A stretch of 64,000 bases of DNA from Gillisia hiemivivida (GTDB lineage Bacteria; Bacteroidota; Bacteroidia; Flavobacteriales; Flavobacteriaceae), in the NCBI RefSeq assembly GCF_007997295.1, contig NZ_VORY01000008.1, positions 1 through 64,000 of the forward strand, in the 5' to 3' direction. The position numbers and the translations under genes are program-made. This document shows, piece after piece, positions 1 to 64,000 of the stretch (positions within the stretch are counted from its first letter, which is position 1; each line of letters starts with the position of its first letter). The notes below the pieces were generated by a model. The model did no database searches, had not been told where the DNA came from, and saw nothing but the letters and a program-made list of their open reading frames with translations.

Positions 1-149
1 TCAACAAAAAAGGACACTAGATGCAAATGCAGAAAGTATCCTTTTACAGACTAGCTTATAGCCGTCTTGAGTAACAAAAATAATAAAATAAAAGAGAAAA
101 CCTTTTGTTAGTTAACACAGAATCTATTGGGAAAGGTTGGTTTAAAAAT

Positions 150-182
150 AAAAGAGGCATTGTAATTTACAATGCCTCTTTT
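150..182. terminator. Bidirectional rho-independent terminator
   Basis: A near-perfect hairpin with a 16-bp stem (AAAAGAGGCATTGTAA and its complement) is flanked by A-rich and T-rich sequence on both sides, so it could end transcripts from either direction. It probably serves a gene left of the window; the nearest gene on the right ends 480 bp away. Confidence 0.7.
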
Positions 183-285
183 TATTTTTGGATATTTCTG
201 TTTTCTGCCTAGATATTATAAAATGTCACATCTAGTATAGTCTAGATGTTTACATGACCCTTTGACTTTAGTCTATCCTGAGCGC

Positions 286-623
286 TAGTCGAAGGGCTAC
301 CGTTGACGTAATTCCAAGAATCTGGAATACACTCCCTCTGGTCGGTAAAGATCTGTTAAATTTTTGAGATTGTTCATTTTTTTGCCTGTCCAAAAAAACG
401 AACCAAAAAAAGGACACTTTTTTGTAGGTGTTTCCAATTATGCTACCGCATAATTGGAACCGTACTTCCACGGCTAAATTTTCTCCAAGGCTTCAAAAAT
501 TTTACGCCCTGGAAGCACTACACTTGCAAAAAAGAAGTTCTTAAGAAAATAAATCTACTAGGAATCATCGTACGTCAAAAACCTACGCTAGATAAATTTT
601 TTTATCACAGGTCTCAGGGAGAC
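286..623 (+). repeat. Dispersed modular repeat, core type 2, copy 1
   Basis: The left edge contains TTGACGTAATTCCAA and the right edge CTACGCTAGATAA followed by a T-run and ACAGGTCTCAGGG. The same edges bound the element at 9066-9238, but the middle differs. This core contains a perfect 12-bp hairpin (TTCCAATTATGC at 432-443 with its complement at 448-459) next to GGACACTTTTTTGTAGG. An inverted copy with the same core lies at 22184-22510. No transposase is present, so it resembles a non-autonomous or REP-like element. Function unknown. Confidence 0.75.
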
Positions 624-661
624 AAGTTCGTTTGTATGATGCTAATTCCTCTAATCAGTAG

Positions 662-1132
662 CTATACTTTAATCTGCCTTTTCAATTGTTGATCCAAAGA
701 GATAAAGGTCTCTGTTCTAGAAACGCCATCAATGGCTTGAATATTCTTATTAAGAACATTCATAAGATGCTCATTATCTCTACAGAGGATCTTTAAAAAT
801 ATAGACCAGTTTCCTGTTGTATAATGGCATTCCAATACTTCCGGAATTTCACTTAATCTTTTTACAGCTTGGGGATTGCTCACCGCCTTATCCAAATAAA
901 CACCCACAAAGGCTAAAGTTTTATAGCCTAAAACCCTTGGGTTGATCATGAGTTTCGAGCCTTCAATTAGTCCAGCTTTTTCTAGTTTTCTCAATCTTTG
1001 ATGGATAGCAGCACCACTTATACCAATACTTCTGGCAATTTCTAGTATAGGCTTTCGCGCATCTTCCATAAGATAATTAAGGATGGTTTTATCAATACCA
1101 TCAATAGTTACTTGGTCATCTACATATTTCAT
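662..1132 (-). CDS. Lrp/AsnC family transcriptional regulator
   Basis: This is a 156-residue protein of normal Lrp/AsnC size. Residues 10-60 form the winged helix-turn-helix (DGIDKTILNYLMEDARKP, then SGAAIHQRLRKLEKAGLIEG) and residues 70-150 the ligand-binding RAM/AsnC domain. Proteins of this family sense amino acids and bind DNA as dimers or octamers. It lies 49 bp downstream of a saccharopine dehydrogenase-like gene on the same strand, so the two are probably co-transcribed. The inference is local control of lysine-related metabolism; the effector is not shown by the sequence. Confidence 0.9.
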   Translation of the reverse strand: MKYVDDQVTIDGIDKTILNYLMEDARKPILEIARSIGISGAAIHQRLRKLEKAGLIEGSKLMINPRVLGYKTLAFVGVYLDKAVSNPQAVKRLSEIPEVLECHYTTGNWSIFLKILCRDNEHLMNVLNKNIQAIDGVSRTETFISLDQQLKRQIKV

Positions 1133-1181
1133 TTGGTTATAGGTTGTTAAGTTTGGGGCTTAAAAATTACTGTTATTTTAA

Positions 1182-2555
1182 TCAATTCCCTACTCCTCCA
1201 GACGGATTATAACCTAAATATTTATTTTCCTGCTCCTTAAATAAAATTCCATGAGATTCTAACTCCTCTAGTATAGGGGTGTAAACTTCTTTTGTGATTG
1301 GAATTTGAACCCCAGGAGTAGTTATCTTTTTATTTAAAATAGCTAAGGTTGCTATGGCAACTGGTAAGCCTACAGTTTTAGCCATCGCAGTTCGGGTTTG
1401 ATCTTCCCCAATTAGTACCATGGTAGAATCTATTTGCTTTTTCTCTCCATTAAGCTCATATCCAAATTTATGATACATCACGATCATATCCTTATCATCT
1501 TCTGCAAGTGTCCATTTATCTGATAATATTTTTTGAAGTGCTTGTGCTGGAGTGGCATTCTCTAATCCTATTTTCTTGTCTTTATTGAAAAGGTCTAATT
1601 CTTCCAGCTTATTCCACATAATATCATCCTGGTCTATTTTAAGATTATGTCTAAGTTTTAGCTCTACAGTATTCGTTGGAGAATAAGGTAGAAATGAATT
1701 GATGAAATCCCTATAGCTCATATTCATAGTATCCTGCATAGTATAAGTGTCATCTGTTAAACCTAGCTGAACAAACATATTCCAAGCCTTACTAAAACCT
1801 ACCCGTCTTATAGTTCCTCTATATAAAGTAAGAATATCTTCCAAGCCATAAATACTTCGGTAATCTAACGAGTTTCTATTGGCATATCCTTCAAATCTGC
1901 CATGACCTTCTATTTCTAAGAATTCTGTTCTTCGGAATAAGCGGTGGTAAGGGATATATTTATATTTTCCTTCTTGGATGAATTCAGCTACACCACCTTG
2001 CCCCGCTACAACAACATTTCTTGGGTTCCAAGTAAATTTATAGTTCCAAAGATTTGTATCGCTTTCTGGAGCTACAAGTCCGCCGGTGAAAGATTCAAAA
2101 AGGATCATTTTTCCACCTTTATCGCGGATGCTGTCTATTACCTTCATGGCACTCATGTGGTCTATTCCTGGATCTACACCAATCTCATTCATAAAGACCA
2201 AGCCATTTTCTTTGACTTCTTGATCTAAGGCTTTCATCTCCTTGCTCACATACGAAGCTGTAACAAGTGATTTTTTATATTTAATACAATCTTTAGCTGC
2301 CTCTATATGAAATCTTGCAGGCAACATAGAAATAACGATATCGGCATCTTTGATTGCTGATTCCCGACTTTCTTTATTAAAAACATCTAATACAATAGCC
2401 TTGCATCTTTCATGATTCTGGCTAAGGTTTTTTGCATTTTCTATATCTAGATCCCCAATGGTTAGGAATAAATTTTCGGTTTCAGATTTATCAAGTAAGT
2501 AGGAAATTAATACCGAAGTAGACTTACCGGCACCAATTATTAATATTTGTCGCAT
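1182..2555 (-). CDS. Saccharopine dehydrogenase family protein
   Basis: The 457-residue protein opens with a Rossmann nucleotide-binding motif (ILIIGAGKSTSVLISYLL). It carries typical saccharopine dehydrogenase segments: SMLPARFHIEAAKDCI near residue 75, the NEIGVDPGIDHMSAMK segment near 125, and a C-terminal substrate domain. The family interconverts saccharopine with lysine or glutamate semialdehyde products using NAD(P); Bacteroidota homologues are usually annotated as glutamate-forming saccharopine dehydrogenases. The Lrp gene follows on the same strand. A glutaryl-CoA dehydrogenase-like enzyme at 51464-52642 would fit a saccharopine route of lysine breakdown. Direction of reaction and exact substrate are inferred. 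Confidence 0.85.
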   Translation of the reverse strand: MRQILIIGAGKSTSVLISYLLDKSETENLFLTIGDLDIENAKNLSQNHERCKAIVLDVFNKESRESAIKDADIVISMLPARFHIEAAKDCIKYKKSLVTASYVSKEMKALDQEVKENGLVFMNEIGVDPGIDHMSAMKVIDSIRDKGGKMILFESFTGGLVAPESDTNLWNYKFTWNPRNVVVAGQGGVAEFIQEGKYKYIPYHRLFRRTEFLEIEGHGRFEGYANRNSLDYRSIYGLEDILTLYRGTIRRVGFSKAWNMFVQLGLTDDTYTMQDTMNMSYRDFINSFLPYSPTNTVELKLRHNLKIDQDDIMWNKLEELDLFNKDKKIGLENATPAQALQKILSDKWTLAEDDKDMIVMYHKFGYELNGEKKQIDSTMVLIGEDQTRTAMAKTVGLPVAIATLAILNKKITTPGVQIPITKEVYTPILEELESHGILFKEQENKYLGYNPSGGVGN

Positions 2556-2579
2556 ATTAAATTTTCTTAATTAGTTTTG
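2547..2579 (+). promoter_or_regulatory. Flavobacterial promoter for the DUF423 gene
   Basis: TTG at 2547-2549 and TAGTTTTG at 2572-2579 match the flavobacterial TTG-N17-23-TANNTTTG pattern with a 22-bp spacer, 51 bp before the ATG at 2631. The -33 part lies inside the first codons of the divergent saccharopine dehydrogenase gene. Confidence 0.55.
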
Positions 2580-2630
2580 TAAAGTTAAAGGACGAATGTA
2601 CTTAAATGTTTAGACTAATAAAATTATAGG

Positions 2631-3020
2631 ATGGAGAGAAAATATTATATCGCAGGCTTTGTGTTTGGACTTTTAGGAATTGTAATTGGCGCCTTTGGAA
2701 CTCACGGATTAAAACCAGTATTATCTCCAGACTCTTTTATTTCAATGGAAACAGCAATAAAATACCAGATCTATCATTCTTTATTATTACTAATACTAGG
2801 ATTAATAATAACATCTGGGTATCAGCTTTCCAAAGGGATCTTTTATTTACTGATTTTTGGGGTGATTTTGTTTAGCGGATCTATTTATTTACTGGCGACA
2901 AATGATTTAACAAGCATTGATTTTAAAGTAATTGCCTTGGCTACCCCTTTGGGAGGCAGTTTATTAATTATAGGCTGGGCCTGGTTATTGGTTCATTTTA
3001 TAAAGTTAAAAAAGAAATAA
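2631..3020 (+). CDS. DUF423 family small membrane protein
   Basis: A 129-residue protein made almost entirely of four hydrophobic segments (about residues 5-25, 45-65, 70-88 and 98-122). The family signature is visible as FGLLGIVIGAFGTHGLK and the following AIKYQIYHSLLLL. DUF423 proteins (Escherichia coli YgdD type) are inner-membrane proteins of unknown function. It is divergent from the saccharopine dehydrogenase gene and is followed 78 bp later by pckA, which has its own promoter. Confidence 0.85.
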   Translation: MERKYYIAGFVFGLLGIVIGAFGTHGLKPVLSPDSFISMETAIKYQIYHSLLLLILGLIITSGYQLSKGIFYLLIFGVILFSGSIYLLATNDLTSIDFKVIALATPLGGSLLIIGWAWLLVHFIKLKKK

Positions 3021-3058
3021 AGTAGAACCTTTTTATTAAGTATCAAAATAAGTTTCTT

Positions 3059-3066
3059 TACTTTTG
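3059..3066 (+). promoter_or_regulatory. -7 element upstream of pckA
   Basis: TACTTTTG is an exact match to TANNTTTG and lies 32 bp before the pckA start. No TTG is found at the usual distance upstream. Confidence 0.5.
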
Positions 3067-3098
3067 CCAGCCTAAACAAACACACAACTTAAACTTTT

Positions 3099-4697
3099 AT
3101 GTTGGCAAATAAGCAAATTACGAAATCGTTATCGTTAGAAAAATACGGAATTAATAAGGCTACTGCTCACTATCAACTATCCCCAAAAGAATTACACCAG
3201 ATAACTTTGGTTAATAACCAAGGGGTTGAGTCAGCGACTGGCGCTTTAGCCGTTAACACAGGAGAATTTACCGGAAGATCTCCTAAAGATCGCTTTTTGG
3301 TAAAAGATGAAGAGACCAAAGACAAAGTTTGGTGGGGAGATATCAATATTCCATTTGATACTGATAAATTTGATAAGCTATACGACAAGGTAGTAGATTA
3401 CCTTTCAGAGAAAGAAATTTACGTTCGTGATTCTTATGCCTGTGCAGATGATAATTATCGTATAAACATCCGTGTGATCAACGAATATGCATGGTCTAAT
3501 TTATTTGCTTACAACATGTTTTTAAGACCAGAGGAATCTGAGCTTGAAAATTTTAAAGAAGACTGGATTGTAGTTAATGCTCCAGGTTTTAAAGCAGATC
3601 CTTCTGTAGATGGAACTCGTCAAGCAAACTTTTCTATTTTAAATTTCTCGAAGAAGATCGCCTTAATAGGTGGTAGTGGCTATACAGGAGAGATCAAAAA
3701 AGGAATTTTTTCAGCATTAAATTTTATACTTCCGGTACATAAAAATGCACTTCCTATGCATTGTTCAGCAAACATAGGAGAAGAAGGAGACACTGCTGTT
3801 TTCTTCGGACTTTCGGGAACTGGAAAAACAACTTTATCTGCAGATCCTAAACGTAAACTTATTGGAGACGATGAGCACGGATGGACTAAAGAAAACACTA
3901 TTTTCAATTTTGAAGGAGGATGTTACGCGAAAGTGATCAACCTTTCAGAAGAAAATGAACCAGATATATTTAATGCCATTAAGCCTGGAGCTATCTTGGA
4001 AAATGTGATCTTGAATGATGATGGAAGCGTAGATTTCGAAAACACTTCTATTACTCCAAACACTCGTGTGAGTTATCCTTTAGATCATATTAACAATATT
4101 GCAACGCCTTCAATAGGTGAAAATCCTAAGAACATATTTTTCTTAACTGCAGATGCCTTCGGGGTATTGCCTCCCATAAGCAAACTTACTCCTGCGCAAG
4201 CTGCATATCACTTTATGAGCGGTTATACTGCAAAAGTAGCAGGAACGGAAGCTGGAGTAGATGAGCCACAACCAAACTTCTCTGCGTGTTTTGGAGCGCC
4301 TTTCATGCCATTACATCCTGCAGAATATGCTGAAATGTTAAGTAAGAAGATGAAAGATGCTAATGTTAATGTATGGTTGGTAAACACCGGTTGGACGGGT
4401 GGAGCATACGGTACAGGAAACAGAATGAAGTTGAAATATACTAGGGCAATGATAGAAGCTGCTTTAGATGGTAAATTAGAAGAAGTAGAATTTACACAAC
4501 ATCCTATATTTGGTCTTAATATGCCGGTAGAATGTGATAATGTTCCTAGTGGGATCTTGAATCCAAAAGAAACTTGGAGTGATAAAAAATCTTACGATGA
4601 GAAGGCAATGGAACTAGCTAATTCATTTAAGAGGAACTTCAAAAAATATGAAGATAATTCTAATAAAGAGATCCTTTCTGGAGGTCCTATTGTTTAG
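3099..4697 (+). CDS. pckA: Phosphoenolpyruvate carboxykinase (ATP)
   Basis: A 532-residue protein of standard length for ATP-dependent PEPCK. It converts oxaloacetate and ATP to phosphoenolpyruvate, ADP and CO2, the entry step of gluconeogenesis. Visible motifs are TGEFTGRSPKDRF near residue 54 (oxaloacetate binding), the kinase P-loop GLSGTGKTTLSAD near 237-249, the metal-binding GDDEHGW near 256, and the C-terminal NTGWTGGAYGTGNRMKLKYT. The gene stands alone between its own promoter element and a strong terminator at 4723-4756. Gluconeogenic capacity suits an organism that also grows on amino acids and other non-sugar carbon. Confidence 0.97.
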   Translation: MLANKQITKSLSLEKYGINKATAHYQLSPKELHQITLVNNQGVESATGALAVNTGEFTGRSPKDRFLVKDEETKDKVWWGDINIPFDTDKFDKLYDKVVDYLSEKEIYVRDSYACADDNYRINIRVINEYAWSNLFAYNMFLRPEESELENFKEDWIVVNAPGFKADPSVDGTRQANFSILNFSKKIALIGGSGYTGEIKKGIFSALNFILPVHKNALPMHCSANIGEEGDTAVFFGLSGTGKTTLSADPKRKLIGDDEHGWTKENTIFNFEGGCYAKVINLSEENEPDIFNAIKPGAILENVILNDDGSVDFENTSITPNTRVSYPLDHINNIATPSIGENPKNIFFLTADAFGVLPPISKLTPAQAAYHFMSGYTAKVAGTEAGVDEPQPNFSACFGAPFMPLHPAEYAEMLSKKMKDANVNVWLVNTGWTGGAYGTGNRMKLKYTRAMIEAALDGKLEEVEFTQHPIFGLNMPVECDNVPSGILNPKETWSDKKSYDEKAMELANSFKRNFKKYEDNSNKEILSGGPIV

Positions 4698-4722
4698 TTA
4701 ATAGTATATAACAAGTCAGAAA

Positions 4723-4756
4723 CCCGATAAATCCTAAGAGTTTATCGGGTTTTTTG
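4723..4756 (+). terminator. Terminator of pckA
   Basis: A 9-bp perfect stem (CCCGATAAA and its complement) is followed directly by a run of Ts, 25 bp after the pckA stop codon. Confidence 0.9.
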
Positions 4757-4803
4757 ATTTATAGATTATAAGACAAGAGCAATAGCGGGTAATTTGAAAA
4801 ACA

Positions 4804-4835
4804 AAAGCCAGATAAATTTAAATTTATCTGGCTTT
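4804..4835 (-). terminator. Terminator of hemD
   Basis: A perfect 32-bp palindrome (half-site AAAGCCAGATAAATTT). Read on the minus strand it is followed by TTTTGTTTTTC, so it most likely ends the DUF4271-hemD transcript; it may also stop leftover read-through from pckA. Confidence 0.8.
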
Positions 4836-4856
4836 ATTAATTGTAAAAAAATCTAA

Positions 4857-5603
4857 CTATTTCTTGTTAATTTCTTTTATATATTTCTGAAGCGCCATCG
4901 TCATAGATGGGGTTTCTGGAGTTGGTGCTTTTATATTACAAACAAGTCCATGTTCTTTTGCTGCCTTTATGGTGGTGTTTCCAAAAACGGCTATTTTAGT
5001 TTCTTTTTGTTCGAAATCTGGGAAGTTTTCAAACAGGGATTTTATTCCACTTGGGCTAAAGAACACAAGAATATCATAAGTGACATTTCTTAAATGTGAA
5101 AGATCACTTACCACTGTTTTATAAAACACTGCTTCTTTCCATTCTACGCCTAATTTGTTAAGTATTTTAGGTACATCTGGTTTTAGCATGTCCGAAGCTG
5201 GCAAAAGAAATTTTTCGTTCTTATATTTTTTGATAAATGGAGACAATTCTGAGAATGTGCGTTTCCCAACATATATCTTTCGCTTTCTGTAGACTACATA
5301 CTTCTGCAGATAATACGCGACAGCTTCACTTAAGCAAAAATATTTAAGTGTATCTGGCACTTTATATCGCATTTCCTCGGCTATTCTAAAAAAGTGATCT
5401 ACCGCATTTCTGCTTGTTAGAATAATAGCAGTATAATTAGTAAGATCTATTTTTTGTTGCCTGATATCCTTGGAGCTAACTCCTTCAACGTGAATAAATG
5501 GTATGAAATCAATTTTTACTCGTTGCTTTTCTTCCAACTCAAAATAGGGTGAATTTTCTATTTTAGGCTCTGGTTGAGATATTAAAATTGTTTTCACTTT
5601 CAT
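4857..5603 (-). CDS. hemD: Uroporphyrinogen-III synthase
   Basis: A 248-residue protein with the HemD two-lobed pattern: ILTSRNAVDHFFR near residue 62, LLPASDMLKPDVPKIL near 132, FFSPSGIKSLFENFP near 180, and a final lobe IAVFGNTTIKAAKEHG near 205. The family closes hydroxymethylbilane to uroporphyrinogen III in haem and sirohaem synthesis. It follows the DUF4271 membrane protein gene by 21 bp on the same strand, a pairing I know from other flavobacteria. The family is poorly conserved, but the motif order and size fit well. Confidence 0.88.
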   Translation of the reverse strand: MKVKTILISQPEPKIENSPYFELEEKQRVKIDFIPFIHVEGVSSKDIRQQKIDLTNYTAIILTSRNAVDHFFRIAEEMRYKVPDTLKYFCLSEAVAYYLQKYVVYRKRKIYVGKRTFSELSPFIKKYKNEKFLLPASDMLKPDVPKILNKLGVEWKEAVFYKTVVSDLSHLRNVTYDILVFFSPSGIKSLFENFPDFEQKETKIAVFGNTTIKAAKEHGLVCNIKAPTPETPSMTMALQKYIKEINKK

Positions 5604-5624
5604 ATAGTTGAGTTATTTGAATTT

Positions 5625-6284
5625 TTAGTATTTAGTAATTAACTTATACAAAACAACATAGGGGGCGATTTCGAGTGCGCAAAGGTACAAAATAAAATAG
5701 AACCAAAAGCGAGAGATTAATCTGAGGTTTTTTTTGACAATTGCATACAGGATATATAAAAGAGCGATAAGTATAAGCCCAATGATCAGATAGAAAAGAG
5801 GTAAACTTGGGATATTGCTATAAACCAGAAACAGTGATAATCCAAAGATAATCAGAGAGATAAAATTGAGATAGGTTTGTTTTTGAAAAATATAAGTATC
5901 CATAATTTCATCTATGTCAAAAACGTTAGCAATAATTTTTTCTACGGTAATCTTCAGTAAAACAATAAAACTATAAGCTGTAATTATTCTCAATAGTAAA
6001 TTTCCAGAACTGTCTAAAGTTTGTGTTGTAAAAAGCCTAAATGTTAAAAAAACGAATAAAGAGACACTTAAAATATGTGCTGTGAGCATTAAAACGTTAA
6101 AACCAAATAGGAGTTTATACTCTTTAGATTTTATAACTAAGTACTTTCCGGATGAAGCTAGAGAGATAAAATCTTCGAACCGATTACTAAATAGAGTCTT
6201 TGCAACGGCTAATAACAATAGTACCAATAGAATAATAATGGTAAGTAGGTCGTTTGAGGTTATATATCGTTCTATTGCTTCCAA
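5625..6284 (-). CDS. DUF4271 domain membrane protein
   Basis: A 219-residue protein with about six hydrophobic helices and little else. The FEDFISLASSGKYL segment near residue 37 and the FNVLMLTAHILSVSLF segment near 63 match the DUF4271 family, confined to Bacteroidota. Function is unknown. It is the first gene of a two-gene unit with hemD, and a CAAATGTA sequence at 6298-6305 (TACATTTG on the minus strand) provides a promoter element 13 bp before the start. Confidence 0.8.
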   Translation of the reverse strand: MEAIERYITSNDLLTIIILLVLLLLAVAKTLFSNRFEDFISLASSGKYLVIKSKEYKLLFGFNVLMLTAHILSVSLFVFLTFRLFTTQTLDSSGNLLLRIITAYSFIVLLKITVEKIIANVFDIDEIMDTYIFQKQTYLNFISLIIFGLSLFLVYSNIPSLPLFYLIIGLILIALLYILYAIVKKNLRLISRFWFYFILYLCALEIAPYVVLYKLITKY

Positions 6285-6297
6285 TTATAAATTTTTA

Positions 6298-6305
6298 CAA
6301 ATGTA
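6298..6305 (-). promoter_or_regulatory. -7 element for DUF4271-hemD
   Basis: The minus strand reads TACATTTG, an exact TANNTTTG match, 13 bp upstream of the DUF4271 start codon. Confidence 0.5.
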
Positions 6306-6335
6306 TAATTAATAGCGGTAAAGATGAAAGTAAAA

Positions 6336-6369
6336 TTGAACCTGAAAAGGACAAAAATGGTTACATTTG
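6336..6369 (+). promoter_or_regulatory. Promoter of the GT2-pyrC unit
   Basis: TTG at 6336-6338 and TACATTTG at 6362-6369 with a 23-bp spacer match the flavobacterial consensus. The -7 element covers the TTG at 6367 that extends the reading frame, so translation must begin at the ATG at 6385. Confidence 0.6.
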
Positions 6370-6384
6370 CCCAAAATTTCTAGC

Positions 6385-7116
6385 ATGTCTAATGGGATAA
6401 TTATTATACCCACCTTTAACGAAATTGAAAATATTGAACGCTTGATTAGGAACATATTTTCCTTGCAGCGTAAATTTCATATCTTGGTGGTAGATGATAA
6501 TTCTCCAGACCAGACTGCTGCTAAGGTAAAAGAACTTCAGGCGGAGTATTTTGGTTCGTTATTTATAGAGGAACGAAAAGGGAAGTTGGGATTAGGGACA
6601 GCATATATTCACGGTTTTAGATGGGCATTAGCTCATAAATATGAATACGTTTTTGAAATGGATGCCGATTTTTCGCATAATCCTAATGATCTCATCCGGT
6701 TGTACAATACTTGTGAGAAAAACGGTGCCGATCTGGCTATTGGTTCCAGATATGTAACAGGAGTAAATGTCATTAACTGGCCTATGAGTAGAGTGTTGCT
6801 TTCGTGGCTTGCTTCAAAATATGTCCGGTTTGTCACTGGAATGGATATTCATGATACAACTGCCGGTTTTGTTTGTTATAAGAGAACGGTTTTAGAAAAT
6901 ATAAACTTAGATAAGATACGGTTTGTGGGTTATGCATTTCAGATAGAGATGAAATTTAAAGCATATCTACAAAAGTTCGACATTAAAGAAATTCCGGTAA
7001 TTTTTACCGACAGAACAAAGGGAAGTTCTAAAATGAGTGGAGGGATTATTTCTGAAGCTGTTTTTGGAGTTATTAATATGAAATTAAAAAGTCTTTTTAA
7101 TAAGACATCAAAATAA
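6385..7116 (+). CDS. Polyprenol-phosphate mannosyltransferase-type GT2 glycosyltransferase
   Basis: A 243-residue cytosolic GT-A fold enzyme without membrane helices. It contains IIIIPTFNEIENIERLI at the start, VVDDNSPDQTAAKV near residue 35, and the DXD-type metal site in FEMDADFSHNP near 90, followed by GSRYVTGVNVINWP. These are hallmarks of dolichyl/polyprenyl-phosphate beta-D-mannosyltransferases, which load mannose from GDP-mannose onto a lipid carrier. I chose ATG 6385 rather than TTG 6367 because the promoter element overlaps the latter. Its stop codon overlaps the pyrC start by one base, so the two are translationally coupled. The true sugar and acceptor are not determined by sequence alone. 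Confidence 0.88.
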   Translation: MSNGIIIIPTFNEIENIERLIRNIFSLQRKFHILVVDDNSPDQTAAKVKELQAEYFGSLFIEERKGKLGLGTAYIHGFRWALAHKYEYVFEMDADFSHNPNDLIRLYNTCEKNGADLAIGSRYVTGVNVINWPMSRVLLSWLASKYVRFVTGMDIHDTTAGFVCYKRTVLENINLDKIRFVGYAFQIEMKFKAYLQKFDIKEIPVIFTDRTKGSSKMSGGIISEAVFGVINMKLKSLFNKTSK

Positions 7117-8462
7117 TGAAGAAGGTTTTAATCAAAAACGCACGAATTGTCAATGAAGGGACAATTATGGAGGGAGATGTATTTATCGAAAATGGAATTA
7201 TTGTTGAAATAGCCGATAGTATAAGTGCAAAATCTCCAGACCTAACGATGATCGATGCGGAAGGGAATTATCTTATTCCTGGAATTATAGACGATCAGGT
7301 GCATTTTAGGGAACCAGGTTTAACTCATAAAGATACTATAGAAACAGGTTCTCGTGCCGCTATTGCGGGAGGGATCACCTCTTTTATAGAAATGCCAAAC
7401 ACCAATCCGCAGACCACAACTATAGAAAAGTTGCAGGAGAAATTTGATTTAGCAAAGAATTCCTCTTATGCCAACTACTCTTTTATGTTTGGTGGTACCA
7501 ATGATAATCTGGATGAAATTTTAAAGGTAGATCCTAAAACTACAGCTGCCCTAAAATTATTTTTAGGTTCTTCTACAGGAAATATGTTGGTAGATGATGC
7601 AAAAGTTTTGGAGCAGATCTTTTTGAAATCTCCTTTAATGATCGCGGTGCATTGTGAAGATGAAGCTACTATTCAGAAGAATTTAGCTGAGTGTGTTGAA
7701 CGTTATGGGGATGATATTCCTATTGAATTACATTCAAAAATCCGAAGTGAAGAAGCATGTTATATATCCTCTTCAAGAGCGGTTGCGCTAGCAAAAAAGA
7801 CTGGAGCAAGATTGCATGTTTTTCATATTTCTACGGAAAAGGAATTAAAATTATTCGACAATAAATTGCCTTTAAAAGATAAGAAGATCACTGCTGAGGT
7901 TTGTGTACATCACCTGTGGTTCAACGATTCAGATTATCAAAAGAAAGGAACTTTAATAAAATGGAATCCTGCAATTAAAACAAAGAAAGATCAAGATGCT
8001 TTGTTGAAAGCATTGTTAGATGGACGTATAGATGTAATTGCTACAGATCATGCACCTCATACAAAAGAGGAAAAGAAAAACGTGTACACTAAAGCTCCTA
8101 GCGGAGGTCCTTTGGTACAACATGCGCTTCCTGCAATGTTACAAATGCATCACCAGGAAAAGATAAGTCTTGAGCAGATTGTAGAAAAAATGTGCCATAA
8201 TCCTGCGATTCTATTTCAAATTGAAAAACGAGGATTCATTAGAGTGGGTTACAAAGCAGATCTTGTTCTAATAGATCTTAATGCTCCATGGGCTGTACAG
8301 CCAAGTAATACAGTCTACAAATGTGGTTGGTCTCCGTTTGATGGAGTTACTTTTAAATCTAGAGTTACCCATACCTTTGTAAATGGACAATTGGTTTATA
8401 AAAACTTCAAATTCATGCCTTTTACTCAGGTGGCAGAGCAGTTAACATTCGATAGAAAATAA
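7116..8462 (+). CDS. pyrC: Dihydroorotase
   Basis: A 448-residue amidohydrolase of the class I dihydroorotase/AllB type, which reversibly cyclises N-carbamoyl-aspartate in pyrimidine synthesis. Seen in order: DDQVHFREPGLTHKDT (residues 59-74), the carbamylated-lysine region LKLFLGSSTGNM (Lys147), HCED (His179), HVFHIST (His234, His237) and ATDHAPHTKEEK (Asp311). The usual metal-binding HxH reads QVH here, with Gln61 replacing the first histidine, which I recall as common in Bacteroidota homologues. It overlaps the GT2 gene by one base and is followed after 5 bp by a lipoprotein gene, making a three-gene unit. Confidence 0.92.
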   Translation: MKKVLIKNARIVNEGTIMEGDVFIENGIIVEIADSISAKSPDLTMIDAEGNYLIPGIIDDQVHFREPGLTHKDTIETGSRAAIAGGITSFIEMPNTNPQTTTIEKLQEKFDLAKNSSYANYSFMFGGTNDNLDEILKVDPKTTAALKLFLGSSTGNMLVDDAKVLEQIFLKSPLMIAVHCEDEATIQKNLAECVERYGDDIPIELHSKIRSEEACYISSSRAVALAKKTGARLHVFHISTEKELKLFDNKLPLKDKKITAEVCVHHLWFNDSDYQKKGTLIKWNPAIKTKKDQDALLKALLDGRIDVIATDHAPHTKEEKKNVYTKAPSGGPLVQHALPAMLQMHHQEKISLEQIVEKMCHNPAILFQIEKRGFIRVGYKADLVLIDLNAPWAVQPSNTVYKCGWSPFDGVTFKSRVTHTFVNGQLVYKNFKFMPFTQVAEQLTFDRK

Positions 8463-8467
8463 ATTGT

Positions 8468-8947
8468 ATGAGATTTTTAAAGGTATTTATAATTGCTTGT
8501 TTCTTGAGCTCCTGCCAAAATATAGAGGAGGTCAAAAAACCCGATAATTTAATATCTGAAGATAAGATGGTAGATGTTCTTACAGAATTGTCCTTATTAA
8601 ATTCTGCGAAGAACAAAAACAAACGAACTCTTGAAGAAACAGGTCTTCAGCCGGACACTTATTTATACTCAAAATATAAGATAGACAGTTTGCAATTGGC
8701 AGAAAGCACGACTTATTATGCTAAAAAGTATGATAAATTCGATGGCATCTACCAGAAAGTGAAGCATAACCTGGAAGTGATGAAGGCGAAGTTTGAAGTG
8801 ATTCGTGACGAAGAACAACGAATTGAAGATTCTATAAGAGCATTGGATACCAAGGACACTTTGGATATTGACAGCCTTAAGATTCCAAAAGCTATTTTAA
8901 TTGATAGTCTTGGTTCGAAACCTCAAAGTAAAAATATCTCTAATTAA
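8468..8947 (+). CDS. DUF4296 domain lipoprotein
   Basis: A 159-residue protein with a lipoprotein signal (MRFLKVFIIACFLSSCQ, cysteine at residue 16). The mature part starts with ISEDKMVDVLTELSLLNSAKN, typical of DUF4296, and continues as charged helices with repeated acidic residues. DUF4296 is a Bacteroidota-specific family of unknown function. The gene begins 5 bp after pyrC and ends the unit; no clear hairpin terminator follows. Confidence 0.8.
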   Translation: MRFLKVFIIACFLSSCQNIEEVKKPDNLISEDKMVDVLTELSLLNSAKNKNKRTLEETGLQPDTYLYSKYKIDSLQLAESTTYYAKKYDKFDGIYQKVKHNLEVMKAKFEVIRDEEQRIEDSIRALDTKDTLDIDSLKIPKAILIDSLGSKPQSKNISN

Positions 8948-9065
8948 ATTTTTTTCTTCTTAATACATAGAAAATATCATAAACAGAAAATGGACGTTAT
9001 TCTATCCTGAAACTTCGGGAGTTTTAGCATCTCAGAATATATCTTGAGAAGACCTTAAAATAAAT

Positions 9066-9238
9066 TACCATTGACGTAATTCCAAAGTTGCTCCAAATAA
9101 GCGACCCTGAACTCCCGAAGTATCGGGACAGGTTGACGATACTGGTTTTAACTTTCGTCATGCTGAACTCGTTTCAGCATCTTTCATACGTCAAAAACCT
9201 ACGCTAGATAATTTTTTATCACAGGTCTCAGGGTGACG
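9066..9238 (+). repeat. Dispersed modular repeat, core type 1, copy 1
   Basis: Same left and right edges as the element at 286-623, but the core is of the CCCGAAGTATCGGGAC / CATGCTGAACTCGTTTCAGC kind. Inverted copies lie at 22609-22783 and 51108-51284. The right end overlaps the last codons and stop of the epimerase gene at 9228-10259. The rest of the gap 8948-9227 contains only degraded copies of similar sequence. Confidence 0.75.
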
Positions 9239-10259
9239 CGATATTATCTTTTTCTTTTCTAAATAACACTCCTGTTTCCATTACCACACTTTTTACTGGA
9301 GTAAAAGAAAAACCTGTTTTCTCCCTAATTTTCTCATTGCTATAGTAAGAATGTTCAAAAAGGGATCTATAATCGTTTTTTGAAAGTTGTTTCTTTGCTC
9401 CCCATAATATATTGGCAATACTTTGATATATCCAGCCAATAAAGACCATCCAAGGTTCTAAAGGGGTATGTGGCCCTTTTTTCTGAAGGCTCTCTGCGAC
9501 CCACTCCAAGATGGTTTTAAAACTCAAGTTTTCTGACACAACTATATATTGTTCATTTTCCATGGAAGAATCCATTAGAAGTATAGATGCTTTAGATACA
9601 TCTTGCACCCCGACAAAACCTGTTGTCTTCGGGAAATGATATTTTAAACCTTCATCTATTTTTTTGAATAGCTGTCCACTGCCAGAATCCCAAAATCCAG
9701 GCCCAATGATTACTCCGGGATTTACAATTACTGCTGAAAGACCTTCCTGAGTGCCCCTCCAAACTTCAATTTCAGCTCCATGTTTCGAAATGGCATAATC
9801 GCTATGTGCTTTTTCGGGATGCCAAGTAAAATTTTCAGAAATGTATTCATCTCCCAAAGCGATATCCATAGTAGCTATAGAGCTGATATGGCAAAGTTTT
9901 TTAACCTTGAATATTATACAAGAGTTTACAATATTGGCAGTTCCTTCAATATTTGTAGCCCTAAGGTTTTCGGCGTTTTTAGCATCAAAAGATACTATTG
10001 CAGCGCAGTGATATACATAATCAATATTCGTGAATACTTCATTGAGAGAAGGGATGTCTAAGATATCTGCTTGAACCCAATCTATAGAATCGAATAAAAA
10101 AGCGGTTTCTTTAGCTGAAACAAAATATAAAAAAATCTTTTTCACCTCAGAAAGTTTGTCTTCTGATCTATAGATCGCCCTAACTTTTTTTCCAGATTTC
10201 GCTAAATCTAAAAGTAAATGTGAGCCCACTAGTCCTGTGCCTCCTGTAACTAATATCAT
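9228..10259 (-). CDS. NAD-dependent epimerase/dehydratase family protein
   Basis: A 343-residue extended short-chain dehydrogenase/reductase. The N-terminus holds the cofactor motif VTGGTGLVGSHLLLDLA, and the catalytic YxxxK appears as SDYAISKHGAE near residue 160, after CHISSIATMD. It resembles dihydroflavonol-reductase or 3-beta-hydroxysteroid-type enzymes; substrate unknown. It stands alone, divergent from tyrS. The last residues (ASP) and the stop codon are provided by the repeat element at 9066-9238, so the C-terminus may have been reshaped by its insertion. Confidence 0.85.
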   Translation of the reverse strand: MILVTGGTGLVGSHLLLDLAKSGKKVRAIYRSEDKLSEVKKIFLYFVSAKETAFLFDSIDWVQADILDIPSLNEVFTNIDYVYHCAAIVSFDAKNAENLRATNIEGTANIVNSCIIFKVKKLCHISSIATMDIALGDEYISENFTWHPEKAHSDYAISKHGAEIEVWRGTQEGLSAVIVNPGVIIGPGFWDSGSGQLFKKIDEGLKYHFPKTTGFVGVQDVSKASILLMDSSMENEQYIVVSENLSFKTILEWVAESLQKKGPHTPLEPWMVFIGWIYQSIANILWGAKKQLSKNDYRSLFEHSYYSNEKIREKTGFSFTPVKSVVMETGVLFRKEKDNIASP

Positions 10260-10417
10260 AAGGTAAATATAGCTATTTCAACTTAGGAAAAATGGCAGTT
10301 ATTGGTATCTTTACCGCTGTTTTCTATTAGATATTAGAGTTCATTAGTAAACCAATGAATTCAGAATAGGACAGAAACAAAGAAGTTTGAAGCATTAATA
10401 TTGAAAATAAGATACCT

Positions 10418-11707
10418 ATGAATTTTGTTAAGGAAATTACCTGGAGAGGCATGATGCACGATGTGATGCCTGGAACTGAAGAGCACTTAATGGAAGAAAT
10501 GCGTGCTGCTTATATTGGTTTCGACCCTACTGCAGACTCCTTGCATATTGGAAATTTGGTGCCTATTATGCTCTTAGCACATTTTCAGCGAAGTGGTCAT
10601 AAGCCGGTGGCATTAGTAGGTGGAGCAACGGGGATGATTGGGGATCCTTCAGGGAAGTCTAGCGAAAGAAATCTTTTAGATGAAGCTACTTTAAGACATA
10701 ATCAGGATTGTGTGCGAAAACAACTTTCTCAATTTCTGGATTTTTCTTCAGGAGAAAAGAATGATGCTATTCTTGTGAATAACTACGATTGGATGAAAGA
10801 ATTTTCTTTTCTGGATTTTATAAGAGACGTTGGTAAGCATATTACGGTAAACTATATGATGTCTAAGGATTCTGTGAAAAATAGAATTTCTGGAGAAGAT
10901 ACCGAAGGAATGTCTTTTACTGAATTCACCTATCAGTTAGTGCAGGGATATGACTTTGTTCATTTATATAGAAATCAGTCTTGTACATTGCAAATGGGAG
11001 GAAGTGACCAGTGGGGAAATATCACTACCGGGACAGAGCTTATTAGAAGAATTGGGAATGGGAAAGGTTATGCACTTACCTGTCCTTTAATCACCAAAAG
11101 TGATGGTAGTAAGTTCGGGAAGAGTGAAGGCGGTAATATTTGGTTGGATCCAAATAGAACCTCTCCTTATAAATTCTACCAGTATTGGTTAAATACCAGT
11201 GATGAGGATGCCGAAAAATATATTAAGATCTTTACGTTTTTAGATCAAAAAACTATTGAAGAACTTATTACAGAACATGGAAAAGAGCCGCATTTAAGAT
11301 TGCTTCAAAAACGTTTAGCTGAAGAGGTTACAATTACTGTACATAGCAAAGAAGATTTTGAGAATGCAGTGAAAGCCTCTAATGTGCTCTTCGGAAAAAG
11401 TACTGCAAGTGATTTTAGAAGTTTAAATGAAGCTACATTTTTAGATATTTTTGAAGGAGTTCCTCAGGCAGAAATTGAGCGTGCAGATGTTGATGCTGGT
11501 TTAGATATGATTGCTGCTTTAGCTGCTAAAACAGGGTTTTTAAATTCTAATGGAGAGGCAAGAAGAGCTTTAAAAGAAAACTCGATCTCTGTGAATAAAG
11601 AAAAAGTAGGGGAGGATTATCTAATTTCTGAATCGGATCTTATAAACAACAAATTTGTTATTCTAAATAAAGGGAAAAGAAACACCTATATTTTAAGAGT
11701 GGTATAA
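10418..11707 (+). CDS. tyrS: Tyrosine--tRNA ligase
   Basis: A 429-residue class I synthetase that charges tRNA-Tyr. The HIGH signature appears as SLHIGNLVP (residues 41-49), the tyrosine-binding region as [12 protein letters not shown] near 172, the KMSKS equivalent as KFGKS near 232, and an S4 RNA-binding domain covers about residues 360-429 ([18 protein letters not shown]). Length and domain order are those of bacterial TyrRS. The gene is monocistronic with a terminator 4 bp after its stop. Confidence 0.97.
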
Positions 11708-11711
11708 TGCA

Positions 11712-11745
11712 AAAGCCCCTAAACATTATACTGTTTAAGGGCTTT
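11712..11745 (+). terminator. Terminator of tyrS
   Basis: A 14-bp stem (AAAGCCCCTAAACA paired with TGTTTAAGGGCTTT, one mismatch) lies directly after the tyrS stop. The T-run is short. Confidence 0.7.
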
Positions 11746-11916
11746 GCAACTAACTAACCAATCTAATATGAAAAAACTCATATAGCTTATTGTAAACAAA
11801 AACCTAACCAAAAATTATGTTTACAAGTATTAGTTCGAAAAAAAACTAGTTCATTACAGTTTTATAAAAAAAATTTTTGATTTTTTCGGCAAGAAAAAAG
11901 ATAAGTTTGTGTGTGT

Positions 11917-12894
11917 CTAAAGCACCATTAAATTACAGCCGCGAATATCACTGTTATCAAACCTACCCATAATTTCTATAGAATTTTTTTCGCTCTTTTT
12001 TCCAAGATCTTGAGTGGCGATAAAAGAGCAGGAATTTATATTGGCAAGGTCTATCACATTAATTCCGCCTGTGCTATTATTTTGGAGGTAGGACTGTGCA
12101 TCTTCGGGGTCACGAATTAAGATCTTCATCCAAGGTGGGCAATCAAAAACTCCATTTCCTGCGGAATATGCTTGAGATAACAACTCGGTCATTCCGTATT
12201 CGCTATGGATGGCAGCTACCCCAAAACCTTTTTTAAGGATACTATGCAGTTCTTCCCGGATCATCTCTTTACGTCTCCCTTTCATGCCGCCAGTTTCCAT
12301 AACTATGGTATTCTTCAGTTTAAACTGAAAGTCTTCTACAAGATCTAATAAGGCAAAGGACACACCAATAAGTAAGACTTTTTGGCCCTTGCTATCCAAA
12401 GAGATTAATTTCTCTTTTAATTCAGAAAGATTATTAAGATAGAATCCGCTATCTGGATGACTGCTTTTTTCAATTAACTGCTGCGCCATGTAAATTAAAG
12501 AAGAACCATCCCGTTCCAGATAAGAAGGTAAGAGCGCTAGGATAGAATAATCTTCGATTTTTCCATAAAACTGTTTAAAACCCAGATTAAAACTATGTTC
12601 GTAAATAGCAATATCTGTTACGTGATGTTTGCTGGTTTTACTGCCGGTAGTGCCACTGCTTGTGAATGTTTTCTGAATATTTTCTTCAGAAGATAATATA
12701 GTATGAGACTTAAAAAGATCTATTGGTAAAAAGGGAATGTTTTCAATCTTATTTATCTGCTTCGGATCTTTTTTTAATAAATCCGAAAACTTTCGGTATA
12801 CCGAATTGTTAGCATATTGAAATCTGAAAATTTCTAGTGCAGCTTCATTGAAATCTTGTTCAGAAGAAATAGAAAAAATCTTTTCTGGATTCAT
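11917..12894 (-). CDS. LuxE/PaaK-like acyltransferase (acyl-protein synthetase family)
   Basis: A 325-residue protein of the adenylate-forming LuxE type. It has the AMP-binding loop TFTSSGTTGSKTSKHHVTD near residue 79, GVSFALLDL near 177, METGGMKGRRKEM near 200 and the HSEYGMTELLSQAYS segment near 233. LuxE proteins activate fatty acids and transfer them to a protein thiol; no lux genes are near, so a role in making an O- or S-acyl intermediate for surface molecules is only a guess. It is convergent with tyrS and appears to be a single-gene unit. Confidence 0.8.
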   Translation of the reverse strand: MNPEKIFSISSEQDFNEAALEIFRFQYANNSVYRKFSDLLKKDPKQINKIENIPFLPIDLFKSHTILSSEENIQKTFTSSGTTGSKTSKHHVTDIAIYEHSFNLGFKQFYGKIEDYSILALLPSYLERDGSSLIYMAQQLIEKSSHPDSGFYLNNLSELKEKLISLDSKGQKVLLIGVSFALLDLVEDFQFKLKNTIVMETGGMKGRRKEMIREELHSILKKGFGVAAIHSEYGMTELLSQAYSAGNGVFDCPPWMKILIRDPEDAQSYLQNNSTGGINVIDLANINSCSFIATQDLGKKSEKNSIEIMGRFDNSDIRGCNLMVL

Positions 12895-12934
12895 TTATGT
12901 GTTTTGAAGAAAATGAAGGTAAAGGTAGAAATAA

Positions 12935-12962
12935 AAAAAGCTTCTAAGAATAGAAGCTTTTT
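12935..12962 (-). terminator. Terminator of the T9SS-domain gene
   Basis: A 12-bp stem (AAAAAGCTTCTA with complement) with a 4-base loop. On the minus strand it runs into seven Ts, 128 bp downstream of the gene ending at 13090. Confidence 0.75.
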
Positions 12963-13089
12963 ATTTTATCCCTCATTGAGGGTCAAATTACTCGTCCCGA
13001 TGGTTCGGGATGTGTCGAATTTTTAAAAGTATTTTCCAATTACTTGCCTCTCAGGCTTATTCCGAACCTCTTGATTATGTGTTTTAAAA

Positions 13090-13428
13090 TTACCTGACCA
13101 CCAATTTTCTGGTAGCTTGAGTATTTCCTTCTTTAATTTTTAAGATATATATTCCAGGAGTAAGTTCTGAAACATCTAATTCTTTACCTGTAATTCGGGC
13201 GTTTAGAATTTTTTTACCTAATACATTATAAATTTCTACTTCTTTAGTTTGATTTTTATTGGAGGTAATATACACTTTACTGCCAACCACAGGGTTAGGG
13301 TAAATAGAGAGACCTTCTATTGGTTTTTCTGTAGCAAACGTAGGAATCGCTGTGTTTTGAGCTATAGCCCGAGGGGTGAACAGCAGAAAACTAACCAATA
13401 ATAAACTTAAGATGTAGAATTTTTTCAT
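13090..13428 (-). CDS. Stand-alone T9SS type A sorting-domain protein
   Basis: A 112-residue protein with a Sec signal peptide (hydrophobic residues 5-20, cleavage after AIAQ). A spacer of only about 13 residues separates this from a complete type A C-terminal sorting domain (IEGLSIYPNPVVGSKVYI, then VEIYNVLGKKIL, LTPGIYILKI and a basic end). T9SS C-terminal domains normally steer large enzymes or adhesins through the outer membrane; here almost no cargo exists. It lies downstream of the beta-helix lipoprotein and TonB receptor on the same strand, but a terminator separates them. It could be a decayed cargo gene or a small secreted surface protein. Confidence 0.85.
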   Translation of the reverse strand: MKKFYILSLLLVSFLLFTPRAIAQNTAIPTFATEKPIEGLSIYPNPVVGSKVYITSNKNQTKEVEIYNVLGKKILNARITGKELDVSELTPGIYILKIKEGNTQATRKLVVR

Positions 13429-13533
13429 ATTTGTTACGTTGGTAATTGTAAATCTACAATAAATAATTCAAAAATGATACCATTAATTCATGCTTAAAGA
13501 TATAATTAATTATTCTTGTTTTACTCCTAAAAC

Positions 13534-13567
13534 AAAATAGATGAGGTAGTTACACCTCATCTATTTT
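13534..13567 (-). terminator. Terminator after the beta-helix lipoprotein gene
   Basis: A 14-bp perfect stem (AAAATAGATGAGGT and complement, 6-base loop). On the minus strand it is followed by a T-rich stretch, 57 bp past the stop of the gene ending at 13624. Confidence 0.85.
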
Positions 13568-13623
13568 TCAACTCCAATGCTAACCTCAACTAATAAAGGG
13601 GTATACCAAATTGAAATTTAATT

Positions 13624-15618
13624 TTATAATCTTGCATTTCTCCAAGACCAACCAGAAACATCTACTTTAGTTCCTGCATTATAAGTGCCTGTTAAACTGG
13701 CATTTGCTCCATCCACCTTTATGTTAGCTACTGGTCCATTGTCTTTCATGTCCAGATTGGTTTGGTAACCTTCTAAATAAATGTTGTTGATTGTTGCCCC
13801 AGATTCTTTCTTAAACTGTAGAGCTGTCCCTCCAGTTGTGGAGATCGCAGTGAAGTTAACAAGCTTCGGATTCTTATTCAACCCATCTGCTTCCAATGCG
13901 GTAGAAAATCCTGAAACAGTATGAGAAACGTAGGTATTTGTTACCGTTCCATTCCAGCCTTCTGTCCAGTCTACAGCATCATCCTCGTTATTTTCTAAGT
14001 AAATGTTGGTTGCAGAAACAGTTCCTCCAAAGAACTCTACTCCATCATCTGCTCCATTTATTACAGCTATATTTTCTATAACCGTTCCCGATCCAACCGA
14101 GTAAAATGAAACTCCATTATATTGAGATTCAGCATTAATTTGCGCTCCAGTTCCAAGGATCACTAAGTTTTTAATACTTCCAGAACTGTCTGCATCGTCA
14201 TTACCTCCGTATACAAATCCGCCAACTTCTGCGGTTGCATTTACACCTTCTGTAGTAGTTGCTTTTCCAACTAGCGTTAATCCGCCCCAATCTCCTGGTT
14301 GTGCATCTTCAGAAGAAATCACCACTGGGTTTGTCGGAGTTCCCTGAATATCTATTTCCCCACCTTGTAGAACGGCTATGTATACACCTGTTCCTCCATT
14401 TCTAGCACTGATTTTTGTTCCTGCTGGGATGGTTAATTTTCCTCCATCTTTCACGATCAAGGAAGAAGTTAGCTCATAAGATACAGATGCATTTAAACTA
14501 AGTTCACCCTCAACAATACCTTGTAATACTGTAGCTTCAACAGATCCTCTATTATTTATCCAGTTAAAAAGAGCAATATCTACGCTTGCAACATCTGTAT
14601 AAGATTTTCCCGGATCGGCTACCACATCTTCAATAAGAATATTTGCAATTGGCCCATTATCTTTCATGTCTATAGATGTATCGTATCCTGTTAATGACAA
14701 TCCTGAAATAGTAGCTCCAGATTCTTTTTTGAACTGTAATGCAGTTCCACCTTTAGAAGACACGGCCGTTAAGTTGATAATCTTAGGATTGTTGTTTAAA
14801 CCATCTGCCTCTACAGCTGTAGAAAAACCAGCTTTAGTATGTAATACGTATGCGTTGGTAACAGTTCCGTTCCAGCCTTCTGTCCAGTCGATAGCATCAT
14901 CTTCATTATTTTCTAAATAGATGTTTTTAACAGAAACAGTTCCTCCAAAAAACTCAACTCCATCATCTGCACCATTAATTAAAGCGATGTTCTCTATGGT
15001 AGTTCCAGAACCAACAGAATATAAGGTTAATCCGTTGTATTGAGAATTTGCCTGTATCTGTGCCCCGGCACCTTCAATGATCATGTATCTAATAGACCCT
15101 GAATCATCTTGATCGTTATTACCTCCGTAAATAAATCCGCCAACTTCAGCAGTTGCGTCTACACCTTCAGTAGTTTTAGCATCTCCTAAGATCACCAAAC
15201 CTCCCCAGTCTCCTGGACTTGAATTTTCAGAGGACATTCTAACTGGGTTGCTTTGAGTTCCCTGAACATCAATCTGTGCTCCTTTTTTTACTACGATATA
15301 GACTTCCTGACCAACATTCGCAGTGATCTTTGTTCCAGCAGGGATAGTTAATTTAGTTCCTGGTTCTACACTAAATGAACCTGTTAATTGGTAAGCTACA
15401 TTTGGGTCTAAAGTTAAATTAGAAGTTAATGTTCCATTTAGATTATTATCAATTGGTGTTACCGGTGTTTCACCTTGTTCTCCGTTGTCGAAAAAGCCAT
15501 CATCACTACTACAACTTCCCAAGAAAAGAGAAGAAAGAAGTGTTACTAATACTGCAATACTTTTAAAGCTTGTTTTCATTTTTTTAGATTTTAAAATTGG
15601 TTTATTCATAGTTTTCAT
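13624..15618 (-). CDS. Beta-helix lipoprotein with two tandem near-identical halves
   Basis: A 664-residue outer-membrane-type lipoprotein; the lipobox is LFLGSC, followed by SSDDG. Two halves of about 295 residues (roughly 60-360 and 370-664) align closely: both contain SVGSGT-IENIA, INGADDGVEFFGGTVS, YLENNEDDA-DWTEGWNGT, EADGLN-NPK and GTALQFKKESGATI. The repeating short strands and Asn/Asp turns suggest a right-handed beta-helix. The start is uncertain: in-frame ATGs at 15609 and 15579 also fit, the latter giving a compact lipoprotein signal. It begins 3 bp after the TonB receptor stop, so it is probably the surface partner of that receptor. Function unknown; phosphate-compound capture is inferred from the neighbouring regulator. 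Confidence 0.8.
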   Translation of the reverse strand: MKTMNKPILKSKKMKTSFKSIAVLVTLLSSLFLGSCSSDDGFFDNGEQGETPVTPIDNNLNGTLTSNLTLDPNVAYQLTGSFSVEPGTKLTIPAGTKITANVGQEVYIVVKKGAQIDVQGTQSNPVRMSSENSSPGDWGGLVILGDAKTTEGVDATAEVGGFIYGGNNDQDDSGSIRYMIIEGAGAQIQANSQYNGLTLYSVGSGTTIENIALINGADDGVEFFGGTVSVKNIYLENNEDDAIDWTEGWNGTVTNAYVLHTKAGFSTAVEADGLNNNPKIINLTAVSSKGGTALQFKKESGATISGLSLTGYDTSIDMKDNGPIANILIEDVVADPGKSYTDVASVDIALFNWINNRGSVEATVLQGIVEGELSLNASVSYELTSSLIVKDGGKLTIPAGTKISARNGGTGVYIAVLQGGEIDIQGTPTNPVVISSEDAQPGDWGGLTLVGKATTTEGVNATAEVGGFVYGGNDDADSSGSIKNLVILGTGAQINAESQYNGVSFYSVGSGTVIENIAVINGADDGVEFFGGTVSATNIYLENNEDDAVDWTEGWNGTVTNTYVSHTVSGFSTALEADGLNKNPKLVNFTAISTTGGTALQFKKESGATINNIYLEGYQTNLDMKDNGPVANIKVDGANASLTGTYNAGTKVDVSGWSWRNARL

Positions 15619-15621
15619 TAT

Positions 15622-18408
15622 TTAAAAATTATAATTTAAGCCTAGGCTTATTGTTGCCCCACGGGTGTAAGATCTCACGGTCTCTGTGGATTCTATTCCA
15701 GTGGTGCTTGGTCTAACATTTTGGGTTCTTTTTATTTCGGGGTTTAATAAGTTTTTTCCTGAAAGTCTTATTCCCCAGTGTTCGCCAAAATCTTTACTTA
15801 TTACAGTATTTAGCGTTACAAATCCCTTTTCTATAATAGCATCGTTGTAAAAAGTTTCACTTTGAGTCTGGATTTCTGGTGCACCTAAAGCAAAGATCTT
15901 GTCTGAAGCATAATTGGCAGTTACAGTAGCCAAAAATGGGTTTGGAGAATTTGTTGAAAAATTAAGCGAACCATTAAAGATCCAATCAGAAGCTCCTTGA
16001 AGATCTGTTTCTGTTAAACCTTTATATCTAAAGGTTTTTAGAAAGACTCCTTGAGCATCTCTTAGTTCTTTTAAGTCTTGAGAGTGCCACATTCTTGAAG
16101 CATTCAAGTTGAGATCTAAATTGATCCCTGATTCGTCTTCTGCTTTAATCAGGTTTAATTTGGTTTCAACTTCCAATCCGTATATTTCAGCTTTTTCAGC
16201 AGAATTGAAGAAAGAAAAAACTCCCGCAGAACCACGATCCTGGACTTTATTTATAGGGTCTTCTATTTTTTTGTAAAAACCAGTAAGTGACACTAACTGA
16301 TTTGCAGTAGGAAAGAATTCCCATTTAACATCAAAATTATAATTGGTAGAGGCTTCTAAATCTGGGTTTCCACGAGTTACTTGCCCAGTTGGAGATACAT
16401 ATTCAAACGGTGCGATTTCTTTAAATTCTGGTAAAGTAATGGTCTTACTAGCTGCAACTCTAAAATTATTGCGCTCGTTGGCAGCATATTTTAAGTTGAT
16501 GCTTGGATAAAAATTGTTGTAAGATTTGTCTGAAATACCAAACCTTCCCGGGATGTTTCCAACATCATACTTTACATTTAGGTCATCTTTTTGATAACGC
16601 AGCCCAAGATTAAAATTGAATTTATTTAAATTGTAGTTTGCAGAAACAAAGCCTGCAGTAGATTCCAATGTTGCCAAATATCTGTCTGGAGCAAGAATAT
16701 TTAAAGTAAGTGAACCGTTCTGAAGATTTTCTGGAGTGAAGACTCTAGATAAGTTGTCTATAGAAGTTGGATTAAGTGTATTTATGTTGCTTTCCTCTAA
16801 GCCCAAAAATTGAGATCCAAAATCACGTTCTTTATTTCTATAATTAGCACCGAAGCTAAGTCTTAAGCTTTTTTCTTCAGAATCTATTAATGTTAATTCA
16901 TCTTTGATAAGTCCATTGAATTCCTGGTCATTGATTATTTGAGCAGATTTTCTTTGTTGAAATCCACCGGTTCTCCCCAATTGTACAAAGCCATCTCTAA
17001 AATTAACTTCATTCCGAATTCTGTTTGGTTCATCTGCATCTACAGTATTATAGCCAATGGCCCAATCCAATTCATTTTTTTTATTTATTTGATGATTCCC
17101 TGTTAGCTGATTCACCCATAATTGGGTTTGTTTGATATTTTGATCTCTAATAAACTGAGAGAGATCCTCTACTGGTTCTGTTTCTTCAAAAATGGTAGCT
17201 TCTCCATTTCTTCCACCTTCAAAAACTTCATCGGTTAATTTATTAATGAAAAGGCTGGTAAATTTTACTTCGTTATTCTCATTGAAATTATAAGAGGAAC
17301 TAAGTAAGCCGGTAGTATTGATAGATTTCGAAAACGTTTCAACATCTGTAATAGAGTCATTTATAAAATTTGCTCTAAATTCTCTAAACTCTCCTTGTCT
17401 ATGTTCAAAAGAAATATCCTGTGAACCAGTAAATAATACTTTAAGCTTTTCACCAAATTTCTTCCCTGCAGTTAAGGTGTATTTATAATCAAGAGGAAGT
17501 TCTGCCTGTTGCGTATTCCAGGTTTGTTGTGTTAATGCTTCCCGTGTTCTAAGGTCTCTGGAATAGAATCCAAAAGTCACATTTTCTGAATTTGGTGATG
17601 TTTTGAAATTATCTCCAACGCCATTTCTTATAGCATTGGTGTTAAAACCTACTTTTACGCCAGCTGCTAATTCCTGGGTCCCAAGTAGTTCCCTAGTGCT
17701 AATATCTATAGTTCCCGAAGCTTGATCTGCCGAATTTTGAGCTGAATATGTTTTGCTAATGCTCACATTTTGAAGAATGTTGGTAGAATACAATTCCAGA
17801 TCTATATTCTTGCGCTCAACATCATCTGATGGGACTGGCAAACCGTTCATGGTGGTGTTTAAATAACGATCTCCAAGGCCTCGCACAAAAATATCTCCTG
17901 AAGCCTCACTACTGCTTACTCCAGAAATCTTTGTAGTAGCAGTAGCAGCATCAGAAACTCCCATTTTGGCTAATTCTTGGGCACCTATACTTTCTTTAAT
18001 TTCTATTGCCTTTTTTTGTTCTATTAAAAGAGCAACTTGAGAATCCCTTCTTGCAACAGTTTTAATAACAACTTCATCTAGAGAAGCAGCATTAGAACCT
18101 AGTGCGGTGTTTATTTCTGTAACTTTTCCGGCAACCACTGTTACATTTGGAACTTCCAAAGTTTCGTATCCCACAAAGCTAAAAATTACGGTATAAGTCC
18201 CTGGAGTCAAATTTTCAATAGCATATAATCCATCTATATCTGTGGTGGTGCCTATAGAAGTGCCTTTAATTATTACATTTGCAAAAGGCAGTGTTTCGCC
18301 GCTTATTTCCTTATCCATAAGCTTGCCCGCAATGGTGCCTTTAGTAGTTTCCTGAGCGTAAGAAATGCTTATAAAAAATAGCGTTAACAGTAAAAAAATC
18401 TTCTTCAT
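15622..18408 (-). CDS. TonB-dependent receptor with carboxypeptidase-like N-terminal domain
   Basis: A 928-residue outer-membrane transporter. It has a signal peptide, a CarboxypepD_reg-like beta-sandwich (about residues 22-110, GTIAGKLMDKEISGETLP), a plug domain (about 125-235, DAATATTKISGVSSS, IFVRGLGDRYLNTTMNG) and a 22-strand-type barrel ending in the aromatic YNF. It lacks the SusC signature and has no SusD partner; the gene downstream encodes a beta-helix lipoprotein instead. Upstream lie a degenerate -7 element (18431-18438) and a triple 11-bp-spaced repeat, facing a PhoB/PhoR-like pair, so transport of a phosphate-containing ligand is a reasonable inference. The ligand is not shown. 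Confidence 0.9.
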   Translation of the reverse strand: MKKIFLLLTLFFISISYAQETTKGTIAGKLMDKEISGETLPFANVIIKGTSIGTTTDIDGLYAIENLTPGTYTVIFSFVGYETLEVPNVTVVAGKVTEINTALGSNAASLDEVVIKTVARRDSQVALLIEQKKAIEIKESIGAQELAKMGVSDAATATTKISGVSSSEASGDIFVRGLGDRYLNTTMNGLPVPSDDVERKNIDLELYSTNILQNVSISKTYSAQNSADQASGTIDISTRELLGTQELAAGVKVGFNTNAIRNGVGDNFKTSPNSENVTFGFYSRDLRTREALTQQTWNTQQAELPLDYKYTLTAGKKFGEKLKVLFTGSQDISFEHRQGEFREFRANFINDSITDVETFSKSINTTGLLSSSYNFNENNEVKFTSLFINKLTDEVFEGGRNGEATIFEETEPVEDLSQFIRDQNIKQTQLWVNQLTGNHQINKKNELDWAIGYNTVDADEPNRIRNEVNFRDGFVQLGRTGGFQQRKSAQIINDQEFNGLIKDELTLIDSEEKSLRLSFGANYRNKERDFGSQFLGLEESNINTLNPTSIDNLSRVFTPENLQNGSLTLNILAPDRYLATLESTAGFVSANYNLNKFNFNLGLRYQKDDLNVKYDVGNIPGRFGISDKSYNNFYPSINLKYAANERNNFRVAASKTITLPEFKEIAPFEYVSPTGQVTRGNPDLEASTNYNFDVKWEFFPTANQLVSLTGFYKKIEDPINKVQDRGSAGVFSFFNSAEKAEIYGLEVETKLNLIKAEDESGINLDLNLNASRMWHSQDLKELRDAQGVFLKTFRYKGLTETDLQGASDWIFNGSLNFSTNSPNPFLATVTANYASDKIFALGAPEIQTQSETFYNDAIIEKGFVTLNTVISKDFGEHWGIRLSGKNLLNPEIKRTQNVRPSTTGIESTETVRSYTRGATISLGLNYNF

Positions 18409-18430
18409 TATTTTGTTTTTATCGACAGGA

Positions 18431-18438
18431 CAAATTAA
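18431..18438 (-). promoter_or_regulatory. -7 element of the TonB receptor gene (7 of 8)
   Basis: The minus strand reads TTAATTTG, one mismatch from TANNTTTG, 22 bp before the receptor start. No TTG lies at -33, which is typical of an activator-dependent promoter. Confidence 0.4.
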
Positions 18439-18459
18439 CGAAGAGAACTCTTGAAGTAG

Positions 18460-18492
18460 CTTAACTTAACTTTACGCTTAGGTTAATTGGGA
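18460..18492 (-). promoter_or_regulatory. Putative PhoB-type operator: three 11-bp direct repeats
   Basis: Three consecutive 11-mers (CTTAACTTAAC, TTTACGCTTAG, GTTAATTGGGA on the plus strand) share TTA at the same position. PhoB/OmpR-type activators bind direct repeats with 11-bp spacing. The site replaces the -33 region of the TonB receptor promoter and sits between it and the divergent response regulator gene. That the neighbouring regulator binds it is inference. Confidence 0.5.
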
Positions 18493-18715
18493 CTATTCTA
18501 ATGTTATGAAATGGTTTCGAGATCTAGAAGGTTTTTGGTGATTGGTAATAATGAGATAACAAAATCTCTTAATTTTCTTTGGTTGACACCCTTTTCGGGG
18601 ATTACAAAGGATCTTCTGTGTTAAGTAAGTGTTACCAAGTCTAGACGCTTTAAGATACTTCAGTTTTAATTTTATCTTTACATAGATTTAATTGCAATAA
18701 ATTAATCTGATTTAT

Positions 18716-19399
18716 ATGAAGAAAAACAATATTACAATCCTCTTAGTAGATGATGAACCGGATATCCTAGAAATAGTAGGTTATAACCTTTCTGCGGAAG
18801 GCTATAACGTAATTACTGCTGAAAACGGATTAGAAGCATTGAAAATCGCGAAGAAAAAAAAGCCGCAACTTATTATTCTAGATGTAATGATGCCGGAAAT
18901 GGATGGGATTGAAACTTGTGAACAAATAAGAAAGATCCCAGAATTGGAAGACACCATGATCACATTTTTAACTGCTAGGGGAGAAGACTATTCTCAAATG
19001 GCAGGTTTTGATGCCGGAGCGGACGACTATATAACCAAACCAATTAAGCCGAAGGTTTTGGTTAGTAAAGTAAATGCATTATTAAGAAGGTTTCGTGAGA
19101 ATGAAACTGCTTCTAACATACTTCAAGTTGGAAATTTAATCATCAACAGGGACGAGTATAAAATCATCAATAACGACGAGGAAATTATATTGCCAAGAAA
19201 AGAATTTGAATTACTTTCACTACTAGCCTCTAAACCTGGGAAAGTCTTCAAAAGAGAAGAGATCCTAGATAGTGTTTGGGGGAATGAAGTAGTTGTTGGA
19301 GGTAGAACCATAGATGTCCACATCAGGAAACTGCGAGAGAAAATTGGGGACGACAGTTTTAAGACTGTAAAAGGAGTAGGTTATAAGTTTGTTATTTAA
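18716..19399 (+). CDS. OmpR/PhoB family response regulator
   Basis: A 227-residue two-domain regulator. The receiver domain (residues 5-120) keeps all key residues: Asp12 and Asp13, phospho-acceptor Asp56 in LIILDVMMPEMDG, Thr86 and Lys108. The C-terminal winged helix (about 135-227) shows LPRKEFELLSLLASKPGKVF and the recognition region GGRTIDVHIRKLREKIG, as in PhoB. Its stop codon overlaps the start of the histidine kinase gene by one base. It is divergent from the TonB receptor operon, which has 11-bp repeats in its promoter. Confidence 0.93.
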   Translation: MKKNNITILLVDDEPDILEIVGYNLSAEGYNVITAENGLEALKIAKKKKPQLIILDVMMPEMDGIETCEQIRKIPELEDTMITFLTARGEDYSQMAGFDAGADDYITKPIKPKVLVSKVNALLRRFRENETASNILQVGNLIINRDEYKIINNDEEIILPRKEFELLSLLASKPGKVFKREEILDSVWGNEVVVGGRTIDVHIRKLREKIGDDSFKTVKGVGYKFVI

Positions 19400-20478
19400 T
19401 GGCTAAAAATTTCAGAAAATCATATAAATTTTCACTTAAGACTTCGTTATTTATTTCAGTGTTCCTAACCTTAGTCGTGAGTATATTTTCATTATTAACT
19501 TCAGTGTTTCAGCTTTTTCCGGTAATTGGTTTTTTTCTTGTTAGTTATTTGATTTCTTTCATAATCATCCAATATAGGGTAGAGCATTTTATTTACAAGA
19601 GAATCAAGAATATTTACGATAATGTTACACTTTTGGATGCCAGCACTTTAAATCCAAGTCAGATCACCACAGATATGGCAACGCTTACCAAAGAAGTAGA
19701 AAGATTTGCCAAAGGTAAAAAGTTAGAGATTGAAACTTTACAGGTTAGAGAGACCTATAGAAAAGAGTTTATGGGCAATGTTTCTCATGAACTTAAAACT
19801 CCGCTATTTACTGTTCAAGGCTACATTCTTACTTTGCTGGATGGCGCGATGAAGGATAAAGCAGTGCGCAAAAAATATCTTCAAAGGGCAAGTAAAGGAG
19901 TAGAACGACTCGTTTATATTGTGAAGGATCTGGATATGATCACAAAATTAGAAGCCGGTGACCTTCATTTAAATAAGGAGAATTTTGATGTTGTTGAATT
20001 AATCCAGAATGTCTTTGATCTTTTAGAGATGAAAGCTGCTAAAAAGAACATCTCTCTTGCTTTCGATTTACTCTATAAGGAGCCTATAATGGTAAATGCC
20101 GATATGGATAGAATGCAGCAAGTGATCTCTAATTTGGTTGTGAACTCTATTAAATACGGCAAAAAGGGAGGGACTACCGAAATTAGTATCGAGAACTTAA
20201 TTAAGAATAAAGTGATAATTAGGGTTTCAGACAATGGAGAAGGAATAGAGAAAGCTAATATTCCACGTCTTTTCGAACGTTTTTTCAGAGTAGATAAAAG
20301 CGGATCTAGAAAAGAAGGCGGTTCAGGCTTGGGTCTTTCTATAGTAAAGCATATTCTGGAAGCACATAATGAGAAGATCTATGTAGAAAGTGTGTATGGG
20401 GTAGGTAGTGAATTCTCATTCACTCTGGAAAAGAGCAAAAACAGAACTAAAACTGGTCGTAAGAAAATCAAACCTTAA
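19399..20478 (+). CDS. PhoR-like sensor histidine kinase
   Basis: A 359-residue membrane kinase. Two N-terminal helices (about residues 13-34 and 38-57) leave almost no periplasmic loop, as in PhoR kinases that sense through partner proteins. A linker is followed by the dimerisation/phosphoacceptor box FMGNVSHELKTPLFTVQGY (His near residue 129). The ATP domain carries the N box SNLVVNSIKYG, G1 VSDNGEGIE, F box LFERFFRV and G2 GGSGLGLSIV. It is translationally coupled to the response regulator. The last 63 bp overlap the 3' end of the convergent glycosyltransferase gene. Confidence 0.93.
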   Translation: MAKNFRKSYKFSLKTSLFISVFLTLVVSIFSLLTSVFQLFPVIGFFLVSYLISFIIIQYRVEHFIYKRIKNIYDNVTLLDASTLNPSQITTDMATLTKEVERFAKGKKLEIETLQVRETYRKEFMGNVSHELKTPLFTVQGYILTLLDGAMKDKAVRKKYLQRASKGVERLVYIVKDLDMITKLEAGDLHLNKENFDVVELIQNVFDLLEMKAAKKNISLAFDLLYKEPIMVNADMDRMQQVISNLVVNSIKYGKKGGTTEISIENLIKNKVIIRVSDNGEGIEKANIPRLFERFFRVDKSGSRKEGGSGLGLSIVKHILEAHNEKIYVESVYGVGSEFSFTLEKSKNRTKTGRKKIKP

Positions 20479-21474
20479 TCCTGTAGTGTTTTTTAGATTT
20501 TCTAATTTCTTAAGAGAGAACTTGTTTTGATCACAACTTGCAACCAAAGCATTTTCAGAAAGTTTTTTCGCTAAGTATTCCTGTTCTGGTTGTCCTGGAG
20601 TGGGAATTAAAAATGCTTTTTTCTCCAGTTTTGCAATATCCATAATGCTTGTATAGCCAGATCTGCAAATTATATGTTCGCTACCATTTAAAGCTTCTTC
20701 CAATTCTTTTCCAAGCAGATAGTTATAAATCCTAATATTCCCCATTGTTTCAGTTTTTGATTCCTTTTCCAATACTCCTCTAATAAATAAAATAGGAGAA
20801 GAATGATCTTTGAATTCCTTGAGAAGTAACTTTTCTAAAATTCCTCGCTGAGGTTCTGGCCCTGATAGTACGATGGCATATTTGTATTTAATAGGAAGTT
20901 GCAGTTTCGAAAATCTGCTTAATGGGCCAATATATTTTACTGGAAATGGTGTTTTAACTAAATGGCCCATTTCCCCGCTTAAATTAGGTGTGTTTTCAAA
21001 ATCTGGCACCCAGCATTCTGTGAATTTTGAAATCAATTTTTGCTGAAGTTTACTGCTGAAAAAGGTTGAAGAACCAGAAAGCACCTTCAACTGATGAGTT
21101 ATAAATACAGAAGGAATTTTTTTGTGTCTCACTCCCCATCTATTGTCAGATATTATTCCGGAGATATTTTGAGATCGAACCAATTCTTCGGTTACTTTTT
21201 TCTCCTTCTTAATTGCAGCTATTATTTTTGGAGTTTGAAGGAGTAGCTTCCACTTAAAAAAAACTTCCTTCTTTGAATAACTGATATCATATTCTGGTAA
21301 AATATGATATTCTAAATCTGGAAATTCCTTCTGAAGTAATTTTAGTGCAGCTCCATCTGAGGCGATTACGGGCTCAAAATTTTGACGAATTAGTTCGTTG
21401 ATTATTGGGATGCCTCTAGTAGCATGGCCTAAACCCCAATTTAAGGGAGCAACTAAAATCCTTTTTTTCAGCAT
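20416..21474 (-). CDS. MurG-like (GT28-fold) glycosyltransferase
   Basis: A 352-residue GT-B fold protein. It starts with ILVAPLNWGLGHATRGIPI, the glycine-rich acceptor loop of MurG/MGT-like transferases, and its C-terminal half has the donor-binding stretch ICRSGYTSIMDIAKLEKKA followed by IPTPGQPEQEYLAKKL. Such enzymes move a nucleotide-activated sugar to a lipid or small molecule; the substrate is unknown. The reading frame ends 63 bp inside the convergent histidine kinase gene. A TATATTTG element on the minus strand (21485-21478) sits only 4 bp before the ATG, so the transcript may have almost no leader. Confidence 0.82.
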   Translation of the reverse strand: MLKKRILVAPLNWGLGHATRGIPIINELIRQNFEPVIASDGAALKLLQKEFPDLEYHILPEYDISYSKKEVFFKWKLLLQTPKIIAAIKKEKKVTEELVRSQNISGIISDNRWGVRHKKIPSVFITHQLKVLSGSSTFFSSKLQQKLISKFTECWVPDFENTPNLSGEMGHLVKTPFPVKYIGPLSRFSKLQLPIKYKYAIVLSGPEPQRGILEKLLLKEFKDHSSPILFIRGVLEKESKTETMGNIRIYNYLLGKELEEALNGSEHIICRSGYTSIMDIAKLEKKAFLIPTPGQPEQEYLAKKLSENALVASCDQNKFSLKKLENLKNTTGLRFDFLTTSFSSVFALFQSE

Positions 21475-21561
21475 TTACAAATATAAGTAACCCAATAATT
21501 AAAGAGTTGTAAATTAAATTGATTATCGATTTTTACAAGATATAAGAAATAACATATCTAT

Positions 21562-22186
21562 TTGTCATCCCGACGTGTGGAGGGATCTCTTTTGAACCTT
21601 AATCCTACTTTATTGAGATTCTTCAATCCGCTACGCTGCTTTCAGAATGACAAGTGAAAGTAATTGTCAGGCTGAGCCTCTCGAAGCCTCTCAAGTATTA
21701 TATCATACTTCGGCAAGCTTAGTCTCAACGTCTTGTCATCCCGACGGTAGGAGGGATCTCTTTCGAACCTTAATTCTATTTCATTGAGATTCTTCAATCC
21801 GCTACGCTACTTTCAGAATGACAAGTGAAAGTAATTGTCAGGCTGAGGTCGAAGCCTCTTAGGTATTATATCATACTTCGGCAAGCTTAGTCTCAACGTC
21901 TTGTCATCCCGACGATAGGAGGGATCTCTTTTGAACCTTAATCCTACTTTATTGAGATTCTTCAATCCGCTACGCTACTTTTAGAATGACAAGTGAAAGT
22001 AATTGTTAGGCTGAGCCTCTCGAAGCCTCTTAAGTATTATATCATACTTCGGCAAGCTTAGTCTCAACGTCTTGTCATCCCGACGATAGGAGGGATCTCT
22101 TTTGAACCTTAATCCTACTTTATTGAGATTCTTCAATCCGCTACGCTACTTTCAGGATGACAAGTGATAGTAATTGTTAGGTTGAG
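21562..22186. repeat. Tandem array of a ~170-bp composite repeat, about 3.7 copies
   Basis: Units begin at 21562, 21733, 21901 and 22072 with TTGTCATCCCGACG; spacing is 171, 168 and 171 bp. Each unit fuses an imperfect inverted repeat (GTCATCCCGACG to CAGAATGACAAG) with a second palindromic part (AGGCTGAGCCTCTCGAAGCC to CTTCGGCAAGCTTAGTCTC). Copies differ by a few bases, and the second lacks a few bases in the CTCTCGAAGCC stretch. The last copy is cut by the type 2 element. Confidence 0.9.
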
Positions 22187-22510
22187 ACCCGTGATGAAAA
22201 AATTATTTAGCGTATGATATTGACGTATGATGGTTCTCAGCAGATTTATTGTTTTAAGAACTTCTTTTTTGCAGTGTAGTGCTTCCCCAGCGTAAAATTT
22301 TCGAAGCCTTGGAGAAAATTTAGCTGGGGAAGTACGGTTCCAATTATGCGGTAGCATAATTGGAAACACCTACAAAAAAGTGTCCTTTTTTTGGTTCGTT
22401 TTGATTGCTTCCGACGAGTGAAGCGAGAGGAAAGCATAGCAAAAAAATGAACAATCTTAAAAATTAAACAAATCATTACCGACTAAAAGGAGTGTTTTCC
22501 AAAATCTTGA
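22184..22510 (-). repeat. Dispersed modular repeat, core type 2, copy 2 (inverted)
   Basis: Inverted relative to 286-623. It keeps the 12-bp hairpin (22338-22349 with 22354-22365), the GTGTCCTTTTTTTGGTTCG stretch and the GAGACCCGTGATGAAAAAAT edge. It carries a short insertion (GATTGCTTCCGACGAGTG) absent from copy 1. Confidence 0.75.
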
Positions 22511-22608
22511 AATCACCTCAATGATAACAAAAAGCGTATTAAAAACTTGCAAAGAATTAGGCGCTTCAATTATCTATAAATCAGAAACTTATATAATAAG
22601 TCAATGGT

Positions 22609-22783
22609 AGACCCGTAATAAAAAAATTATCGAGCGTAGGAAATTGACGTATGAAAGATGCTGAAACGAGTTCAGCATGACGGAAGTTAAAAACAGTATC
22701 GTCACCCTGTCCCGATACTTCGGGAGTTCAGGGTCTCTTATTCGGAGTAACTTTGAAAATACGTCAATGGTAGCTTGTCGAAG
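22609..22783 (-). repeat. Dispersed modular repeat, core type 1, copy 2 (inverted)
   Basis: Matches 9066-9238 in reverse: AGACCCGTAATAAAAAAAT edge, GATGCTGAAACGAGTTCAGC, CCCGATACTTCGGGAG and ACGTCAATGGTAGC in the same order. Confidence 0.75.
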
Positions 22784-22947
22784 TTTGGTATAAACATAGA
22801 ATGGCAATTGGAACAGAATCACAAAAACCATCTGGTATGAATAATTGAAAACTACTCAATGGAACAAAAATGAACAACCAGAATTTAAATACCGAAAATT
22901 CAGAAAATGCCTTAGATACAAATAATGCCTGTCTAAGCTATTTTAGC

Positions 22948-22955
22948 TAATTTTG
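22948..22955 (+). promoter_or_regulatory. -7 element upstream of trmB
   Basis: TAATTTTG matches TANNTTTG exactly and lies 19 bp before the GTG start. Confidence 0.5.
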
Positions 22956-22974
22956 CCAAAATATTTAACATCAC

Positions 22975-23649
22975 GTGGGCAGCAAGAATAAACTCAAAAG
23001 ATTTAGGGAAAATGAAAGTTTTGACAATGTAGTTCAGCCTTCCCGAGAAGAAATAGTAGATAATAATTATCCGCTAAAAGGGAATTGGAACGAACAATTC
23101 TTTAAAAATAACAACCCAATCGTTCTAGAACTAGGATGCGGAAAAGGAGAGTATAGCGTTGCTATGGCCCAAGCAAATCCAGATAAGAACTTTATTGGGG
23201 TAGATATAAAGGGGGCTCGTTTTTGGAGAGGAGCAAAGACCGCTGTGGAAGAGGAGATGCTTAATGTTGGCTTCATGAGAACCCAAATTGAATTGATAGA
23301 CCTTATTTTTGCAGAAAACGAAGTAGATGAGATCTGGATCACCTTTCCAGATCCTCAGATAAAATACAAGCGTACCAAGCATAGATTAACAAATTCAGAC
23401 TTCCTTAAAAAATACAAGCACATCTTAAAGCCAGCGGGCTTGGTAAACCTAAAGACCGATAGCGAATTTATGCATGGATATACATTGGGCTTGCTTCATG
23501 GCGAGGGTCATGAAATTTTGCACGCTAACCATGATGTCTATAAAAATGTGTACTCTCCAAAAGAAGTGGTAGGGATACAAACTTTCTATGAAAAACAGTA
23601 CCTTGAGCAAGGAAAGCCAATTACCTATATTCAATTTAAGATAAAATAG
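22975..23649 (+). CDS. trmB: tRNA (guanine-N7-)-methyltransferase
   Basis: A 224-residue SAM-dependent enzyme that makes m7G46 in tRNA. Visible: MGSKNKLKRFRENESF at the start (the usual flavobacterial N-terminus, which supports the GTG start codon), SAM motif I VLELGCGKGEYSVAMA near residue 49, IGVDIKGARFWRGAK, and the TrmB signature WITFPDPQIKYKRTKHRLT near 121. Length is normal. It is followed 4 bp later by a LysE-type gene, beginning a three-gene unit. Confidence 0.95.
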   Translation: MGSKNKLKRFRENESFDNVVQPSREEIVDNNYPLKGNWNEQFFKNNNPIVLELGCGKGEYSVAMAQANPDKNFIGVDIKGARFWRGAKTAVEEEMLNVGFMRTQIELIDLIFAENEVDEIWITFPDPQIKYKRTKHRLTNSDFLKKYKHILKPAGLVNLKTDSEFMHGYTLGLLHGEGHEILHANHDVYKNVYSPKEVVGIQTFYEKQYLEQGKPITYIQFKIK

Positions 23650-23653
23650 AAAT

Positions 23654-24277
23654 TTGGAGGAATCAAAAATTTTCCTGATCACATATTTTGCTGCTCTTTT
23701 AGGAGTAGTGCCCCCGGGATTAGTAAACATGACAGTTGCCAAAACTTGCGTAGAGTATGGTAAGAAAAATGGAATTTATGTTGCAATTGGTGCCTCTATA
23801 ATTGTCATTTTTCAGGCCTTGGTTGCTATTCTTTTAGCCAAGTATATTTTCGACAATCCATTTGTTCGCAATATTCTTCTTAGAACGGGGCTTGTTATAT
23901 TCATATTTCTAATGATTTATTTCTATTTGAAAGCAAGAAGTGATTCTCACATGAAATCACATTCTAAAAAGGCAAACTCCAACAGTATGTTTAAAGGAAT
24001 GTTGGTGGCGGTTTTAAATGTGTTTCCAATTCCCTTTTTTGTTGCCATTGCAGCCGCTTTAAATGTGAGCGGAGAGGTTAATTATCATTGGTCATATATA
24101 TTGGTTTTTGTTCTTGCTGCTTCCTTAGGAAGCTTTACTACCTTATATTTCTATGTTTTTTCTTTTTGGAAAATTGAAGATAAGACCGAAGTCTTTGCCA
24201 AATATTCCAATTATTTTATGGCAGCTTTAATGCTTGTCTTGGTAATAATAACACTAATCAGGATCTTCTATTATTAA
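23654..24277 (+). CDS. LysE family amino-acid exporter-like membrane protein
   Basis: A 207-residue protein with about six membrane helices and the LysE/RhtB start FLITYFAALLGVVPPGLVNMT. The family exports amino acids or similar metabolites; the substrate is unknown. The start is unusual: no ATG lies near the conserved N-terminus. TTG at 23654 is one option, but GGAGG at 23656-23660 would then be codons 1-3; the alternative is ATT at 23669, 8 bases after GGAGG. It lies between trmB and the alkyltransferase-like gene with gaps of 4 and 1 bp. Confidence 0.85.
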   Translation: MEESKIFLITYFAALLGVVPPGLVNMTVAKTCVEYGKKNGIYVAIGASIIVIFQALVAILLAKYIFDNPFVRNILLRTGLVIFIFLMIYFYLKARSDSHMKSHSKKANSNSMFKGMLVAVLNVFPIPFFVAIAAALNVSGEVNYHWSYILVFVLAASLGSFTTLYFYVFSFWKIEDKTEVFAKYSNYFMAALMLVLVIITLIRIFYY

Positions 24278-24278
24278 C

Positions 24279-24620
24279 ATGGCCGAAGAACCCAATTTTT
24301 TTGAGCGAGTTTATGAAGTGGTGAAACTTATCCCTTTAGGTAGAGTTTCATCCTATGGCGCTATAGCCAGATATTTAGGTGCTGCTAGAAGTGCCAGAAT
24401 GGTAGGTTGGGCAATGAACAAGGCACATGACCTGGAAGAGGTGCCTGCTCAAAGAGTTGTAAATAGATTGGGATTACTCACAGGAAAACATCATTTTGGA
24501 GGGTCTAATGCAATGCAGCAATTATTGGAAAGTGAAGGCATAGTAATTAAAGGAAACCAAATTCAAAATTTCGAAAAAGTGTTTTGGGATCCAAATAAGG
24601 AATTGCAAAGACCGCTTTAA
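24279..24620 (+). CDS. Alkyltransferase-like (ATL) protein
   Basis: A 113-residue protein containing only the DNA-binding half of O6-alkylguanine-DNA alkyltransferases. It has the helix-turn-helix and tyrosine finger region GRVSSYGAIARYLGAARSARMVGWAM (residues 21-46, split across two motifs). Where the active-site PCHRV occurs in true transferases it reads PAQRV (residues 56-60), so the acceptor cysteine is Ala57. ATL proteins bind alkylated guanine and hand it to nucleotide excision repair rather than repairing it directly. It begins 1 bp after the LysE-type gene. Confidence 0.88.
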   Translation: MAEEPNFFERVYEVVKLIPLGRVSSYGAIARYLGAARSARMVGWAMNKAHDLEEVPAQRVVNRLGLLTGKHHFGGSNAMQQLLESEGIVIKGNQIQNFEKVFWDPNKELQRPL

Positions 24621-24706
24621 AACACTTAAAACAGTATCTATAATTTTCGCTTATTCTATAATCAATCAATTATAGCGGAATACTTCGTTTTCTTGGGGAA
24701 AGCCTT

Positions 24707-24714
24707 TATATTTG
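24707..24714 (+). promoter_or_regulatory. -7 element of the Mrp-Nfu-ferredoxin unit
   Basis: TATATTTG matches TANNTTTG exactly, 48 bp before the Mrp start. A TTG lies too close upstream to act as -33. Confidence 0.5.
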
Positions 24715-24762
24715 CATTTTAGAATCAATCTATATAAGAGGTTGAAAATGAAATAAATTCAG

Positions 24763-25893
24763 ATGAAATTAGAGAGAAAAGATATAATAGCAGCTCTTGA
24801 AACGATTTCACTTTCCGGAGAGGGAAGTAATATGGTGGAAAGCGGTGCCGTAAAAAATGTAATGACCTTTGGAGACGAGGTAGTGGTGGATTTGTTGATG
24901 ACCACTCCTGCAATGCATATTAAAAAGAGGGCAGAAGCAGATATAATTAAAGTTATTCAAGAAAAGATCTTCGATAAAGCTATCGTAAAGGTTAATATTA
25001 AAGTTGAAGCACCAGAAAAACCTACTATTAAAGGAAAATCTATTCCTGGAATCAAAAATATTATTGCTGTTGCCTCTGGAAAAGGTGGAGTTGGAAAATC
25101 TACAGTTACTGCTAACCTAGCAGTTTCTTTAGCTAAAATGGGATTTAAAGTAGGTTTATTAGATGCCGATATTTATGGACCTTCTATGCCAATGATGTTA
25201 GATGTTCAAACTGAAAGACCTTTATCTATAAACGTAGATGGAAAGTCTAAGATGAAACCAGTAGAAAGCTACGGAGTTAAATTATTATCTATAGGATTCT
25301 TTACAAAACCAGATCAGGCGGTAGTATGGAGAGGCCCTATGGCAGCAAAAGCACTCAATCAGATGATCTTTGATGCAGCTTGGGGAGAATTAGATTTTAT
25401 GCTGATAGATCTTCCTCCAGGAACAGGAGATATTCACTTATCCATCATGCAATCACTTCCTATTACAGGAGCAGTTATAGTGAGTACTCCGCAAAATGTG
25501 GCACTTGCCGATGCTAAAAAAGGAGTGGCAATGTTTCAACAAGAAAGCATCAACGTTCCAGTATTAGGAATTATAGAAAACATGGCTTATTTCACTCCCG
25601 ATGAGTTGCCGGAGAATAAATATTATATTTTCGGCAAAGAAGGAGCAAGAAATCTTGCAACCGATCTTGGAGTTCCGTTTTTAGGGGAGCTACCATTGGT
25701 GCAAAGCATACGTGAAGCTGGAGATCTAGGAAGACCTGCAGCTTTACAAACCGGAACAGCTTTGGAAAGTTCTTTTGAAGAATTAACCAGAAATATTGTT
25801 CAGGAAACTGTAAATAGAAATACAAGCATTCCTCCAACCGAAGCGATTAAAATAACTACAATGGCTGGATGTAGTGCTGTTAAAGGAAAATAA
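24763..25893 (+). CDS. mrp: Mrp/ApbC-type iron-sulfur cluster carrier ATPase
   Basis: A 376-residue P-loop ATPase. An N-terminal MIP18/DUF59 domain (about residues 1-90) precedes the deviant Walker A KGGVGKST near residue 107, the LLDADIYGPSMPMML segment, and Walker B LIDLPPGTGD near 218. These proteins hold and transfer Fe-S clusters to apo-proteins. It is directly followed, with no gap, by an Nfu-domain gene, then by ferredoxin reductase and ferredoxin genes, which supports an Fe-S role. The canonical CxxC near the C-terminus of the MinD-like domain is not evident; only one Cys is near the end (MAGCSAVKGK). Confidence 0.92.
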   Translation: MKLERKDIIAALETISLSGEGSNMVESGAVKNVMTFGDEVVVDLLMTTPAMHIKKRAEADIIKVIQEKIFDKAIVKVNIKVEAPEKPTIKGKSIPGIKNIIAVASGKGGVGKSTVTANLAVSLAKMGFKVGLLDADIYGPSMPMMLDVQTERPLSINVDGKSKMKPVESYGVKLLSIGFFTKPDQAVVWRGPMAAKALNQMIFDAAWGELDFMLIDLPPGTGDIHLSIMQSLPITGAVIVSTPQNVALADAKKGVAMFQQESINVPVLGIIENMAYFTPDELPENKYYIFGKEGARNLATDLGVPFLGELPLVQSIREAGDLGRPAALQTGTALESSFEELTRNIVQETVNRNTSIPPTEAIKITTMAGCSAVKGK

Positions 25894-26136
25894 ATGACGA
25901 CTGAAGAAATTAGAATTAATGTTGAAAAAGCCCTGCAAGAAATCAGACCTTTTTTGCAAAGCGACGGAGGAGATATTTCTTTAATATCTATTGAAGAGGA
26001 TCGCCTGGTAAAAGTTCAGTTGGAAGGGGCTTGTGTTGGTTGTCACGTTAACCAGATGACATTGAAATCTGGTGTGGAAATGACCATTAAAAAATATGCG
26101 CCACAAATAGAAGAAGTGGTAAATATTGAAAGGTGA
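25894..26136 (+). CDS. NifU-like (Nfu) iron-sulfur scaffold protein
   Basis: An 80-residue protein consisting of one Nfu domain: RPFLQSDGGDISLISI (residues 18-33) and the cluster-binding CxxC at Cys47 and Cys50 (ACVGCHVNQMTLKSGVE). Nfu proteins receive Fe-S clusters and pass them to client enzymes. Start codon abuts the mrp stop codon, so the two are coupled. Length is that of stand-alone Nfu proteins. Confidence 0.93.
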   Translation: MTTEEIRINVEKALQEIRPFLQSDGGDISLISIEEDRLVKVQLEGACVGCHVNQMTLKSGVEMTIKKYAPQIEEVVNIER

Positions 26137-26179
26137 GCTGGATTTTAGCTACTTATCTTTTATTGCAAATTGAAAAAGA

Positions 26180-27241
26180 ATGATCAAAACAGATATTATT
26201 ATAGTCGGTGCCGGACCCACAGGTTTGTTTACCGTTTTTGAAGCCGGATTGCTTAAACTTAAATGTCATTTAATAGATGCATTACCAATTCCAGGAGGGC
26301 AATGTGCCGAGATCTATCCAAAAAAGCCAATTTATGATATTCCCGGATTTCCGGAAGTGTTGGCAGGAGATCTGGTAACTAACCTTTTGGAGCAAATAAA
26401 ACCTTTTAGTCCTGGATTCACTTTAGGAGATAGGGCAGAAACCTTGGATAAATTAGAAGACGGAACGTTTTTGGTTACTTCCTCCAGAGGGGTTAAGCAT
26501 AATGCACCAGTTGTTGTAATTGCAGGTGGCTTAGGAAGTTTCGAGCCTAGAAAACCGCCTATCCCTTCAATAACTAATTTTGAAGATAAAGGAGTTTCCT
26601 ATATTATTAGAGATCCTGAAGTTTATAGAGATAAATCTGTAGTAATTGCCGGTGGAGGAGATTCAGCTTTAGACTGGTCAATTTTTCTTTCCAATATTGC
26701 AAAGGAAGTTTCATTAGTTCATAGAAGGAAAGATTTTAGAGGAGCTTTGGATTCCGTAGAAAAAGTAGAAGAATTATCTAAGATCGGGAAGATCAACTTG
26801 ATCACCGATGCTGAAGTTGTAGATCTTAAAGGAGAAAACCACCTAGAGGCTGTAGTGATTAGACACAAGGATAATGTGGAAGAGGAAGAAGTAAAACCTA
26901 CAGATCATTTTATTCCATTATTCGGTCTTTCTCCAAAATTAGGTCCAATAGGCGATTGGGGATTAGAAATTGAAAAAAATGCTATCAAGGTTGATAATAC
27001 GTACGATTATCAAACCAATATACCTGGAGTTTACGCCATTGGAGATGTAAATACCTATCCGGGGAAATTAAAACTTATACTTTGTGGCTTTCATGAAGCT
27101 GCTATAATGTGTCAAAGTGCGTATCAAAGAATTAACCCAGATAAGAAGTATGTTATGAAATATACTACTGTAAGTGGAGTAAATGGTTTTGATGGTTCAA
27201 AAAAAGAAGCTAAACGAGAAGTCGTTAAAAGTATAAATTAA
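26180..27241 (+). CDS. Thioredoxin-reductase-like ferredoxin--NADP+ reductase
   Basis: A 353-residue flavoprotein. The FAD motif IIIVGAGPTGLFTVFEAGLL starts at residue 5, the NAD(P) motif VVIAGGGDSALDWSIFL is near 155, and the C-terminal FAD site VYAIGDVNTYPGKLKLI is near 286. There is no CxxC redox pair, unlike thioredoxin reductase, which fits the TrxR-like ferredoxin-NADP reductase class. It moves electrons between NADPH and ferredoxin. The ferredoxin gene begins 22 bp downstream and the Fe-S carrier genes lie just upstream, so the four form a natural unit. Confidence 0.92.
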   Translation: MIKTDIIIVGAGPTGLFTVFEAGLLKLKCHLIDALPIPGGQCAEIYPKKPIYDIPGFPEVLAGDLVTNLLEQIKPFSPGFTLGDRAETLDKLEDGTFLVTSSRGVKHNAPVVVIAGGLGSFEPRKPPIPSITNFEDKGVSYIIRDPEVYRDKSVVIAGGGDSALDWSIFLSNIAKEVSLVHRRKDFRGALDSVEKVEELSKIGKINLITDAEVVDLKGENHLEAVVIRHKDNVEEEEVKPTDHFIPLFGLSPKLGPIGDWGLEIEKNAIKVDNTYDYQTNIPGVYAIGDVNTYPGKLKLILCGFHEAAIMCQSAYQRINPDKKYVMKYTTVSGVNGFDGSKKEAKREVVKSIN

Positions 27242-27263
27242 GGATTCCATTTTTTTCTGAGAT

Positions 27264-27599
27264 ATGTCTGATATTAAAATTACCATAATAGATAGAGAAG
27301 GTGAAGCTCATAATGTTGATGCACCCACAGATATGAATATGAACCTGATGGAGATAGTGCGTATGCATGAATTGGCTCCAGAAGGCACTATTGGTATATG
27401 TGGCGGAATGGCTATGTGTGCATCTTGTCAATGTTATGTTTTAAGTCATGAACATCTAATGCCAGAGAAGAGTTATGAAGAAGAAGATATGCTAGATCAG
27501 GCATTTTTTGTTAAAGACAATAGTAGATTAGGTTGCCAGATACATATAACCCCAGAACTAGAAGGACTAGAAGTTAAACTAGCACCGCATTCAACGTAA
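27264..27599 (+). CDS. [2Fe-2S] ferredoxin
   Basis: A 111-residue ferredoxin of the adrenodoxin/ISC-type fold. Cluster ligands are seen at Cys46, Cys52, Cys55 (ICGGMAMCASCQCYV) and Cys91 (RLGCQIH). Cys57 is an extra non-ligand cysteine. It is the likely redox partner of the reductase encoded 22 bp upstream and the last gene of the Fe-S unit. Confidence 0.94.
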   Translation: MSDIKITIIDREGEAHNVDAPTDMNMNLMEIVRMHELAPEGTIGICGGMAMCASCQCYVLSHEHLMPEKSYEEEDMLDQAFFVKDNSRLGCQIHITPELEGLEVKLAPHST

Positions 27600-27673
27600 A
27601 TATCTTAATGTTTTACGCTAAGCACTAATTCTAATTTTATTATATCTTGCAGTTAATGGATATAATAAACGAA

Positions 27674-30439
27674 ATGAGAACAGTTTTAATTGGCCTGCTC
27701 CTAACTGCTTGTTTTACTCTACAGGGGCAAGAAATAGCTCCCTACTTCACCAATTATTTAAAAACCGATTATAAAGGGGAGAATTCTAATTGGGATATTA
27801 CTCAGCATCCAGATGGGACGGTATATGTTGCTAATAATAAAAATCTCCTAGCTTTTAACGGAGATTTTTGGGCTAAGTATACTTTGCCTTCCAAAGGAAT
27901 AATAAGATCTGTAAGCGTTATAAACGATACTTTATATTCGGGTTCTTATCATCAATTTGGCTATTGGATTAAAAATGATAAGAATGAATTAGAATACAAT
28001 TCCATAAGTGATTCCATCGACCAAAAAAATTTCAATAATGATGAAATCTGGAAAATAATTTCGTTTGGTGAGGAAATTTTGTTTCAGTCCTTCAATAAGG
28101 TTTACAGGTTTAATACAAAAACCAAGAAAATTAAAGTACTTCCTTTTGGAAATATTTCAGCGGTATATACTTATCTAATTCATAATAAATTATATGTAGG
28201 CACCAAAAATAATGGGATTTACCAAATAGAGAATGATAGTGTTTCCCCATTAAATTGGAGTAAACCGCTAAATAATTATACCATCCAAAGTATTGTTGAT
28301 TATAAAGGTGGATTATTGATAGCAACCCAAATTAATGGTCTTTATTATTACAATGATTTTGTATTAAAGAAATGGTCTTTTTCTTCTTTTGATGAAATAA
28401 AATATCCTGAAATCAATAATTTAAAAATAGTGAATAACCTTGTATGTGTTGGCACCATTAACAATGGACTCATGGTCTATAACTCTGAAGGTCTACTCAA
28501 ATATGTTTATAATAAGAAAAATGGACTAGCCAACAATACTGTTTTAAGGCAATTTTTAGATGATCAAAATAATTTATGGCTAGCACTGGATAACGGCTTA
28601 TCTAAAATATTCCTTACTAAAAGCGTGTATGCTTATAATGATAAATCCGGTCTATTAGGAACTGTATATAGTATAATAGACCAAGGTGAAAATCTTCTAG
28701 TTGGTTCTAACCATGGTGTTTTCTCTTTATTGGGTACTCAACTGGAGTTTTTAGAAGCTTCAAATGGTCAAGTATGGAATCTAACTAAAGTAGGTGATGA
28801 AGTTATCTGTGGACATAACAATGGCACCTACAGTATTACAAATAAGGAATTCAAACTTATAAGCACTGCAACCGGTGGTATGGATTTCGTTAATATTTCT
28901 GGGACAAAATATTATTTGCAACCCAACTATAATGGGATTACCAGATATCATAAAATAAAAGGAGTCTGGGAATCATTTAGATTTAAAGAATTAGACTTCC
29001 CCGTTAGAGGTATATATTTTGATCAAGACCAAAATTTGTGGGTTGATGCTGCACATAAAGGAGTGTTTAAATATAAAATTTCTGATGACTTTAAGGAATT
29101 AAAACTTCTAAAAAGTTTTAATGGTTCTAATGTCCCATACGAAATGTTTGCTCTTGGCTCACAAATATTTCTGACAAGAAAGAATAAAATCTATAGGTAT
29201 GATCCAATTCATGATATTTTAGTTAGGGATTCCATATTAGAAAAAAGAATATACCCATTTACTAGTATATCAGGTATTAATAAAGAATTACTGGTAATTA
29301 AAAACGCAAATTCGCTCAGAATTACTTCCCAAGCAGGTGATAATTTATATAATTTTAATGAGGAGCTAATTAATAGTAGGATCGTTAAGAGTGCTCCTAG
29401 CGCTAAAAAAATAGATAAGTCGTTGTTTTTATTTTTAGATGATGGTTTTTTAAAAGTTAAGCCTTCTAAATCTCAGAAAAACATAGACTCAGCAAACGTG
29501 TCTTTGGAAATGGTTAAAGTAAATGGTAATTCGGTACCACTTAATGCTTCTATAGATATTCCATTCAAGAAGAATACCCTTAGTTTGAAGTTTTCCAGCC
29601 ATGCTCCAGGAGCTTTGTCGTTACCTCTTTATTCCTACAAGTTGGAGGGTTATGATAAAAAATGGTCTACACCTAATATCACCTCACATGTGGCTTATCA
29701 AAATCTACAACCTGGAGATTATGAATTTAAGGTAAGAAACATTAGTGTAGATGAAAATCTTGAAAGAACACTGTTTTCGTTTAGTGTTCTCCAACCGTGG
29801 TATTTTAACATTTGGGCTTGGATTGGCTATATGATTCTTTTAATCTTTGTTCTGTTTCTGGTTCATTACTATAACAAGAGGAAGTTTAAAAGAAAAAAAA
29901 AGTCACTGGAAAGGGAACTCCATTATAAGCAAAAACTCATATTACAAAAGCAAAATTTCGAGACCAACAACAAAATAACCCTATTAGAACAAGAAAAATT
30001 AAAAACCCAACTGAAGTCTAAAAGTAAAGAGCTGGCCTCCTATGCAGCCTTAATGGCAAAAAAAGAGGATATGGTGAATGAAATAGAAAAGGAAATATTA
30101 AAATCAAATATTAAAAAGGAAAATAAGAAACTCTATTCAAAACTTATGGATATTAAAGAGCAACAATCAAATTCTCAAAACGATTGGGCTCTTTTCGATA
30201 GAAATTTCAATGAAGTACATGATGATTTCTTTAAAAATTTACAGCAAAAATTTCCAGACCTTACCCCCAAGGATTTAAAAATGTGTGCCTACCTAATTAT
30301 GAACCTAAGTTCCAAGGAAATTGCTCCTTTAGTTGGAATAACATATAGAAGTGTAGAATTACATAGGTACAGATTACGAAAGAAATTTAATCTTCCCAAA
30401 AATAAAAATCTAGTTAAATTTTTACACCAATTACTTTAG
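27674..30439 (+). CDS. Membrane-spanning one-component PUL regulator (beta-propeller, Y_Y_Y, LuxR-type HTH)
   Basis: About 921 residues from ATG 27674; the frame extends to TTG 27647, but the later ATG gives a clean signal peptide (MRTVLIGLLLTACFTLQGQ). A large periplasmic part shows regulator-propeller repeats (DDQNNLWLALDNGLSKIF, DQDQNLWVDAAHKGVF), then a triple-tyrosine domain with YKLEGYDKKW, one membrane helix (IGYMILLIFVLFLVHYY, near residue 715), a long coiled coil, and a C-terminal helix-turn-helix (LTPKDLKMCAYLIMNLSSKEIAPLVGI in two parts, then SVELHRYRLRKKF). There is no kinase domain, unlike hybrid two-component PUL sensors. Its position just before susC suggests it senses the oligosaccharide and activates the locus directly. 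Confidence 0.85.
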   Translation: MRTVLIGLLLTACFTLQGQEIAPYFTNYLKTDYKGENSNWDITQHPDGTVYVANNKNLLAFNGDFWAKYTLPSKGIIRSVSVINDTLYSGSYHQFGYWIKNDKNELEYNSISDSIDQKNFNNDEIWKIISFGEEILFQSFNKVYRFNTKTKKIKVLPFGNISAVYTYLIHNKLYVGTKNNGIYQIENDSVSPLNWSKPLNNYTIQSIVDYKGGLLIATQINGLYYYNDFVLKKWSFSSFDEIKYPEINNLKIVNNLVCVGTINNGLMVYNSEGLLKYVYNKKNGLANNTVLRQFLDDQNNLWLALDNGLSKIFLTKSVYAYNDKSGLLGTVYSIIDQGENLLVGSNHGVFSLLGTQLEFLEASNGQVWNLTKVGDEVICGHNNGTYSITNKEFKLISTATGGMDFVNISGTKYYLQPNYNGITRYHKIKGVWESFRFKELDFPVRGIYFDQDQNLWVDAAHKGVFKYKISDDFKELKLLKSFNGSNVPYEMFALGSQIFLTRKNKIYRYDPIHDILVRDSILEKRIYPFTSISGINKELLVIKNANSLRITSQAGDNLYNFNEELINSRIVKSAPSAKKIDKSLFLFLDDGFLKVKPSKSQKNIDSANVSLEMVKVNGNSVPLNASIDIPFKKNTLSLKFSSHAPGALSLPLYSYKLEGYDKKWSTPNITSHVAYQNLQPGDYEFKVRNISVDENLERTLFSFSVLQPWYFNIWAWIGYMILLIFVLFLVHYYNKRKFKRKKKSLERELHYKQKLILQKQNFETNNKITLLEQEKLKTQLKSKSKELASYAALMAKKEDMVNEIEKEILKSNIKKENKKLYSKLMDIKEQQSNSQNDWALFDRNFNEVHDDFFKNLQQKFPDLTPKDLKMCAYLIMNLSSKEIAPLVGITYRSVELHRYRLRKKFNLPKNKNLVKFLHQLL

Positions 30440-30711
30440 AGACCTACGAAAACGTTGTAATTATGCCCTATTTACCTCATCATTGCCACATCAAAAGACT
30501 ATGTTGTTTTATTTTATACTTTATTTTAATTTCATAAAGTATTGTAAAACAAAGTTTTAGAACTATATTCAAACTTGATGTGTTTACTTATATTAAGTAA
30601 ATATTAACAATGTGCGTTCTAGTATTAGCTTTGGTATAATTCCTTTCCTTTTTTAAGGGCTTAAGGAATGTTTAAACTCTAAACTTTAATTCTTCTAAAA
30701 TAGTTGTGCTT
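30440..30711 (+). other. Gene-free regulatory region before susC
   Basis: AT-rich and without reading frames of note. It contains the susC -7 element at 30626-30633. Any binding site of the adjacent regulator is expected here, but I see no clear inverted or direct repeat. Confidence 0.5.
30626..30633 (+). promoter_or_regulatory. -7 element of the susC operon
   Basis: TAGCTTTG matches TANNTTTG exactly, 78 bp before the susC ATG. There is no TTG at -33, suggesting dependence on an activator. Confidence 0.5.
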
Positions 30712-33700
30712 ATGAAAACAAAATTCACTCTATTATTTGTGTTATTCAATATATTCTATTTCCAGGCATTAGCTCAGGAACGAATTATTTCCGGAACAGT
30801 AACATCAGAGCCGGACGGGTTAACTCTCCCAGGCGTAAATGTTTTTGTTAAAGGTACTTCTAAAGGTACTATAACTGATTTTGATGGTAACTACTCTATT
30901 AGTGCAAATGACAATGACGCCCTAGTATTTAGTTTTTTGGGATTCGAAACCAACGAGGTAATTGTTGCTTCTCAAAATATCATAAATGTAATAATGAAAG
31001 AAAGCGCTTCTACTTTGGATGAAGTTGTGCTAATAGGTTACGGAACCCAGAAAAAGGCCGATCTCACAGGTGCTATTACTACTATAGAGTCTGAAGATAT
31101 TACAAGAACACCTTCTGGTTCTGTGATGCAATCATTACAAGGTAAAGTGGCGGGTTTGCAAATAGTGAGTAGTGGTGCTCCAGGTACATCTCCTACAGTT
31201 AGAGTTCGTGGTCTTGGGTCCTACACCGGAGGAGGGGCTTCTAACCCGCTCTTCGTTGTAGATGGCACCTTTTACGATGACATTAACTTTTTAAACAGCG
31301 AGGATATTGAAACCATTTCAGTGCTTAAAGATGCATCAGCATCCGCCATTTATGGGGTAAGAGCTGCAAACGGTGTAGTTCTTATTCAAACTAAATCTGG
31401 AAGAAAGAATCAGAAACCTCAAATAACCTATAGCGGCTATCAAGGTTTTCAAATTCCTCAAAATGTTGTCAAATTATCGAATTCTGAACAATTTGCCACC
31501 TTAGCAAGAGAATCTGGTTCTGCTGCAGAAGCGAGTTTTATAGATAATGCTATTCAGCGCTATGGACGTAGTAGAATAAACCCCAATATACCTGATGTAA
31601 ATACAGATTGGTACGATTTGATTTTACGTGACGCCCGTATACAAAATCACAGTTTAGGAGTTATAGGTGGGTCTGAAAACATCACCTATTCACTAGGAAT
31701 AAGTCAATTTGAACAAGAAGGTATTCTTAAAATGAAAAATGACTATGAGCGATTTAATATAAGATCTAAAATAAATATTGATATAAGCGATCGACTAAAA
31801 GTAGGAGTTTCGTCACTTTTAAGCAATGCTACCAGATACCGTCCGGAAGATGGTGCTTTTAGTTCTGCATATTTTGCGGTGCCGACAATGCCAGTTCTAG
31901 ACCCATCTAAAACGGACGCATTTCCCAGACCGTATGCCGATGCGCAAGACTTAGGGTACAGAGGGCCACAAAACCCGTTTCCTTTAATGGAGAATACCGA
32001 AAACAGGAATAAAATACGGAATACATTAATGACTTTTGATTTAAGCTATCAACTGATTCCGGATATGCTAACTATTAAAACAGCATACTCTCATAATTTT
32101 GAAACCATTGAAAGTAGAGACGTAAGACTTCCATTCTTTTTTGGTAATGGAAACGCTTTTAGGGAAAATGCAGAGTTAACTAAAAGAAATGAAACGTTTT
32201 CTGAGCAAACCTGGGACAACACCTTAACATATAATGATGATTTTGGAAAACATAATTTAACTGTTTTAGCAGGTACCTCTTTTAGAGATAGATCTTTTGA
32301 ACAATTACGTGCAACAGGATTAAACTTCCCGAATGGTCCTGGAATTGGGGACGAATCTTACTTTCTGGATTTGGCAAAAACCATTGATTTGGATGGGGTT
32401 GGTGATGGTGGCGTGAGACAATATTTCTTCTCCTATTTTGGGCGGGTTGCTTATAACTTTGATGGTCGTTACCTACTGTATGGAACTTTTCGGGCAGATG
32501 GAACAAGTAAATATCAGGAAAAATGGGGCTATTTCCCTACTGTTGGTGTCGGTTGGGTAATTTCACAAGAAGATTTCTGGGGAGCGAATAATCCGGTAAG
32601 TTTCCTGAAATTAAGGGCTAGTTGGGGTGAATTGGGAAATGCAAATGTAGCTGCAAGTACCGGAGGTATTACTTCAACAGAGGTTGATGCCGCTTTTGGT
32701 GATATCCGATTTCCAGGTTTGGTTACCAGTAGTGATTTTGAATCTTTAAAATGGGAGGTAACTGCTGAAACAAACGTTGGAATCACCGCAACTTTATTCG
32801 ATAATCACTTATCTATTGAGTCCGATTATTTTACCAGAGAAACAACAGATGCCATAATTCCGGTTTCAAGACTTTTAGTGCCAGGATCAACCAGGCAGAA
32901 TATTGGAAGAATTAAAAACTCCGGATTTGAGATTGCGTTAAATTGGAATAAAAGTGTGTCTGAAGATTTTAGTTATAATATAGGTGCAAACTTTTCAACC
33001 TTAGAAAATGAAATATTAGACTTAGCAGGACAAGAAAATTTAACCACTGGAGGAGATGTGGCACAGCGATCTGTAGTTGGAGGTGCTATAAACTCTTTCT
33101 TCGGGCTTGAGGTTGCTGGTGTATATCAAACTCCTGAAGAAATTCAAGCAGATCCTGCAGCACAAGCAGCTCTAGAAGATGGACTAGTAGTGTTACCGGG
33201 TGATTTTAGATTTGTAGATCATAACGGAGACGGGATGATTGATGCACAAGACAGAGTGGATTTAGGATCCTTTTTGCCAAGCTATACATTTGGTTTTAAT
33301 CTGGGGCTTAACTATAAGGCCTGGGATTTTTCTTTAAATGTAATTGGGCAAGGAGGCAATGTAATAGCAAATATCAAACGTTTTGCAATACGACAAACGT
33401 CCGATCCTAATATTGATAGGGAATTTTTCATTAACCGTTGGAATGGTCCTGGCACTTCAGATTCCTATCCCTCTGCAAGAGGTATTAGAAACCCATGGAG
33501 CAATCAATTTCTTAATAGCTTTTTTGTTGAAGATGGGGATTTTGTTCGATTACAAAATGTCACATTGGGGTATACATTGCCACAGTTAAAAGGAAAATTC
33601 AATCCTGACATTAGGTTTTATTTAACTGCCGAGAGGCCATTAACTATATTTGATTACAATGGGTTCACACCAGAGGTCCCAGATGGACGAGATAATCAAA

Positions 33701-33750
33701 CCTATCCTATCCCAGGTGTATATACATTCGGCATAAATATTAAAATTTAA
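30712..33750 (+). CDS. SusC/RagA family TonB-linked outer-membrane transporter
   Basis: 1012 residues from ATG 30712 (a GTG two codons earlier extends the frame). Order: signal peptide, CarboxypepD_reg-like domain (ISGTVTSEPDGLTLPGVNVF, about residues 22-105), the SusC-specific EVVLIGYGTQKKADLTGAI near 105, plug with LQGKVAGLQIV and VRVRGLGS, then the barrel. SusC proteins import oligosaccharides across the outer membrane with a SusD lid. The susD gene starts 11 bp downstream. The glycan target is inferred from the GH144 genes farther on. Confidence 0.96.
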   Translation: MKTKFTLLFVLFNIFYFQALAQERIISGTVTSEPDGLTLPGVNVFVKGTSKGTITDFDGNYSISANDNDALVFSFLGFETNEVIVASQNIINVIMKESASTLDEVVLIGYGTQKKADLTGAITTIESEDITRTPSGSVMQSLQGKVAGLQIVSSGAPGTSPTVRVRGLGSYTGGGASNPLFVVDGTFYDDINFLNSEDIETISVLKDASASAIYGVRAANGVVLIQTKSGRKNQKPQITYSGYQGFQIPQNVVKLSNSEQFATLARESGSAAEASFIDNAIQRYGRSRINPNIPDVNTDWYDLILRDARIQNHSLGVIGGSENITYSLGISQFEQEGILKMKNDYERFNIRSKINIDISDRLKVGVSSLLSNATRYRPEDGAFSSAYFAVPTMPVLDPSKTDAFPRPYADAQDLGYRGPQNPFPLMENTENRNKIRNTLMTFDLSYQLIPDMLTIKTAYSHNFETIESRDVRLPFFFGNGNAFRENAELTKRNETFSEQTWDNTLTYNDDFGKHNLTVLAGTSFRDRSFEQLRATGLNFPNGPGIGDESYFLDLAKTIDLDGVGDGGVRQYFFSYFGRVAYNFDGRYLLYGTFRADGTSKYQEKWGYFPTVGVGWVISQEDFWGANNPVSFLKLRASWGELGNANVAASTGGITSTEVDAAFGDIRFPGLVTSSDFESLKWEVTAETNVGITATLFDNHLSIESDYFTRETTDAIIPVSRLLVPGSTRQNIGRIKNSGFEIALNWNKSVSEDFSYNIGANFSTLENEILDLAGQENLTTGGDVAQRSVVGGAINSFFGLEVAGVYQTPEEIQADPAAQAALEDGLVVLPGDFRFVDHNGDGMIDAQDRVDLGSFLPSYTFGFNLGLNYKAWDFSLNVIGQGGNVIANIKRFAIRQTSDPNIDREFFINRWNGPGTSDSYPSARGIRNPWSNQFLNSFFVEDGDFVRLQNVTLGYTLPQLKGKFNPDIRFYLTAERPLTIFDYNGFTPEVPDGRDNQTYPIPGVYTFGINIKI

Positions 33751-33761
33751 AAAAAATAGCT

Positions 33762-35309
33762 ATGATATATGTAAAAACAAAACAATTGCCTTTGCTTCTA
33801 GTAGTATTAGGCATGCTGCTAACAGGCTGTTCAAATGAATTAGACCAACCGGAACTTAATAATAATTTTGCAGGTGGGACGGATTTTTCGAAAACCGGCG
33901 ATATGATTTTTTCACTCATCGGTGTCTATCAATCCGTTGGTGCCAGGGGGTGGGAGCAACCTTTAGTTGTTTCTACCAGAGGTGATGATGTTAATGCTGC
34001 CGGGGATCAACAAGGTCTTAAAAATCAAGATCGTTATATATATGACAATTCTTTTTTTGGTTCAAGAACCTTATGGGAAACCTATTATGGTGATATTATT
34101 GGCGCCCACACGGGTATAGAACAAATTGAAAGATTCATGGAATTTGCAGATGAAGATGGTGTAGCCTTGGGAAATCAGTATATCGCTGAGGCTAAAGTCC
34201 TAAGGGCTATATTGCTTTTCCAACTGTCGCAAGTTTATGGCGCAGTATTTATTCCAGAATCCTCTGATCTTGATGATTTTGCAAATGTAACTTCAGTACC
34301 TACAAAAGATGAGGTGATGCAGCATCTTTCAGATCAGATGGATGAAGCCATTCCATTTTTGTTGGATATGCGACCTAACGAACGTACAGATTTACCAGGA
34401 GGCGTAACTAAATATACGGCTTTACATATTAAGGCTTTAGCGAATCAGGAACTAAAAAATTATCAGGCAGTAGCAGATGCTACGGGACAAATTATAAGTT
34501 CTGGTAAGTTCAGTCTTTTTCCTGATTTTTATGAACTTTTTAAAACTCCCGGAAAGTTAAGTAATGAAAGTCTGTATGAATTTCAATATTCCGATTTTGG
34601 TGCAGGTACAGGTACCAGAGTAGGCCATCTTTATGCGCCTTATGGTCCGAATGGTTGGACACCCGCTGTTGTTGGTGCTAGTGCTGGATGGGGCTTTTTT
34701 GAGCCTAGTTTGAAATATGTTAAGTTTATGTTGAATAGGGGAGAAAATAGTCGTTTGGAAACTTCGGTGTTGTTTACTCAAAATGGTATTGATAGCATTA
34801 TATCTACAACATCTTTTACAGCAGCAACACTGCCAGCTTTTGTATCTTCTACCACCCGAGATGGAGATATTCTTAGAGATAATGCAAGGCATATCTTTTC
34901 CAGCGGGAAACATTATTTACCAAGTAACCAATTAATTCCTGGGCGAAATGATTATGGTAGTAATAAAAATTATATTGTTTATCGTTATGCCGAAACACTT
35001 TTAATGTATACCGAATCATTATTGCAAGGGGCTTCAAACTCTGCCATGAGTGCAGATCAGGCGGTAAATTTGGTTAGGGAGAGAGCAGGCCTAACTCCAT
35101 TAAGCGGTGTGACTTTAAATCAACTTGTAGATGAAAAATATGCTGAATTTGCTATGGAGTGGGGTAAACGATTTTTTGATATGGTTAGACTGGAAAGATA
35201 TGGAGAACTGAGTTATGAAGGAAGAACTTTTACAGCAGATAAAGCTTTTGTAACATATCATCAAGATCAAAAAGATGAATTCCCAATATTAGATGGGGTA
35301 TCGAATTAA
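33762..35309 (+). CDS. SusD/RagB family glycan-binding lipoprotein
   Basis: A 515-residue lipoprotein with lipobox LLTGCSNE (Cys near residue 24). The SusD fold is seen through the tetratricopeptide-like helices (AEAKVLRAILLFQLSQVYGAV, in the N-terminal half) and the C-terminal SusD signature (RYAETLLMYTESLLQGAS, then LVRERAGLTPLSGVT and FAMEWGKRFFDMVRL). It forms the lid of the SusC transporter and captures glycan at the surface. Its end overlaps the open frame of the next gene, but that gene's real ATG is 23 bp after the susD stop. Confidence 0.95.
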   Translation: MIYVKTKQLPLLLVVLGMLLTGCSNELDQPELNNNFAGGTDFSKTGDMIFSLIGVYQSVGARGWEQPLVVSTRGDDVNAAGDQQGLKNQDRYIYDNSFFGSRTLWETYYGDIIGAHTGIEQIERFMEFADEDGVALGNQYIAEAKVLRAILLFQLSQVYGAVFIPESSDLDDFANVTSVPTKDEVMQHLSDQMDEAIPFLLDMRPNERTDLPGGVTKYTALHIKALANQELKNYQAVADATGQIISSGKFSLFPDFYELFKTPGKLSNESLYEFQYSDFGAGTGTRVGHLYAPYGPNGWTPAVVGASAGWGFFEPSLKYVKFMLNRGENSRLETSVLFTQNGIDSIISTTSFTAATLPAFVSSTTRDGDILRDNARHIFSSGKHYLPSNQLIPGRNDYGSNKNYIVYRYAETLLMYTESLLQGASNSAMSADQAVNLVRERAGLTPLSGVTLNQLVDEKYAEFAMEWGKRFFDMVRLERYGELSYEGRTFTADKAFVTYHQDQKDEFPILDGVSN

Positions 35310-35331
35310 TACTAACGAAAAAACAAAAAAA

Positions 35332-37053
35332 ATGAAAAACATAGATAAACTTTTTATAGGGTTATTTTCTATATTACTAATGTTTTCTTCATGTAGTGAT
35401 GGAATTGATCCAATAACAGCAGTAGATCCGGGGCCAGATGCTGGTAGCCCTGTAATCAATATTATGTATCCTGCTGAAGGAACCGCAATTCAGGTTCCTG
35501 AGGCGGTAGCTACCATCGACATTAGACTTGAAGTTGTGGATGATATTGAAGTAGAAAAAATTGAAGTATTGGTGAATGGAATCCAAGTAGCAATGTTTGA
35601 TGAATTTACCGATTACCGAATTGTAAAGAGAACAGTAACTTTTGATAATGTTACCAATGGGGAACACATACTTACTGTGAGAGCTACAGATATTTCAGGA
35701 AATGTTACAACCAAAGAGGTGAATTTTAGTAAAGAACCCCCTTATTCTCCTAAATTTGCCGGAGAGTTTTTCTATATGCCTTATGATGGGGATTTTATGG
35801 AATTGGTAAATATTTATACAGCCGACGAGATTGGAAACCCGGCTATTTCTACAGCTTCCTTCCTTGGAACAGGAGCATACAGTGGTGTGGCCGATTCTTA
35901 TATAACCGTCCCTCTTGATGAGGAAGACCTGGGAAGTGATTTCAGTGCTGCATTTTGGTATAAATTAAGTGCTGATGCAAATCGTGCCGGGATCCTGGTA
36001 GCGGGGGCTAATGCCGATGATCGTAATCAGGGCTTCCGTCTTTTCAGGGAAGGATCTGCAACTTCACAAACAATTAAACTGAATGTGGGCACCGGAGGTG
36101 GTGATAGTTGGAATGATGGTGGTAGCATTGATGTAACGGGAGATTGGGTTCACATTGCTTTTAGTGTTACCGCTTCTGAAACTGTTTTATACGTAAACGG
36201 AATGCCTTTGCGCACTGCAACAATCCCCGGAGCTATAGACTGGACCGGGGTAGAGAAAATCACTATAGGGGCAGGTGGGGAGACCTTTAGCTACTGGGAT
36301 CACAAATCAGATACCAACAGCCTTGTAGATGAATTAAGACTTTTCAATACAGCTTTATCCCAAAGTGATATTCAAAATTTAATTAATGCCTCTGCTGTAA
36401 CATTGTATATGCCATTCGACGGACAATACAAGGATATGGTAGGAAACCGTGAGGTTACAGTAGTTGGAACTCCAGGCTTTGCGGGAGAAAGTGTAGAAGG
36501 TACTGATGCCTATGCGGGAGCTGCAAATTCGTATCTTACCCTTCCTTCAGAAGGTTTGTTAGGTGAGGATTTCAGTGCTACTTTCTGGTACAAAGTGAAT
36601 GCCAGTCCTGATAGAGCCGGTCTTATAACAATTGGTCCGGAGGATACAGAAAATGCGAGTTTTCCCGATGTTCAGAATAAAAGAACAAGTGGCTTCAGGC
36701 TTTTCCGCGAAGGAAATGCTACTGAACAACGTATAAAATTAAACGTTGGTTCAGGAACAAGCGATCACTGGAATGATGGCGGCGTTATTAATGTTGCTGA
36801 AGGAGACTGGGTGCACGTGGCGTTTACCATTTCTAGTTCTGAAACTGTTATCTATCTTAATGGAGATGCGGTGAACACAGGCGCATTGCCCAAAGCTATA
36901 GACTGGACCGGAACCGATCTGGTTTCCATTATGTCTGGTGCTCCAAGGTTTACCGAGTGGGGTCACTTGTCCGACACAAGTTTTATGGATGAATTGCGCT
37001 TTTACAATAAAGTGCTTACTCAGGATGAAATTCAGTCCGCAATGGCTGATTAG
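35332..37053 (+). CDS. Surface glycan-binding lipoprotein with two LamG domains
   Basis: 573 residues from ATG 35332, chosen because it gives a normal lipoprotein signal (MKNIDKLFIGLFSILLMFSS then Cys). An Ig-like domain (about residues 40-140; VINIMYPAEGTAIQV to NGEHILTVRATDISGNVTTK) is followed by two LamG/concanavalin-like domains (about 145-355 and 360-570). The two are clearly duplicates: both contain GFRLFREG-AT, IKLNVG, WNDGG, GDWVH-AF and SETV-Y-NG. No catalytic signature is seen. In PULs the gene after susD usually encodes such a surface glycan-binding protein. A terminator follows it. Confidence 0.88.
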   Translation: MKNIDKLFIGLFSILLMFSSCSDGIDPITAVDPGPDAGSPVINIMYPAEGTAIQVPEAVATIDIRLEVVDDIEVEKIEVLVNGIQVAMFDEFTDYRIVKRTVTFDNVTNGEHILTVRATDISGNVTTKEVNFSKEPPYSPKFAGEFFYMPYDGDFMELVNIYTADEIGNPAISTASFLGTGAYSGVADSYITVPLDEEDLGSDFSAAFWYKLSADANRAGILVAGANADDRNQGFRLFREGSATSQTIKLNVGTGGGDSWNDGGSIDVTGDWVHIAFSVTASETVLYVNGMPLRTATIPGAIDWTGVEKITIGAGGETFSYWDHKSDTNSLVDELRLFNTALSQSDIQNLINASAVTLYMPFDGQYKDMVGNREVTVVGTPGFAGESVEGTDAYAGAANSYLTLPSEGLLGEDFSATFWYKVNASPDRAGLITIGPEDTENASFPDVQNKRTSGFRLFREGNATEQRIKLNVGSGTSDHWNDGGVINVAEGDWVHVAFTISSSETVIYLNGDAVNTGALPKAIDWTGTDLVSIMSGAPRFTEWGHLSDTSFMDELRFYNKVLTQDEIQSAMAD

Positions 37054-37061
37054 TTTATAAT

Positions 37062-37099
37062 AGGCTCCGCCAAATCCCTACAAAAGCCGGAGCCTTTTT
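37062..37099 (+). terminator. Intra-PUL terminator after the susCD-LamG genes
   Basis: An 8-bp GC-rich stem (AGGCTCCG and complement, 18-base loop) followed by five Ts, 8 bp past the LamG gene stop. It would let the uptake genes be expressed more strongly than the enzymes downstream. Confidence 0.75.
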
Positions 37100-37284
37100 A
37101 TAAATTTTAAACAGATCCCACTTAATGACCTGAAAGGCGATTCACGTTCAGGGAATAGGTCTGAAATTAAGCAACAAAAATATTTAATAGTCTGATATCT
37201 CTTAAATAGAAAATAAGAGGTAACCTAATTCCATTTCTATATTGAAAGTTATTGGTTTAAGCCCATAATAAAAATAACAGGAAA

Positions 37285-38634
37285 ATGATAAACTTAGAGA
37301 AGTTGAGGAAATTTTATTTAATTGGAATGATCCTGATTTTCTCAGCTTGTTCCGGTGATGACGGTCCAGGCTATCAGGAACCCTATATTCCCGACCCCGG
37401 AAATGGAAATACTGGGGAACTACTTAGCCATGACGAACTTTTAGAGAAAGTCCAGCAACAAACCTTCAAATATTTCTGGGACTTCGCGGGAACCAATTCC
37501 GGTCTTGCTAAGGAGCGTTCGCAGGCCGATGCTTATGGTGGTGAAGGTAGAAATATTGTCACAATGGGAGGTTCCGGTTTTGGCCTTGCGGCATTTCCGG
37601 TTGCGGTAGAGCGTGGCTGGGTATCCAGATCTCAGGCTATTCAACGTCTGGAAAAGATCCTGGATTTTCTGGAAACCATTCCTACCTACCATGGAGCATA
37701 TTCTCATTGGTACCTGGATAATACTGCCCAGACAAGACCTTTTGGCGACATGGATGATGGCGGAGACCTTGTGGAAACTGCTTTCTTAATGCAGGGATTG
37801 CTCATTAACAGACAATATTTTTCAGAAGAAACGAGCATTGTAAACAGGATAACTGCACTATGGGAAGCAGTGGAATGGGACTGGTATACCAAGGAAGAAA
37901 ATGTGCTTTACTGGCATTGGTCGACAAATTTCGGGTTTCAGAAAAATTTGAAAATCCAGGGATGGAATGAATCGCTTATAGTTTATGTGTTGGCAGCATC
38001 TTCACCAACTTATTCTGTACAGCCTGAAGTTTATCATCAGGGATGGGCATCCAATGGGAGTATGGTAAATGACCGCCAACACTATGGAATTAATTTAACT
38101 CTTGGACCCGCATTTGGTGGTCCATTGTTCTTTGCTCATTATTCGTTTATAGGACTAGACCCCCGGAATCTAAGCGACCAATATGCCAATTACTGGGAAC
38201 AAAACCGCGCACATAGCCTCATCCATTATAATTATGCAATAGATAATCCGAAAAATTTTGAAGGTTATGGGGAGAACAGTTGGGGATTTACAGCCAGCGA
38301 TAATTTTGAGGGTTATTCGGCCCACAGTCCCACCAACGATTTAGGTGTAATCACACCTACAGCTGCCTTGTCCTCATTTCCCTATACTCCTGAAGAGTCG
38401 ATGAAGGCCCTGAGGTATTTTTATGAGGAAAGAGGAAATGAACTTTGGGGACCCTATGGTTTTTATGATGCTTTTTCTGAAGAGGAGAACTGGGTTGCCA
38501 ATGGCTATCTGGCCATAGACCAGGGACCAATAATTTCAATGATAGAGAATCACAGAACAGGATTGCTATGGGAATTATTTATGGCCGATGAAGAAATTCA
38601 GGCAGGTCTTGAGCGTCTTGATTTCAATTTTTAA
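37285..38634 (+). CDS. GH144-type endo-beta-1,2-glucanase-like lipoprotein (first copy)
   Basis: A 449-residue lipoprotein (lipobox FSACSGDD, Cys near residue 21, followed by a Pro/Gly-rich linker). The single (alpha/alpha)6-barrel domain matches the 'glycoamylase' family PF10091, which includes the GH144 endo-beta-1,2-glucanases such as that of Chitinophaga pinensis. Conserved blocks: LEKVQQQTFKYFWDFA near 53, TMGGSGFGLAAFPVAVERGW, GGDLVETAFLMQGLL near 157, GWNESLIVYVLAASSPTY, GGPLFFAHYSFIGLDPRNLS and the C-terminal YLAIDQGPIISMIENHRTGL. The acidic lipoprotein start suggests surface exposure. A second copy follows after 26 bp. Substrate is inferred from the family. Confidence 0.85.
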   Translation: MINLEKLRKFYLIGMILIFSACSGDDGPGYQEPYIPDPGNGNTGELLSHDELLEKVQQQTFKYFWDFAGTNSGLAKERSQADAYGGEGRNIVTMGGSGFGLAAFPVAVERGWVSRSQAIQRLEKILDFLETIPTYHGAYSHWYLDNTAQTRPFGDMDDGGDLVETAFLMQGLLINRQYFSEETSIVNRITALWEAVEWDWYTKEENVLYWHWSTNFGFQKNLKIQGWNESLIVYVLAASSPTYSVQPEVYHQGWASNGSMVNDRQHYGINLTLGPAFGGPLFFAHYSFIGLDPRNLSDQYANYWEQNRAHSLIHYNYAIDNPKNFEGYGENSWGFTASDNFEGYSAHSPTNDLGVITPTAALSSFPYTPEESMKALRYFYEERGNELWGPYGFYDAFSEEENWVANGYLAIDQGPIISMIENHRTGLLWELFMADEEIQAGLERLDFNF

Positions 38635-38660
38635 GTACTGTTGCGAATAAAATTTAATAT

Positions 38661-40022
38661 ATGACCAATTTGAAAATTAGTTTATTACTGCTTTTATTTA
38701 TTACCAGTATTGGCTGTAAGTATAACAGGGAAGTAGAAACTACAACAAAGGAACAACAGGAATTAACTGATGATGCATTAATGGATACAGTTCAAAGACA
38801 AACCCTTAAATATTTTTGGGATTACGCCGAACCCAACTCCGGAATGGCACGCGAACGCTATCACCCGGATGGGGAATATCCAAAAAATGATGCTCATGTG
38901 GTTACCACCGGAGGATCTGGTTTTGGACTAATGGCCATAGTTGCAGGAATGGAACGTGAATTCATTGAACGTGATTCGGCAGTAGCACGATTGGATAAGA
39001 TCGCAAAATTTTTAGATAATGCACCAAGATTTCACGGAGTTTGGCCGCATTGGTTAAACGGCGAAACAGGCGAAACCCAGGCTTTTAGTGACAAAGATAA
39101 CGGGGGAGATCTTGTTGAAACTTCATTTTTAGCACAGGGCTTTATCGTGGTACGCGAATATTTAAAAAACGGGAACGAAGAAGAAAAAGCAGTTGCTGCA
39201 AAATACGATGAACTTTGGAAAGGCATCGAGTGGGATTGGTATACGAACAATAAAGACGGACTTTACTGGCACTGGTCACCGGATTATCAATGGGAAATGG
39301 ATTTTATGATCGAAGGTTACAATGAGTGTTTGATTACCTATGTTATGGCCGCTTCATCACCAGATCATTCCATAGAAGCAAGTGTGTATCACAATGGTTG
39401 GGCCAGGAGTGGAGATATCTCTACCGATGTTGAAGCTTATGATCTTCCTCTAATCTTAAAGCACAATACCAGGGGAGATAAAGGTGGTCCGTTATTTTGG
39501 GCACATTATTCCTATCTGGGATTAAATCCTAAAGGGCTTAGTGACAAATATGCCAATTACTGGGATCTCAATGTAAATCACTCTAAGATCAATTATCTGT
39601 ATTGCCAGGAAAATCCTAATGGCTTTGAAACCTATAATGAAAACTCATGGGGATTAACAGCCAGTTATACCCGTAATAAAGACAACAGTATTGGATACAG
39701 CGCGCATTCTCCCGATAATGATAAAGGAGTGGTGTCACCTACTGCCGCTTTAAGTTCATTGCCCTATACTCCGGAAGAATCTATGAAAGCAATGAGGTAT
39801 TTCTTTGAAGATCAAAATGAATTACTTTGGGGTCCTGCAGGGTTTTACGATGCCTTTAGTCTTGAGGGAACTCCGTGGGTAGCTAAAAAATATCTTGCGA
39901 TAGACCAGGGACCAATTGTAGTAATGATAGAGAATCACCGATCCGGCCTCATCTGGGATCTGTTTATGAATGCGCCTGAAGTAAAACAGGGATTGGATAA
40001 ATTGGGATTCAGTATTCAGTAG
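38661..40022 (+). CDS. GH144-type endo-beta-1,2-glucanase-like lipoprotein (second copy)
   Basis: A 453-residue paralogue of the preceding gene with the same block order: MDTVQRQTLKYFWDYAEP, TTGGSGFGLMAIVAGMERE, GGDLVETSFLAQGF near residue 153, GYNECLITYVMAASSPDHS, GGPLFWAHYSYLGLNPKGLS and YLAIDQGPIVVMIENHRSGL. The start is a lipoprotein signal (FITSIGCK, Cys19) without the long linker of copy one, which may place it periplasmically or closer to the membrane. Two GH144-like enzymes in a row would allow a surface endo-cutter and a second enzyme releasing short oligosaccharides; this division is a guess. Confidence 0.84.
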   Translation: MTNLKISLLLLLFITSIGCKYNREVETTTKEQQELTDDALMDTVQRQTLKYFWDYAEPNSGMARERYHPDGEYPKNDAHVVTTGGSGFGLMAIVAGMEREFIERDSAVARLDKIAKFLDNAPRFHGVWPHWLNGETGETQAFSDKDNGGDLVETSFLAQGFIVVREYLKNGNEEEKAVAAKYDELWKGIEWDWYTNNKDGLYWHWSPDYQWEMDFMIEGYNECLITYVMAASSPDHSIEASVYHNGWARSGDISTDVEAYDLPLILKHNTRGDKGGPLFWAHYSYLGLNPKGLSDKYANYWDLNVNHSKINYLYCQENPNGFETYNENSWGLTASYTRNKDNSIGYSAHSPDNDKGVVSPTAALSSLPYTPEESMKAMRYFFEDQNELLWGPAGFYDAFSLEGTPWVAKKYLAIDQGPIVVMIENHRSGLIWDLFMNAPEVKQGLDKLGFSIQ

Positions 40023-40056
40023 TAACTTAAGGTTTACAGTTTTTAATTCTACGATT

Positions 40057-40854
40057 ATGAAAAACAGAGTTTTATATTTAGGAATTTTGATTGCATCTTT
40101 TATAATAGCACCTTTTTGCTCAGCAGAAGCACAATCTAAAATGGATTTTAAAAAGGAATATTTTATAAAAAAAGGCGATACCTTGAATTATAGAATCCTT
40201 TTTCCAAAAGATTTTTCAGAAGACAAAAAATATCCGGTAGTTCTGTTTCTACATGGAGCCGGGGAGAGAGGAAATGATAACGAATCTCAACTCACCCACG
40301 GCAGCTCTCTTTTTCTTGAAAACAGGGAAAATTTTCCTGCTATTGTGATCTTTCCGCAGGCACCAGAAGATGATTATTGGGCAAAAGTAGAGGTTAATCG
40401 GGATACCATTCCTTTTCAGTTCGATTTTAAAAATGAGCAGCCGGCCACTACTTCGTTGGAGTTGGTGATGGATTTAATGGATGAAATGACTACGAAAAAC
40501 TTTATAAATAAAGAACGAATTTACGTGGGCGGACTATCGATGGGAGGAATGGGAACTTACGAACTCATTTACAAAAAACCCGAAATGTTTGCCGCAGCTT
40601 TTGCTATTTGCGGTGGGGCAAATCCTGAAATAGCCAAAGAATATCCGCAAGACTTCAATATTTGGCTTTTCCACGGAAAAAAAGATGATGTAGTACTTCC
40701 AAAATATTCTGAAGCGATGGCAAGGGCCATTAACCATTATGGCGGAAACGCTAAACTTTCATTATATCCGGAAGATAATCACAACAGCTGGGATTCGGCT
40801 TTTGCTGAGCCTAATTTATTGCCCTGGTTGTTTTCACAAAAACGATCTGAATAG
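40057..40854 (+). CDS. Secreted alpha/beta hydrolase (esterase/PHB-depolymerase-like)
   Basis: A 265-residue protein with a signal peptide (hydrophobic residues 7-20, cleavage near AEAQ). The catalytic elements are visible: oxyanion loop LFLHGAGERGND near residue 67, nucleophile elbow GGLSMGGMGTYEL (Ser near 160), acid in FHGKKDDVVLP near 208, and His in PEDNHNSWDSAF near 242. Enzymes of this type act as carboxylesterases. In this position it could remove acyl groups (for example succinyl or acetyl) from the glycan before uptake; beta-1,2-glucans of Alphaproteobacteria are often succinylated, but that link is inference. Confidence 0.82.
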   Translation: MKNRVLYLGILIASFIIAPFCSAEAQSKMDFKKEYFIKKGDTLNYRILFPKDFSEDKKYPVVLFLHGAGERGNDNESQLTHGSSLFLENRENFPAIVIFPQAPEDDYWAKVEVNRDTIPFQFDFKNEQPATTSLELVMDLMDEMTTKNFINKERIYVGGLSMGGMGTYELIYKKPEMFAAAFAICGGANPEIAKEYPQDFNIWLFHGKKDDVVLPKYSEAMARAINHYGGNAKLSLYPEDNHNSWDSAFAEPNLLPWLFSQKRSE

Positions 40855-40903
40855 GGACATGAAAAGAATTTGACAATTATTAATCTGTTTAAGACGGAAA
40901 GAA

Positions 40904-42709
40904 ATGAAATGTTATAATAGCATACTTACAGCAACGGCCTTATTATTTGGTGTTATTATATATGCACAGGGGGTAGTTCCGGAAACTTATATCAATCCTT
41001 TGGATATTGATTATACCTATATGGTTTATAATTCAAATAAGAATATTTCCTACCGTTCCGGAGCAGATCCTGCGGTTATTGAATTTCGTGGCGAATACTA
41101 CATGTTTGTCACACGTTCTTTTGGTTATTGGCATTCCACCGATTTGATCAATTGGGAATTTATTAGACCAGAACAATGGTTTTTCGAGGGTTCCAATGCA
41201 CCAACGGCATTCAATTATAAAGATTCGCTGGTGTATTTTGCAGGCGATCCCGCAGGTTATGGGAGTATTCTTTACACCGATGACCCTAAAAGTGGTAAGT
41301 GGACACCAACCGCATCAATTACCAAAAATATTCAGGATTCGGAATTATTTATTGACGATGACGGGAAAACCTATTTGTATTGGGGCTCGTCAAATGTACA
41401 TCCCCTTCGTGTGAAAATGCTGAACAAAGACGATCGTTTTCTTGAAACCGGGGTTGAAAAAGAACTTTTCAACCTGGTGGAAGAAGAACACGGTTGGGAA
41501 CGCTTTGGTGAAAATAATTTCCATCCAACCTTAAAGGAAGGATACATGGAAGGTGCCTCGATGACCAAACACGATGGTAAATACTATTTACAGTATGCGG
41601 CACCCGGTACACAATTTAATGTGTATGCCGATGCAGCTTATATTGGCGAAACCCCGCTTGGTCCTTTTACTTACATGAAAAATAATCCCATGAGTTTCAA
41701 GCCGGGCGGTTTCACTAATGGGGCAGGCCATGGGATCACTATGAAACAAACCAATGGACAGTACTGGCATTTTGCCACCATGGCCCTGGCTTCCAATTCT
41801 CATTGGGAACGTAGGCTGGCTATGTTTCCTACCTATTTTGATGAGGAAGGTTTAATGTACACCATTACAAGCTACGGCGACTATCCGTTGTTTGGGCCAG
41901 ATCATCCAACACAAGCGGGACAGCATAGTGGCTGGATGTTGCTTTCTTACAAAGGAAAAGTAACGGTTTCATCTTCGCAAATGCAGGTGAAAAAAAGTAC
42001 TTCTACCTATGATGATTATGACATCACCGAAATGCCACTTGAAAAGAACAGTGAAGGTGAAATTATTTCGAAGTTGTTAACCGATGAAAGCCCGAAATCC
42101 TTTTGGGTTGCTGAAGCCAACGATGATGAGCAATGGGTTGAGATCGAAATGCTTTCCCCCCGGAATATTTATGCTTTTCAGTTAAATTTTCACGATGAGG
42201 AGTCGGGCATTTATACACGAACTGAAGGCTTGCGCCACAGATTCACCGTGGAAGTTTCAGAAGATGGTGAACATTGGGAAACGGTTGTAGACAGAAGTAA
42301 AAGTTATAAAGATGCTCCAAATGCCTACATCACCCTTAATCAACCTGTACAAGGAAAATACGTACGCTATAATAATATCGAGGTGCCGGGGAATAACCTG
42401 GCATTATCCGAAATAAGAATATTTGGTAAAGGTTTAGGTAAGAAGCCTGCAAAGGTTAAGGGATTCGAAGTTTCCCGCGAGGAAGATCGAAGAGATGCCT
42501 CCTTTACGTGGAATTCGGTTAAAGGAGCTCAGGGATACAATATCCGCTGGGGCATTGCTCCAGATAAATTATATCAATCCTGGTTGATTTACGATGAAAA
42601 TGAACATTTTATGCGCAATCTGGACCGTGATACAGAATATTACTTCAGTGTTGAGTCATTCAATGAGAATGGGATTTCTGAAAGGTCTGAGATTATCAGG
42701 GTGAAATAA
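40904..42709 (+). CDS. GH43 family enzyme with F5/8C and fibronectin type III modules
   Basis: A 601-residue secreted protein (signal to about residue 22). Residues 30-345 form a five-bladed propeller of the GH43 type: SGADPAVIEFRGEYYMFVT (candidate base Asp55), SELFIDDDGKTYLYWGSS near 147, EGASMTKHDGKYYLQYA near 207, and GHGITMKQTNGQYWHF. Residues about 385-505 are a discoidin-like domain (WVEIEMLSPRNIYAFQLNF to VRYNNIEVPGNNLALSEIRI), and 515-601 a fibronectin III module ending ESFNENGISERSE. Subfamily and substrate are unclear; GH43 members cleave arabinosides, xylosides or galactosides, so it may trim side chains. Two decayed relatives lie at 45090-46122 and 49638-50145. Confidence 0.83.
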   Translation: MKCYNSILTATALLFGVIIYAQGVVPETYINPLDIDYTYMVYNSNKNISYRSGADPAVIEFRGEYYMFVTRSFGYWHSTDLINWEFIRPEQWFFEGSNAPTAFNYKDSLVYFAGDPAGYGSILYTDDPKSGKWTPTASITKNIQDSELFIDDDGKTYLYWGSSNVHPLRVKMLNKDDRFLETGVEKELFNLVEEEHGWERFGENNFHPTLKEGYMEGASMTKHDGKYYLQYAAPGTQFNVYADAAYIGETPLGPFTYMKNNPMSFKPGGFTNGAGHGITMKQTNGQYWHFATMALASNSHWERRLAMFPTYFDEEGLMYTITSYGDYPLFGPDHPTQAGQHSGWMLLSYKGKVTVSSSQMQVKKSTSTYDDYDITEMPLEKNSEGEIISKLLTDESPKSFWVAEANDDEQWVEIEMLSPRNIYAFQLNFHDEESGIYTRTEGLRHRFTVEVSEDGEHWETVVDRSKSYKDAPNAYITLNQPVQGKYVRYNNIEVPGNNLALSEIRIFGKGLGKKPAKVKGFEVSREEDRRDASFTWNSVKGAQGYNIRWGIAPDKLYQSWLIYDENEHFMRNLDRDTEYYFSVESFNENGISERSEIIRVK

Positions 42710-42748
42710 TTGAAACAAAAACCTAATTTAATAAATAAAGATTTTACA

Positions 42749-45016
42749 ATGAGAAAAATTTATCTGTCAATTAGTATGTTGCTTCTTGCGGGCAGCTTTG
42801 CGCTTCAGGCACAAACTCAAATTCCTGAAGTAGAGGAACTCCTCTCTAAAATGACTCTAGAAGAAAAGATCGGTCAGCTAAACTTACTAACTCCTGGCGG
42901 TGGTGTTGCTACAGGATCTGTGGTGAGTGAAGATGTAGAGGCCAAGATCAAAGCGGGAAATGTAGGAGGAGTGTTTGGCGTTTCGAGCCCAGAGCGGGTT
43001 AGGCAGGCGCAGGACCTTGCAGTGAAAAATTCACGTCTTAAAATTCCGCTGCTTATAGGTAGCGATGTGATCCATGGGTATAAAACCACTTTTCCTATTC
43101 CGCTGGGACTTTCGGCCAGCTGGGATATGGAACTTATAAAGGAAACCGCCCAAATAGCAGCCAAAGAAGCCACAGCCGATGGGATTAACTGGAATTTCTC
43201 TCCAATGGTGGATATTTCGCGCGACCCTCGTTGGGGCCGGGTAGCTGAAGGTGCAGGAGAAGACCCCTACCTGGGCTCGCAGGTTGCTAAAGCAATGGTT
43301 GAGGGTTACCAGGGAGATGATCTTTCAAAGCCAGAAACAATGATCTCTACTGTAAAGCATATGGCGCTCTACGGAGCTGCTGAAGGTGGTCGCGATTATA
43401 ATCGTGTAGATATGAGTCGTGCAAAGATGTTTAATGAATACCTGCCACCTTATAAAGCCGCAGTAGATGCCGGAGTATGGAGTGTAATGACCTCCTTTAA
43501 TGACATAGACGGGGTTCCCGCTTCAGGAAATAACTGGCTGCTTACCGATGTTTTACGTGAGCGCTGGGGATTTGATGGGTTTGTGGTATCAGATTATACT
43601 TCAGTAAACGAAATGATCGCTCACGGCATGGGAGATTTGCAGGCCGTTTCGGCACTGGCGATCAATGCCGGGCTGGATATGGATATGGTTGGAGAAGGTT
43701 TTCTTACCACCCTAAAAAAATCTGTTGAAGAAGGAAAAGTTACTGAAGAAACTATTACCACTGCCGCCAGAAGGATCCTTGAAGCTAAACACAAACTTGG
43801 ATTATTTGATGATCCTTACAGGTACTCTGATGAAAGCAGGCCGGAAACCGATATACTTACAGCAGCTAATCGGGCGAAAGCCAGGGAAGCAGCCACCAAA
43901 TCTTTCGTGCTTCTTAAAAAACATAACAACACCCTGCCAATTTCAAAAAATGCAAAGATTGCACTTATTGGACCGCTGGCAAATAACAAGAACAATATGT
44001 TGGGAACCTGGGCACCTACAGGCGATCAACAGCTTTCAATCCCAATACTGGAAGGTTTTAAAAATGTGGCGCCCAATGCAAGTATTACCTATGCAAAAGG
44101 AGCCAACATAAGCGATGACACCACCTTTGCAAAAAAGGTGAATGTCTTTGGGCCCCGTATTGAAATCTCAGAAGAATCTCCGGAGCAATTGTTGAAGGAA
44201 GCTATGAAGTTGGTTGCGAATGCCGATGTGGTTGTTGCAGTGGTTGGGGAAGCATCAGAAATGAGTGGGGAAGCCGCCAGTCGAACTGACATTTCTATTC
44301 CTGAAAGTCAGAAGAAACTGATAAGGGAACTTGCCGCAAGCGGAAAGCCCGTGGTTCTGGTCTTAATGAGTGGTCGCCCGCTTACCATTCCGGAAGAAAT
44401 GGAATTACCGGTGAGTATATTACAGGTATGGCATCCCGGGGTGGAAGCAGGAAATGCTGTAGCCGATGTAGTTTTTGGAGATTATAATCCTTCGGGAAAA
44501 CTTACATCTACCTGGCCCGTAAATGTGGGACAGATCCCTATCTACTACGGAATGAGAACCACCGGAAGGCCCGCAGCTTCAGAAAAATTTGAGAAATTCA
44601 AATCCAATTATCTTGACGCTCCAAACGCCCCTCTATTTCCCTTTGGATATGGGTTGAGCTATACAGAATTTGATTATTCCAATGTGAAAGTGAGCGATGC
44701 TACACTTTCTGAAAATGGAAGTATTACCATCTCAGCAACTGTAACCAATTCCGGAGATTATAACGGCGAAGAAGTCGTGCAACTTTACCTGCATGACAAA
44801 GTGAGGTCTATTACTCCACCAATGAAAGAATTAAAAGGTTTTAAAAAGATCTTCCTTGAAAAAGGGGCTTCTCAAACCGTGACATTTGAGATCACTACAG
44901 AAGACCTTAAATTCTATAACAATGAGGAGGAATTCATCTTTGAACCCGGAGAGTTTGAATTTTTTGTAGGTGGCAGCTCAGACAATAAATTTATCGGAAG
45001 TTTTACCGTAGAGTAG
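42749..45016 (+). CDS. bglX: GH3 beta-glucosidase (BglX-like)
   Basis: 755 residues from ATG 42749; the frame extends to a TTG at 42710, but the later ATG starts a clear signal peptide (MRKIYLSISMLLLAGSFA, cleavage after QAQ). Domains: GH3 N-terminal barrel (about 30-350, RWGRVAEGAGEDPYLGSQVA, nucleophile Asp near residue 280 in FVVSDYTSVNE), GH3 C-terminal domain (about 390-620), and a fibronectin III-like end (FYNNEEEFIFEPGEFEFFVG). Periplasmic enzymes of this type release glucose from beta-gluco-oligosaccharides; some Bacteroides GH3 enzymes prefer beta-1,2 linkages. It would finish digestion of the GH144 products. Confidence 0.93.
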   Translation: MRKIYLSISMLLLAGSFALQAQTQIPEVEELLSKMTLEEKIGQLNLLTPGGGVATGSVVSEDVEAKIKAGNVGGVFGVSSPERVRQAQDLAVKNSRLKIPLLIGSDVIHGYKTTFPIPLGLSASWDMELIKETAQIAAKEATADGINWNFSPMVDISRDPRWGRVAEGAGEDPYLGSQVAKAMVEGYQGDDLSKPETMISTVKHMALYGAAEGGRDYNRVDMSRAKMFNEYLPPYKAAVDAGVWSVMTSFNDIDGVPASGNNWLLTDVLRERWGFDGFVVSDYTSVNEMIAHGMGDLQAVSALAINAGLDMDMVGEGFLTTLKKSVEEGKVTEETITTAARRILEAKHKLGLFDDPYRYSDESRPETDILTAANRAKAREAATKSFVLLKKHNNTLPISKNAKIALIGPLANNKNNMLGTWAPTGDQQLSIPILEGFKNVAPNASITYAKGANISDDTTFAKKVNVFGPRIEISEESPEQLLKEAMKLVANADVVVAVVGEASEMSGEAASRTDISIPESQKKLIRELAASGKPVVLVLMSGRPLTIPEEMELPVSILQVWHPGVEAGNAVADVVFGDYNPSGKLTSTWPVNVGQIPIYYGMRTTGRPAASEKFEKFKSNYLDAPNAPLFPFGYGLSYTEFDYSNVKVSDATLSENGSITISATVTNSGDYNGEEVVQLYLHDKVRSITPPMKELKGFKKIFLEKGASQTVTFEITTEDLKFYNNEEEFIFEPGEFEFFVGGSSDNKFIGSFTVE

Positions 45017-45077
45017 ATAGTAAAATTCATTAATATGCTCCTCTCACAAAACCCATTTTTTTTTGAAGGAGCATTTA

Positions 45078-45085
45078 TACTTTTG
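45078..45085 (+). promoter_or_regulatory. -7 element before the GH43 pseudogene
   Basis: TACTTTTG matches TANNTTTG exactly, only 4 bp before the ATG of the pseudogene. The promoter match may be chance or a survival from the intact gene. Confidence 0.35.
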
Positions 45086-45089
45086 GAAA

Positions 45090-46122
45090 ATGAATAAAAC
45101 CAGGATTTTTTTCTTGTTGTTCCTTTCCTCGTCCTTAGTTGTAAAGAAAATAAGGCGCAGGAAGAATTTTTGGCTGATGAAAAACATGAAGCACAGAGAC
45201 CATTGCGATTTCGGATTATTGTAAATTTGAAATACTTTTAGTTGAGTACCCGGCAGGTTTTGAAGATATTGGGTAAATGTATGTGAATACGGCCTATGGG
45301 GATTATCCACATTATTTGCCAGATACTGAAGTTGAAAATCATAAAGACCGCTTAACAGGCTGGATGCTTTTATCTTACAATAAGCCCGTAACTACAAATT
45401 CAGGTTTGGTGGAAAAAGACATTAATGTGGTGGACGAAAGTGAAGATGGCTATATGCAGGAACAAATTACGGATTTTAGCATTAATAAAATAAATGATGA
45501 AGAAATTCGCTCATATTGGGTTTCAGAAGCTAATAATGATTCTATTTATGTACAAATTGATTTATTAAAACCAATGAATGTTAAAGCTCTACAAATAAAT
45601 TTTCAGGATTTCAATAGTGTGATTTTTGGAAGACCCGAAGGTATCAAACAGCAATTTATTATTCAATCGTCTTTAGACGGAAATACATGGGAAACCGTGG
45701 AAGATTATTCATAAAATAACAAAGACATGCCTCATGCTTATATTGAGTTAGAAAATCCTGTTGAAGCACGTTATGTCAGGTACAATCATGTGTATTGTAC
45801 AAATAAATATTTAGCTATTTCTGAGCTTAGAGTTTTTGGGAAGGGGAAAGAAGCAAAACCTGTTACGCCACCAAATTTTAAAGCAGAACGTCAAAAAGAC
45901 AGGAGAAATACAGATCTTTCCTGGGATAAAGTTGAAGGAGCTACCGGATATGTTATTTACTGGGGAATTTCAAAAGAGCACCTCAATTTATCAATATTAA
46001 TGTAAGATCACCCAAATTATGAATTAAGAGCTTTTAATACAGACCAAAATTATTTCTACCAGGTAGAAGCTTTCAATGAGAATGGAATTTATGCTAAGAG
46101 TGCCATTTTAAATACAAAGTAA
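45090..46122 (+). pseudogene. Decayed GH43 paralogue: N-terminal fragment, deletion, and F5/8C plus FN3 tail with nonsense codons
   Basis: The start (ATG 45090) reads a lipoprotein-like signal, MNKTRIFFLLFLSSS, then a one-base frameshift is needed to continue as SCKENKAQEEFLADEKHEAQ. Most of the propeller is missing. From about 45240 one frame matches the intact GH43 of 40904-42709: VEYPAGFEDIG, stop, MYVNTAYGDYP against MFPTYFDEEGLMYTITSYGDYP, then GWMLLSYNKPV, the discoidin domain, and the FN3 end FNENGIYAKSAIL. Three in-frame TAA codons (45273, 45712, 46003) fall where the intact gene has sense codons. The two open pieces at 45277-45714 and 45727-46005 are therefore one broken gene. Confidence 0.88.
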
Positions 46123-46141
46123 TTATTAAACTAAATCTGTC

Positions 46142-46975
46142 ATGAAAAAAATTGTTTCAACATTCATTCTTCTATCTACTATCATAATAAGTGCACAGGA
46201 AATTTCGGTTATGACATATAATATTAAGTATGACGAACCTACAGACACTGTTAATAGCTGGAATGTCAGAAAGGATTTTCTAATGTCACAAATCAATTAT
46301 AATCAACCGGATATTTTTGGAACCCAAGAAGGAATGTACAACCAGCTTACCGATATAAAAAAAGGCCTGGATGGATATGAATTTTTTGGGGTAGGAAGAG
46401 ACTTTGGAGACACAAGGGGAGAATATACGGCCATATTCTATAACACTAAGAAAGTAATTCTGATAGAGGAAAGTACTTTTTGGCTTTCAGAAACCCCTGA
46501 CAAACCTTCTAAAGGATGGGATGCCGCGTTAAACAGAATTTGCACCTACGGAATTTTTGAAATTAAAAACTCTAAAAAACTCCTGTTAGTCTTCAATACC
46601 CATTTTGACCATATAGGTGAACAGGCAAGGGCTGAGAGCGCACTTCTTATTCTTAAAAAAGCGGCAGAAATAAACAGGGATAATCTCCCAGTTATTATTA
46701 TGGGTGATTTTAACTTAGAATCAGATAGCCAAGGCGTTCAGAATATATTGAAGCAATTTGATGATTCCCATCTAACGGCAAAAACTTCCTTTGGACCAAC
46801 AGGAACTTTCAATGGATTTCATTTCGATAAACCGGTAACAAGAAGGATTGATTTTGTATTCACTTCAAAAAACCTGGAAGCATTGAAAAGTGGTATTTTG
46901 AGTGATTCAAAAGATTGTCGCTACCCTTCAGACCATTTCCCGGTGTATGTTGAACTAAACTTAAAAAATGAATAA
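46142..46975 (+). CDS. Secreted endonuclease/exonuclease/phosphatase family protein
   Basis: A 277-residue protein with a signal peptide (MKKIVSTFILLSTIIISAQ). The DNase I-like fold motifs are present: MTYNIKYD near residue 24, FGTQEGMY near 60 (metal Glu), FNTHFDHIGEQARAES near 152, IMGDFNLESDS near 188, RRIDFVF near 235, and the final SDHFPVYVEL. The superfamily hydrolyses phosphodiesters or phosphomonoesters. Inside a PUL it may remove phosphate-ester substituents such as phosphoglycerol, but this is inference. Its last 8 bases overlap the start of the GH2 gene, so the two are coupled. Confidence 0.87.
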   Translation: MKKIVSTFILLSTIIISAQEISVMTYNIKYDEPTDTVNSWNVRKDFLMSQINYNQPDIFGTQEGMYNQLTDIKKGLDGYEFFGVGRDFGDTRGEYTAIFYNTKKVILIEESTFWLSETPDKPSKGWDAALNRICTYGIFEIKNSKKLLLVFNTHFDHIGEQARAESALLILKKAAEINRDNLPVIIMGDFNLESDSQGVQNILKQFDDSHLTAKTSFGPTGTFNGFHFDKPVTRRIDFVFTSKNLEALKSGILSDSKDCRYPSDHFPVYVELNLKNE

Positions 46976-49454
46976 GATATTAATTTGTATTATAGGTGTT
47001 TTTAGCAATGCCATAGCCTATGCTCAGGAAATAGAACTAAAAAACTGGCAATTCCATTCAGAAAAAGATACTGTTGAGCAATTAGTTGAAACACCGCATA
47101 CATGGAATCTCCTGGATGCGTTTGATGATACGCCGGGCTATTGGAGAGGAACCGGATATTACACTACACAAACAACGATTACAAACCTTACTAAATCATA
47201 TTATTTGCACTTTAACGGGGTTAATCAGGTAGCTAAAATAAAAGTTAATAATCGAGAAGCGGGTGCACATAAAGGAGGATATACAGCTTTTGATGTTGAT
47301 ATTACGCCATACATTATTAAGGGGAATAATACCATCACGGTTGAAGTTGATAACAGGCATGATGAAAAAATTCCGCCCTTAGATGCCGACTTTACTTTTT
47401 TTGGCGGAATTTACAGAACTGTTTATTTAGTGGAAGAAAATACTGCACATTTTAAAAAGAATAACGGGGCTGATGTTATTAAAATAGATGCTTTATTGGA
47501 TGATAATTGGCAAGGAACACTAAATATTAATGGAAGTGTTTCAAATCCTGAGAAAACTTCTTATCAACTTAAATTAAGTTTACTGAATGCATCAAATGAA
47601 ATTGTTGCTGAGTCAGAAAAAACAGTGACTTCGAATTTTAAAATTTCATCAGAATTTAAAGACCCGTTACTATGGTCGCCAGATGCTCCAAATTTATATA
47701 TTGTTGAATTAGAAATTTTTGATGGCGATAAGCTTTTAGATACTTACAGACATTACATAGGATTTCGAAAATTTGAAGTCTCCACCTCCGGATTTAAACT
47801 AAACGGACAACCCATAAAATTAATTGGTGTCAACAGACATCAGGATTTGGAAGGATTTGGTAACGCTGTACCCATAAAAAAACAGTTGGAAGACCTTGTT
47901 ATGATTAAAGATATGGGGAGTAACTTTTTGCGTTTAGCCCATTATCCTCAAGACAAGTCTGTATATAAAGCGGCAGACAGCCTGGGCCTTATTCTTTGGT
48001 CTGAAATCCCAGTTATCAACAAAGTCCCAATTGGAGCTGATTACGCTCCATACAAGAAGAATTCTATACAAATGCAGGAGGAGCATATTGCACAGAATTA
48101 CAACCACCCATCCTTCATTTTTGTTGGCTACATGAACGAGATATTTATTAGAATGGTTTTTGACAAACCTTCTGAAGAAGAAAAACCACAAATAATTGCC
48201 AACAGTTTAGATTTAGCTAAAACTCTGGAAAAACTCACACGTGAAGAGGCGCCTAATCACATCACAGTAATGGCGTTGCACGGAAATCAAATTTATAACG
48301 ATACCAAAATTGCAGATATTCCAATGGTCATTGGCTGGAATCTTTATTATGGCTGGTACGAAGGGCAAACAGATGATTTAGGAGGGTTTTTAGATAATGA
48401 ATTTAAGAAATACCCAAACCGTCCTTTAATTATTTCTGAATATGGAGTTGGGGCAGATACACGTCTTCATAACTCTAAGCCTAAAAAGTTTGATTTTTCT
48501 GAAGAGTATCAATTTAAGTATCACCCGGGTTATTATCAGCAAGTCACAGATCGTCCTTTTGTTGTTGGAATGGCAGCCTGGAATTTCGCAGATTTCAGCT
48601 CTGAGTTTCGTGGAGATGCTTTGCCACACATAAACCAAAAAGGATTAGTGAACTATGACAGAACACCAAAAAATATTTACTATTGGTATAAAGGCATTTT
48701 AAAACCTGAAGAAAAAGAAAGTCGTTTTTTTAGAGGCTTATCAACCCATATAAGTAATGATTCTAATAAAGAAATTACAATAATTTCTAATCAGGATATT
48801 TTATTGCAGGTAAATAAAAATAAACCGATCCATTTAGAACCAACTAATGGATTAATATCCTATTCAGTAAATTTAAAAGAAGGAAGAAATACCTTCAAAC
48901 TGATGAATGAAAAAGTTGAATTACAGGATTCCTTATCTCTGAAATACTATAAACCGGATTTCAGTAAAACAGATGAATTAGCAATAAATTTTGGAACTGA
49001 AAGTTACTTTTTAGATTCAAATAATCAAATTTGGATCCCGGCTAATCAAACTGTAAACCTAAAAATATTTGGAGATGTAGTAAATCAAAACAGCAGCACG
49101 AATATCAGGAATACTATTAACGATCCATTATATCAATCTTCTTTAACCAATATTAATAAACTTCATTTTGATGTTCCTAAAGGAATCTATGAAATCACCT
49201 TGCTGTTTTCAAAACTTAAAAAGGAACCCAAACAAGTTTATGAATTAAATAGAAAAGAAAATGAAATTAACCAAAGCGATCAGAGCAACAGCTTAATTAT
49301 TAACGATAATAAGGTTTCGTTAAAAGAATTAGATCTTTTTAATAAACAGGATATTACGCTTTCTGTAAATGCTGAAAATGGAATTACAATTGAAACTATA
49401 AATAACCAGGTATTCTCAATATGTGGAATCCTCATTAAAAAAAATAATGATTAA
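46968..49454 (+). CDS. GH2 family glycoside hydrolase with C-terminal malectin-like domain
   Basis: An 828-residue secreted enzyme (signal cleaved after IAYAQ). Order: sugar-binding jelly roll (about 20-165, WNLLDAFDDTPGYWRGTGYY), Ig-like domain (to about 275), TIM barrel (about 280-575), then a malectin-like C-terminus (about 660-825). Acid/base Glu is in VGYMNEIF near residue 390, and the nucleophile in LIISEYGVGAD near 490. The family contains beta-galactosidases, glucuronidases and mannosidases; the linkage here is unknown. Its DNA is more AT-rich than the GH144-GH43-GH3 block, suggesting a different history. It overlaps the upstream EEP-family gene by 8 bp. Confidence 0.9.
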   Translation: MNKILICIIGVFSNAIAYAQEIELKNWQFHSEKDTVEQLVETPHTWNLLDAFDDTPGYWRGTGYYTTQTTITNLTKSYYLHFNGVNQVAKIKVNNREAGAHKGGYTAFDVDITPYIIKGNNTITVEVDNRHDEKIPPLDADFTFFGGIYRTVYLVEENTAHFKKNNGADVIKIDALLDDNWQGTLNINGSVSNPEKTSYQLKLSLLNASNEIVAESEKTVTSNFKISSEFKDPLLWSPDAPNLYIVELEIFDGDKLLDTYRHYIGFRKFEVSTSGFKLNGQPIKLIGVNRHQDLEGFGNAVPIKKQLEDLVMIKDMGSNFLRLAHYPQDKSVYKAADSLGLILWSEIPVINKVPIGADYAPYKKNSIQMQEEHIAQNYNHPSFIFVGYMNEIFIRMVFDKPSEEEKPQIIANSLDLAKTLEKLTREEAPNHITVMALHGNQIYNDTKIADIPMVIGWNLYYGWYEGQTDDLGGFLDNEFKKYPNRPLIISEYGVGADTRLHNSKPKKFDFSEEYQFKYHPGYYQQVTDRPFVVGMAAWNFADFSSEFRGDALPHINQKGLVNYDRTPKNIYYWYKGILKPEEKESRFFRGLSTHISNDSNKEITIISNQDILLQVNKNKPIHLEPTNGLISYSVNLKEGRNTFKLMNEKVELQDSLSLKYYKPDFSKTDELAINFGTESYFLDSNNQIWIPANQTVNLKIFGDVVNQNSSTNIRNTINDPLYQSSLTNINKLHFDVPKGIYEITLLFSKLKKEPKQVYELNRKENEINQSDQSNSLIINDNKVSLKELDLFNKQDITLSVNAENGITIETINNQVFSICGILIKKNND

Positions 49455-49596
49455 ACCAGGAGAGTCGAAAGGAGTATTCTTTAATTTAAGTTTCAAAGAC
49501 TTTTCATATTATATAAGTAATATGAGTTTTAAAGCAGAGCTCGGGGACTTTAAACTCTTTGTAGGCACAAATTCAGTTTCCAATTTAAAGTCTTAA
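49447..49596 (+). pseudogene. Remnant of a second GH3 beta-glucosidase (C-terminal end only)
   Basis: A 49-codon open frame that starts inside the GH2 stop region. Its translation contains KPGESKGVFFNLSFKDFSYY and then AELGDFKLFVGTNS, which align with the C-terminal FN3-like domain of the intact GH3 (EKGASQTVTFEITTEDLKFY, then EPGEFEFFVGGSSDN). About 700 upstream residues of such an enzyme are absent. It is best explained as the tail of a deleted GH3 gene fused by deletion to the end of the GH2 gene. Confidence 0.85.
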
Positions 49597-49637
49597 TTCA
49601 AGCTAGTAAAATAATTAGCTTCAATATATTAAAAAAC

Positions 49638-50145
49638 ATGAAAAAACTATTTTTTTATGGCTTGTATTTTCTTTTACTGTATATCCGTTTTATGTCCATT
49701 AAACATCGCGTCACCCTGAACTAGTTTCAGAGTCTCAAACCCTTATAAACAGAATGCTGAAACGCCCGATGGTTCGGGACAGAATGACGGAAACAGCGTG
49801 TATTGTTAATTGAAAATAACTTAGTGGAACAAAAGCCGACAATCAATTTTCTTTTACAGCAATATCCGCACAACCAATACAATCGCCATCAAAATAGCTC
49901 GCTGTGGAATTCTCCATAAGTAAGGGAAAAAGGAAGCCAGAAATGCTGCTTTATACTGGAGTAGTATAGAGAATATTTAAGGTAATGTTCTCTAATGTGG
50001 AATTAAGCCAGACAAGCTTAATAATTCTAGCCTTATATATCACAAAAACAACTATGATCGAAAAGATTTTTTCAGGTTGTAGTCTTTTAATTAGAATGGG
50101 ATTTCAGAAAAGAGTGATGTTATAAGTAGTAATTCGAAATTATAA
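49638..50145 (+). pseudogene. Third decayed GH43-like gene: orphan signal peptide, REP insertion, F5/8C-FN3 tail with stops
   Basis: ATG 49638 opens a signal-peptide-like frame (MKKLFFYGLYFLLLYIRF) that runs into a palindromic repeat at about 49708-49800 and stops. From about 49924 one frame reads GKKEARNAALYWSSIENI, a stop, GNVL, a stop, CGIKPDKLNNSSLIY, and later SFN, a stop, NGISEKSDVI, ending at 50143-50145. This matches the FN3 end of the intact GH43 (DASFTWNSVKG, WGIAPDKLYQSWLIY, ESFNENGISERSEII). The stop codons replace Gln, Arg and two Glu codons. The propeller is gone. Confidence 0.82.
49708..49800. repeat. Palindromic REP-like repeat inside the third GH43 remnant
   Basis: Contains CGTCACCCTGAACTAGTTTC and CGCCCGATGGTTCGGGACAG, related to the cores of the type 1 modular repeats. 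It interrupts the orphan signal peptide. Confidence 0.6.
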
Positions 50146-50158
50146 AAACAAAGGATTT

Positions 50159-50187
50159 AAAAAAGCTCCTTTTTAAGGAACTTTTTT
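50159..50187 (-). terminator. Terminator of the DUF3050 gene
   Basis: A stem of about 12 bp with one mismatch (AAAAAAGTTCCTT and AAGGAGCTTTTTT on the minus strand), ending in Ts, 18 bp past the stop. Confidence 0.75.
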
Positions 50188-50204
50188 GAATTTTAAGAAC
50201 AGGT

Positions 50205-50981
50205 TTATACTAAAACTCCAGTTTCAATTTCAGCCAAAATTCCATCCCACAAGGATATTCTGCTTTCAAGTGCCTTTTGTGCAACCTCCTCTACTTCAGC
50301 TATTTTAATTGGATCTTTCTCACATAATTCCTCGACCATTTGGAATGCCATAGGGCCATGCTCATCTGCATCTAATTCTATGTGCCTGTCAAAATAATAT
50401 TTGAATAGTTTCAAGTCTTCTTCAGGGAATTGTTGCTGAATATTTTTTATGATTGAAGTAAACATAGCTGGAATTAAACCTTCTCTTCCAAAGGTAAATG
50501 CAGCAGCTATTTTATGAGGTTCCCCTTCAGAAATAATTTCAAAAGTAAACTTTAAAAACTGCTTTATACTAATAGGCAGATCACTGGCAGCGATAACCAA
50601 ATAGATATCTGTTCCATGAGTAACTTGAGATATAAAATCTTCAATTTTTACTCTACTCGCTCCGCTTTTACTCATAGCATCGAGGTACATTTCAAAATGA
50701 CTTTGTCTTTTTCCAAATGCGTTCAAGTCGGTTTCTTCCGCAAGAACAATCTCGTTTATTAAATATCGCAATTCTGGATTTCCAACAGGAACCCACGGAG
50801 TAGTGGTTCTTGTCAAGTTTACTTGAAGCGCTTTTAGTAAAGACATGAAATCCCAAACGGCAAAAACATGGTGCTCCATAAAACATCTTAAATGTTCTGG
50901 AGTACTTATTTTACTATAAAGTGGGTGGCTTAGTAATTCGTCGGTTTGAGGCTTAAGGGCAGCGTTAATTTCTTGTATCAT
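50205..50981 (-). CDS. DUF3050 family protein (haem-oxygenase-like fold)
   Basis: A 258-residue, all-helical soluble protein. The family blocks are MEHHVFAVWDFMSLLKALQ near residue 35, PWVPVGNPELRYLINEIVL near 62, HFEMYLDAM near 95 and FDRHIELDADEHGPMAFQM near 200. The conserved His and Glu residues on helices resemble the haem-oxygenase-like/diiron fold. Biochemical role is unknown. It is monocistronic, with TATTTTTG on the minus strand at 51008-51001 as -7 element, 20 bp before the ATG. Confidence 0.85.
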   Translation of the reverse strand: MIQEINAALKPQTDELLSHPLYSKISTPEHLRCFMEHHVFAVWDFMSLLKALQVNLTRTTTPWVPVGNPELRYLINEIVLAEETDLNAFGKRQSHFEMYLDAMSKSGASRVKIEDFISQVTHGTDIYLVIAASDLPISIKQFLKFTFEIISEGEPHKIAAAFTFGREGLIPAMFTSIIKNIQQQFPEEDLKLFKYYFDRHIELDADEHGPMAFQMVEELCEKDPIKIAEVEEVAQKALESRISLWDGILAEIETGVLV

Positions 50982-51000
50982 TTTCAGGCTAACATTTCTA

Positions 51001-51008
51001 CAAAAATA
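51001..51008 (-). promoter_or_regulatory. -7 element of the DUF3050 gene
   Basis: The minus strand reads TATTTTTG, an exact TANNTTTG match 20 bp upstream of the start codon. Confidence 0.45.
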
Positions 51009-51107
51009 AACTTAAGAGTTTGATTTTTAAAGCCTTTAAAAGGCTTTTTAAAAAGTTTAACGATTGTATAATATGCTAGTTGAATGAGACTTTTCGATTG
51101 TCAAAAT

Positions 51108-51284
51108 GAGACCCCTGATAAAAAAATTATCTAGCGGAGGAAATTGACGTAAGAAAGATGCTGAAACGAGTTCAGCATGACGGTAGTTAGAACCTGTATC
51201 GTCAACCTGTCCCGGCACTTCGGGAGTTTCAGGGTCTCTTATTTGGAGCAACTTTAAAAATAAGTCAATGGTAGCTTGTCGAAG
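51108..51284 (-). repeat. Dispersed modular repeat, core type 1, copy 3 (inverted)
   Basis: Follows the same order as 22609-22783: GAGACCCCTGATAAAAAAAT, GATGCTGAAACGAGTTCAGC, CCCGGCACTTCGGGAG, GGGTCTCTTATTTGGAGC and TCAATGGTAGCTTGTCGAAG. The rest of the 50982-51463 gap holds a terminator and a second small palindromic stretch near 51405-51440, but no gene. Confidence 0.75.
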
Positions 51285-51342
51285 TTTTAAATATTTTACT
51301 TTTCACATTTCGACAAGCTCAATGTGACAATTCTATAAATAA

Positions 51343-51373
51343 AAAAGGGCAGCTTCATTGAAACTGCCCTTTT
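51343..51373 (-). terminator. Terminator of the acyl-CoA dehydrogenase gene
   Basis: A perfect 10-bp stem (AAAAGGGCAG and complement) followed on the minus strand by a run of six Ts. Confidence 0.85.
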
Positions 51374-51463
51374 CAAAAAATCTCTTTTATAATCAAGAAC
51401 CTCGGGGCAAGCCCGCCTGAACGTATCGGGCAGGCCTCGGGGAATTAAACCCTCAATGAGGGA

Positions 51464-52642
51464 TTAACTAAAAGCTGAGATACCTGTAATATCCATTCCA
51501 GTTATTAGCAAGTGGATATCATGAGTCCCTTCATAAGTGATCACACTTTCAAGGTTCATCATGTGTCTCATAATACTATAATCTCCGGTAATTCCCATTG
51601 CACCTAGCACTTGTCTAGCTTCACGGGCAATTTTTAGAGCCATATCTACATTATTCCTTTTAGCCATAGAGATTTGAGCAGAGGTAGCTTTTCCTTCATT
51701 TCTAAGCACTCCCAATCTCCAAGCTAATAACTGTGCTTTAGTGATCTCTGTGATCATCTCTGCTAATTTCTTTTGTTGAAGCTGAAATCCTGCAATAGGT
51801 TTTCCAAACTGCACACGCTCTTTGGAATATCTAAGTGCGGTATCGTAACAATCCATTGCAGCTCCAATCGCTCCCCATGCAATTCCGAATCGCGCAGAAT
51901 CTAAACAGCCCAGAGGTGCTCCTAAACCAGATTTATTTGGAAGTAAGTTTTCTTTAGGGATTTTCACATTATCGAAGATCAGTTCTCCAGTTGCACTTGC
52001 ACGAAGAGACCATTTGTTATGTGTCTCTGGCGTAGAGAAGCCTTCCATCCCACGTTCAACAATAAGTCCGTGGATTCTTCCTTCTTCATTTTTTGCCCAA
52101 ACTACAGCGATATCTGCAAAAGGAGAGTTGGAGATCCAAAGCTTGGCTCCGTTCAATAAATAATGATCTCCTTTGTCTTTAAAATTAGTAACCATCCCAC
52201 TAGGATTAGATCCATGATCTGGTTCAGTAAGTCCAAAACAACCCATGAATTCTCCTGAAGCTAATTTTGGTAAATATTTTTTCTTTTGCTCTTCACTTCC
52301 GTATTTGTAGATAGGATACATCACTAAAGAAGATTGAACAGATGCAGTAGACCTCACTCCACTATCTCCACGTTCAATTTCTTGCATGATAAGTCCGTAG
52401 GCGATCTGGTCTAGACCTGCTCCCCCGTATTCTTCAGGGATATAAGGACCAAAAGCACCAATTTCAGCAAGACCTTTAATAATAGATTTCGGGAATTTTG
52501 CGTCTTGAGCTGCTTGTTCTATAATAGGAGATACATCTCGCTTCACCCATTCTCGAGCAGCGTCACGTACCATTTTATGTTCTTCGGTTAAAAGATCGTC
52601 TAGATTGTAATAATCTGGAGCCTGGAATAAATCTGGTTTCAT
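51464..52642 (-). CDS. Acyl-CoA dehydrogenase, glutaryl-CoA dehydrogenase-like
   Basis: A 392-residue FAD enzyme with the three acyl-CoA dehydrogenase domains: CFGLTEPDHGSNPSGM near residue 135, LWISNSPFADIAVVWAK, RVQFGKPIAGFQLQQKKLAEM near 274, and RQVLGAMGITGDYSIMRHMM. The catalytic glutamate lies in VITYEGTHDIHLLI near 370, the arrangement found in glutaryl-CoA dehydrogenase, which converts glutaryl-CoA to crotonyl-CoA at the end of lysine and tryptophan breakdown. It stands alone with its own promoter and terminator. With the saccharopine dehydrogenase-like gene at 1182-2555 it suggests lysine degradation, although the genes are 50 kb apart. Confidence 0.9.
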   Translation of the reverse strand: MKPDLFQAPDYYNLDDLLTEEHKMVRDAAREWVKRDVSPIIEQAAQDAKFPKSIIKGLAEIGAFGPYIPEEYGGAGLDQIAYGLIMQEIERGDSGVRSTASVQSSLVMYPIYKYGSEEQKKKYLPKLASGEFMGCFGLTEPDHGSNPSGMVTNFKDKGDHYLLNGAKLWISNSPFADIAVVWAKNEEGRIHGLIVERGMEGFSTPETHNKWSLRASATGELIFDNVKIPKENLLPNKSGLGAPLGCLDSARFGIAWGAIGAAMDCYDTALRYSKERVQFGKPIAGFQLQQKKLAEMITEITKAQLLAWRLGVLRNEGKATSAQISMAKRNNVDMALKIAREARQVLGAMGITGDYSIMRHMMNLESVITYEGTHDIHLLITGMDITGISAFS

Positions 52643-52660
52643 TGGTTATGATTTTGTACA

Positions 52661-52691
52661 CAAAAATAACCAACCTGCTAGTAGCAAGCAA
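52661..52691 (-). promoter_or_regulatory. Promoter of the acyl-CoA dehydrogenase gene
   Basis: On the minus strand TTG (52691-52689) and TATTTTTG (52668-52661) are separated by 20 bp, a full flavobacterial promoter match 18 bp before the ATG. Confidence 0.6.
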
Positions 52692-52701
52692 TTTAAAAAG
52701 C

Positions 52702-53421
52702 TTATAATTTAAGGTAAAACGGAGCCACCATTTTTTTATATTCTGGGGTGTAAATGTGTCTGCTCTCTTCTAAGATCAATACATCTCTTTCTATTTCCTT
52801 CTGAAGAAATTGAAAAGTGATCAAGCTGCGTTTCACTTTCGCGGTTTCAGTCCCTTTTACTTCAGTAATTTTATTTGGATAAAGTTTGTTTGAAGAAGCG
52901 ATTTCTAAAATAATAGGTTCTTCTTCTTTCGGGACAACAACGGTAAAAGTGCCAGTTTCTGAAAGTAATAGTGAAACTCCATGAAGCAATTCTTCAAATG
53001 GAAGTGAGGCTTGAGATCTTGCTGTTTCTCTGGAAGTTGTAATTTCTGAAGCAGAGGTATTAGGAAAGAAAGGTGGATTGCTTACTATTAGATCATACTT
53101 CTCGTCCTTCATTTCTTCAACAAATTCGTCGAAGGCAGCATGGTAACAAAACAATCTGTCTCCCCATGGGCTGTTCTCAAAATTATCTACAGCTTGCTCA
53201 TAGGCATCTTCATCGATCTCTAAAGCATCAAGGGTTTCTGCAAAACTGCGTTGTGCGAGCATTAATGCGATTATTCCTGTTCCTGTGCCAATGTCTAGAA
53301 TGGAATTGACTTCAGAAGAAATTGAGGTCCAGGCACCAAGCAAGACAGCATCTGTACCAATTTTCATGGCGCATTTGTCTTGAGCTATACTAAATTCTTT
53401 AAAACGAAATGGGGTTTCCAA
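52702..53421 (-). CDS. trmN6: tRNA1(Val) (adenine(37)-N6)-methyltransferase
   Basis: A 239-residue Rossmann-fold methyltransferase. It starts FRFKEFSIAQDKCAMKIGTD, then SAM motif I ILDIGTGTGIIALMLAQR near residue 42, and the N6-adenine catalytic motif LIVSNPPFF near 112. These match E. coli YfiC, which methylates A37 of tRNA-Val. The gene follows rimM by 6 bp and is the last of the rpsP-rimM-trmN6 unit. Confidence 0.9.
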   Translation of the reverse strand: METPFRFKEFSIAQDKCAMKIGTDAVLLGAWTSISSEVNSILDIGTGTGIIALMLAQRSFAETLDALEIDEDAYEQAVDNFENSPWGDRLFCYHAAFDEFVEEMKDEKYDLIVSNPPFFPNTSASEITTSRETARSQASLPFEELLHGVSLLLSETGTFTVVVPKEEEPIILEIASSNKLYPNKITEVKGTETAKVKRSLITFQFLQKEIERDVLILEESRHIYTPEYKKMVAPFYLKL

Positions 53422-53427
53422 AATGGA

Positions 53428-53955
53428 TTAGTCTAAATAAAGATCTATAAGACCTTCTGGAGTTTTAACAAAAATGATCTTATTCTTTTTGTCTAGTTTT
53501 TCTATGAATTCATCATTCAAGGGGATGAGTACTTGTTTACCATCCTTATCTATCTCAAACAATGATTGTGCGGTGCTATCATTTATAGCAGTGATCTTTC
53601 CAACGGTACCATAATTCACATCTTCTACAGTGAAACCTATGATCTCGTGGAAATAGAATTTGTCGCCATCTAATTCTGGAAGTTTATTAAGCGGAAGATA
53701 TACAGCACATTTCATAATATCTTCTGCACCCTCTTCCGTATCTACGTCTTCAAATTTTACACGAAGTAAAGTACTTCGGTGAAGTCCGCTTCTTTCAATA
53801 AAAAATGGAACCAAGTTTTCGTTGTATTCAACGAAAACCGATTCCATTCCTGTGTATTCTTCAGGTTCATCGGTATCAAGTTTAATTAATACCTCGCCTT
53901 TAAAACTGAATTTACTAACGATCTTTCCTAAATAGAAACATTCTTCTTTAAGCAT
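53428..53955 (-). CDS. rimM: Ribosome maturation factor RimM
   Basis: A 175-residue protein needed for 30S subunit assembly near S19. The N-terminal barrel has FYLGKIVSKFSFKGEVLIKL (residues 7-26), and the PRC-barrel begins near residue 95 with FYFHEIIGFTVEDVNYGTVG and the following LFEIDKDGKQVLIPLNDEFI. Size is normal. It lies 12 bp after rpsP, the conserved bacterial pairing. Confidence 0.95.
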   Translation of the reverse strand: MLKEECFYLGKIVSKFSFKGEVLIKLDTDEPEEYTGMESVFVEYNENLVPFFIERSGLHRSTLLRVKFEDVDTEEGAEDIMKCAVYLPLNKLPELDGDKFYFHEIIGFTVEDVNYGTVGKITAINDSTAQSLFEIDKDGKQVLIPLNDEFIEKLDKKNKIIFVKTPEGLIDLYLD

Positions 53956-53967
53956 CGCTATTTAATT

Positions 53968-54570
53968 TTAGGCGTCTTTTTTCTCTTGTGCTTTTGCTTC
54001 TTCAGCAGTTTTGGAATCTACATCTTTTTCAGCCTGCGCTTCCAATTCTGCATTTTCACTTTCACCTTCAGCTTTTTCAGCCTCATTTACTTCTTCAGAA
54101 GCTTCTGTGGCTGCAGTTTCAGCCTCAGCTGATGCTGCCATACGTTTAGCATTCACTTCTTTTTCAGCATCTAGAGCTTTATTCTTAGCATCTTCTTGTG
54201 CTTTTGTTAAAGACTCTTCCTTAGAAGAAACAGATCCTTCTTTTTCATCTAACCAAGTTTTGAATTTCTCCTCAGCTTGTTCTTCAGTTAAAGCTCCTTT
54301 TCTAACACCACCAGCAAGGTGAGTTTTAAGAAGGGCACCTTTGTAAGAAAGAATTGCACGAGCCGTATCTGTTGGTTGTGCACCATTTTGTAGCCATTTT
54401 ACAGCACCATCTACATCTAACTCAATAGTTGCAGGGTTTGTATTTGGATTGTAGATACCAATTTTCTCAAGGTATTTTCCATCTCTTTTTGCACGGGTAT
54501 CCGCAGCAATAATCCAGTAAAATGGTTTCCCTTTTTTACCGTGTCTTTGTAATCTTATTTTTACAGGCAT
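53968..54570 (-). CDS. rpsP: 30S ribosomal protein S16 with long acidic C-terminal tail
   Basis: 200 residues. Residues 1-80 are normal S16 ([50 protein letters not shown]). Most bacterial S16 proteins are about 80-90 residues; here residues 110-200 form an Ala/Glu/Lys-rich tail ([20 protein letters not shown], then a run of Glu-Ala blocks) predicted to be helical or disordered. Extended S16 tails are known in Bacteroidota. First gene of the rpsP-rimM-trmN6 unit, with TATCTTTG on the minus strand at 54625-54618 as promoter element. Confidence 0.95.
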
Positions 54571-54888
54571 ATTAAATTAATTAGTGAGGTTCACGACCTC
54601 TATTATTAATAAGTCTGCAAAGATACTATATTATTTGTTTTTCTGAACATAATTCAGCAACACAATTTTAATAAAATCGCCTTGCTCATTTAGGCAAAAT
54701 CATTTAATTAAAAAGGACGTTGGACAAAGTAGTTTAGCTAATAATTAAGAATTTTTCTCCATTACTGAGACGCCTTGTTAAAAGCAGTTAAACTATGCCA
54801 AAGCCTGTTAAAGAGCTTGAAGTGAGCTCTTTTATCTTGTATTTTTATACCGTTGGAAATAAATTTACTAATCAAAAAAAAATATAAT
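54571..54888. other. Intergenic region between rpsP and the first DUF2383 gene
   Basis: No gene. It holds the rpsP -7 element, a weak hairpin (AAAGAGCT at 54810-54817 with its complement) and a 7-of-8 -7 element TACCGTTG at 54848-54855 for the DUF2383 gene. Confidence 0.5.
54618..54625 (-). promoter_or_regulatory. -7 element of the rpsP operon
   Basis: The minus strand reads TATCTTTG, an exact TANNTTTG match, 47 bp before the rpsP start. Confidence 0.5.
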
Positions 54889-55335
54889 ATGGAGTATTCT
54901 GAAGATTTAGCAAAAAAATTAAACGAGTTGTTGGAGAAAAATTATGATGCAGAGAAAGGTTTCAAGTTCGCTGCTGAGAAAGTGAAGAATCCCCAACTTC
55001 AGTCTTTTTTTAGTGAAAGAGCAAAAGAGAGATATGATTTTGGACATGAATTAAAGTCTGAGATCAGAAATTTTGGAGAGGCTCCAGAAAAAGGATCTAG
55101 TTTGGCAGGTGATGCTCACCGCACTTGGATGAATTTAAAAACCAGTCTTTCTTCAGATAAAAAAGAAGCGGTTTTGGAAGAGGCCGTACGAGGTGAAAAA
55201 GCAGCTATAGAGGAATATAATGATATTTTAAAAGACACAAACCTTCCTGCATCTACTGGAAGTATTCTAACGAAGCAAAGAGATTCTATTACTGCATCTT
55301 TAAATAAATTGAAGTCTATGGAAAATAAGCGGTAG
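54889..55335 (+). CDS. DUF2383 (PA2169 family) four-helix-bundle protein, copy 1
   Basis: 148 residues from ATG 54889. A TTG at 54853 extends the frame but overlaps a promoter-like element. The protein is four long amphipathic helices with repeated Glu and His: LNELLEKNYDAEKGFKFAAE, SFFSERAKERYDFGHELKSE, and LEEAVRGEKAAIEEYNDIL near residue 103. The fold is ferritin-like, and the ExxxH-type positions could bind metal, but no function is established for the family. A strong terminator follows, and a paralogue lies 286 bp downstream. Confidence 0.85.
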   Translation: MEYSEDLAKKLNELLEKNYDAEKGFKFAAEKVKNPQLQSFFSERAKERYDFGHELKSEIRNFGEAPEKGSSLAGDAHRTWMNLKTSLSSDKKEAVLEEAVRGEKAAIEEYNDILKDTNLPASTGSILTKQRDSITASLNKLKSMENKR

Positions 55336-55370
55336 AAAACTTAATTTCATAGAATAATAAAAAATATTTC

Positions 55371-55414
55371 CTCCCGGGGTATGCTTCAATGAGCATATTC
55401 CGGGAGTTTTTTTT
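55371..55414 (+). terminator. Terminator of DUF2383 copy 1
   Basis: A long GC-rich stem (CTCCCGG-GGTATGCT with AGCATATTCCGGGAG) followed by eight Ts. Confidence 0.9.
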
Positions 55415-55621
55415 ATAAAAACGTTTTAAATTATAATAGCTATACTTCTAAACTCAAACATTTTAAGTCTATATATAACATAAGTGTTAAATCCTATTAA
55501 ACTTATGTGAAAGATGTTAATATACTTGCTATTAGGGCCTTTAAGCCTTATACTATATATAGATGCGAGACAATACACATCTTAAAAGAATTTATTGAAA
55601 TTTAAAATGAAGATAGATATT

Positions 55622-56071
55622 ATGAAGAATTTTGAAAAAATTTCAAACAAGTTAAATGAATTATTAATCAAGAATTACGATGCCGAACAAGGTTATATCA
55701 AGGCAATGCATAATGTAGAGAATGATAGCTTAAAATCATTTTTTACAGAACGCTCGGAAGATAGAGGTAGATTTGCTAGCCAGATAAGAACTCAGATTCT
55801 AAGGTTCGGTGAAACTCCAAAAGAATCAGGTAGTTTTACTGGAACAATGCATAGAAACTGGATGGAATTTAAAACTTTATTCACTTCAAATGATGAAAAA
55901 GTTATTTTGGAAGAAATACTTAGAGGTGAAAAGGCCAGTTTAGAGGACTACAATGAGATAATCTCTGAAACAGACATCCCAGAAAATATAAAGACTGTTT
56001 TGGTTTCTCATAGAAATTCAATTAAGAACGTTATTAATAATGTTCCAAAATTAGAACAAGCAGTAGCATAG
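55622..56071 (+). CDS. DUF2383 (PA2169 family) four-helix-bundle protein, copy 2
   Basis: 149 residues from ATG 55622, chosen over ATG 55607 because it gives the same N-terminal length as copy 1 (KLNELLIKNYDAEQG against KLNELLEKNYDAEKG). Shared blocks: SFFTERSEDRGRFASQIRTQ, RFGETPKESGSFTGTMHRNW and ILRGEKASLEDYNEI. It has a serine-rich second helix and lacks some of the acidic residues of copy 1. Tandem copies with separate terminators suggest separately controlled stress proteins; this is inference. Confidence 0.84.
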   Translation: MKNFEKISNKLNELLIKNYDAEQGYIKAMHNVENDSLKSFFTERSEDRGRFASQIRTQILRFGETPKESGSFTGTMHRNWMEFKTLFTSNDEKVILEEILRGEKASLEDYNEIISETDIPENIKTVLVSHRNSIKNVINNVPKLEQAVA

Positions 56072-56094
56072 AAAATTGCTTGATAAATATTAAG

Positions 56095-56121
56095 ACGCAA
56101 CCTTAGGGTTGCGTTTTTTTT
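56095..56121 (+). terminator. Terminator of DUF2383 copy 2
   Basis: A perfect 8-bp stem (ACGCAACC and complement, 4-base loop) followed by eight Ts. Confidence 0.9.
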
Positions 56122-56250
56122 GTTTAAAATGTTTATAACTTTCGTTTTTAAAAAGGGTGAATAATCTGTAATTTTAGTGCTTCTTTCTATTAGAAGTCCC
56201 TTTTCTTTGCAAATGCATTTGCGAAGTTTTAACAGCATTAAAATTAATAC

Positions 56251-59200
56251 ATGTATTTAATTTTCGATACCGAAACTACTGGATTACCAAAAAAATGGGA
56301 TGCCCCATTAACAGATTTCGACAATTGGCCTCGCTGTATTCAGATAGCTTGGCAATTACACGACGAGATGGGTAATTTGGTGGAGCATCAGGATTACTTG
56401 GTGCAGCCAGAAGGCTTCAACATTCCTTTTGATGCAGAAAAAATACATGGGATTTCTACTGAACTGGCACAGCAAGATGGTTTGCCTCTTCAGGAAGTAT
56501 TAGAAAAATTTAAGGCAGCTTTACAAAGATCGAAATTTATTGTGGGGCAAAATGTTGGCTTCGACCTTAATATCATGGGTGCCGAGTTTTTAAGAGAAGG
56601 ATTGGAGAATCCGATGGAGGCACTTCCAGTCTTAGATACTTGTACAGAAAAAACGGCAGAATTATGTAAACTTGCCGGTGGTAGATATGGTAGATTTAAA
56701 CTTCCAACACTTACAGAGTTACATCAGGAATTATTTGATCAGCCTTTTTCTGAAGCGCACAATGCTACAGCCGATGTAGAAGCGACTACGCGTTGTTTTC
56801 TAGAATTAATACGAAGAGAGAATTTTACGAAAGAACAGCTTCAGGTCTCTGAAGACTATTTCGAAAATTATAAAGAAGAGAACCCTGAGCCATTAAAGCT
56901 TATAGGTTTAAAACATATCAACCTTAAAAAGGCTTCGGCTAAAATAAGGGAAGAGCTTCAGAAGCTTGAAAAAGTGGATGAGGTTAGTACCGAGGAGATT
57001 GAGGAAAACCTCGAGAAACTTGATGAAGTGCGTTTTTCACATCTTCATAATCACTCTCAATTTTCAATATTACAATCTACTATTAGTATTCCAAATCTAA
57101 TAGAAGCTGCCACCAAGGAGAGTATGCCGGCTGTTGCACTTACAGATCATGGAAATATGATGGGAGCTTTCCATTTTGTAAAAGAAGTTGGGAACTATAA
57201 TAAATCTATAAAATCTCTAAATGCAGCTTCCTTAGAAAAAGGAGAACCGGCAACTGGAAAAGAATTAAAAGCCATCATTGGTTGCGAATTCTTTGTATGT
57301 GAAGATCATTTAGATAAAACAAGAAAGGATAATGGATATCAGATAGTGATCCTTGCCAAGAACAAGAATGGGTATCATAATCTGGCTAAAATGGCTTCTA
57401 TCGCCTATGTAAATGGGTTTTATTATTTACCTAGAATAGATAGAAAAGTTATAGAACAATACAAAGAAGACCTTATTGTATTAACTGGAAACCTGTATGG
57501 GGAAGTTCCTGGAAAGATCCTTAATGTTGGAGAAAACCAAGCGGAGGAAGCTTTGCTCTGGTGGAAAGAAACTTTTGGAGAAGACCTTTATATAGAACTG
57601 ATGCGTCATGATCTCGAGGAGGAAAATCGGGTGAATGATGTATTGATAAAATTAGCAAAGAAGCATCAGGTAAAAACTGTTGCAACAAATAACACGTATT
57701 ACTGCGCAAAGGAAGATGCCAATGCTCACGATATTTTATTGTGTGTTAAAGAGGGAGAAAAACAGGCTACTCCAATAGGGAGAGGACGCGGATATAGATA
57801 TGGATTGCCAAATAACGAGTTCTATTTCAAGTCCGATTCTGAAATGAAAAGCTTGTTCAAGGATCTTCCTGAAGCTATTTCCAATATTCAGGAAGTGGTA
57901 GATAAAATTGAACCTTTTGAACTTGCCAGAGATGTGCTCTTACCAGCTTTCGATATTCCCGAAGAGTTTTTGAACCCAGAAGATGTGGATGACGGCGGGA
58001 AGCGTGGAGAAAATGCCTATTTAAAACATCTAACTTATGTAGGGGCTAAGGAGCGTTATGGAGATCTTTCAGAAGATATAAAAACAAGATTAGACTTTGA
58101 ACTCTCGGTAATTCAAAACACAGGGTATCCTGGATATTTTTTAATTACTGAAGATTTTATACGGGCAGCGCGAGCAATGGATGTTTCGGTTGGGCCGGGT
58201 AGGGGATCTGCAGCGGGAAGTGCCGTTGCTTATTGTTTAAAGATTACCAATATAGACCCCATTAAGTACGATCTGCTTTTTGAGAGGTTTTTGAATCCGG
58301 ATCGTGTAAGTATGCCCGATATTGATATCGATTTTGATGATGAGGGTCGAAGCAGGGTAATGGATTATGTGATCAAGAAATATGGTTCCAATCAGGTGGC
58401 GCAAATTATTACCTATGGTACCATGGCTGCAAAGTCTTCTATTCGCGATACTGCCAGAGTTTTGGATCTGCCGCTGCATGAATCTGACAGAATTGCAAAA
58501 CTGATTCCTACCATGTCTAAATTGGGGAAGATCTTTGGAATGGATGCTAAGGAGCTTAAAAAATCTTTCCGAAGTGAAGATCTGGAAAAAGTTAACGAGC
58601 TGTTGAATATTGCAGATGGAGATGATCTACAAGCACAAACCTTAAATCAGGCGCGAATTTTAGAAGGCTCTGTTAGAAATACCGGTATCCATGCATGCGG
58701 GGTAATCATCACGCCAAGTGATATTACCAATTTTGTTCCGGTTGCCCTTGCAAAAGATTCAGATCTATATGTAACTCAGTTTGATAACTCGGTGGTAGAA
58801 AGTGCCGGATTATTAAAAATGGACTTCTTGGGGTTGAAGACCCTTACCTTAATAAAAGATACGGTTAAAATTGTAAAGGGAAGACATGATATAATCCTGG
58901 ATCCGGATGCTTTTCCGTTAGATGATGAAAAGACCTATGAATTGTTCCAGCGCGGAGAAACTGTAGGGATCTTTCAATATGAATCTCCGGGAATGCAAAA
59001 ACACATGAAGGATTTAAAGCCTACAGTGTTTGGAGATCTTATTGCGATGAATGCGCTATATAGACCTGGACCAATGGAATATATTCCGAGTTTCATTGCT
59101 AGAAAACATGGGAATGAGGAAATAGCTTATGACCTTCCGGGTATGGATGAATACCTTAAGGAAACCTACGGAATTACAGTATACCAAGAGCAGGTGATGC

Positions 59201-60639
59201 TGCTTTCTCAAAAACTTGCTGGATTTACCAAAGGTGAAGCCGATGTTTTAAGGAAAGCGATGGGTAAAAAGATATTTGCTTTACTGGAGCAATTGAAGCC
59301 GAAATTTCTAGATGGTGGAGAAGCTAAAGGGCATCCAAGAGAGGTTTTAGAAAAAGTATGGAAAGATTGGGAAGCCTTCGCGGCCTATGCCTTTAACAAA
59401 TCTCACTCTACCTGTTATGCGTGGATCGCTTATCAAACTGCTTATTTAAAAGCGCATTATCCTGCAGAATATATGGCTGCGGTATTGTCTAATAACATGA
59501 GCGATATCAAGCAGGTTACTTTCTTTATGGAAGAATGTAAACGAATGAAGCTTAATGTACTTGGGCCAGATGTAAATGAATCCTTTTATAAATTCTCTGT
59601 AAATAAGGAGAACGCCGTCCGATTTGGAATGGGTGCTGTGAAAGGAGTTGGTTCTGGAGCGGTTGCAACTATTGTAGAAAGTCGGAAAACCGAGAAAGGA
59701 CCCTATAAGTCTATTTTCGATATGGCGAAGCGTTTAGATCTTCGAGCTGCAAATAAAAAAGCCTTGGAAAATTTGGCTTTAGCGGGAGGTTTTGATGGCT
59801 TCGGAAATCATAGAGCACAGTATTTTTATGATGAAGGTGATGGGATCACCTTTTTAGAAAAAGTGATTAAATATGCAGTGAAATTTCAGGAGAATGAAAA
59901 CTCTTCGCAGGTAAGTTTATTTGGAGAAGCCAGTGATGTGCAGATTCCGGAACCTGTGGTGCCACCGTGTGAAGAATGGGGAGGCATAGGAAAGTTGAAA
60001 AGAGAGAAGGAAGTAGTGGGGATCTATATATCTGGACATCCCTTAGACGATTTTAAAGCTGAAATTCATTATTTCTGTAATTCTAAGGTTTCCGACTTTA
60101 GGGAGCAGGAGAAATATGTAAACAGTGAGCTTTCTTTTGGAGGGGTGATCTCTGAGGTGCAACATAGAACTTCAAAAATGGGGAAAGGTTGGGCTGCATT
60201 TTCCATAGAAGATTACTGGGATTCTTATGAATTCAGAATATTCGGAGAAGAGTATTTAAAATATCAGCATTTTTTGGTGCCTAACGCATTTGTGTACATC
60301 AAAGCATTTGTGAAAGAAGGATGGACCAATAAGGAGACAGGTAGTAAAGGGGAGCCTAGAATTCAGTTCAATAACTTTCAGCTGTTGCATGATATTATGG
60401 ATATTTATGCAAGAAAACTTACTATTCAGCTGGATATAAATGAATTGAAAGAAGAGAATATAGATTCCTTAAAAGATATTTTCAGGACTCATAAGGGAGA
60501 TCACAATTTGCATTTTATAATTTATGAAATGAAAGAGCTTATAAAACTGAATTTGACAAGCAGAAAGCAAAAAGTGAAGATCTCACAAGAGTTATTGAAT
60601 GCTTTGGAAGAGGAACACGTGAAATATAAGTTGAATTAA
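56251..60639 (+). CDS. dnaE: DNA polymerase III alpha subunit with fused N-terminal proofreading exonuclease
   Basis: 1462 residues, about 300 longer than E. coli DnaE. Residues 1-190 are a DnaQ-like DEDDh exonuclease: IFDTETTGLP (Asp6, Glu8), GQNVGFDLNIMGAEF near 100, and HNATADVEAT near 170. From about 260 the PHP domain follows (HLHNHSQFSILQ, LTDHGNMMGAFHF), then the polymerase core with GPGRGSAAGSAVAYCL and the catalytic PDIDIDFDDEGR near 688, helix-hairpin-helix, and a C-terminal OB fold. It is the replicative polymerase; the fusion puts the proofreading activity on the same chain. Single-gene unit. Confidence 0.96.
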   Translation: MYLIFDTETTGLPKKWDAPLTDFDNWPRCIQIAWQLHDEMGNLVEHQDYLVQPEGFNIPFDAEKIHGISTELAQQDGLPLQEVLEKFKAALQRSKFIVGQNVGFDLNIMGAEFLREGLENPMEALPVLDTCTEKTAELCKLAGGRYGRFKLPTLTELHQELFDQPFSEAHNATADVEATTRCFLELIRRENFTKEQLQVSEDYFENYKEENPEPLKLIGLKHINLKKASAKIREELQKLEKVDEVSTEEIEENLEKLDEVRFSHLHNHSQFSILQSTISIPNLIEAATKESMPAVALTDHGNMMGAFHFVKEVGNYNKSIKSLNAASLEKGEPATGKELKAIIGCEFFVCEDHLDKTRKDNGYQIVILAKNKNGYHNLAKMASIAYVNGFYYLPRIDRKVIEQYKEDLIVLTGNLYGEVPGKILNVGENQAEEALLWWKETFGEDLYIELMRHDLEEENRVNDVLIKLAKKHQVKTVATNNTYYCAKEDANAHDILLCVKEGEKQATPIGRGRGYRYGLPNNEFYFKSDSEMKSLFKDLPEAISNIQEVVDKIEPFELARDVLLPAFDIPEEFLNPEDVDDGGKRGENAYLKHLTYVGAKERYGDLSEDIKTRLDFELSVIQNTGYPGYFLITEDFIRAARAMDVSVGPGRGSAAGSAVAYCLKITNIDPIKYDLLFERFLNPDRVSMPDIDIDFDDEGRSRVMDYVIKKYGSNQVAQIITYGTMAAKSSIRDTARVLDLPLHESDRIAKLIPTMSKLGKIFGMDAKELKKSFRSEDLEKVNELLNIADGDDLQAQTLNQARILEGSVRNTGIHACGVIITPSDITNFVPVALAKDSDLYVTQFDNSVVESAGLLKMDFLGLKTLTLIKDTVKIVKGRHDIILDPDAFPLDDEKTYELFQRGETVGIFQYESPGMQKHMKDLKPTVFGDLIAMNALYRPGPMEYIPSFIARKHGNEEIAYDLPGMDEYLKETYGITVYQEQVMLLSQKLAGFTKGEADVLRKAMGKKIFALLEQLKPKFLDGGEAKGHPREVLEKVWKDWEAFAAYAFNKSHSTCYAWIAYQTAYLKAHYPAEYMAAVLSNNMSDIKQVTFFMEECKRMKLNVLGPDVNESFYKFSVNKENAVRFGMGAVKGVGSGAVATIVESRKTEKGPYKSIFDMAKRLDLRAANKKALENLALAGGFDGFGNHRAQYFYDEGDGITFLEKVIKYAVKFQENENSSQVSLFGEASDVQIPEPVVPPCEEWGGIGKLKREKEVVGIYISGHPLDDFKAEIHYFCNSKVSDFREQEKYVNSELSFGGVISEVQHRTSKMGKGWAAFSIEDYWDSYEFRIFGEEYLKYQHFLVPNAFVYIKAFVKEGWTNKETGSKGEPRIQFNNFQLLHDIMDIYARKLTIQLDINELKEENIDSLKDIFRTHKGDHNLHFIIYEMKELIKLNLTSRKQKVKISQELLNALEEEHVKYKLN

Positions 60640-60932
60640 AAGCATTGCTTTTTTTTTAGACACTCATCCCTTCCTAAATCCTCCCTAAAGGGAGGACTTT
60701 AATACAAAGAGCTTAGCAAACAGTTTTTGTTAATTTATCGAAGCTTAAATAATAAGAAAATATTCACCATCCCCAAAGGAGAGGACTTTATACAAAATAT
60801 AATGATAAGCATAGGTAAAACAGTAGATATATAAGACCATTTGATATATGAATAGCCAAATCCAATACTAGCGCTGTAAGTTTTGCTGAAATAATTGACT
60901 ATTTTTACATATTAATTGAAATAAAAAAAATT
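60640..60932. other. Intergenic region between dnaE and trxA
   Basis: No gene. Contains two related G/A-rich and C/T-rich snippets (CCTCCCTAAAGGGAGGAC near 60682 and CCCCAAAGGAGAGGAC near 60773), probably remains of a degraded palindromic repeat. Confidence 0.4.
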
Positions 60933-61250
60933 ATGGCTTTAGAGATAACAGATGCTAATTTTGAAGAAACAGTATTAAAAAGTGAGAAACCAGTAATGGT
61001 TGATTTCTGGGCAGCTTGGTGTGGACCATGTAGAATGGTTGGACCAATCATAGAAGACATCAGTAAAGATTACGACGGGAAAGCTGTTGTAGGGAAACTA
61101 GATGTAGATGCTAACCAGGAATTCGCTGCTAAATATGGAGTGAGAAATATTCCAACAGTGCTTATTTTCAAAGGCGGAGAAGTAGTTGGACGTCAAGTTG
61201 GAGTTGCTCCAAAAACCACCTATGCTGAAGCATTAGATGCTCTTTTATAG
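60933..61250 (+). CDS. trxA: Thioredoxin
   Basis: A 105-residue cytosolic thioredoxin. Active site WCGPC in VDFWAAWCGPCRMVGPIIED (residues 25-44), the buried Asp in the preceding strand, and the cis-proline loop RNIPTVLIFKGGE near 72. It reduces protein disulfides at the expense of thioredoxin reductase. Monocistronic with a perfect palindromic terminator. Confidence 0.97.
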   Translation: MALEITDANFEETVLKSEKPVMVDFWAAWCGPCRMVGPIIEDISKDYDGKAVVGKLDVDANQEFAAKYGVRNIPTVLIFKGGEVVGRQVGVAPKTTYAEALDALL

Positions 61251-61272
61251 AGAACTTCAAATTTTAAGATAT

Positions 61273-61307
61273 AAGCCTCGCTAAATTTAAATTTAGCGAG
61301 GCTTTTT
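61273..61307 (+). terminator. Terminator of trxA
   Basis: A perfect 32-bp palindrome (half-site AAGCCTCGCTAAATTT) ending in a run of Ts, 22 bp after the stop. Confidence 0.9.
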
Positions 61308-61482
61308 TATTCTTCCTTATTTAAGGGTTTCTTCCCTGTCTCGATATTTATCTGAATGCCTCGAATTTTAAAATTATCTTCCTACCAATCATTGGGACAT
61401 ACCTCTTGAACTTGCCCCAAGCTTCTGGAACGCAAAAAAAATTATATTCCGTACCTTTCTCAGGTAATTTTAGATTTAAAAA

Positions 61483-62412
61483 ATGTTAGAACAGGAAGTC
61501 CATAAATCGGGTGGTTTCATCAACTTAGATTTATTAGCCAGGCAGGTGGTAGAAGGTTTTATTTCTGGGATCCATAAAAGTCCGTTTCATGGATTCTCTG
61601 CAGAATTTGCCGAACATAAGATCTATAACAATGGAGAAAGTACAAAGCATATAGATTGGAAGCTTTATGCAAAAACCGATAAGTTGTATACAAAGCGGTA
61701 TGAAGAAGAAACCAATTTGAGGTGTCATTTGATTATAGACAACTCTTCTTCTATGCATTTTCCTATTATGAAAACCTTCAATAGGGTCTCTTTGAATAAA
61801 ATTGCTTTTTCTGCTCTAGCAGCAGCTTCGCTAATGCAAATTTTAAAGCGTCAGAGAGACGCTGTTGGTTTAAGTGTGTATAGTGACAAATATGAATTTT
61901 ATGCGCCAGAGAAGGGAAGTGAGCGCCATCATCATATGTTGTTGAATGAATTGGATAGGATGGTTGCCAGTCCAGTGAAAAATAGAACAACAGATAGTTA
62001 TACATATCTACACCAGATCGCTGAAAAATTAAAAAGAAGATCTTTAGTCTTCCTTTTTACAGATATGTTCCAAGAGGATAAAAAGGAGGAGGAATTATTT
62101 GAAGCACTAAAGCATCTTAAATATAATAAACACGAAGTGGTGCTTTTTCATGTCATTGATAAGAAAAAAGAGCTCAATTTCGACTTTGATAATACTCCAA
62201 AACGATTTACAGATGTAGAATCGGGTGTTCATTTGGATCTTTATGCTGAAAATTTCAAGGAATCTTATCAAAATTCAGTCGAAAAATACTTTAATATGCT
62301 CAAACTACAATGTGCGAAATACCGAATAAAGTACGTGCAGGCTGATATTGAGGAAAGTTTCGAAAAAATTTTAACCACCTATCTTATTGAGAGACAAAAA
62401 TTTGCGGGCTAA
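61483..62412 (+). CDS. DUF58 domain protein (von Willebrand A-like, MoxR-associated family)
   Basis: A 309-residue cytosolic protein. The DUF58 core is seen as GESTKHIDWKLYAKTDKLY near residue 51, followed by a vWA-like fold with the metal-site start IIDNSSSMHFP near 86 and FLFTDMF near 187. DUF58 proteins usually work with MoxR AAA ATPases and Bat proteins, possibly in stress or metal-centre assembly. No moxR gene is next to it in this window; it lies between trxA and tRNA-Asp. Confidence 0.85.
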   Translation: MLEQEVHKSGGFINLDLLARQVVEGFISGIHKSPFHGFSAEFAEHKIYNNGESTKHIDWKLYAKTDKLYTKRYEEETNLRCHLIIDNSSSMHFPIMKTFNRVSLNKIAFSALAAASLMQILKRQRDAVGLSVYSDKYEFYAPEKGSERHHHMLLNELDRMVASPVKNRTTDSYTYLHQIAEKLKRRSLVFLFTDMFQEDKKEEELFEALKHLKYNKHEVVLFHVIDKKKELNFDFDNTPKRFTDVESGVHLDLYAENFKESYQNSVEKYFNMLKLQCAKYRIKYVQADIEESFEKILTTYLIERQKFAG

Positions 62413-62447
62413 TGCAAAAATTAATCAAAAATTATTTTAAAAAACGT

Positions 62448-62477
62448 TTGTGGAATCTAAAAACAGGTGTATATTTG
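62448..62477 (+). promoter_or_regulatory. Promoter of tRNA-Asp
   Basis: TTG at 62448-62450 and TATATTTG at 62470-62477 with a 19-bp spacer, a textbook flavobacterial promoter 18 bp upstream of the tRNA. Confidence 0.7.
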
Positions 62478-62495
62478 CCATCGCAATAAAGCAAC

Positions 62496-62569
62496 GGTCT
62501 GGTAGTTCAGTTGGTTAGAATGCCTGCCTGTCACGCAGGAGGTCGCGAGTTCGAGTCTCGTCCAGACCG
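62496..62569 (+). tRNA. tRNA-Asp (anticodon GTC)
   Basis: 74 bases fold into a full cloverleaf: acceptor stem GGTCTGG with CCAGACC, D arm AGTTCAGTTGGTTAGAAT, anticodon loop CTGTCAC with GTC, T arm GCGAG-TTCGAGT-CTCGT, and discriminator G. The CCA end is not encoded. It is followed by a terminator and, 240 bp on, by an integrase, so its 3' end is a candidate attachment site. Confidence 0.97.
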
Positions 62570-62593
62570 CTTATTACACTTCAAAATAACACT

Positions 62594-62627
62594 AAAAGCC
62601 TCTAAATCAACGATTTAGAGGCTTTTT
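62594..62627 (+). terminator. Terminator of tRNA-Asp
   Basis: A 15-bp perfect stem (AAAAGCCTCTAAATC and complement, 3-base loop) ending in six Ts, 24 bp after the tRNA. Confidence 0.9.
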
Positions 62628-62809
62628 TAATTCAATTAATCTCATTTGATAGCAAATAAACCTAAGTAATTGGTGCTCAATTCGGTGCATATTTTTTGAT
62701 GAAAAAATATGCACCGCGAAGCTCCTAACGTACTGTTAATAAATGTTTTACGAGGATTTTTTAATGCATTAATTTCTTACCTTCCGATGTATAATTTAAA
62801 TATGCACCG

Positions 62810-64000
62810 ATGAATAATCTATTATCTATACTATTTTATCCTAAAAAGACAACCTCTGTCAAAAGTACAGCTGCTGTAATATATGGGCGTTTAACCTATA
62901 ATGGAAAGCGAATAGATTTTACAACTTCTAGAAAAATTGACATAAAAAATTGGAATACTCATAGCAATAATGCTAAGGGTAATTCCGATGAGTCAAAATC
63001 TATAAATAGGTATCTGGATTCCATAAAAGCCAAACTATATAATATACATGATCGATTGATCAGGGATAATCAAACAATATCCTCTAAGATCATTCGAGAT
63101 ATTTATTTCGGAAAAGGGGAGGAGGAACGTATGCTAATGGAGATTTTTCAAGATCATAATGACCAAATGAAAAAGCTAATTGGCAAAGGCTATACAAAAG
63201 GCACCATGCAACGCTATGAGGCTTGTAAAAACCATATCGAAAATTATCTGCTGTACTCTTACAAAAAGAAAGATATTCCTGTTCAGGAAGTAGATCATAA
63301 ATTTATCACCGGGTTTGATCATTATTTAAAATCCCAAAAAGACTGCGCACATAACACAGCTCTAAAGTATATCGTGAATTTTAAAAAGATCATCCGTATT
63401 GCTTATGCCAATCAGTGGATAGATCGGGATCCATTTTTTCACTGGAAAGGAACCTGGAAGTCTTCTGAACGGGAATATTTGACTGATATGGAACTTCAGA
63501 AAATGGCGGAAATAGAATTTGATATTCCCCGTCTGGACCTAGTAAGGGACATTTTTTTATTCTGTTGTTATACTGGCTTGGCATTCGCCGATGTAAAAAA
63601 GCTATCAGAGAATGATATAGTGATCGGAATGAACGGTAAAAAATGGATAAAAACCAAACGTCAGAAAACTAATTCTATGAGTAGTATTCCCATACTCGAA
63701 GTGCCGGAAGCAATACTTGAAAAATACAGCGATCATCCGCAGGTAAAAACCGGGAAAGTAGTATTGCCAGTGTTGACCAATCAAAAATCCAATGCCTATT
63801 TAAAGGAAATAGCTGATGTGTGTGGCATCAAAAAGAATTTAACCACCCATTTAGCCCGGCATACCTTTGCGACTACCGTAACGCTTTCTAAAGGCGTGCC
63901 TATTGAATCTGTCGGGAAGATGCTTGGACATAAATCTTTAAAGACAACTCAGATCTACGCCAAGGTGCTGGATGAGAAAGTAGCTAAGGATATGGAAGCC
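62810..64000 (+). CDS. Tyrosine-type site-specific integrase (Bacteroidota conjugative-element type), cut by window end
   Basis: At least 397 residues from ATG 62810, open to the window edge, so the end is missing. Residues 5-90 form the Arm-type DNA-binding domain (YGRLTYNGKRIDFTTSRKID, IKNWNTHSNNAKG), about 110-215 the SAM-like core-binding domain (YTKGTMQRYEACKNHIENYL), and from about 225 the catalytic domain: CCYTGLAFADVKKL, HLARHTFATTV (His-x-x-Arg), LGHKSLKTTQIYAKV (His and nucleophile Tyr). The first catalytic arginine is absent (Ala in TGLAFADV), as in Bacteroides CTnDOT-type integrases where it is also replaced. Position next to tRNA-Asp points to an integrated element extending to the right. 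Confidence 0.9.
   Translation, partial: MNNLLSILFYPKKTTSVKSTAAVIYGRLTYNGKRIDFTTSRKIDIKNWNTHSNNAKGNSDESKSINRYLDSIKAKLYNIHDRLIRDNQTISSKIIRDIYFGKGEEERMLMEIFQDHNDQMKKLIGKGYTKGTMQRYEACKNHIENYLLYSYKKKDIPVQEVDHKFITGFDHYLKSQKDCAHNTALKYIVNFKKIIRIAYANQWIDRDPFFHWKGTWKSSEREYLTDMELQKMAEIEFDIPRLDLVRDIFLFCCYTGLAFADVKKLSENDIVIGMNGKKWIKTKRQKTNSMSSIPILEVPEAILEKYSDHPQVKTGKVVLPVLTNQKSNAYLKEIADVCGIKKNLTTHLARHTFATTVTLSKGVPIESVGKMLGHKSLKTTQIYAKVLDEKVAKDMEA

Follow-up and report, generated by a model that had tools for sequence, protein, structure and literature searches.

The window, a 64,000-nucleotide stretch of a Gillisia hiemivivida contig (genome G000), carries a gene cluster that an earlier note, made from the sequence alone, had read as a PUL for a beta-1,2-linked glucan with a gene set undescribed in marine flavobacteria. 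This raises the questions of which glycan the locus targets and how its genes came together. The analysis makes it highly probable that the locus is a recombinant beta-1,2-glucan PUL, combining a resident regulator, promoter region and SusC N-terminal extension (NTE) with a replacement that extends from the SusC TonB box onward.

A Pfam/NCBIfam profile check of the window found all named genes at the positions and on the strand given earlier (Table 1). SusCD and CAZyme genes lie adjacent on a single strand with a linked regulator, the arrangement by which Bacteroidota PULs are recognized. Judged by eye, the regulator has one probable transmembrane helix. No PF10091 gene besides GH144a and GH144b was detected in the genome and no sulfatase in the locus, the two PF00884 matches of the genome both being on other contigs.

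Table 1. Genes, DNA segments and gene remnants of the locus (window coordinates; bit scores from profile searches)
Feature	Position	Strand	Evidence
Resident backbone: trmB to ferredoxin, regulator, first ~103-104 susC codons	22921..31015	+	DNA 83-85% to G302, G303, G304, same site
Regulator	27674..30439	+	Pfam: propeller, Y_Y_Y, C-terminal LuxR-type HTH
SusC, chimeric: resident NTE, foreign TonB box/plug/barrel	30712..33750	+	TIGR04056, 813 bits
Segment shared with G301 (other species, other site), SusC TonB box to GH3 stop	31016..45018	+	94.9% over 14032 alignment columns
SusD lipoprotein	33762..35309	+	PF07980, PF14322
Candidate surface glycan-binding lipoprotein (Big_7 and two LamG)	35293..37053	+	PF13385 (two stretches), PF17957
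GH144a lipoprotein (..FSAC/SGDDG), predicted endo-beta-1,2-glucanase	37285..38634	+	PF10091, 265 bits
GH144b lipoprotein (..TSIGC/KYN), predicted endo-beta-1,2-glucanase	38661..40022	+	PF10091, 275 bits
Secreted alpha/beta-hydrolase esterase	40057..40854	+	PF02230, 56 bits; NF050058, 65 bits (cut-off 150, not reached)
GH43-I with F5/8C and fn3	40904..42709	+	PF04616, 88 bits
GH3 beta-glucosidase (BglX family)	42752..45016	+	NF011678, 885 bits (cut-off 666); PDB 3u48, 5tf0, 5xxl
Relic: intergenic DNA and start of FGE-sulfatase-like gene	45012..45198	+	DNA 69% to L232 (G299), 3' of its GH3
Relic: second half of GH43-II gene, three internal TAA	45199..46119	+	71% to L122, L131, L099 (three other genera)
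EEP-family hydrolase (phosphatase-like)	46142..46975	+	PF03372, 80 bits
GH2	46968..49454	+	PF02836/PF02837/PF00703; PDB 8dhl, E 9e-145
Fossil: final 57 codons, resident-type GH3	49441..49611	+	aa 54% to GH3 ends of G303, G305, G310, G111
Fossil: codons 12-35, resident-type GH97	49850..49921	+	aa 75% G306; 62-67% G302, G303, G304, G310; 54% G111
Fossil: last ~75 codons, resident-type GH43-II	49927..50142	+	aa 64% G303; 57-60% G302, G304, G306

Sequence, tree placement and catalytic residues assign the two adjacent lipoproteins to GH144 (clan GH-S), as the earlier note had supposed, and for GH144a the fold agrees; the PF10091 (GH144-type) cut-off is 27 bits. GH144a and GH144b are 54.1% and 59.0% identical, respectively, to CpSGL, the GH144 endo-beta-1,2-glucanase of Chitinophaga pinensis (5gzh/5gzk), and share its catalytic and clan-defining residues. 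All seven key positions given in passages of PMC12102758 (CpSGL numbering: D135, D139, E142, E211, F268, Y330, D400) are conserved in both. Among PDB entries, GH144a matched 4gl3 and 5gzh (E 2.5e-145) and GH144b matched best the CpSGL structures 5gzk/5gzh (E 2e-171), matches to XcSGL, from a sister group, being weaker (E 7e-48 and 6e-32, respectively). The structural comparison with the C. pinensis enzyme proposed in the earlier note bore out the assignment for GH144a, whose model, a poor one with a mean pLDDT of only 58, retrieved CpSGL 5gzk at rank 1 in Foldseek (TM 0.76/0.81) with the same (alpha/alpha)6 barrel. In the GH144 tree, GH144a groups with 4gl3 (BACUNI_03963), apart from CpSGL; we know of no published activity for 4gl3. 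Both window enzymes lack the extra N-terminal domain of the exo type and keep Asp at D400, where that type has Asn, traits derived from the alignment of BDI_3064.

Since both proteins are GH144 members, a backbone of beta-1,2-glucan is the most likely target, and this part of the original claim stands. SusD and the LamG lipoprotein would hold the chain at the cell surface, where the GH144 lipoproteins would cut it endolytically; a surface location is likely for GH144a, as acidic residues follow its lipid cysteine. The resulting beta-1,2-gluco-oligosaccharides would be imported through SusC and glucose released by the GH3, predicted to be periplasmic, while the esterase, GH43, EEP enzyme and GH2 may strip decorations.

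The accessory genes invite other readings of the substrate, although none of the GH3 (BglX family), GH2, GH43 or EEP assignments names one. The GH3 is related to BT_3567 (structure 5xxl). According to passages of PMC12369401, BT_3567 acts on sophorose, which favours the beta-1,2-glucan reading, but cleaves laminaribiose about as fast. As for GH43-I, its best Foldseek match is 5msx (BT_3662; TM 0.42-0.55) and its structural neighbours are xylosidases and arabinofuranosidases, matches of low TM that would suit a branched heteroglycan. Residues D55, D145 and E216 are invariant in an alignment of 27 sequences; we take them to be the three catalytic acids of the family. The gene is tied to GH144, in keeping with the main reading: PF10091 occurs in 39 of 42 genomes that carry this GH43 but in 77 of the full 299 (Fisher p 8e-24, from two genome lists matched by hand), and GH144 adjoins GH43 in 64 of 80 named GH43 loci. 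This adjacency, together with the structural neighbours, could point to a heteropolysaccharide with a minor share of beta-1,2-glucosyl links, its main chain being attacked by the GH43, GH2 and phosphatase-like enzyme. We consider such a target improbable, given that the endo-enzymes of the locus are GH144s with the catalytic residues of CpSGL, and that no GH43 was found in 35, and no GH2 in 50, of 64 SusC-bearing GH144 loci (20-kb stretches), for which reason both enzymes are regarded as accessory.

The earlier note had also invoked an alphaproteobacterial beta-1,2-glucan, osmoregulated or cyclic, from which the esterase and the EEP enzyme would clear succinyl and phosphoglycerol groups. The locus does hold both an esterase and a phosphatase-like enzyme, and a metallophosphoesterase and a BD-FAE-like esterase occur in 7 and 25, respectively, of 74 sampled Flavobacteriaceae GH144 loci. 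However, removal of phosphoglycerol requires a phosphodiesterase, and among the PDB matches of the EEP enzyme (3mpr, E 2e-59; 4c1r, E 4e-59) the closest function-named relative, 4c1r, is a mannosyl-6-phosphatase, a monoesterase. Moreover, the extra gene stressed for marine GH144 loci in passages of PMC6499787, and present in 36 of the 74 sampled loci, is a sulfatase. An alphaproteobacterial source is not required either, as a bacterium of the same genus encodes a cyclic-glucan-synthase-like protein. A substituted glucan of this kind thus appears slightly less probable still than the heteropolysaccharide, and the succinyl and phosphoglycerol roles proposed for the esterase, EEP enzyme, GH43 and GH2 are unsupported.

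The preferred reading, a beta-1,2-glucan PUL of composite origin, draws on comparison of the locus with other genomes of the genus. Its native site, between ferredoxin and DUF3050/acyl-CoA dehydrogenase genes, holds a PUL in 8 of 16 genus genomes and lacks one in 7, including a sister 94% identical to G000, the remaining genome being unplaced. Same-site similarity to G302, G303 and G304 runs to 31.1-31.4 kb, and in both a 50-bp profile and a codon alignment the change of affinity falls at the SusC TonB box. The regulator is 81-84% identical to its native-site counterparts in G302-G305, 74% to that of G310, 55-56% to G306/G312, 57% to G111 and 29% to G301; native-site regulators are thus a mixed group, which counts against the preferred reading. 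Residues 1-103 of SusC are 68-82% identical to G302-G306, G310 and G312, 53% to G111 and 36% to G301, and residues 131 to the end are 98% identical to G301, 87% to G306, 64% to G111 and 35-37% to G302-G305, G310 and G312. Flanking stretches of G000 and G301 compared outside the shared segment show DNA identities of 78%, 70-80% and 69-77%. Both loci look chimeric relative to their own site-mates, so transfer between the G000 and G301 lineages may have run either way. Part of the tail has a different affinity: positions 45012-45198 match G299 and G300, not G301, and the relic GH43 is closest to other genera, so the tail arrived through at least one further step. GC3 is 0.33-0.39 from GH144a to GH3 and 0.25-0.31 in the regulator, SusCD, relic, EEP and GH2 genes; G+C was not relied on as proof of foreign origin, as GC3 of flanking genes spans 0.24-0.39. 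The recombinant nature of the locus had been missed in the first reading.

Behind the GH3 lie gene remnants. The L232 gene matched by the first relic carries PF03781, with 42-44% amino acid identity over 32-33 residues of the relic. The second is 53-57% identical to other GH43-II genes from the same family and genus; identity is 49-50% for the G299/G300 genes and 40% for the GH43 of the window. A tandem copy of the latter (40904) is therefore out, given 40% versus 71% to GH43-II of other genera, and a remnant of the G111-type GH43-III is likewise out (34.5%); a leftover of the resident GH43-II is disfavoured, as resident genes reach only 55-57% and another remnant, of resident type, occupies 49927-50142. 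That remnant has 70-72% DNA identity to G302, G303, G304 and G306, and the GH3 fossil 50-51% amino acid identity to G302, G304, G306 and G312 and 36-42% to second-site GH3 proteins. The three resident tail fragments (49441-50142) keep their native order. All fossils went unnoticed in the first reading, whose locus end at 50145 takes them in.

The mosaic might instead represent old allelic diversity, shaped by vertical descent and differential loss with no recent replacement, since the native site of G306 holds a window-like SusC barrel (87%) and SusD (90%). This appears very unlikely, in view of the 95% identity to G301 over 14 kb versus 69-80% in the other stretches compared for those two genomes, the abrupt change at the TonB box and the resident-gene fossils in resident order. 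The splice, the fossils and the empty sites, like the gene families and catalytic residues, can be read from the sequence itself; the order of events is a reconstruction. In it, the GH144 locus resident in this genus between the ferredoxin and DUF3050/acyl-CoA dehydrogenase genes would have kept its regulator, promoter region and SusC NTE, everything from the TonB box on being replaced by DNA of a type that further species of the genus carry at another site; the old resident tail would have decayed into three fragments, and the resident regulator would now control the incoming genes.

Retention of the NTE with the regulator was followed in 65 loci, that of the window and 64 of the 74 sampled, the other 10 lacking a full SusC or a SusD-like gene; regulators were represented by their last 110 residues only. 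NTE similarity correlates poorly with that of the barrel (rho 0.20, versus 0.70-0.84 for other segments; 65 loci) and better with that of the regulator (0.42, versus 0.11-0.30 for other segments; 56 loci with a regulator). Earlier tests were small, regulators being cut off in the stretches. With 20 loci, no pair combined an NTE of at least 65% with a barrel below 45%, and ten pairs were found the reverse way. With 24 loci (window included; 51 of 75 dropped), the correlation of NTE and regulator given the barrel was 0.35 (0/999 permutations) and that of barrel and regulator given the NTE 0.14 (89/999), and 17 of 25 pairs with barrels of at least 60% had NTEs below 50%. We tentatively propose, as an idea with less than even chances, that the NTE is a locus-specific adaptor for the membrane regulator of its own PUL, or for its paired TonB, and not for cargo; PULs would then evolve as sockets, with regulator, promoter and NTE fixed and everything from the TonB box onward (plug, barrel, SusD, enzymes) swappable as one cassette. 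Against this, the native-site regulators of G306, G312 and G111 are only 55-57% identical to that of the window, even though their NTEs reach 73%, 68% and 53%. An NTE that follows the regulator, not the barrel, makes its role testable by domain swap. Neither recombination within SusC at the TonB box nor co-inheritance of NTE and regulator was found in the literature covered (titles, abstract openings, and passages of PMC8845570, PMC9239041 and PMC7782687).

The claim of an undescribed gene set does not hold, as loci of this type are in print (passages of PMC6499787, PMC8072126 and PMC10405439), and the combination of SusC, SusD, GH144, esterase, GH43 and GH3 recurs in 21 of the 74 sampled loci. 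At least two GH144 genes are present in 52 of these, SusC in 64 and GH3 in 62, and the gene order of the window recurs in many genomes; its exact set is in part a splice product. Use of beta-1,2-glucan is widespread in marine Bacteroidota, with few tested enzymes, and the window presents a sulfatase-free version with a GH144-tied GH43. It also records a PUL replacement whose two junctions and debris are still legible, hinting that the SusC TonB box is a recurrent crossover point.

As described in the passages cited, a Maribacter cluster combines two GH144, GH3, susCD and a sulfatase, its GH144s being present in all Maribacter and Zobellia compared (PMC8072126), and beta-1,2-glucan PULs are relatively common in Mesoflavibacter (PMC10405439). 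The window shares with these marine loci and those of PMC6499787 the core of SusCD, two GH144 and GH3 and the same predicted beta-1,2-glucan target, but lacks a sulfatase and adds the esterase, GH43, EEP and GH2 genes, a chimeric SusC and relics. Passages of PMC7782687 describe the same PF13715 domain as an NTE before the TonB box, of unknown role there; in the loci compared here it tracks site and regulator, not barrel. Finally, PUL exchange by homologous recombination in Bacteroides ovatus/xylanisolvens, as presented in passages of PMC8845570, likewise left shared core genes flanking PULs that differ in content, and involved related donors and no obvious mobile-element genes. In the window, unlike that case, the crossover falls within susC, the regulator and NTE of the resident locus are retained, and pieces of the genes that were replaced can still be recognized.

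A GH144 PUL resides between the ferredoxin and DUF3050/acyl-CoA dehydrogenase genes (the native site) in eight of the 16 Gillisia genomes compared, including the window's own (G000, G111, G302-G306, and G312), and is absent from seven (G299, G300, G301, G307, G308, G309, and G311), the calls for G300, G307, G308, and G309 being made from match coordinates only; G310, whose contigs break there, was counted in neither class. In the sister G311 (94% DNA identity), the ferredoxin and DUF3050 matches lie just 103 bp apart on a continuous contig, even though the assembly is 65% complete. Native loci share the order regulator, SusC, SusD, GH144, GH144, esterase, and GH3, followed by GH97 and GH43-II (a type different from the window's GH43) in G302, G303, G304, and G306, by GH97, another GH43, and an EEP-family hydrolase (EEP) in G111, and by nothing in G305 and G312. 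A sulfatase is also present in G302 and G111.

The window regulator is 81-84% identical to those of G302-G305. Downstream, 14 kb are 94.9% identical to the PUL of G301 (third-position identity 81-95% by gene), which lies at a different site, near the same flank as the PULs of G299, G300, and G308, and has a different regulator (29% identical to the window's). Other compared stretches of G000 and G301 share 78%, 70-80%, and 69-77% identity. Residues 1-103 of the window SusC share 68-82% identity with the native-site proteins of G302-G306, G310, and G312 and 36% with that of G301; from residue 131 to the end, identity is 98% to G301, 87% to G306, and 35-37% to G302-G305, G310, and G312. Codon alignment places the left junction inside the TonB box, DEVVLIGYGTQKK, and at the right junction similarity to G301 stops 2 bp past the GH3 stop codon. 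In the simplest order of events, the resident locus would have been overwritten from the SusC TonB box through its GH3, and the resident tail would have decayed afterwards.

Beyond the right junction, a short segment matching G299 comes first; after it lie the 3' half of a foreign-type GH43-II gene, 71% identical to genes of three other genera, and the EEP and GH2 genes. Pieces of GH3, GH97, and GH43-II of the resident type complete the tail, arranged as in the native loci. The composition of the tail suggests more than one source. Because the SusC barrel and SusD of G301 are only 54-55% identical to their counterparts in G299 and G300, whose PULs share its site, the donor lineage of the 14 kb is assigned to neither the G000 nor the G301 side.

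Coordinates of features in the window and in related genomes
Feature	Position	Strand	Remark
GH43	window:40904-42709	+	
G301-like segment	window:31016-45018	+	
G299-like segment	window:45012-45198	+	matches post-GH3 region; includes start of FGE-like gene
GH43-II relic	window:45199-46119	+	broken
Short frame	window:22601-22831	-	..VMLNSFQHLS..; flanks locus; candidate dispersed non-coding repeat, by motif
Short frame	window:51057-51251	-	..HAELVSAS..; flanks locus on other side; candidate repeat as preceding
Short dispersed repeat	window:9051-9238		pieces recur in G301, G303, G311
Short dispersed repeat	L237:10466-10592		many copies in G301 and G000
Third GH144	L234:17118-19307		extra N-terminal domain; BDI_3064-like (836 bits)
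Synthase-like frame, G301	L257:146-8839		2898 aa; GH94 and PF10091 domains; adjoins 866-aa GH2
Similar long frame	G306:C1:3822909-3823508		seen by PF10091 match only
Calcineurin-like phosphoesterase	L118:8919-9908		adjoins GH144b

Beyond the genus, pairwise identity of 78-residue SusC segments was compared with that of the rest of the barrel, SusD, and the regulator (last 110 residues, 56 loci) in 65 loci (64 sampled plus the window). The N-terminal extension before the TonB box (NTE) gave a rho of 0.20 with the barrel vs. 0.70-0.84 for 12 other segments, 0.13 vs. 0.68-0.83 with SusD, and 0.42 vs. 0.11-0.30 with the regulator, values that are descriptive, as locus pairs share ancestry. Saturation does not underlie the low NTE values, since its median identity (41%) falls within the range of the other segments (20-51%). 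With longer regulator stretches (24 loci), the partial Mantel statistic was 0.35, equalled in 0 of 999 permutations. Linkage alone can explain the NTE-regulator pattern, because the NTE codons sit between the regulator and the crossover point; functional coupling is also possible.

All reading frames and families described in the earlier note were recovered, on a single strand at 27.6-49.5 kb. Short gaps (-17 to 49 bp) occur from SusC to the LamG protein, from GH144a to GH3, and at relic/EEP and EEP/GH2, and long ones at regulator/SusC (266 bp), LamG/GH144a (231 bp), and GH3/relic (179 bp). Lipoboxes were recognized by eye in SusD, the LamG protein, and both GH144 lipoproteins (GH144a and GH144b); acidic residues just after the lipoprotein cysteine, a surface signal, were likewise seen in GH144a and not in GH144b. 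A genome-wide profile search returned these two as the PF10091 genes. Their best solved relatives are 4gl3 and the Chitinophaga pinensis endo-beta-1,2-glucanase CpSGL for GH144a, and CpSGL for GH144b. Membership in GH144 was upheld by a midpoint-rooted FastTree phylogeny, where GH144a clusters with 4gl3 (support 0.80) and GH144b, weakly, with CpSGL and 3eu8 (0.54). Seven CpSGL residues discussed in PMC12102758 are kept in both proteins; D400 is replaced by Asn in 12 of the 261 aligned sequences, including the exo enzyme BDI_3064. In some relatives a third GH144 gene of greater length separates the pair; the example compared (L234) resembles BDI_3064, and the window locus lacks such a gene.

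Among 80 named GH43 loci retained out of 153 found, GH144 lies within 10 kb in 64, GH3 in 72, and a sulfatase in 41; seven have neither GH144 nor GH3 close by, and 33, in hosts including Salegentibacter, Christiangramia, Salinimicrobium, and Arenibacter, hold SusD, GH144, esterase, GH43, and GH3 together. GH144 was present in 39 of 42 GH43-bearing genomes (lists compared by hand; Fisher p 8e-24) and in all 17 with a GH43 identity of at least 78%. GH43 is 77-91% identical across the 80 best named loci, which span flavobacteria and, for example, Marinilabilia, Draconibacterium, and Echinicola; in this latter group of hosts the adjoining GH144s are only about 52-61% identical, which may reflect unusual conservation of GH43 or its separate transfer.

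No close solved relative of GH43 was found (best PDB E 4e-11), and its predicted model (pLDDT 76.5) folds like arabinofuranosidases/xylosidases. The esterase resembles PHB-depolymerase/carboxylesterase types, scoring under NCBIfam cut-offs; EEP is closest to 3mpr and 4c1r, the latter a mannosyl-6-phosphatase, and GH2 to 8dhl and related GH2s. These matches identify no substituent and lend no support to the earlier proposal that the accessory enzymes deal with succinyl or phosphoglycerol groups. A calcineurin-like phosphoesterase adjoins GH144b in seven of 74 sampled loci and, together with EEP, hints at a phosphorylated glucan. Judging from the cyclic beta-1,2-glucan synthase-like frame of G301, a flavobacterium of the same genus may make cyclic beta-1,2-glucan itself.

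PF10091 is present in 77 of 299 sampled Flavobacteriaceae genomes, 75 of them, including the window's, above cut-off. One locus was fetched from each of the other 74 (up to 20 kb, some ended by contig ends), gene presence being a BLAST match above 80 bits to window proteins or one representative. SusC occurred in 64, GH3 in 62, two or more GH144 in 52, esterase in 45, LamG protein in 42, sulfatase in 36, GH43 in 30, EEP in 15, and GH2 in 14; SusC, SusD, GH144, esterase, GH43, and GH3 co-occurred in 21. One locus besides the window's (L062) combines SusC, GH144, GH43, GH3, EEP, and GH2, without such an esterase or LamG match.

The locus type is already known, although the earlier note knew of no described marine flavobacterial locus with this exact set. 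Three papers describe such PULs: those for beta-1,2-glucan rank among the abundant types, with a sulfatase added in marine ones (PMC6499787), Maribacter has a GH144 cluster (PMC8072126), and these PULs are relatively common in Mesoflavibacter, GH144 being enriched in deep ('BH') trench water (PMC10405439). Whereas the marine GH144 PULs of PMC6499787 carry a sulfatase, none was found in the window locus, and the only two PF00884 matches of the genome lie outside it; the relic of an FGE-sulfatase-like gene suggests that a forerunner of the locus had sulfate-handling genes.
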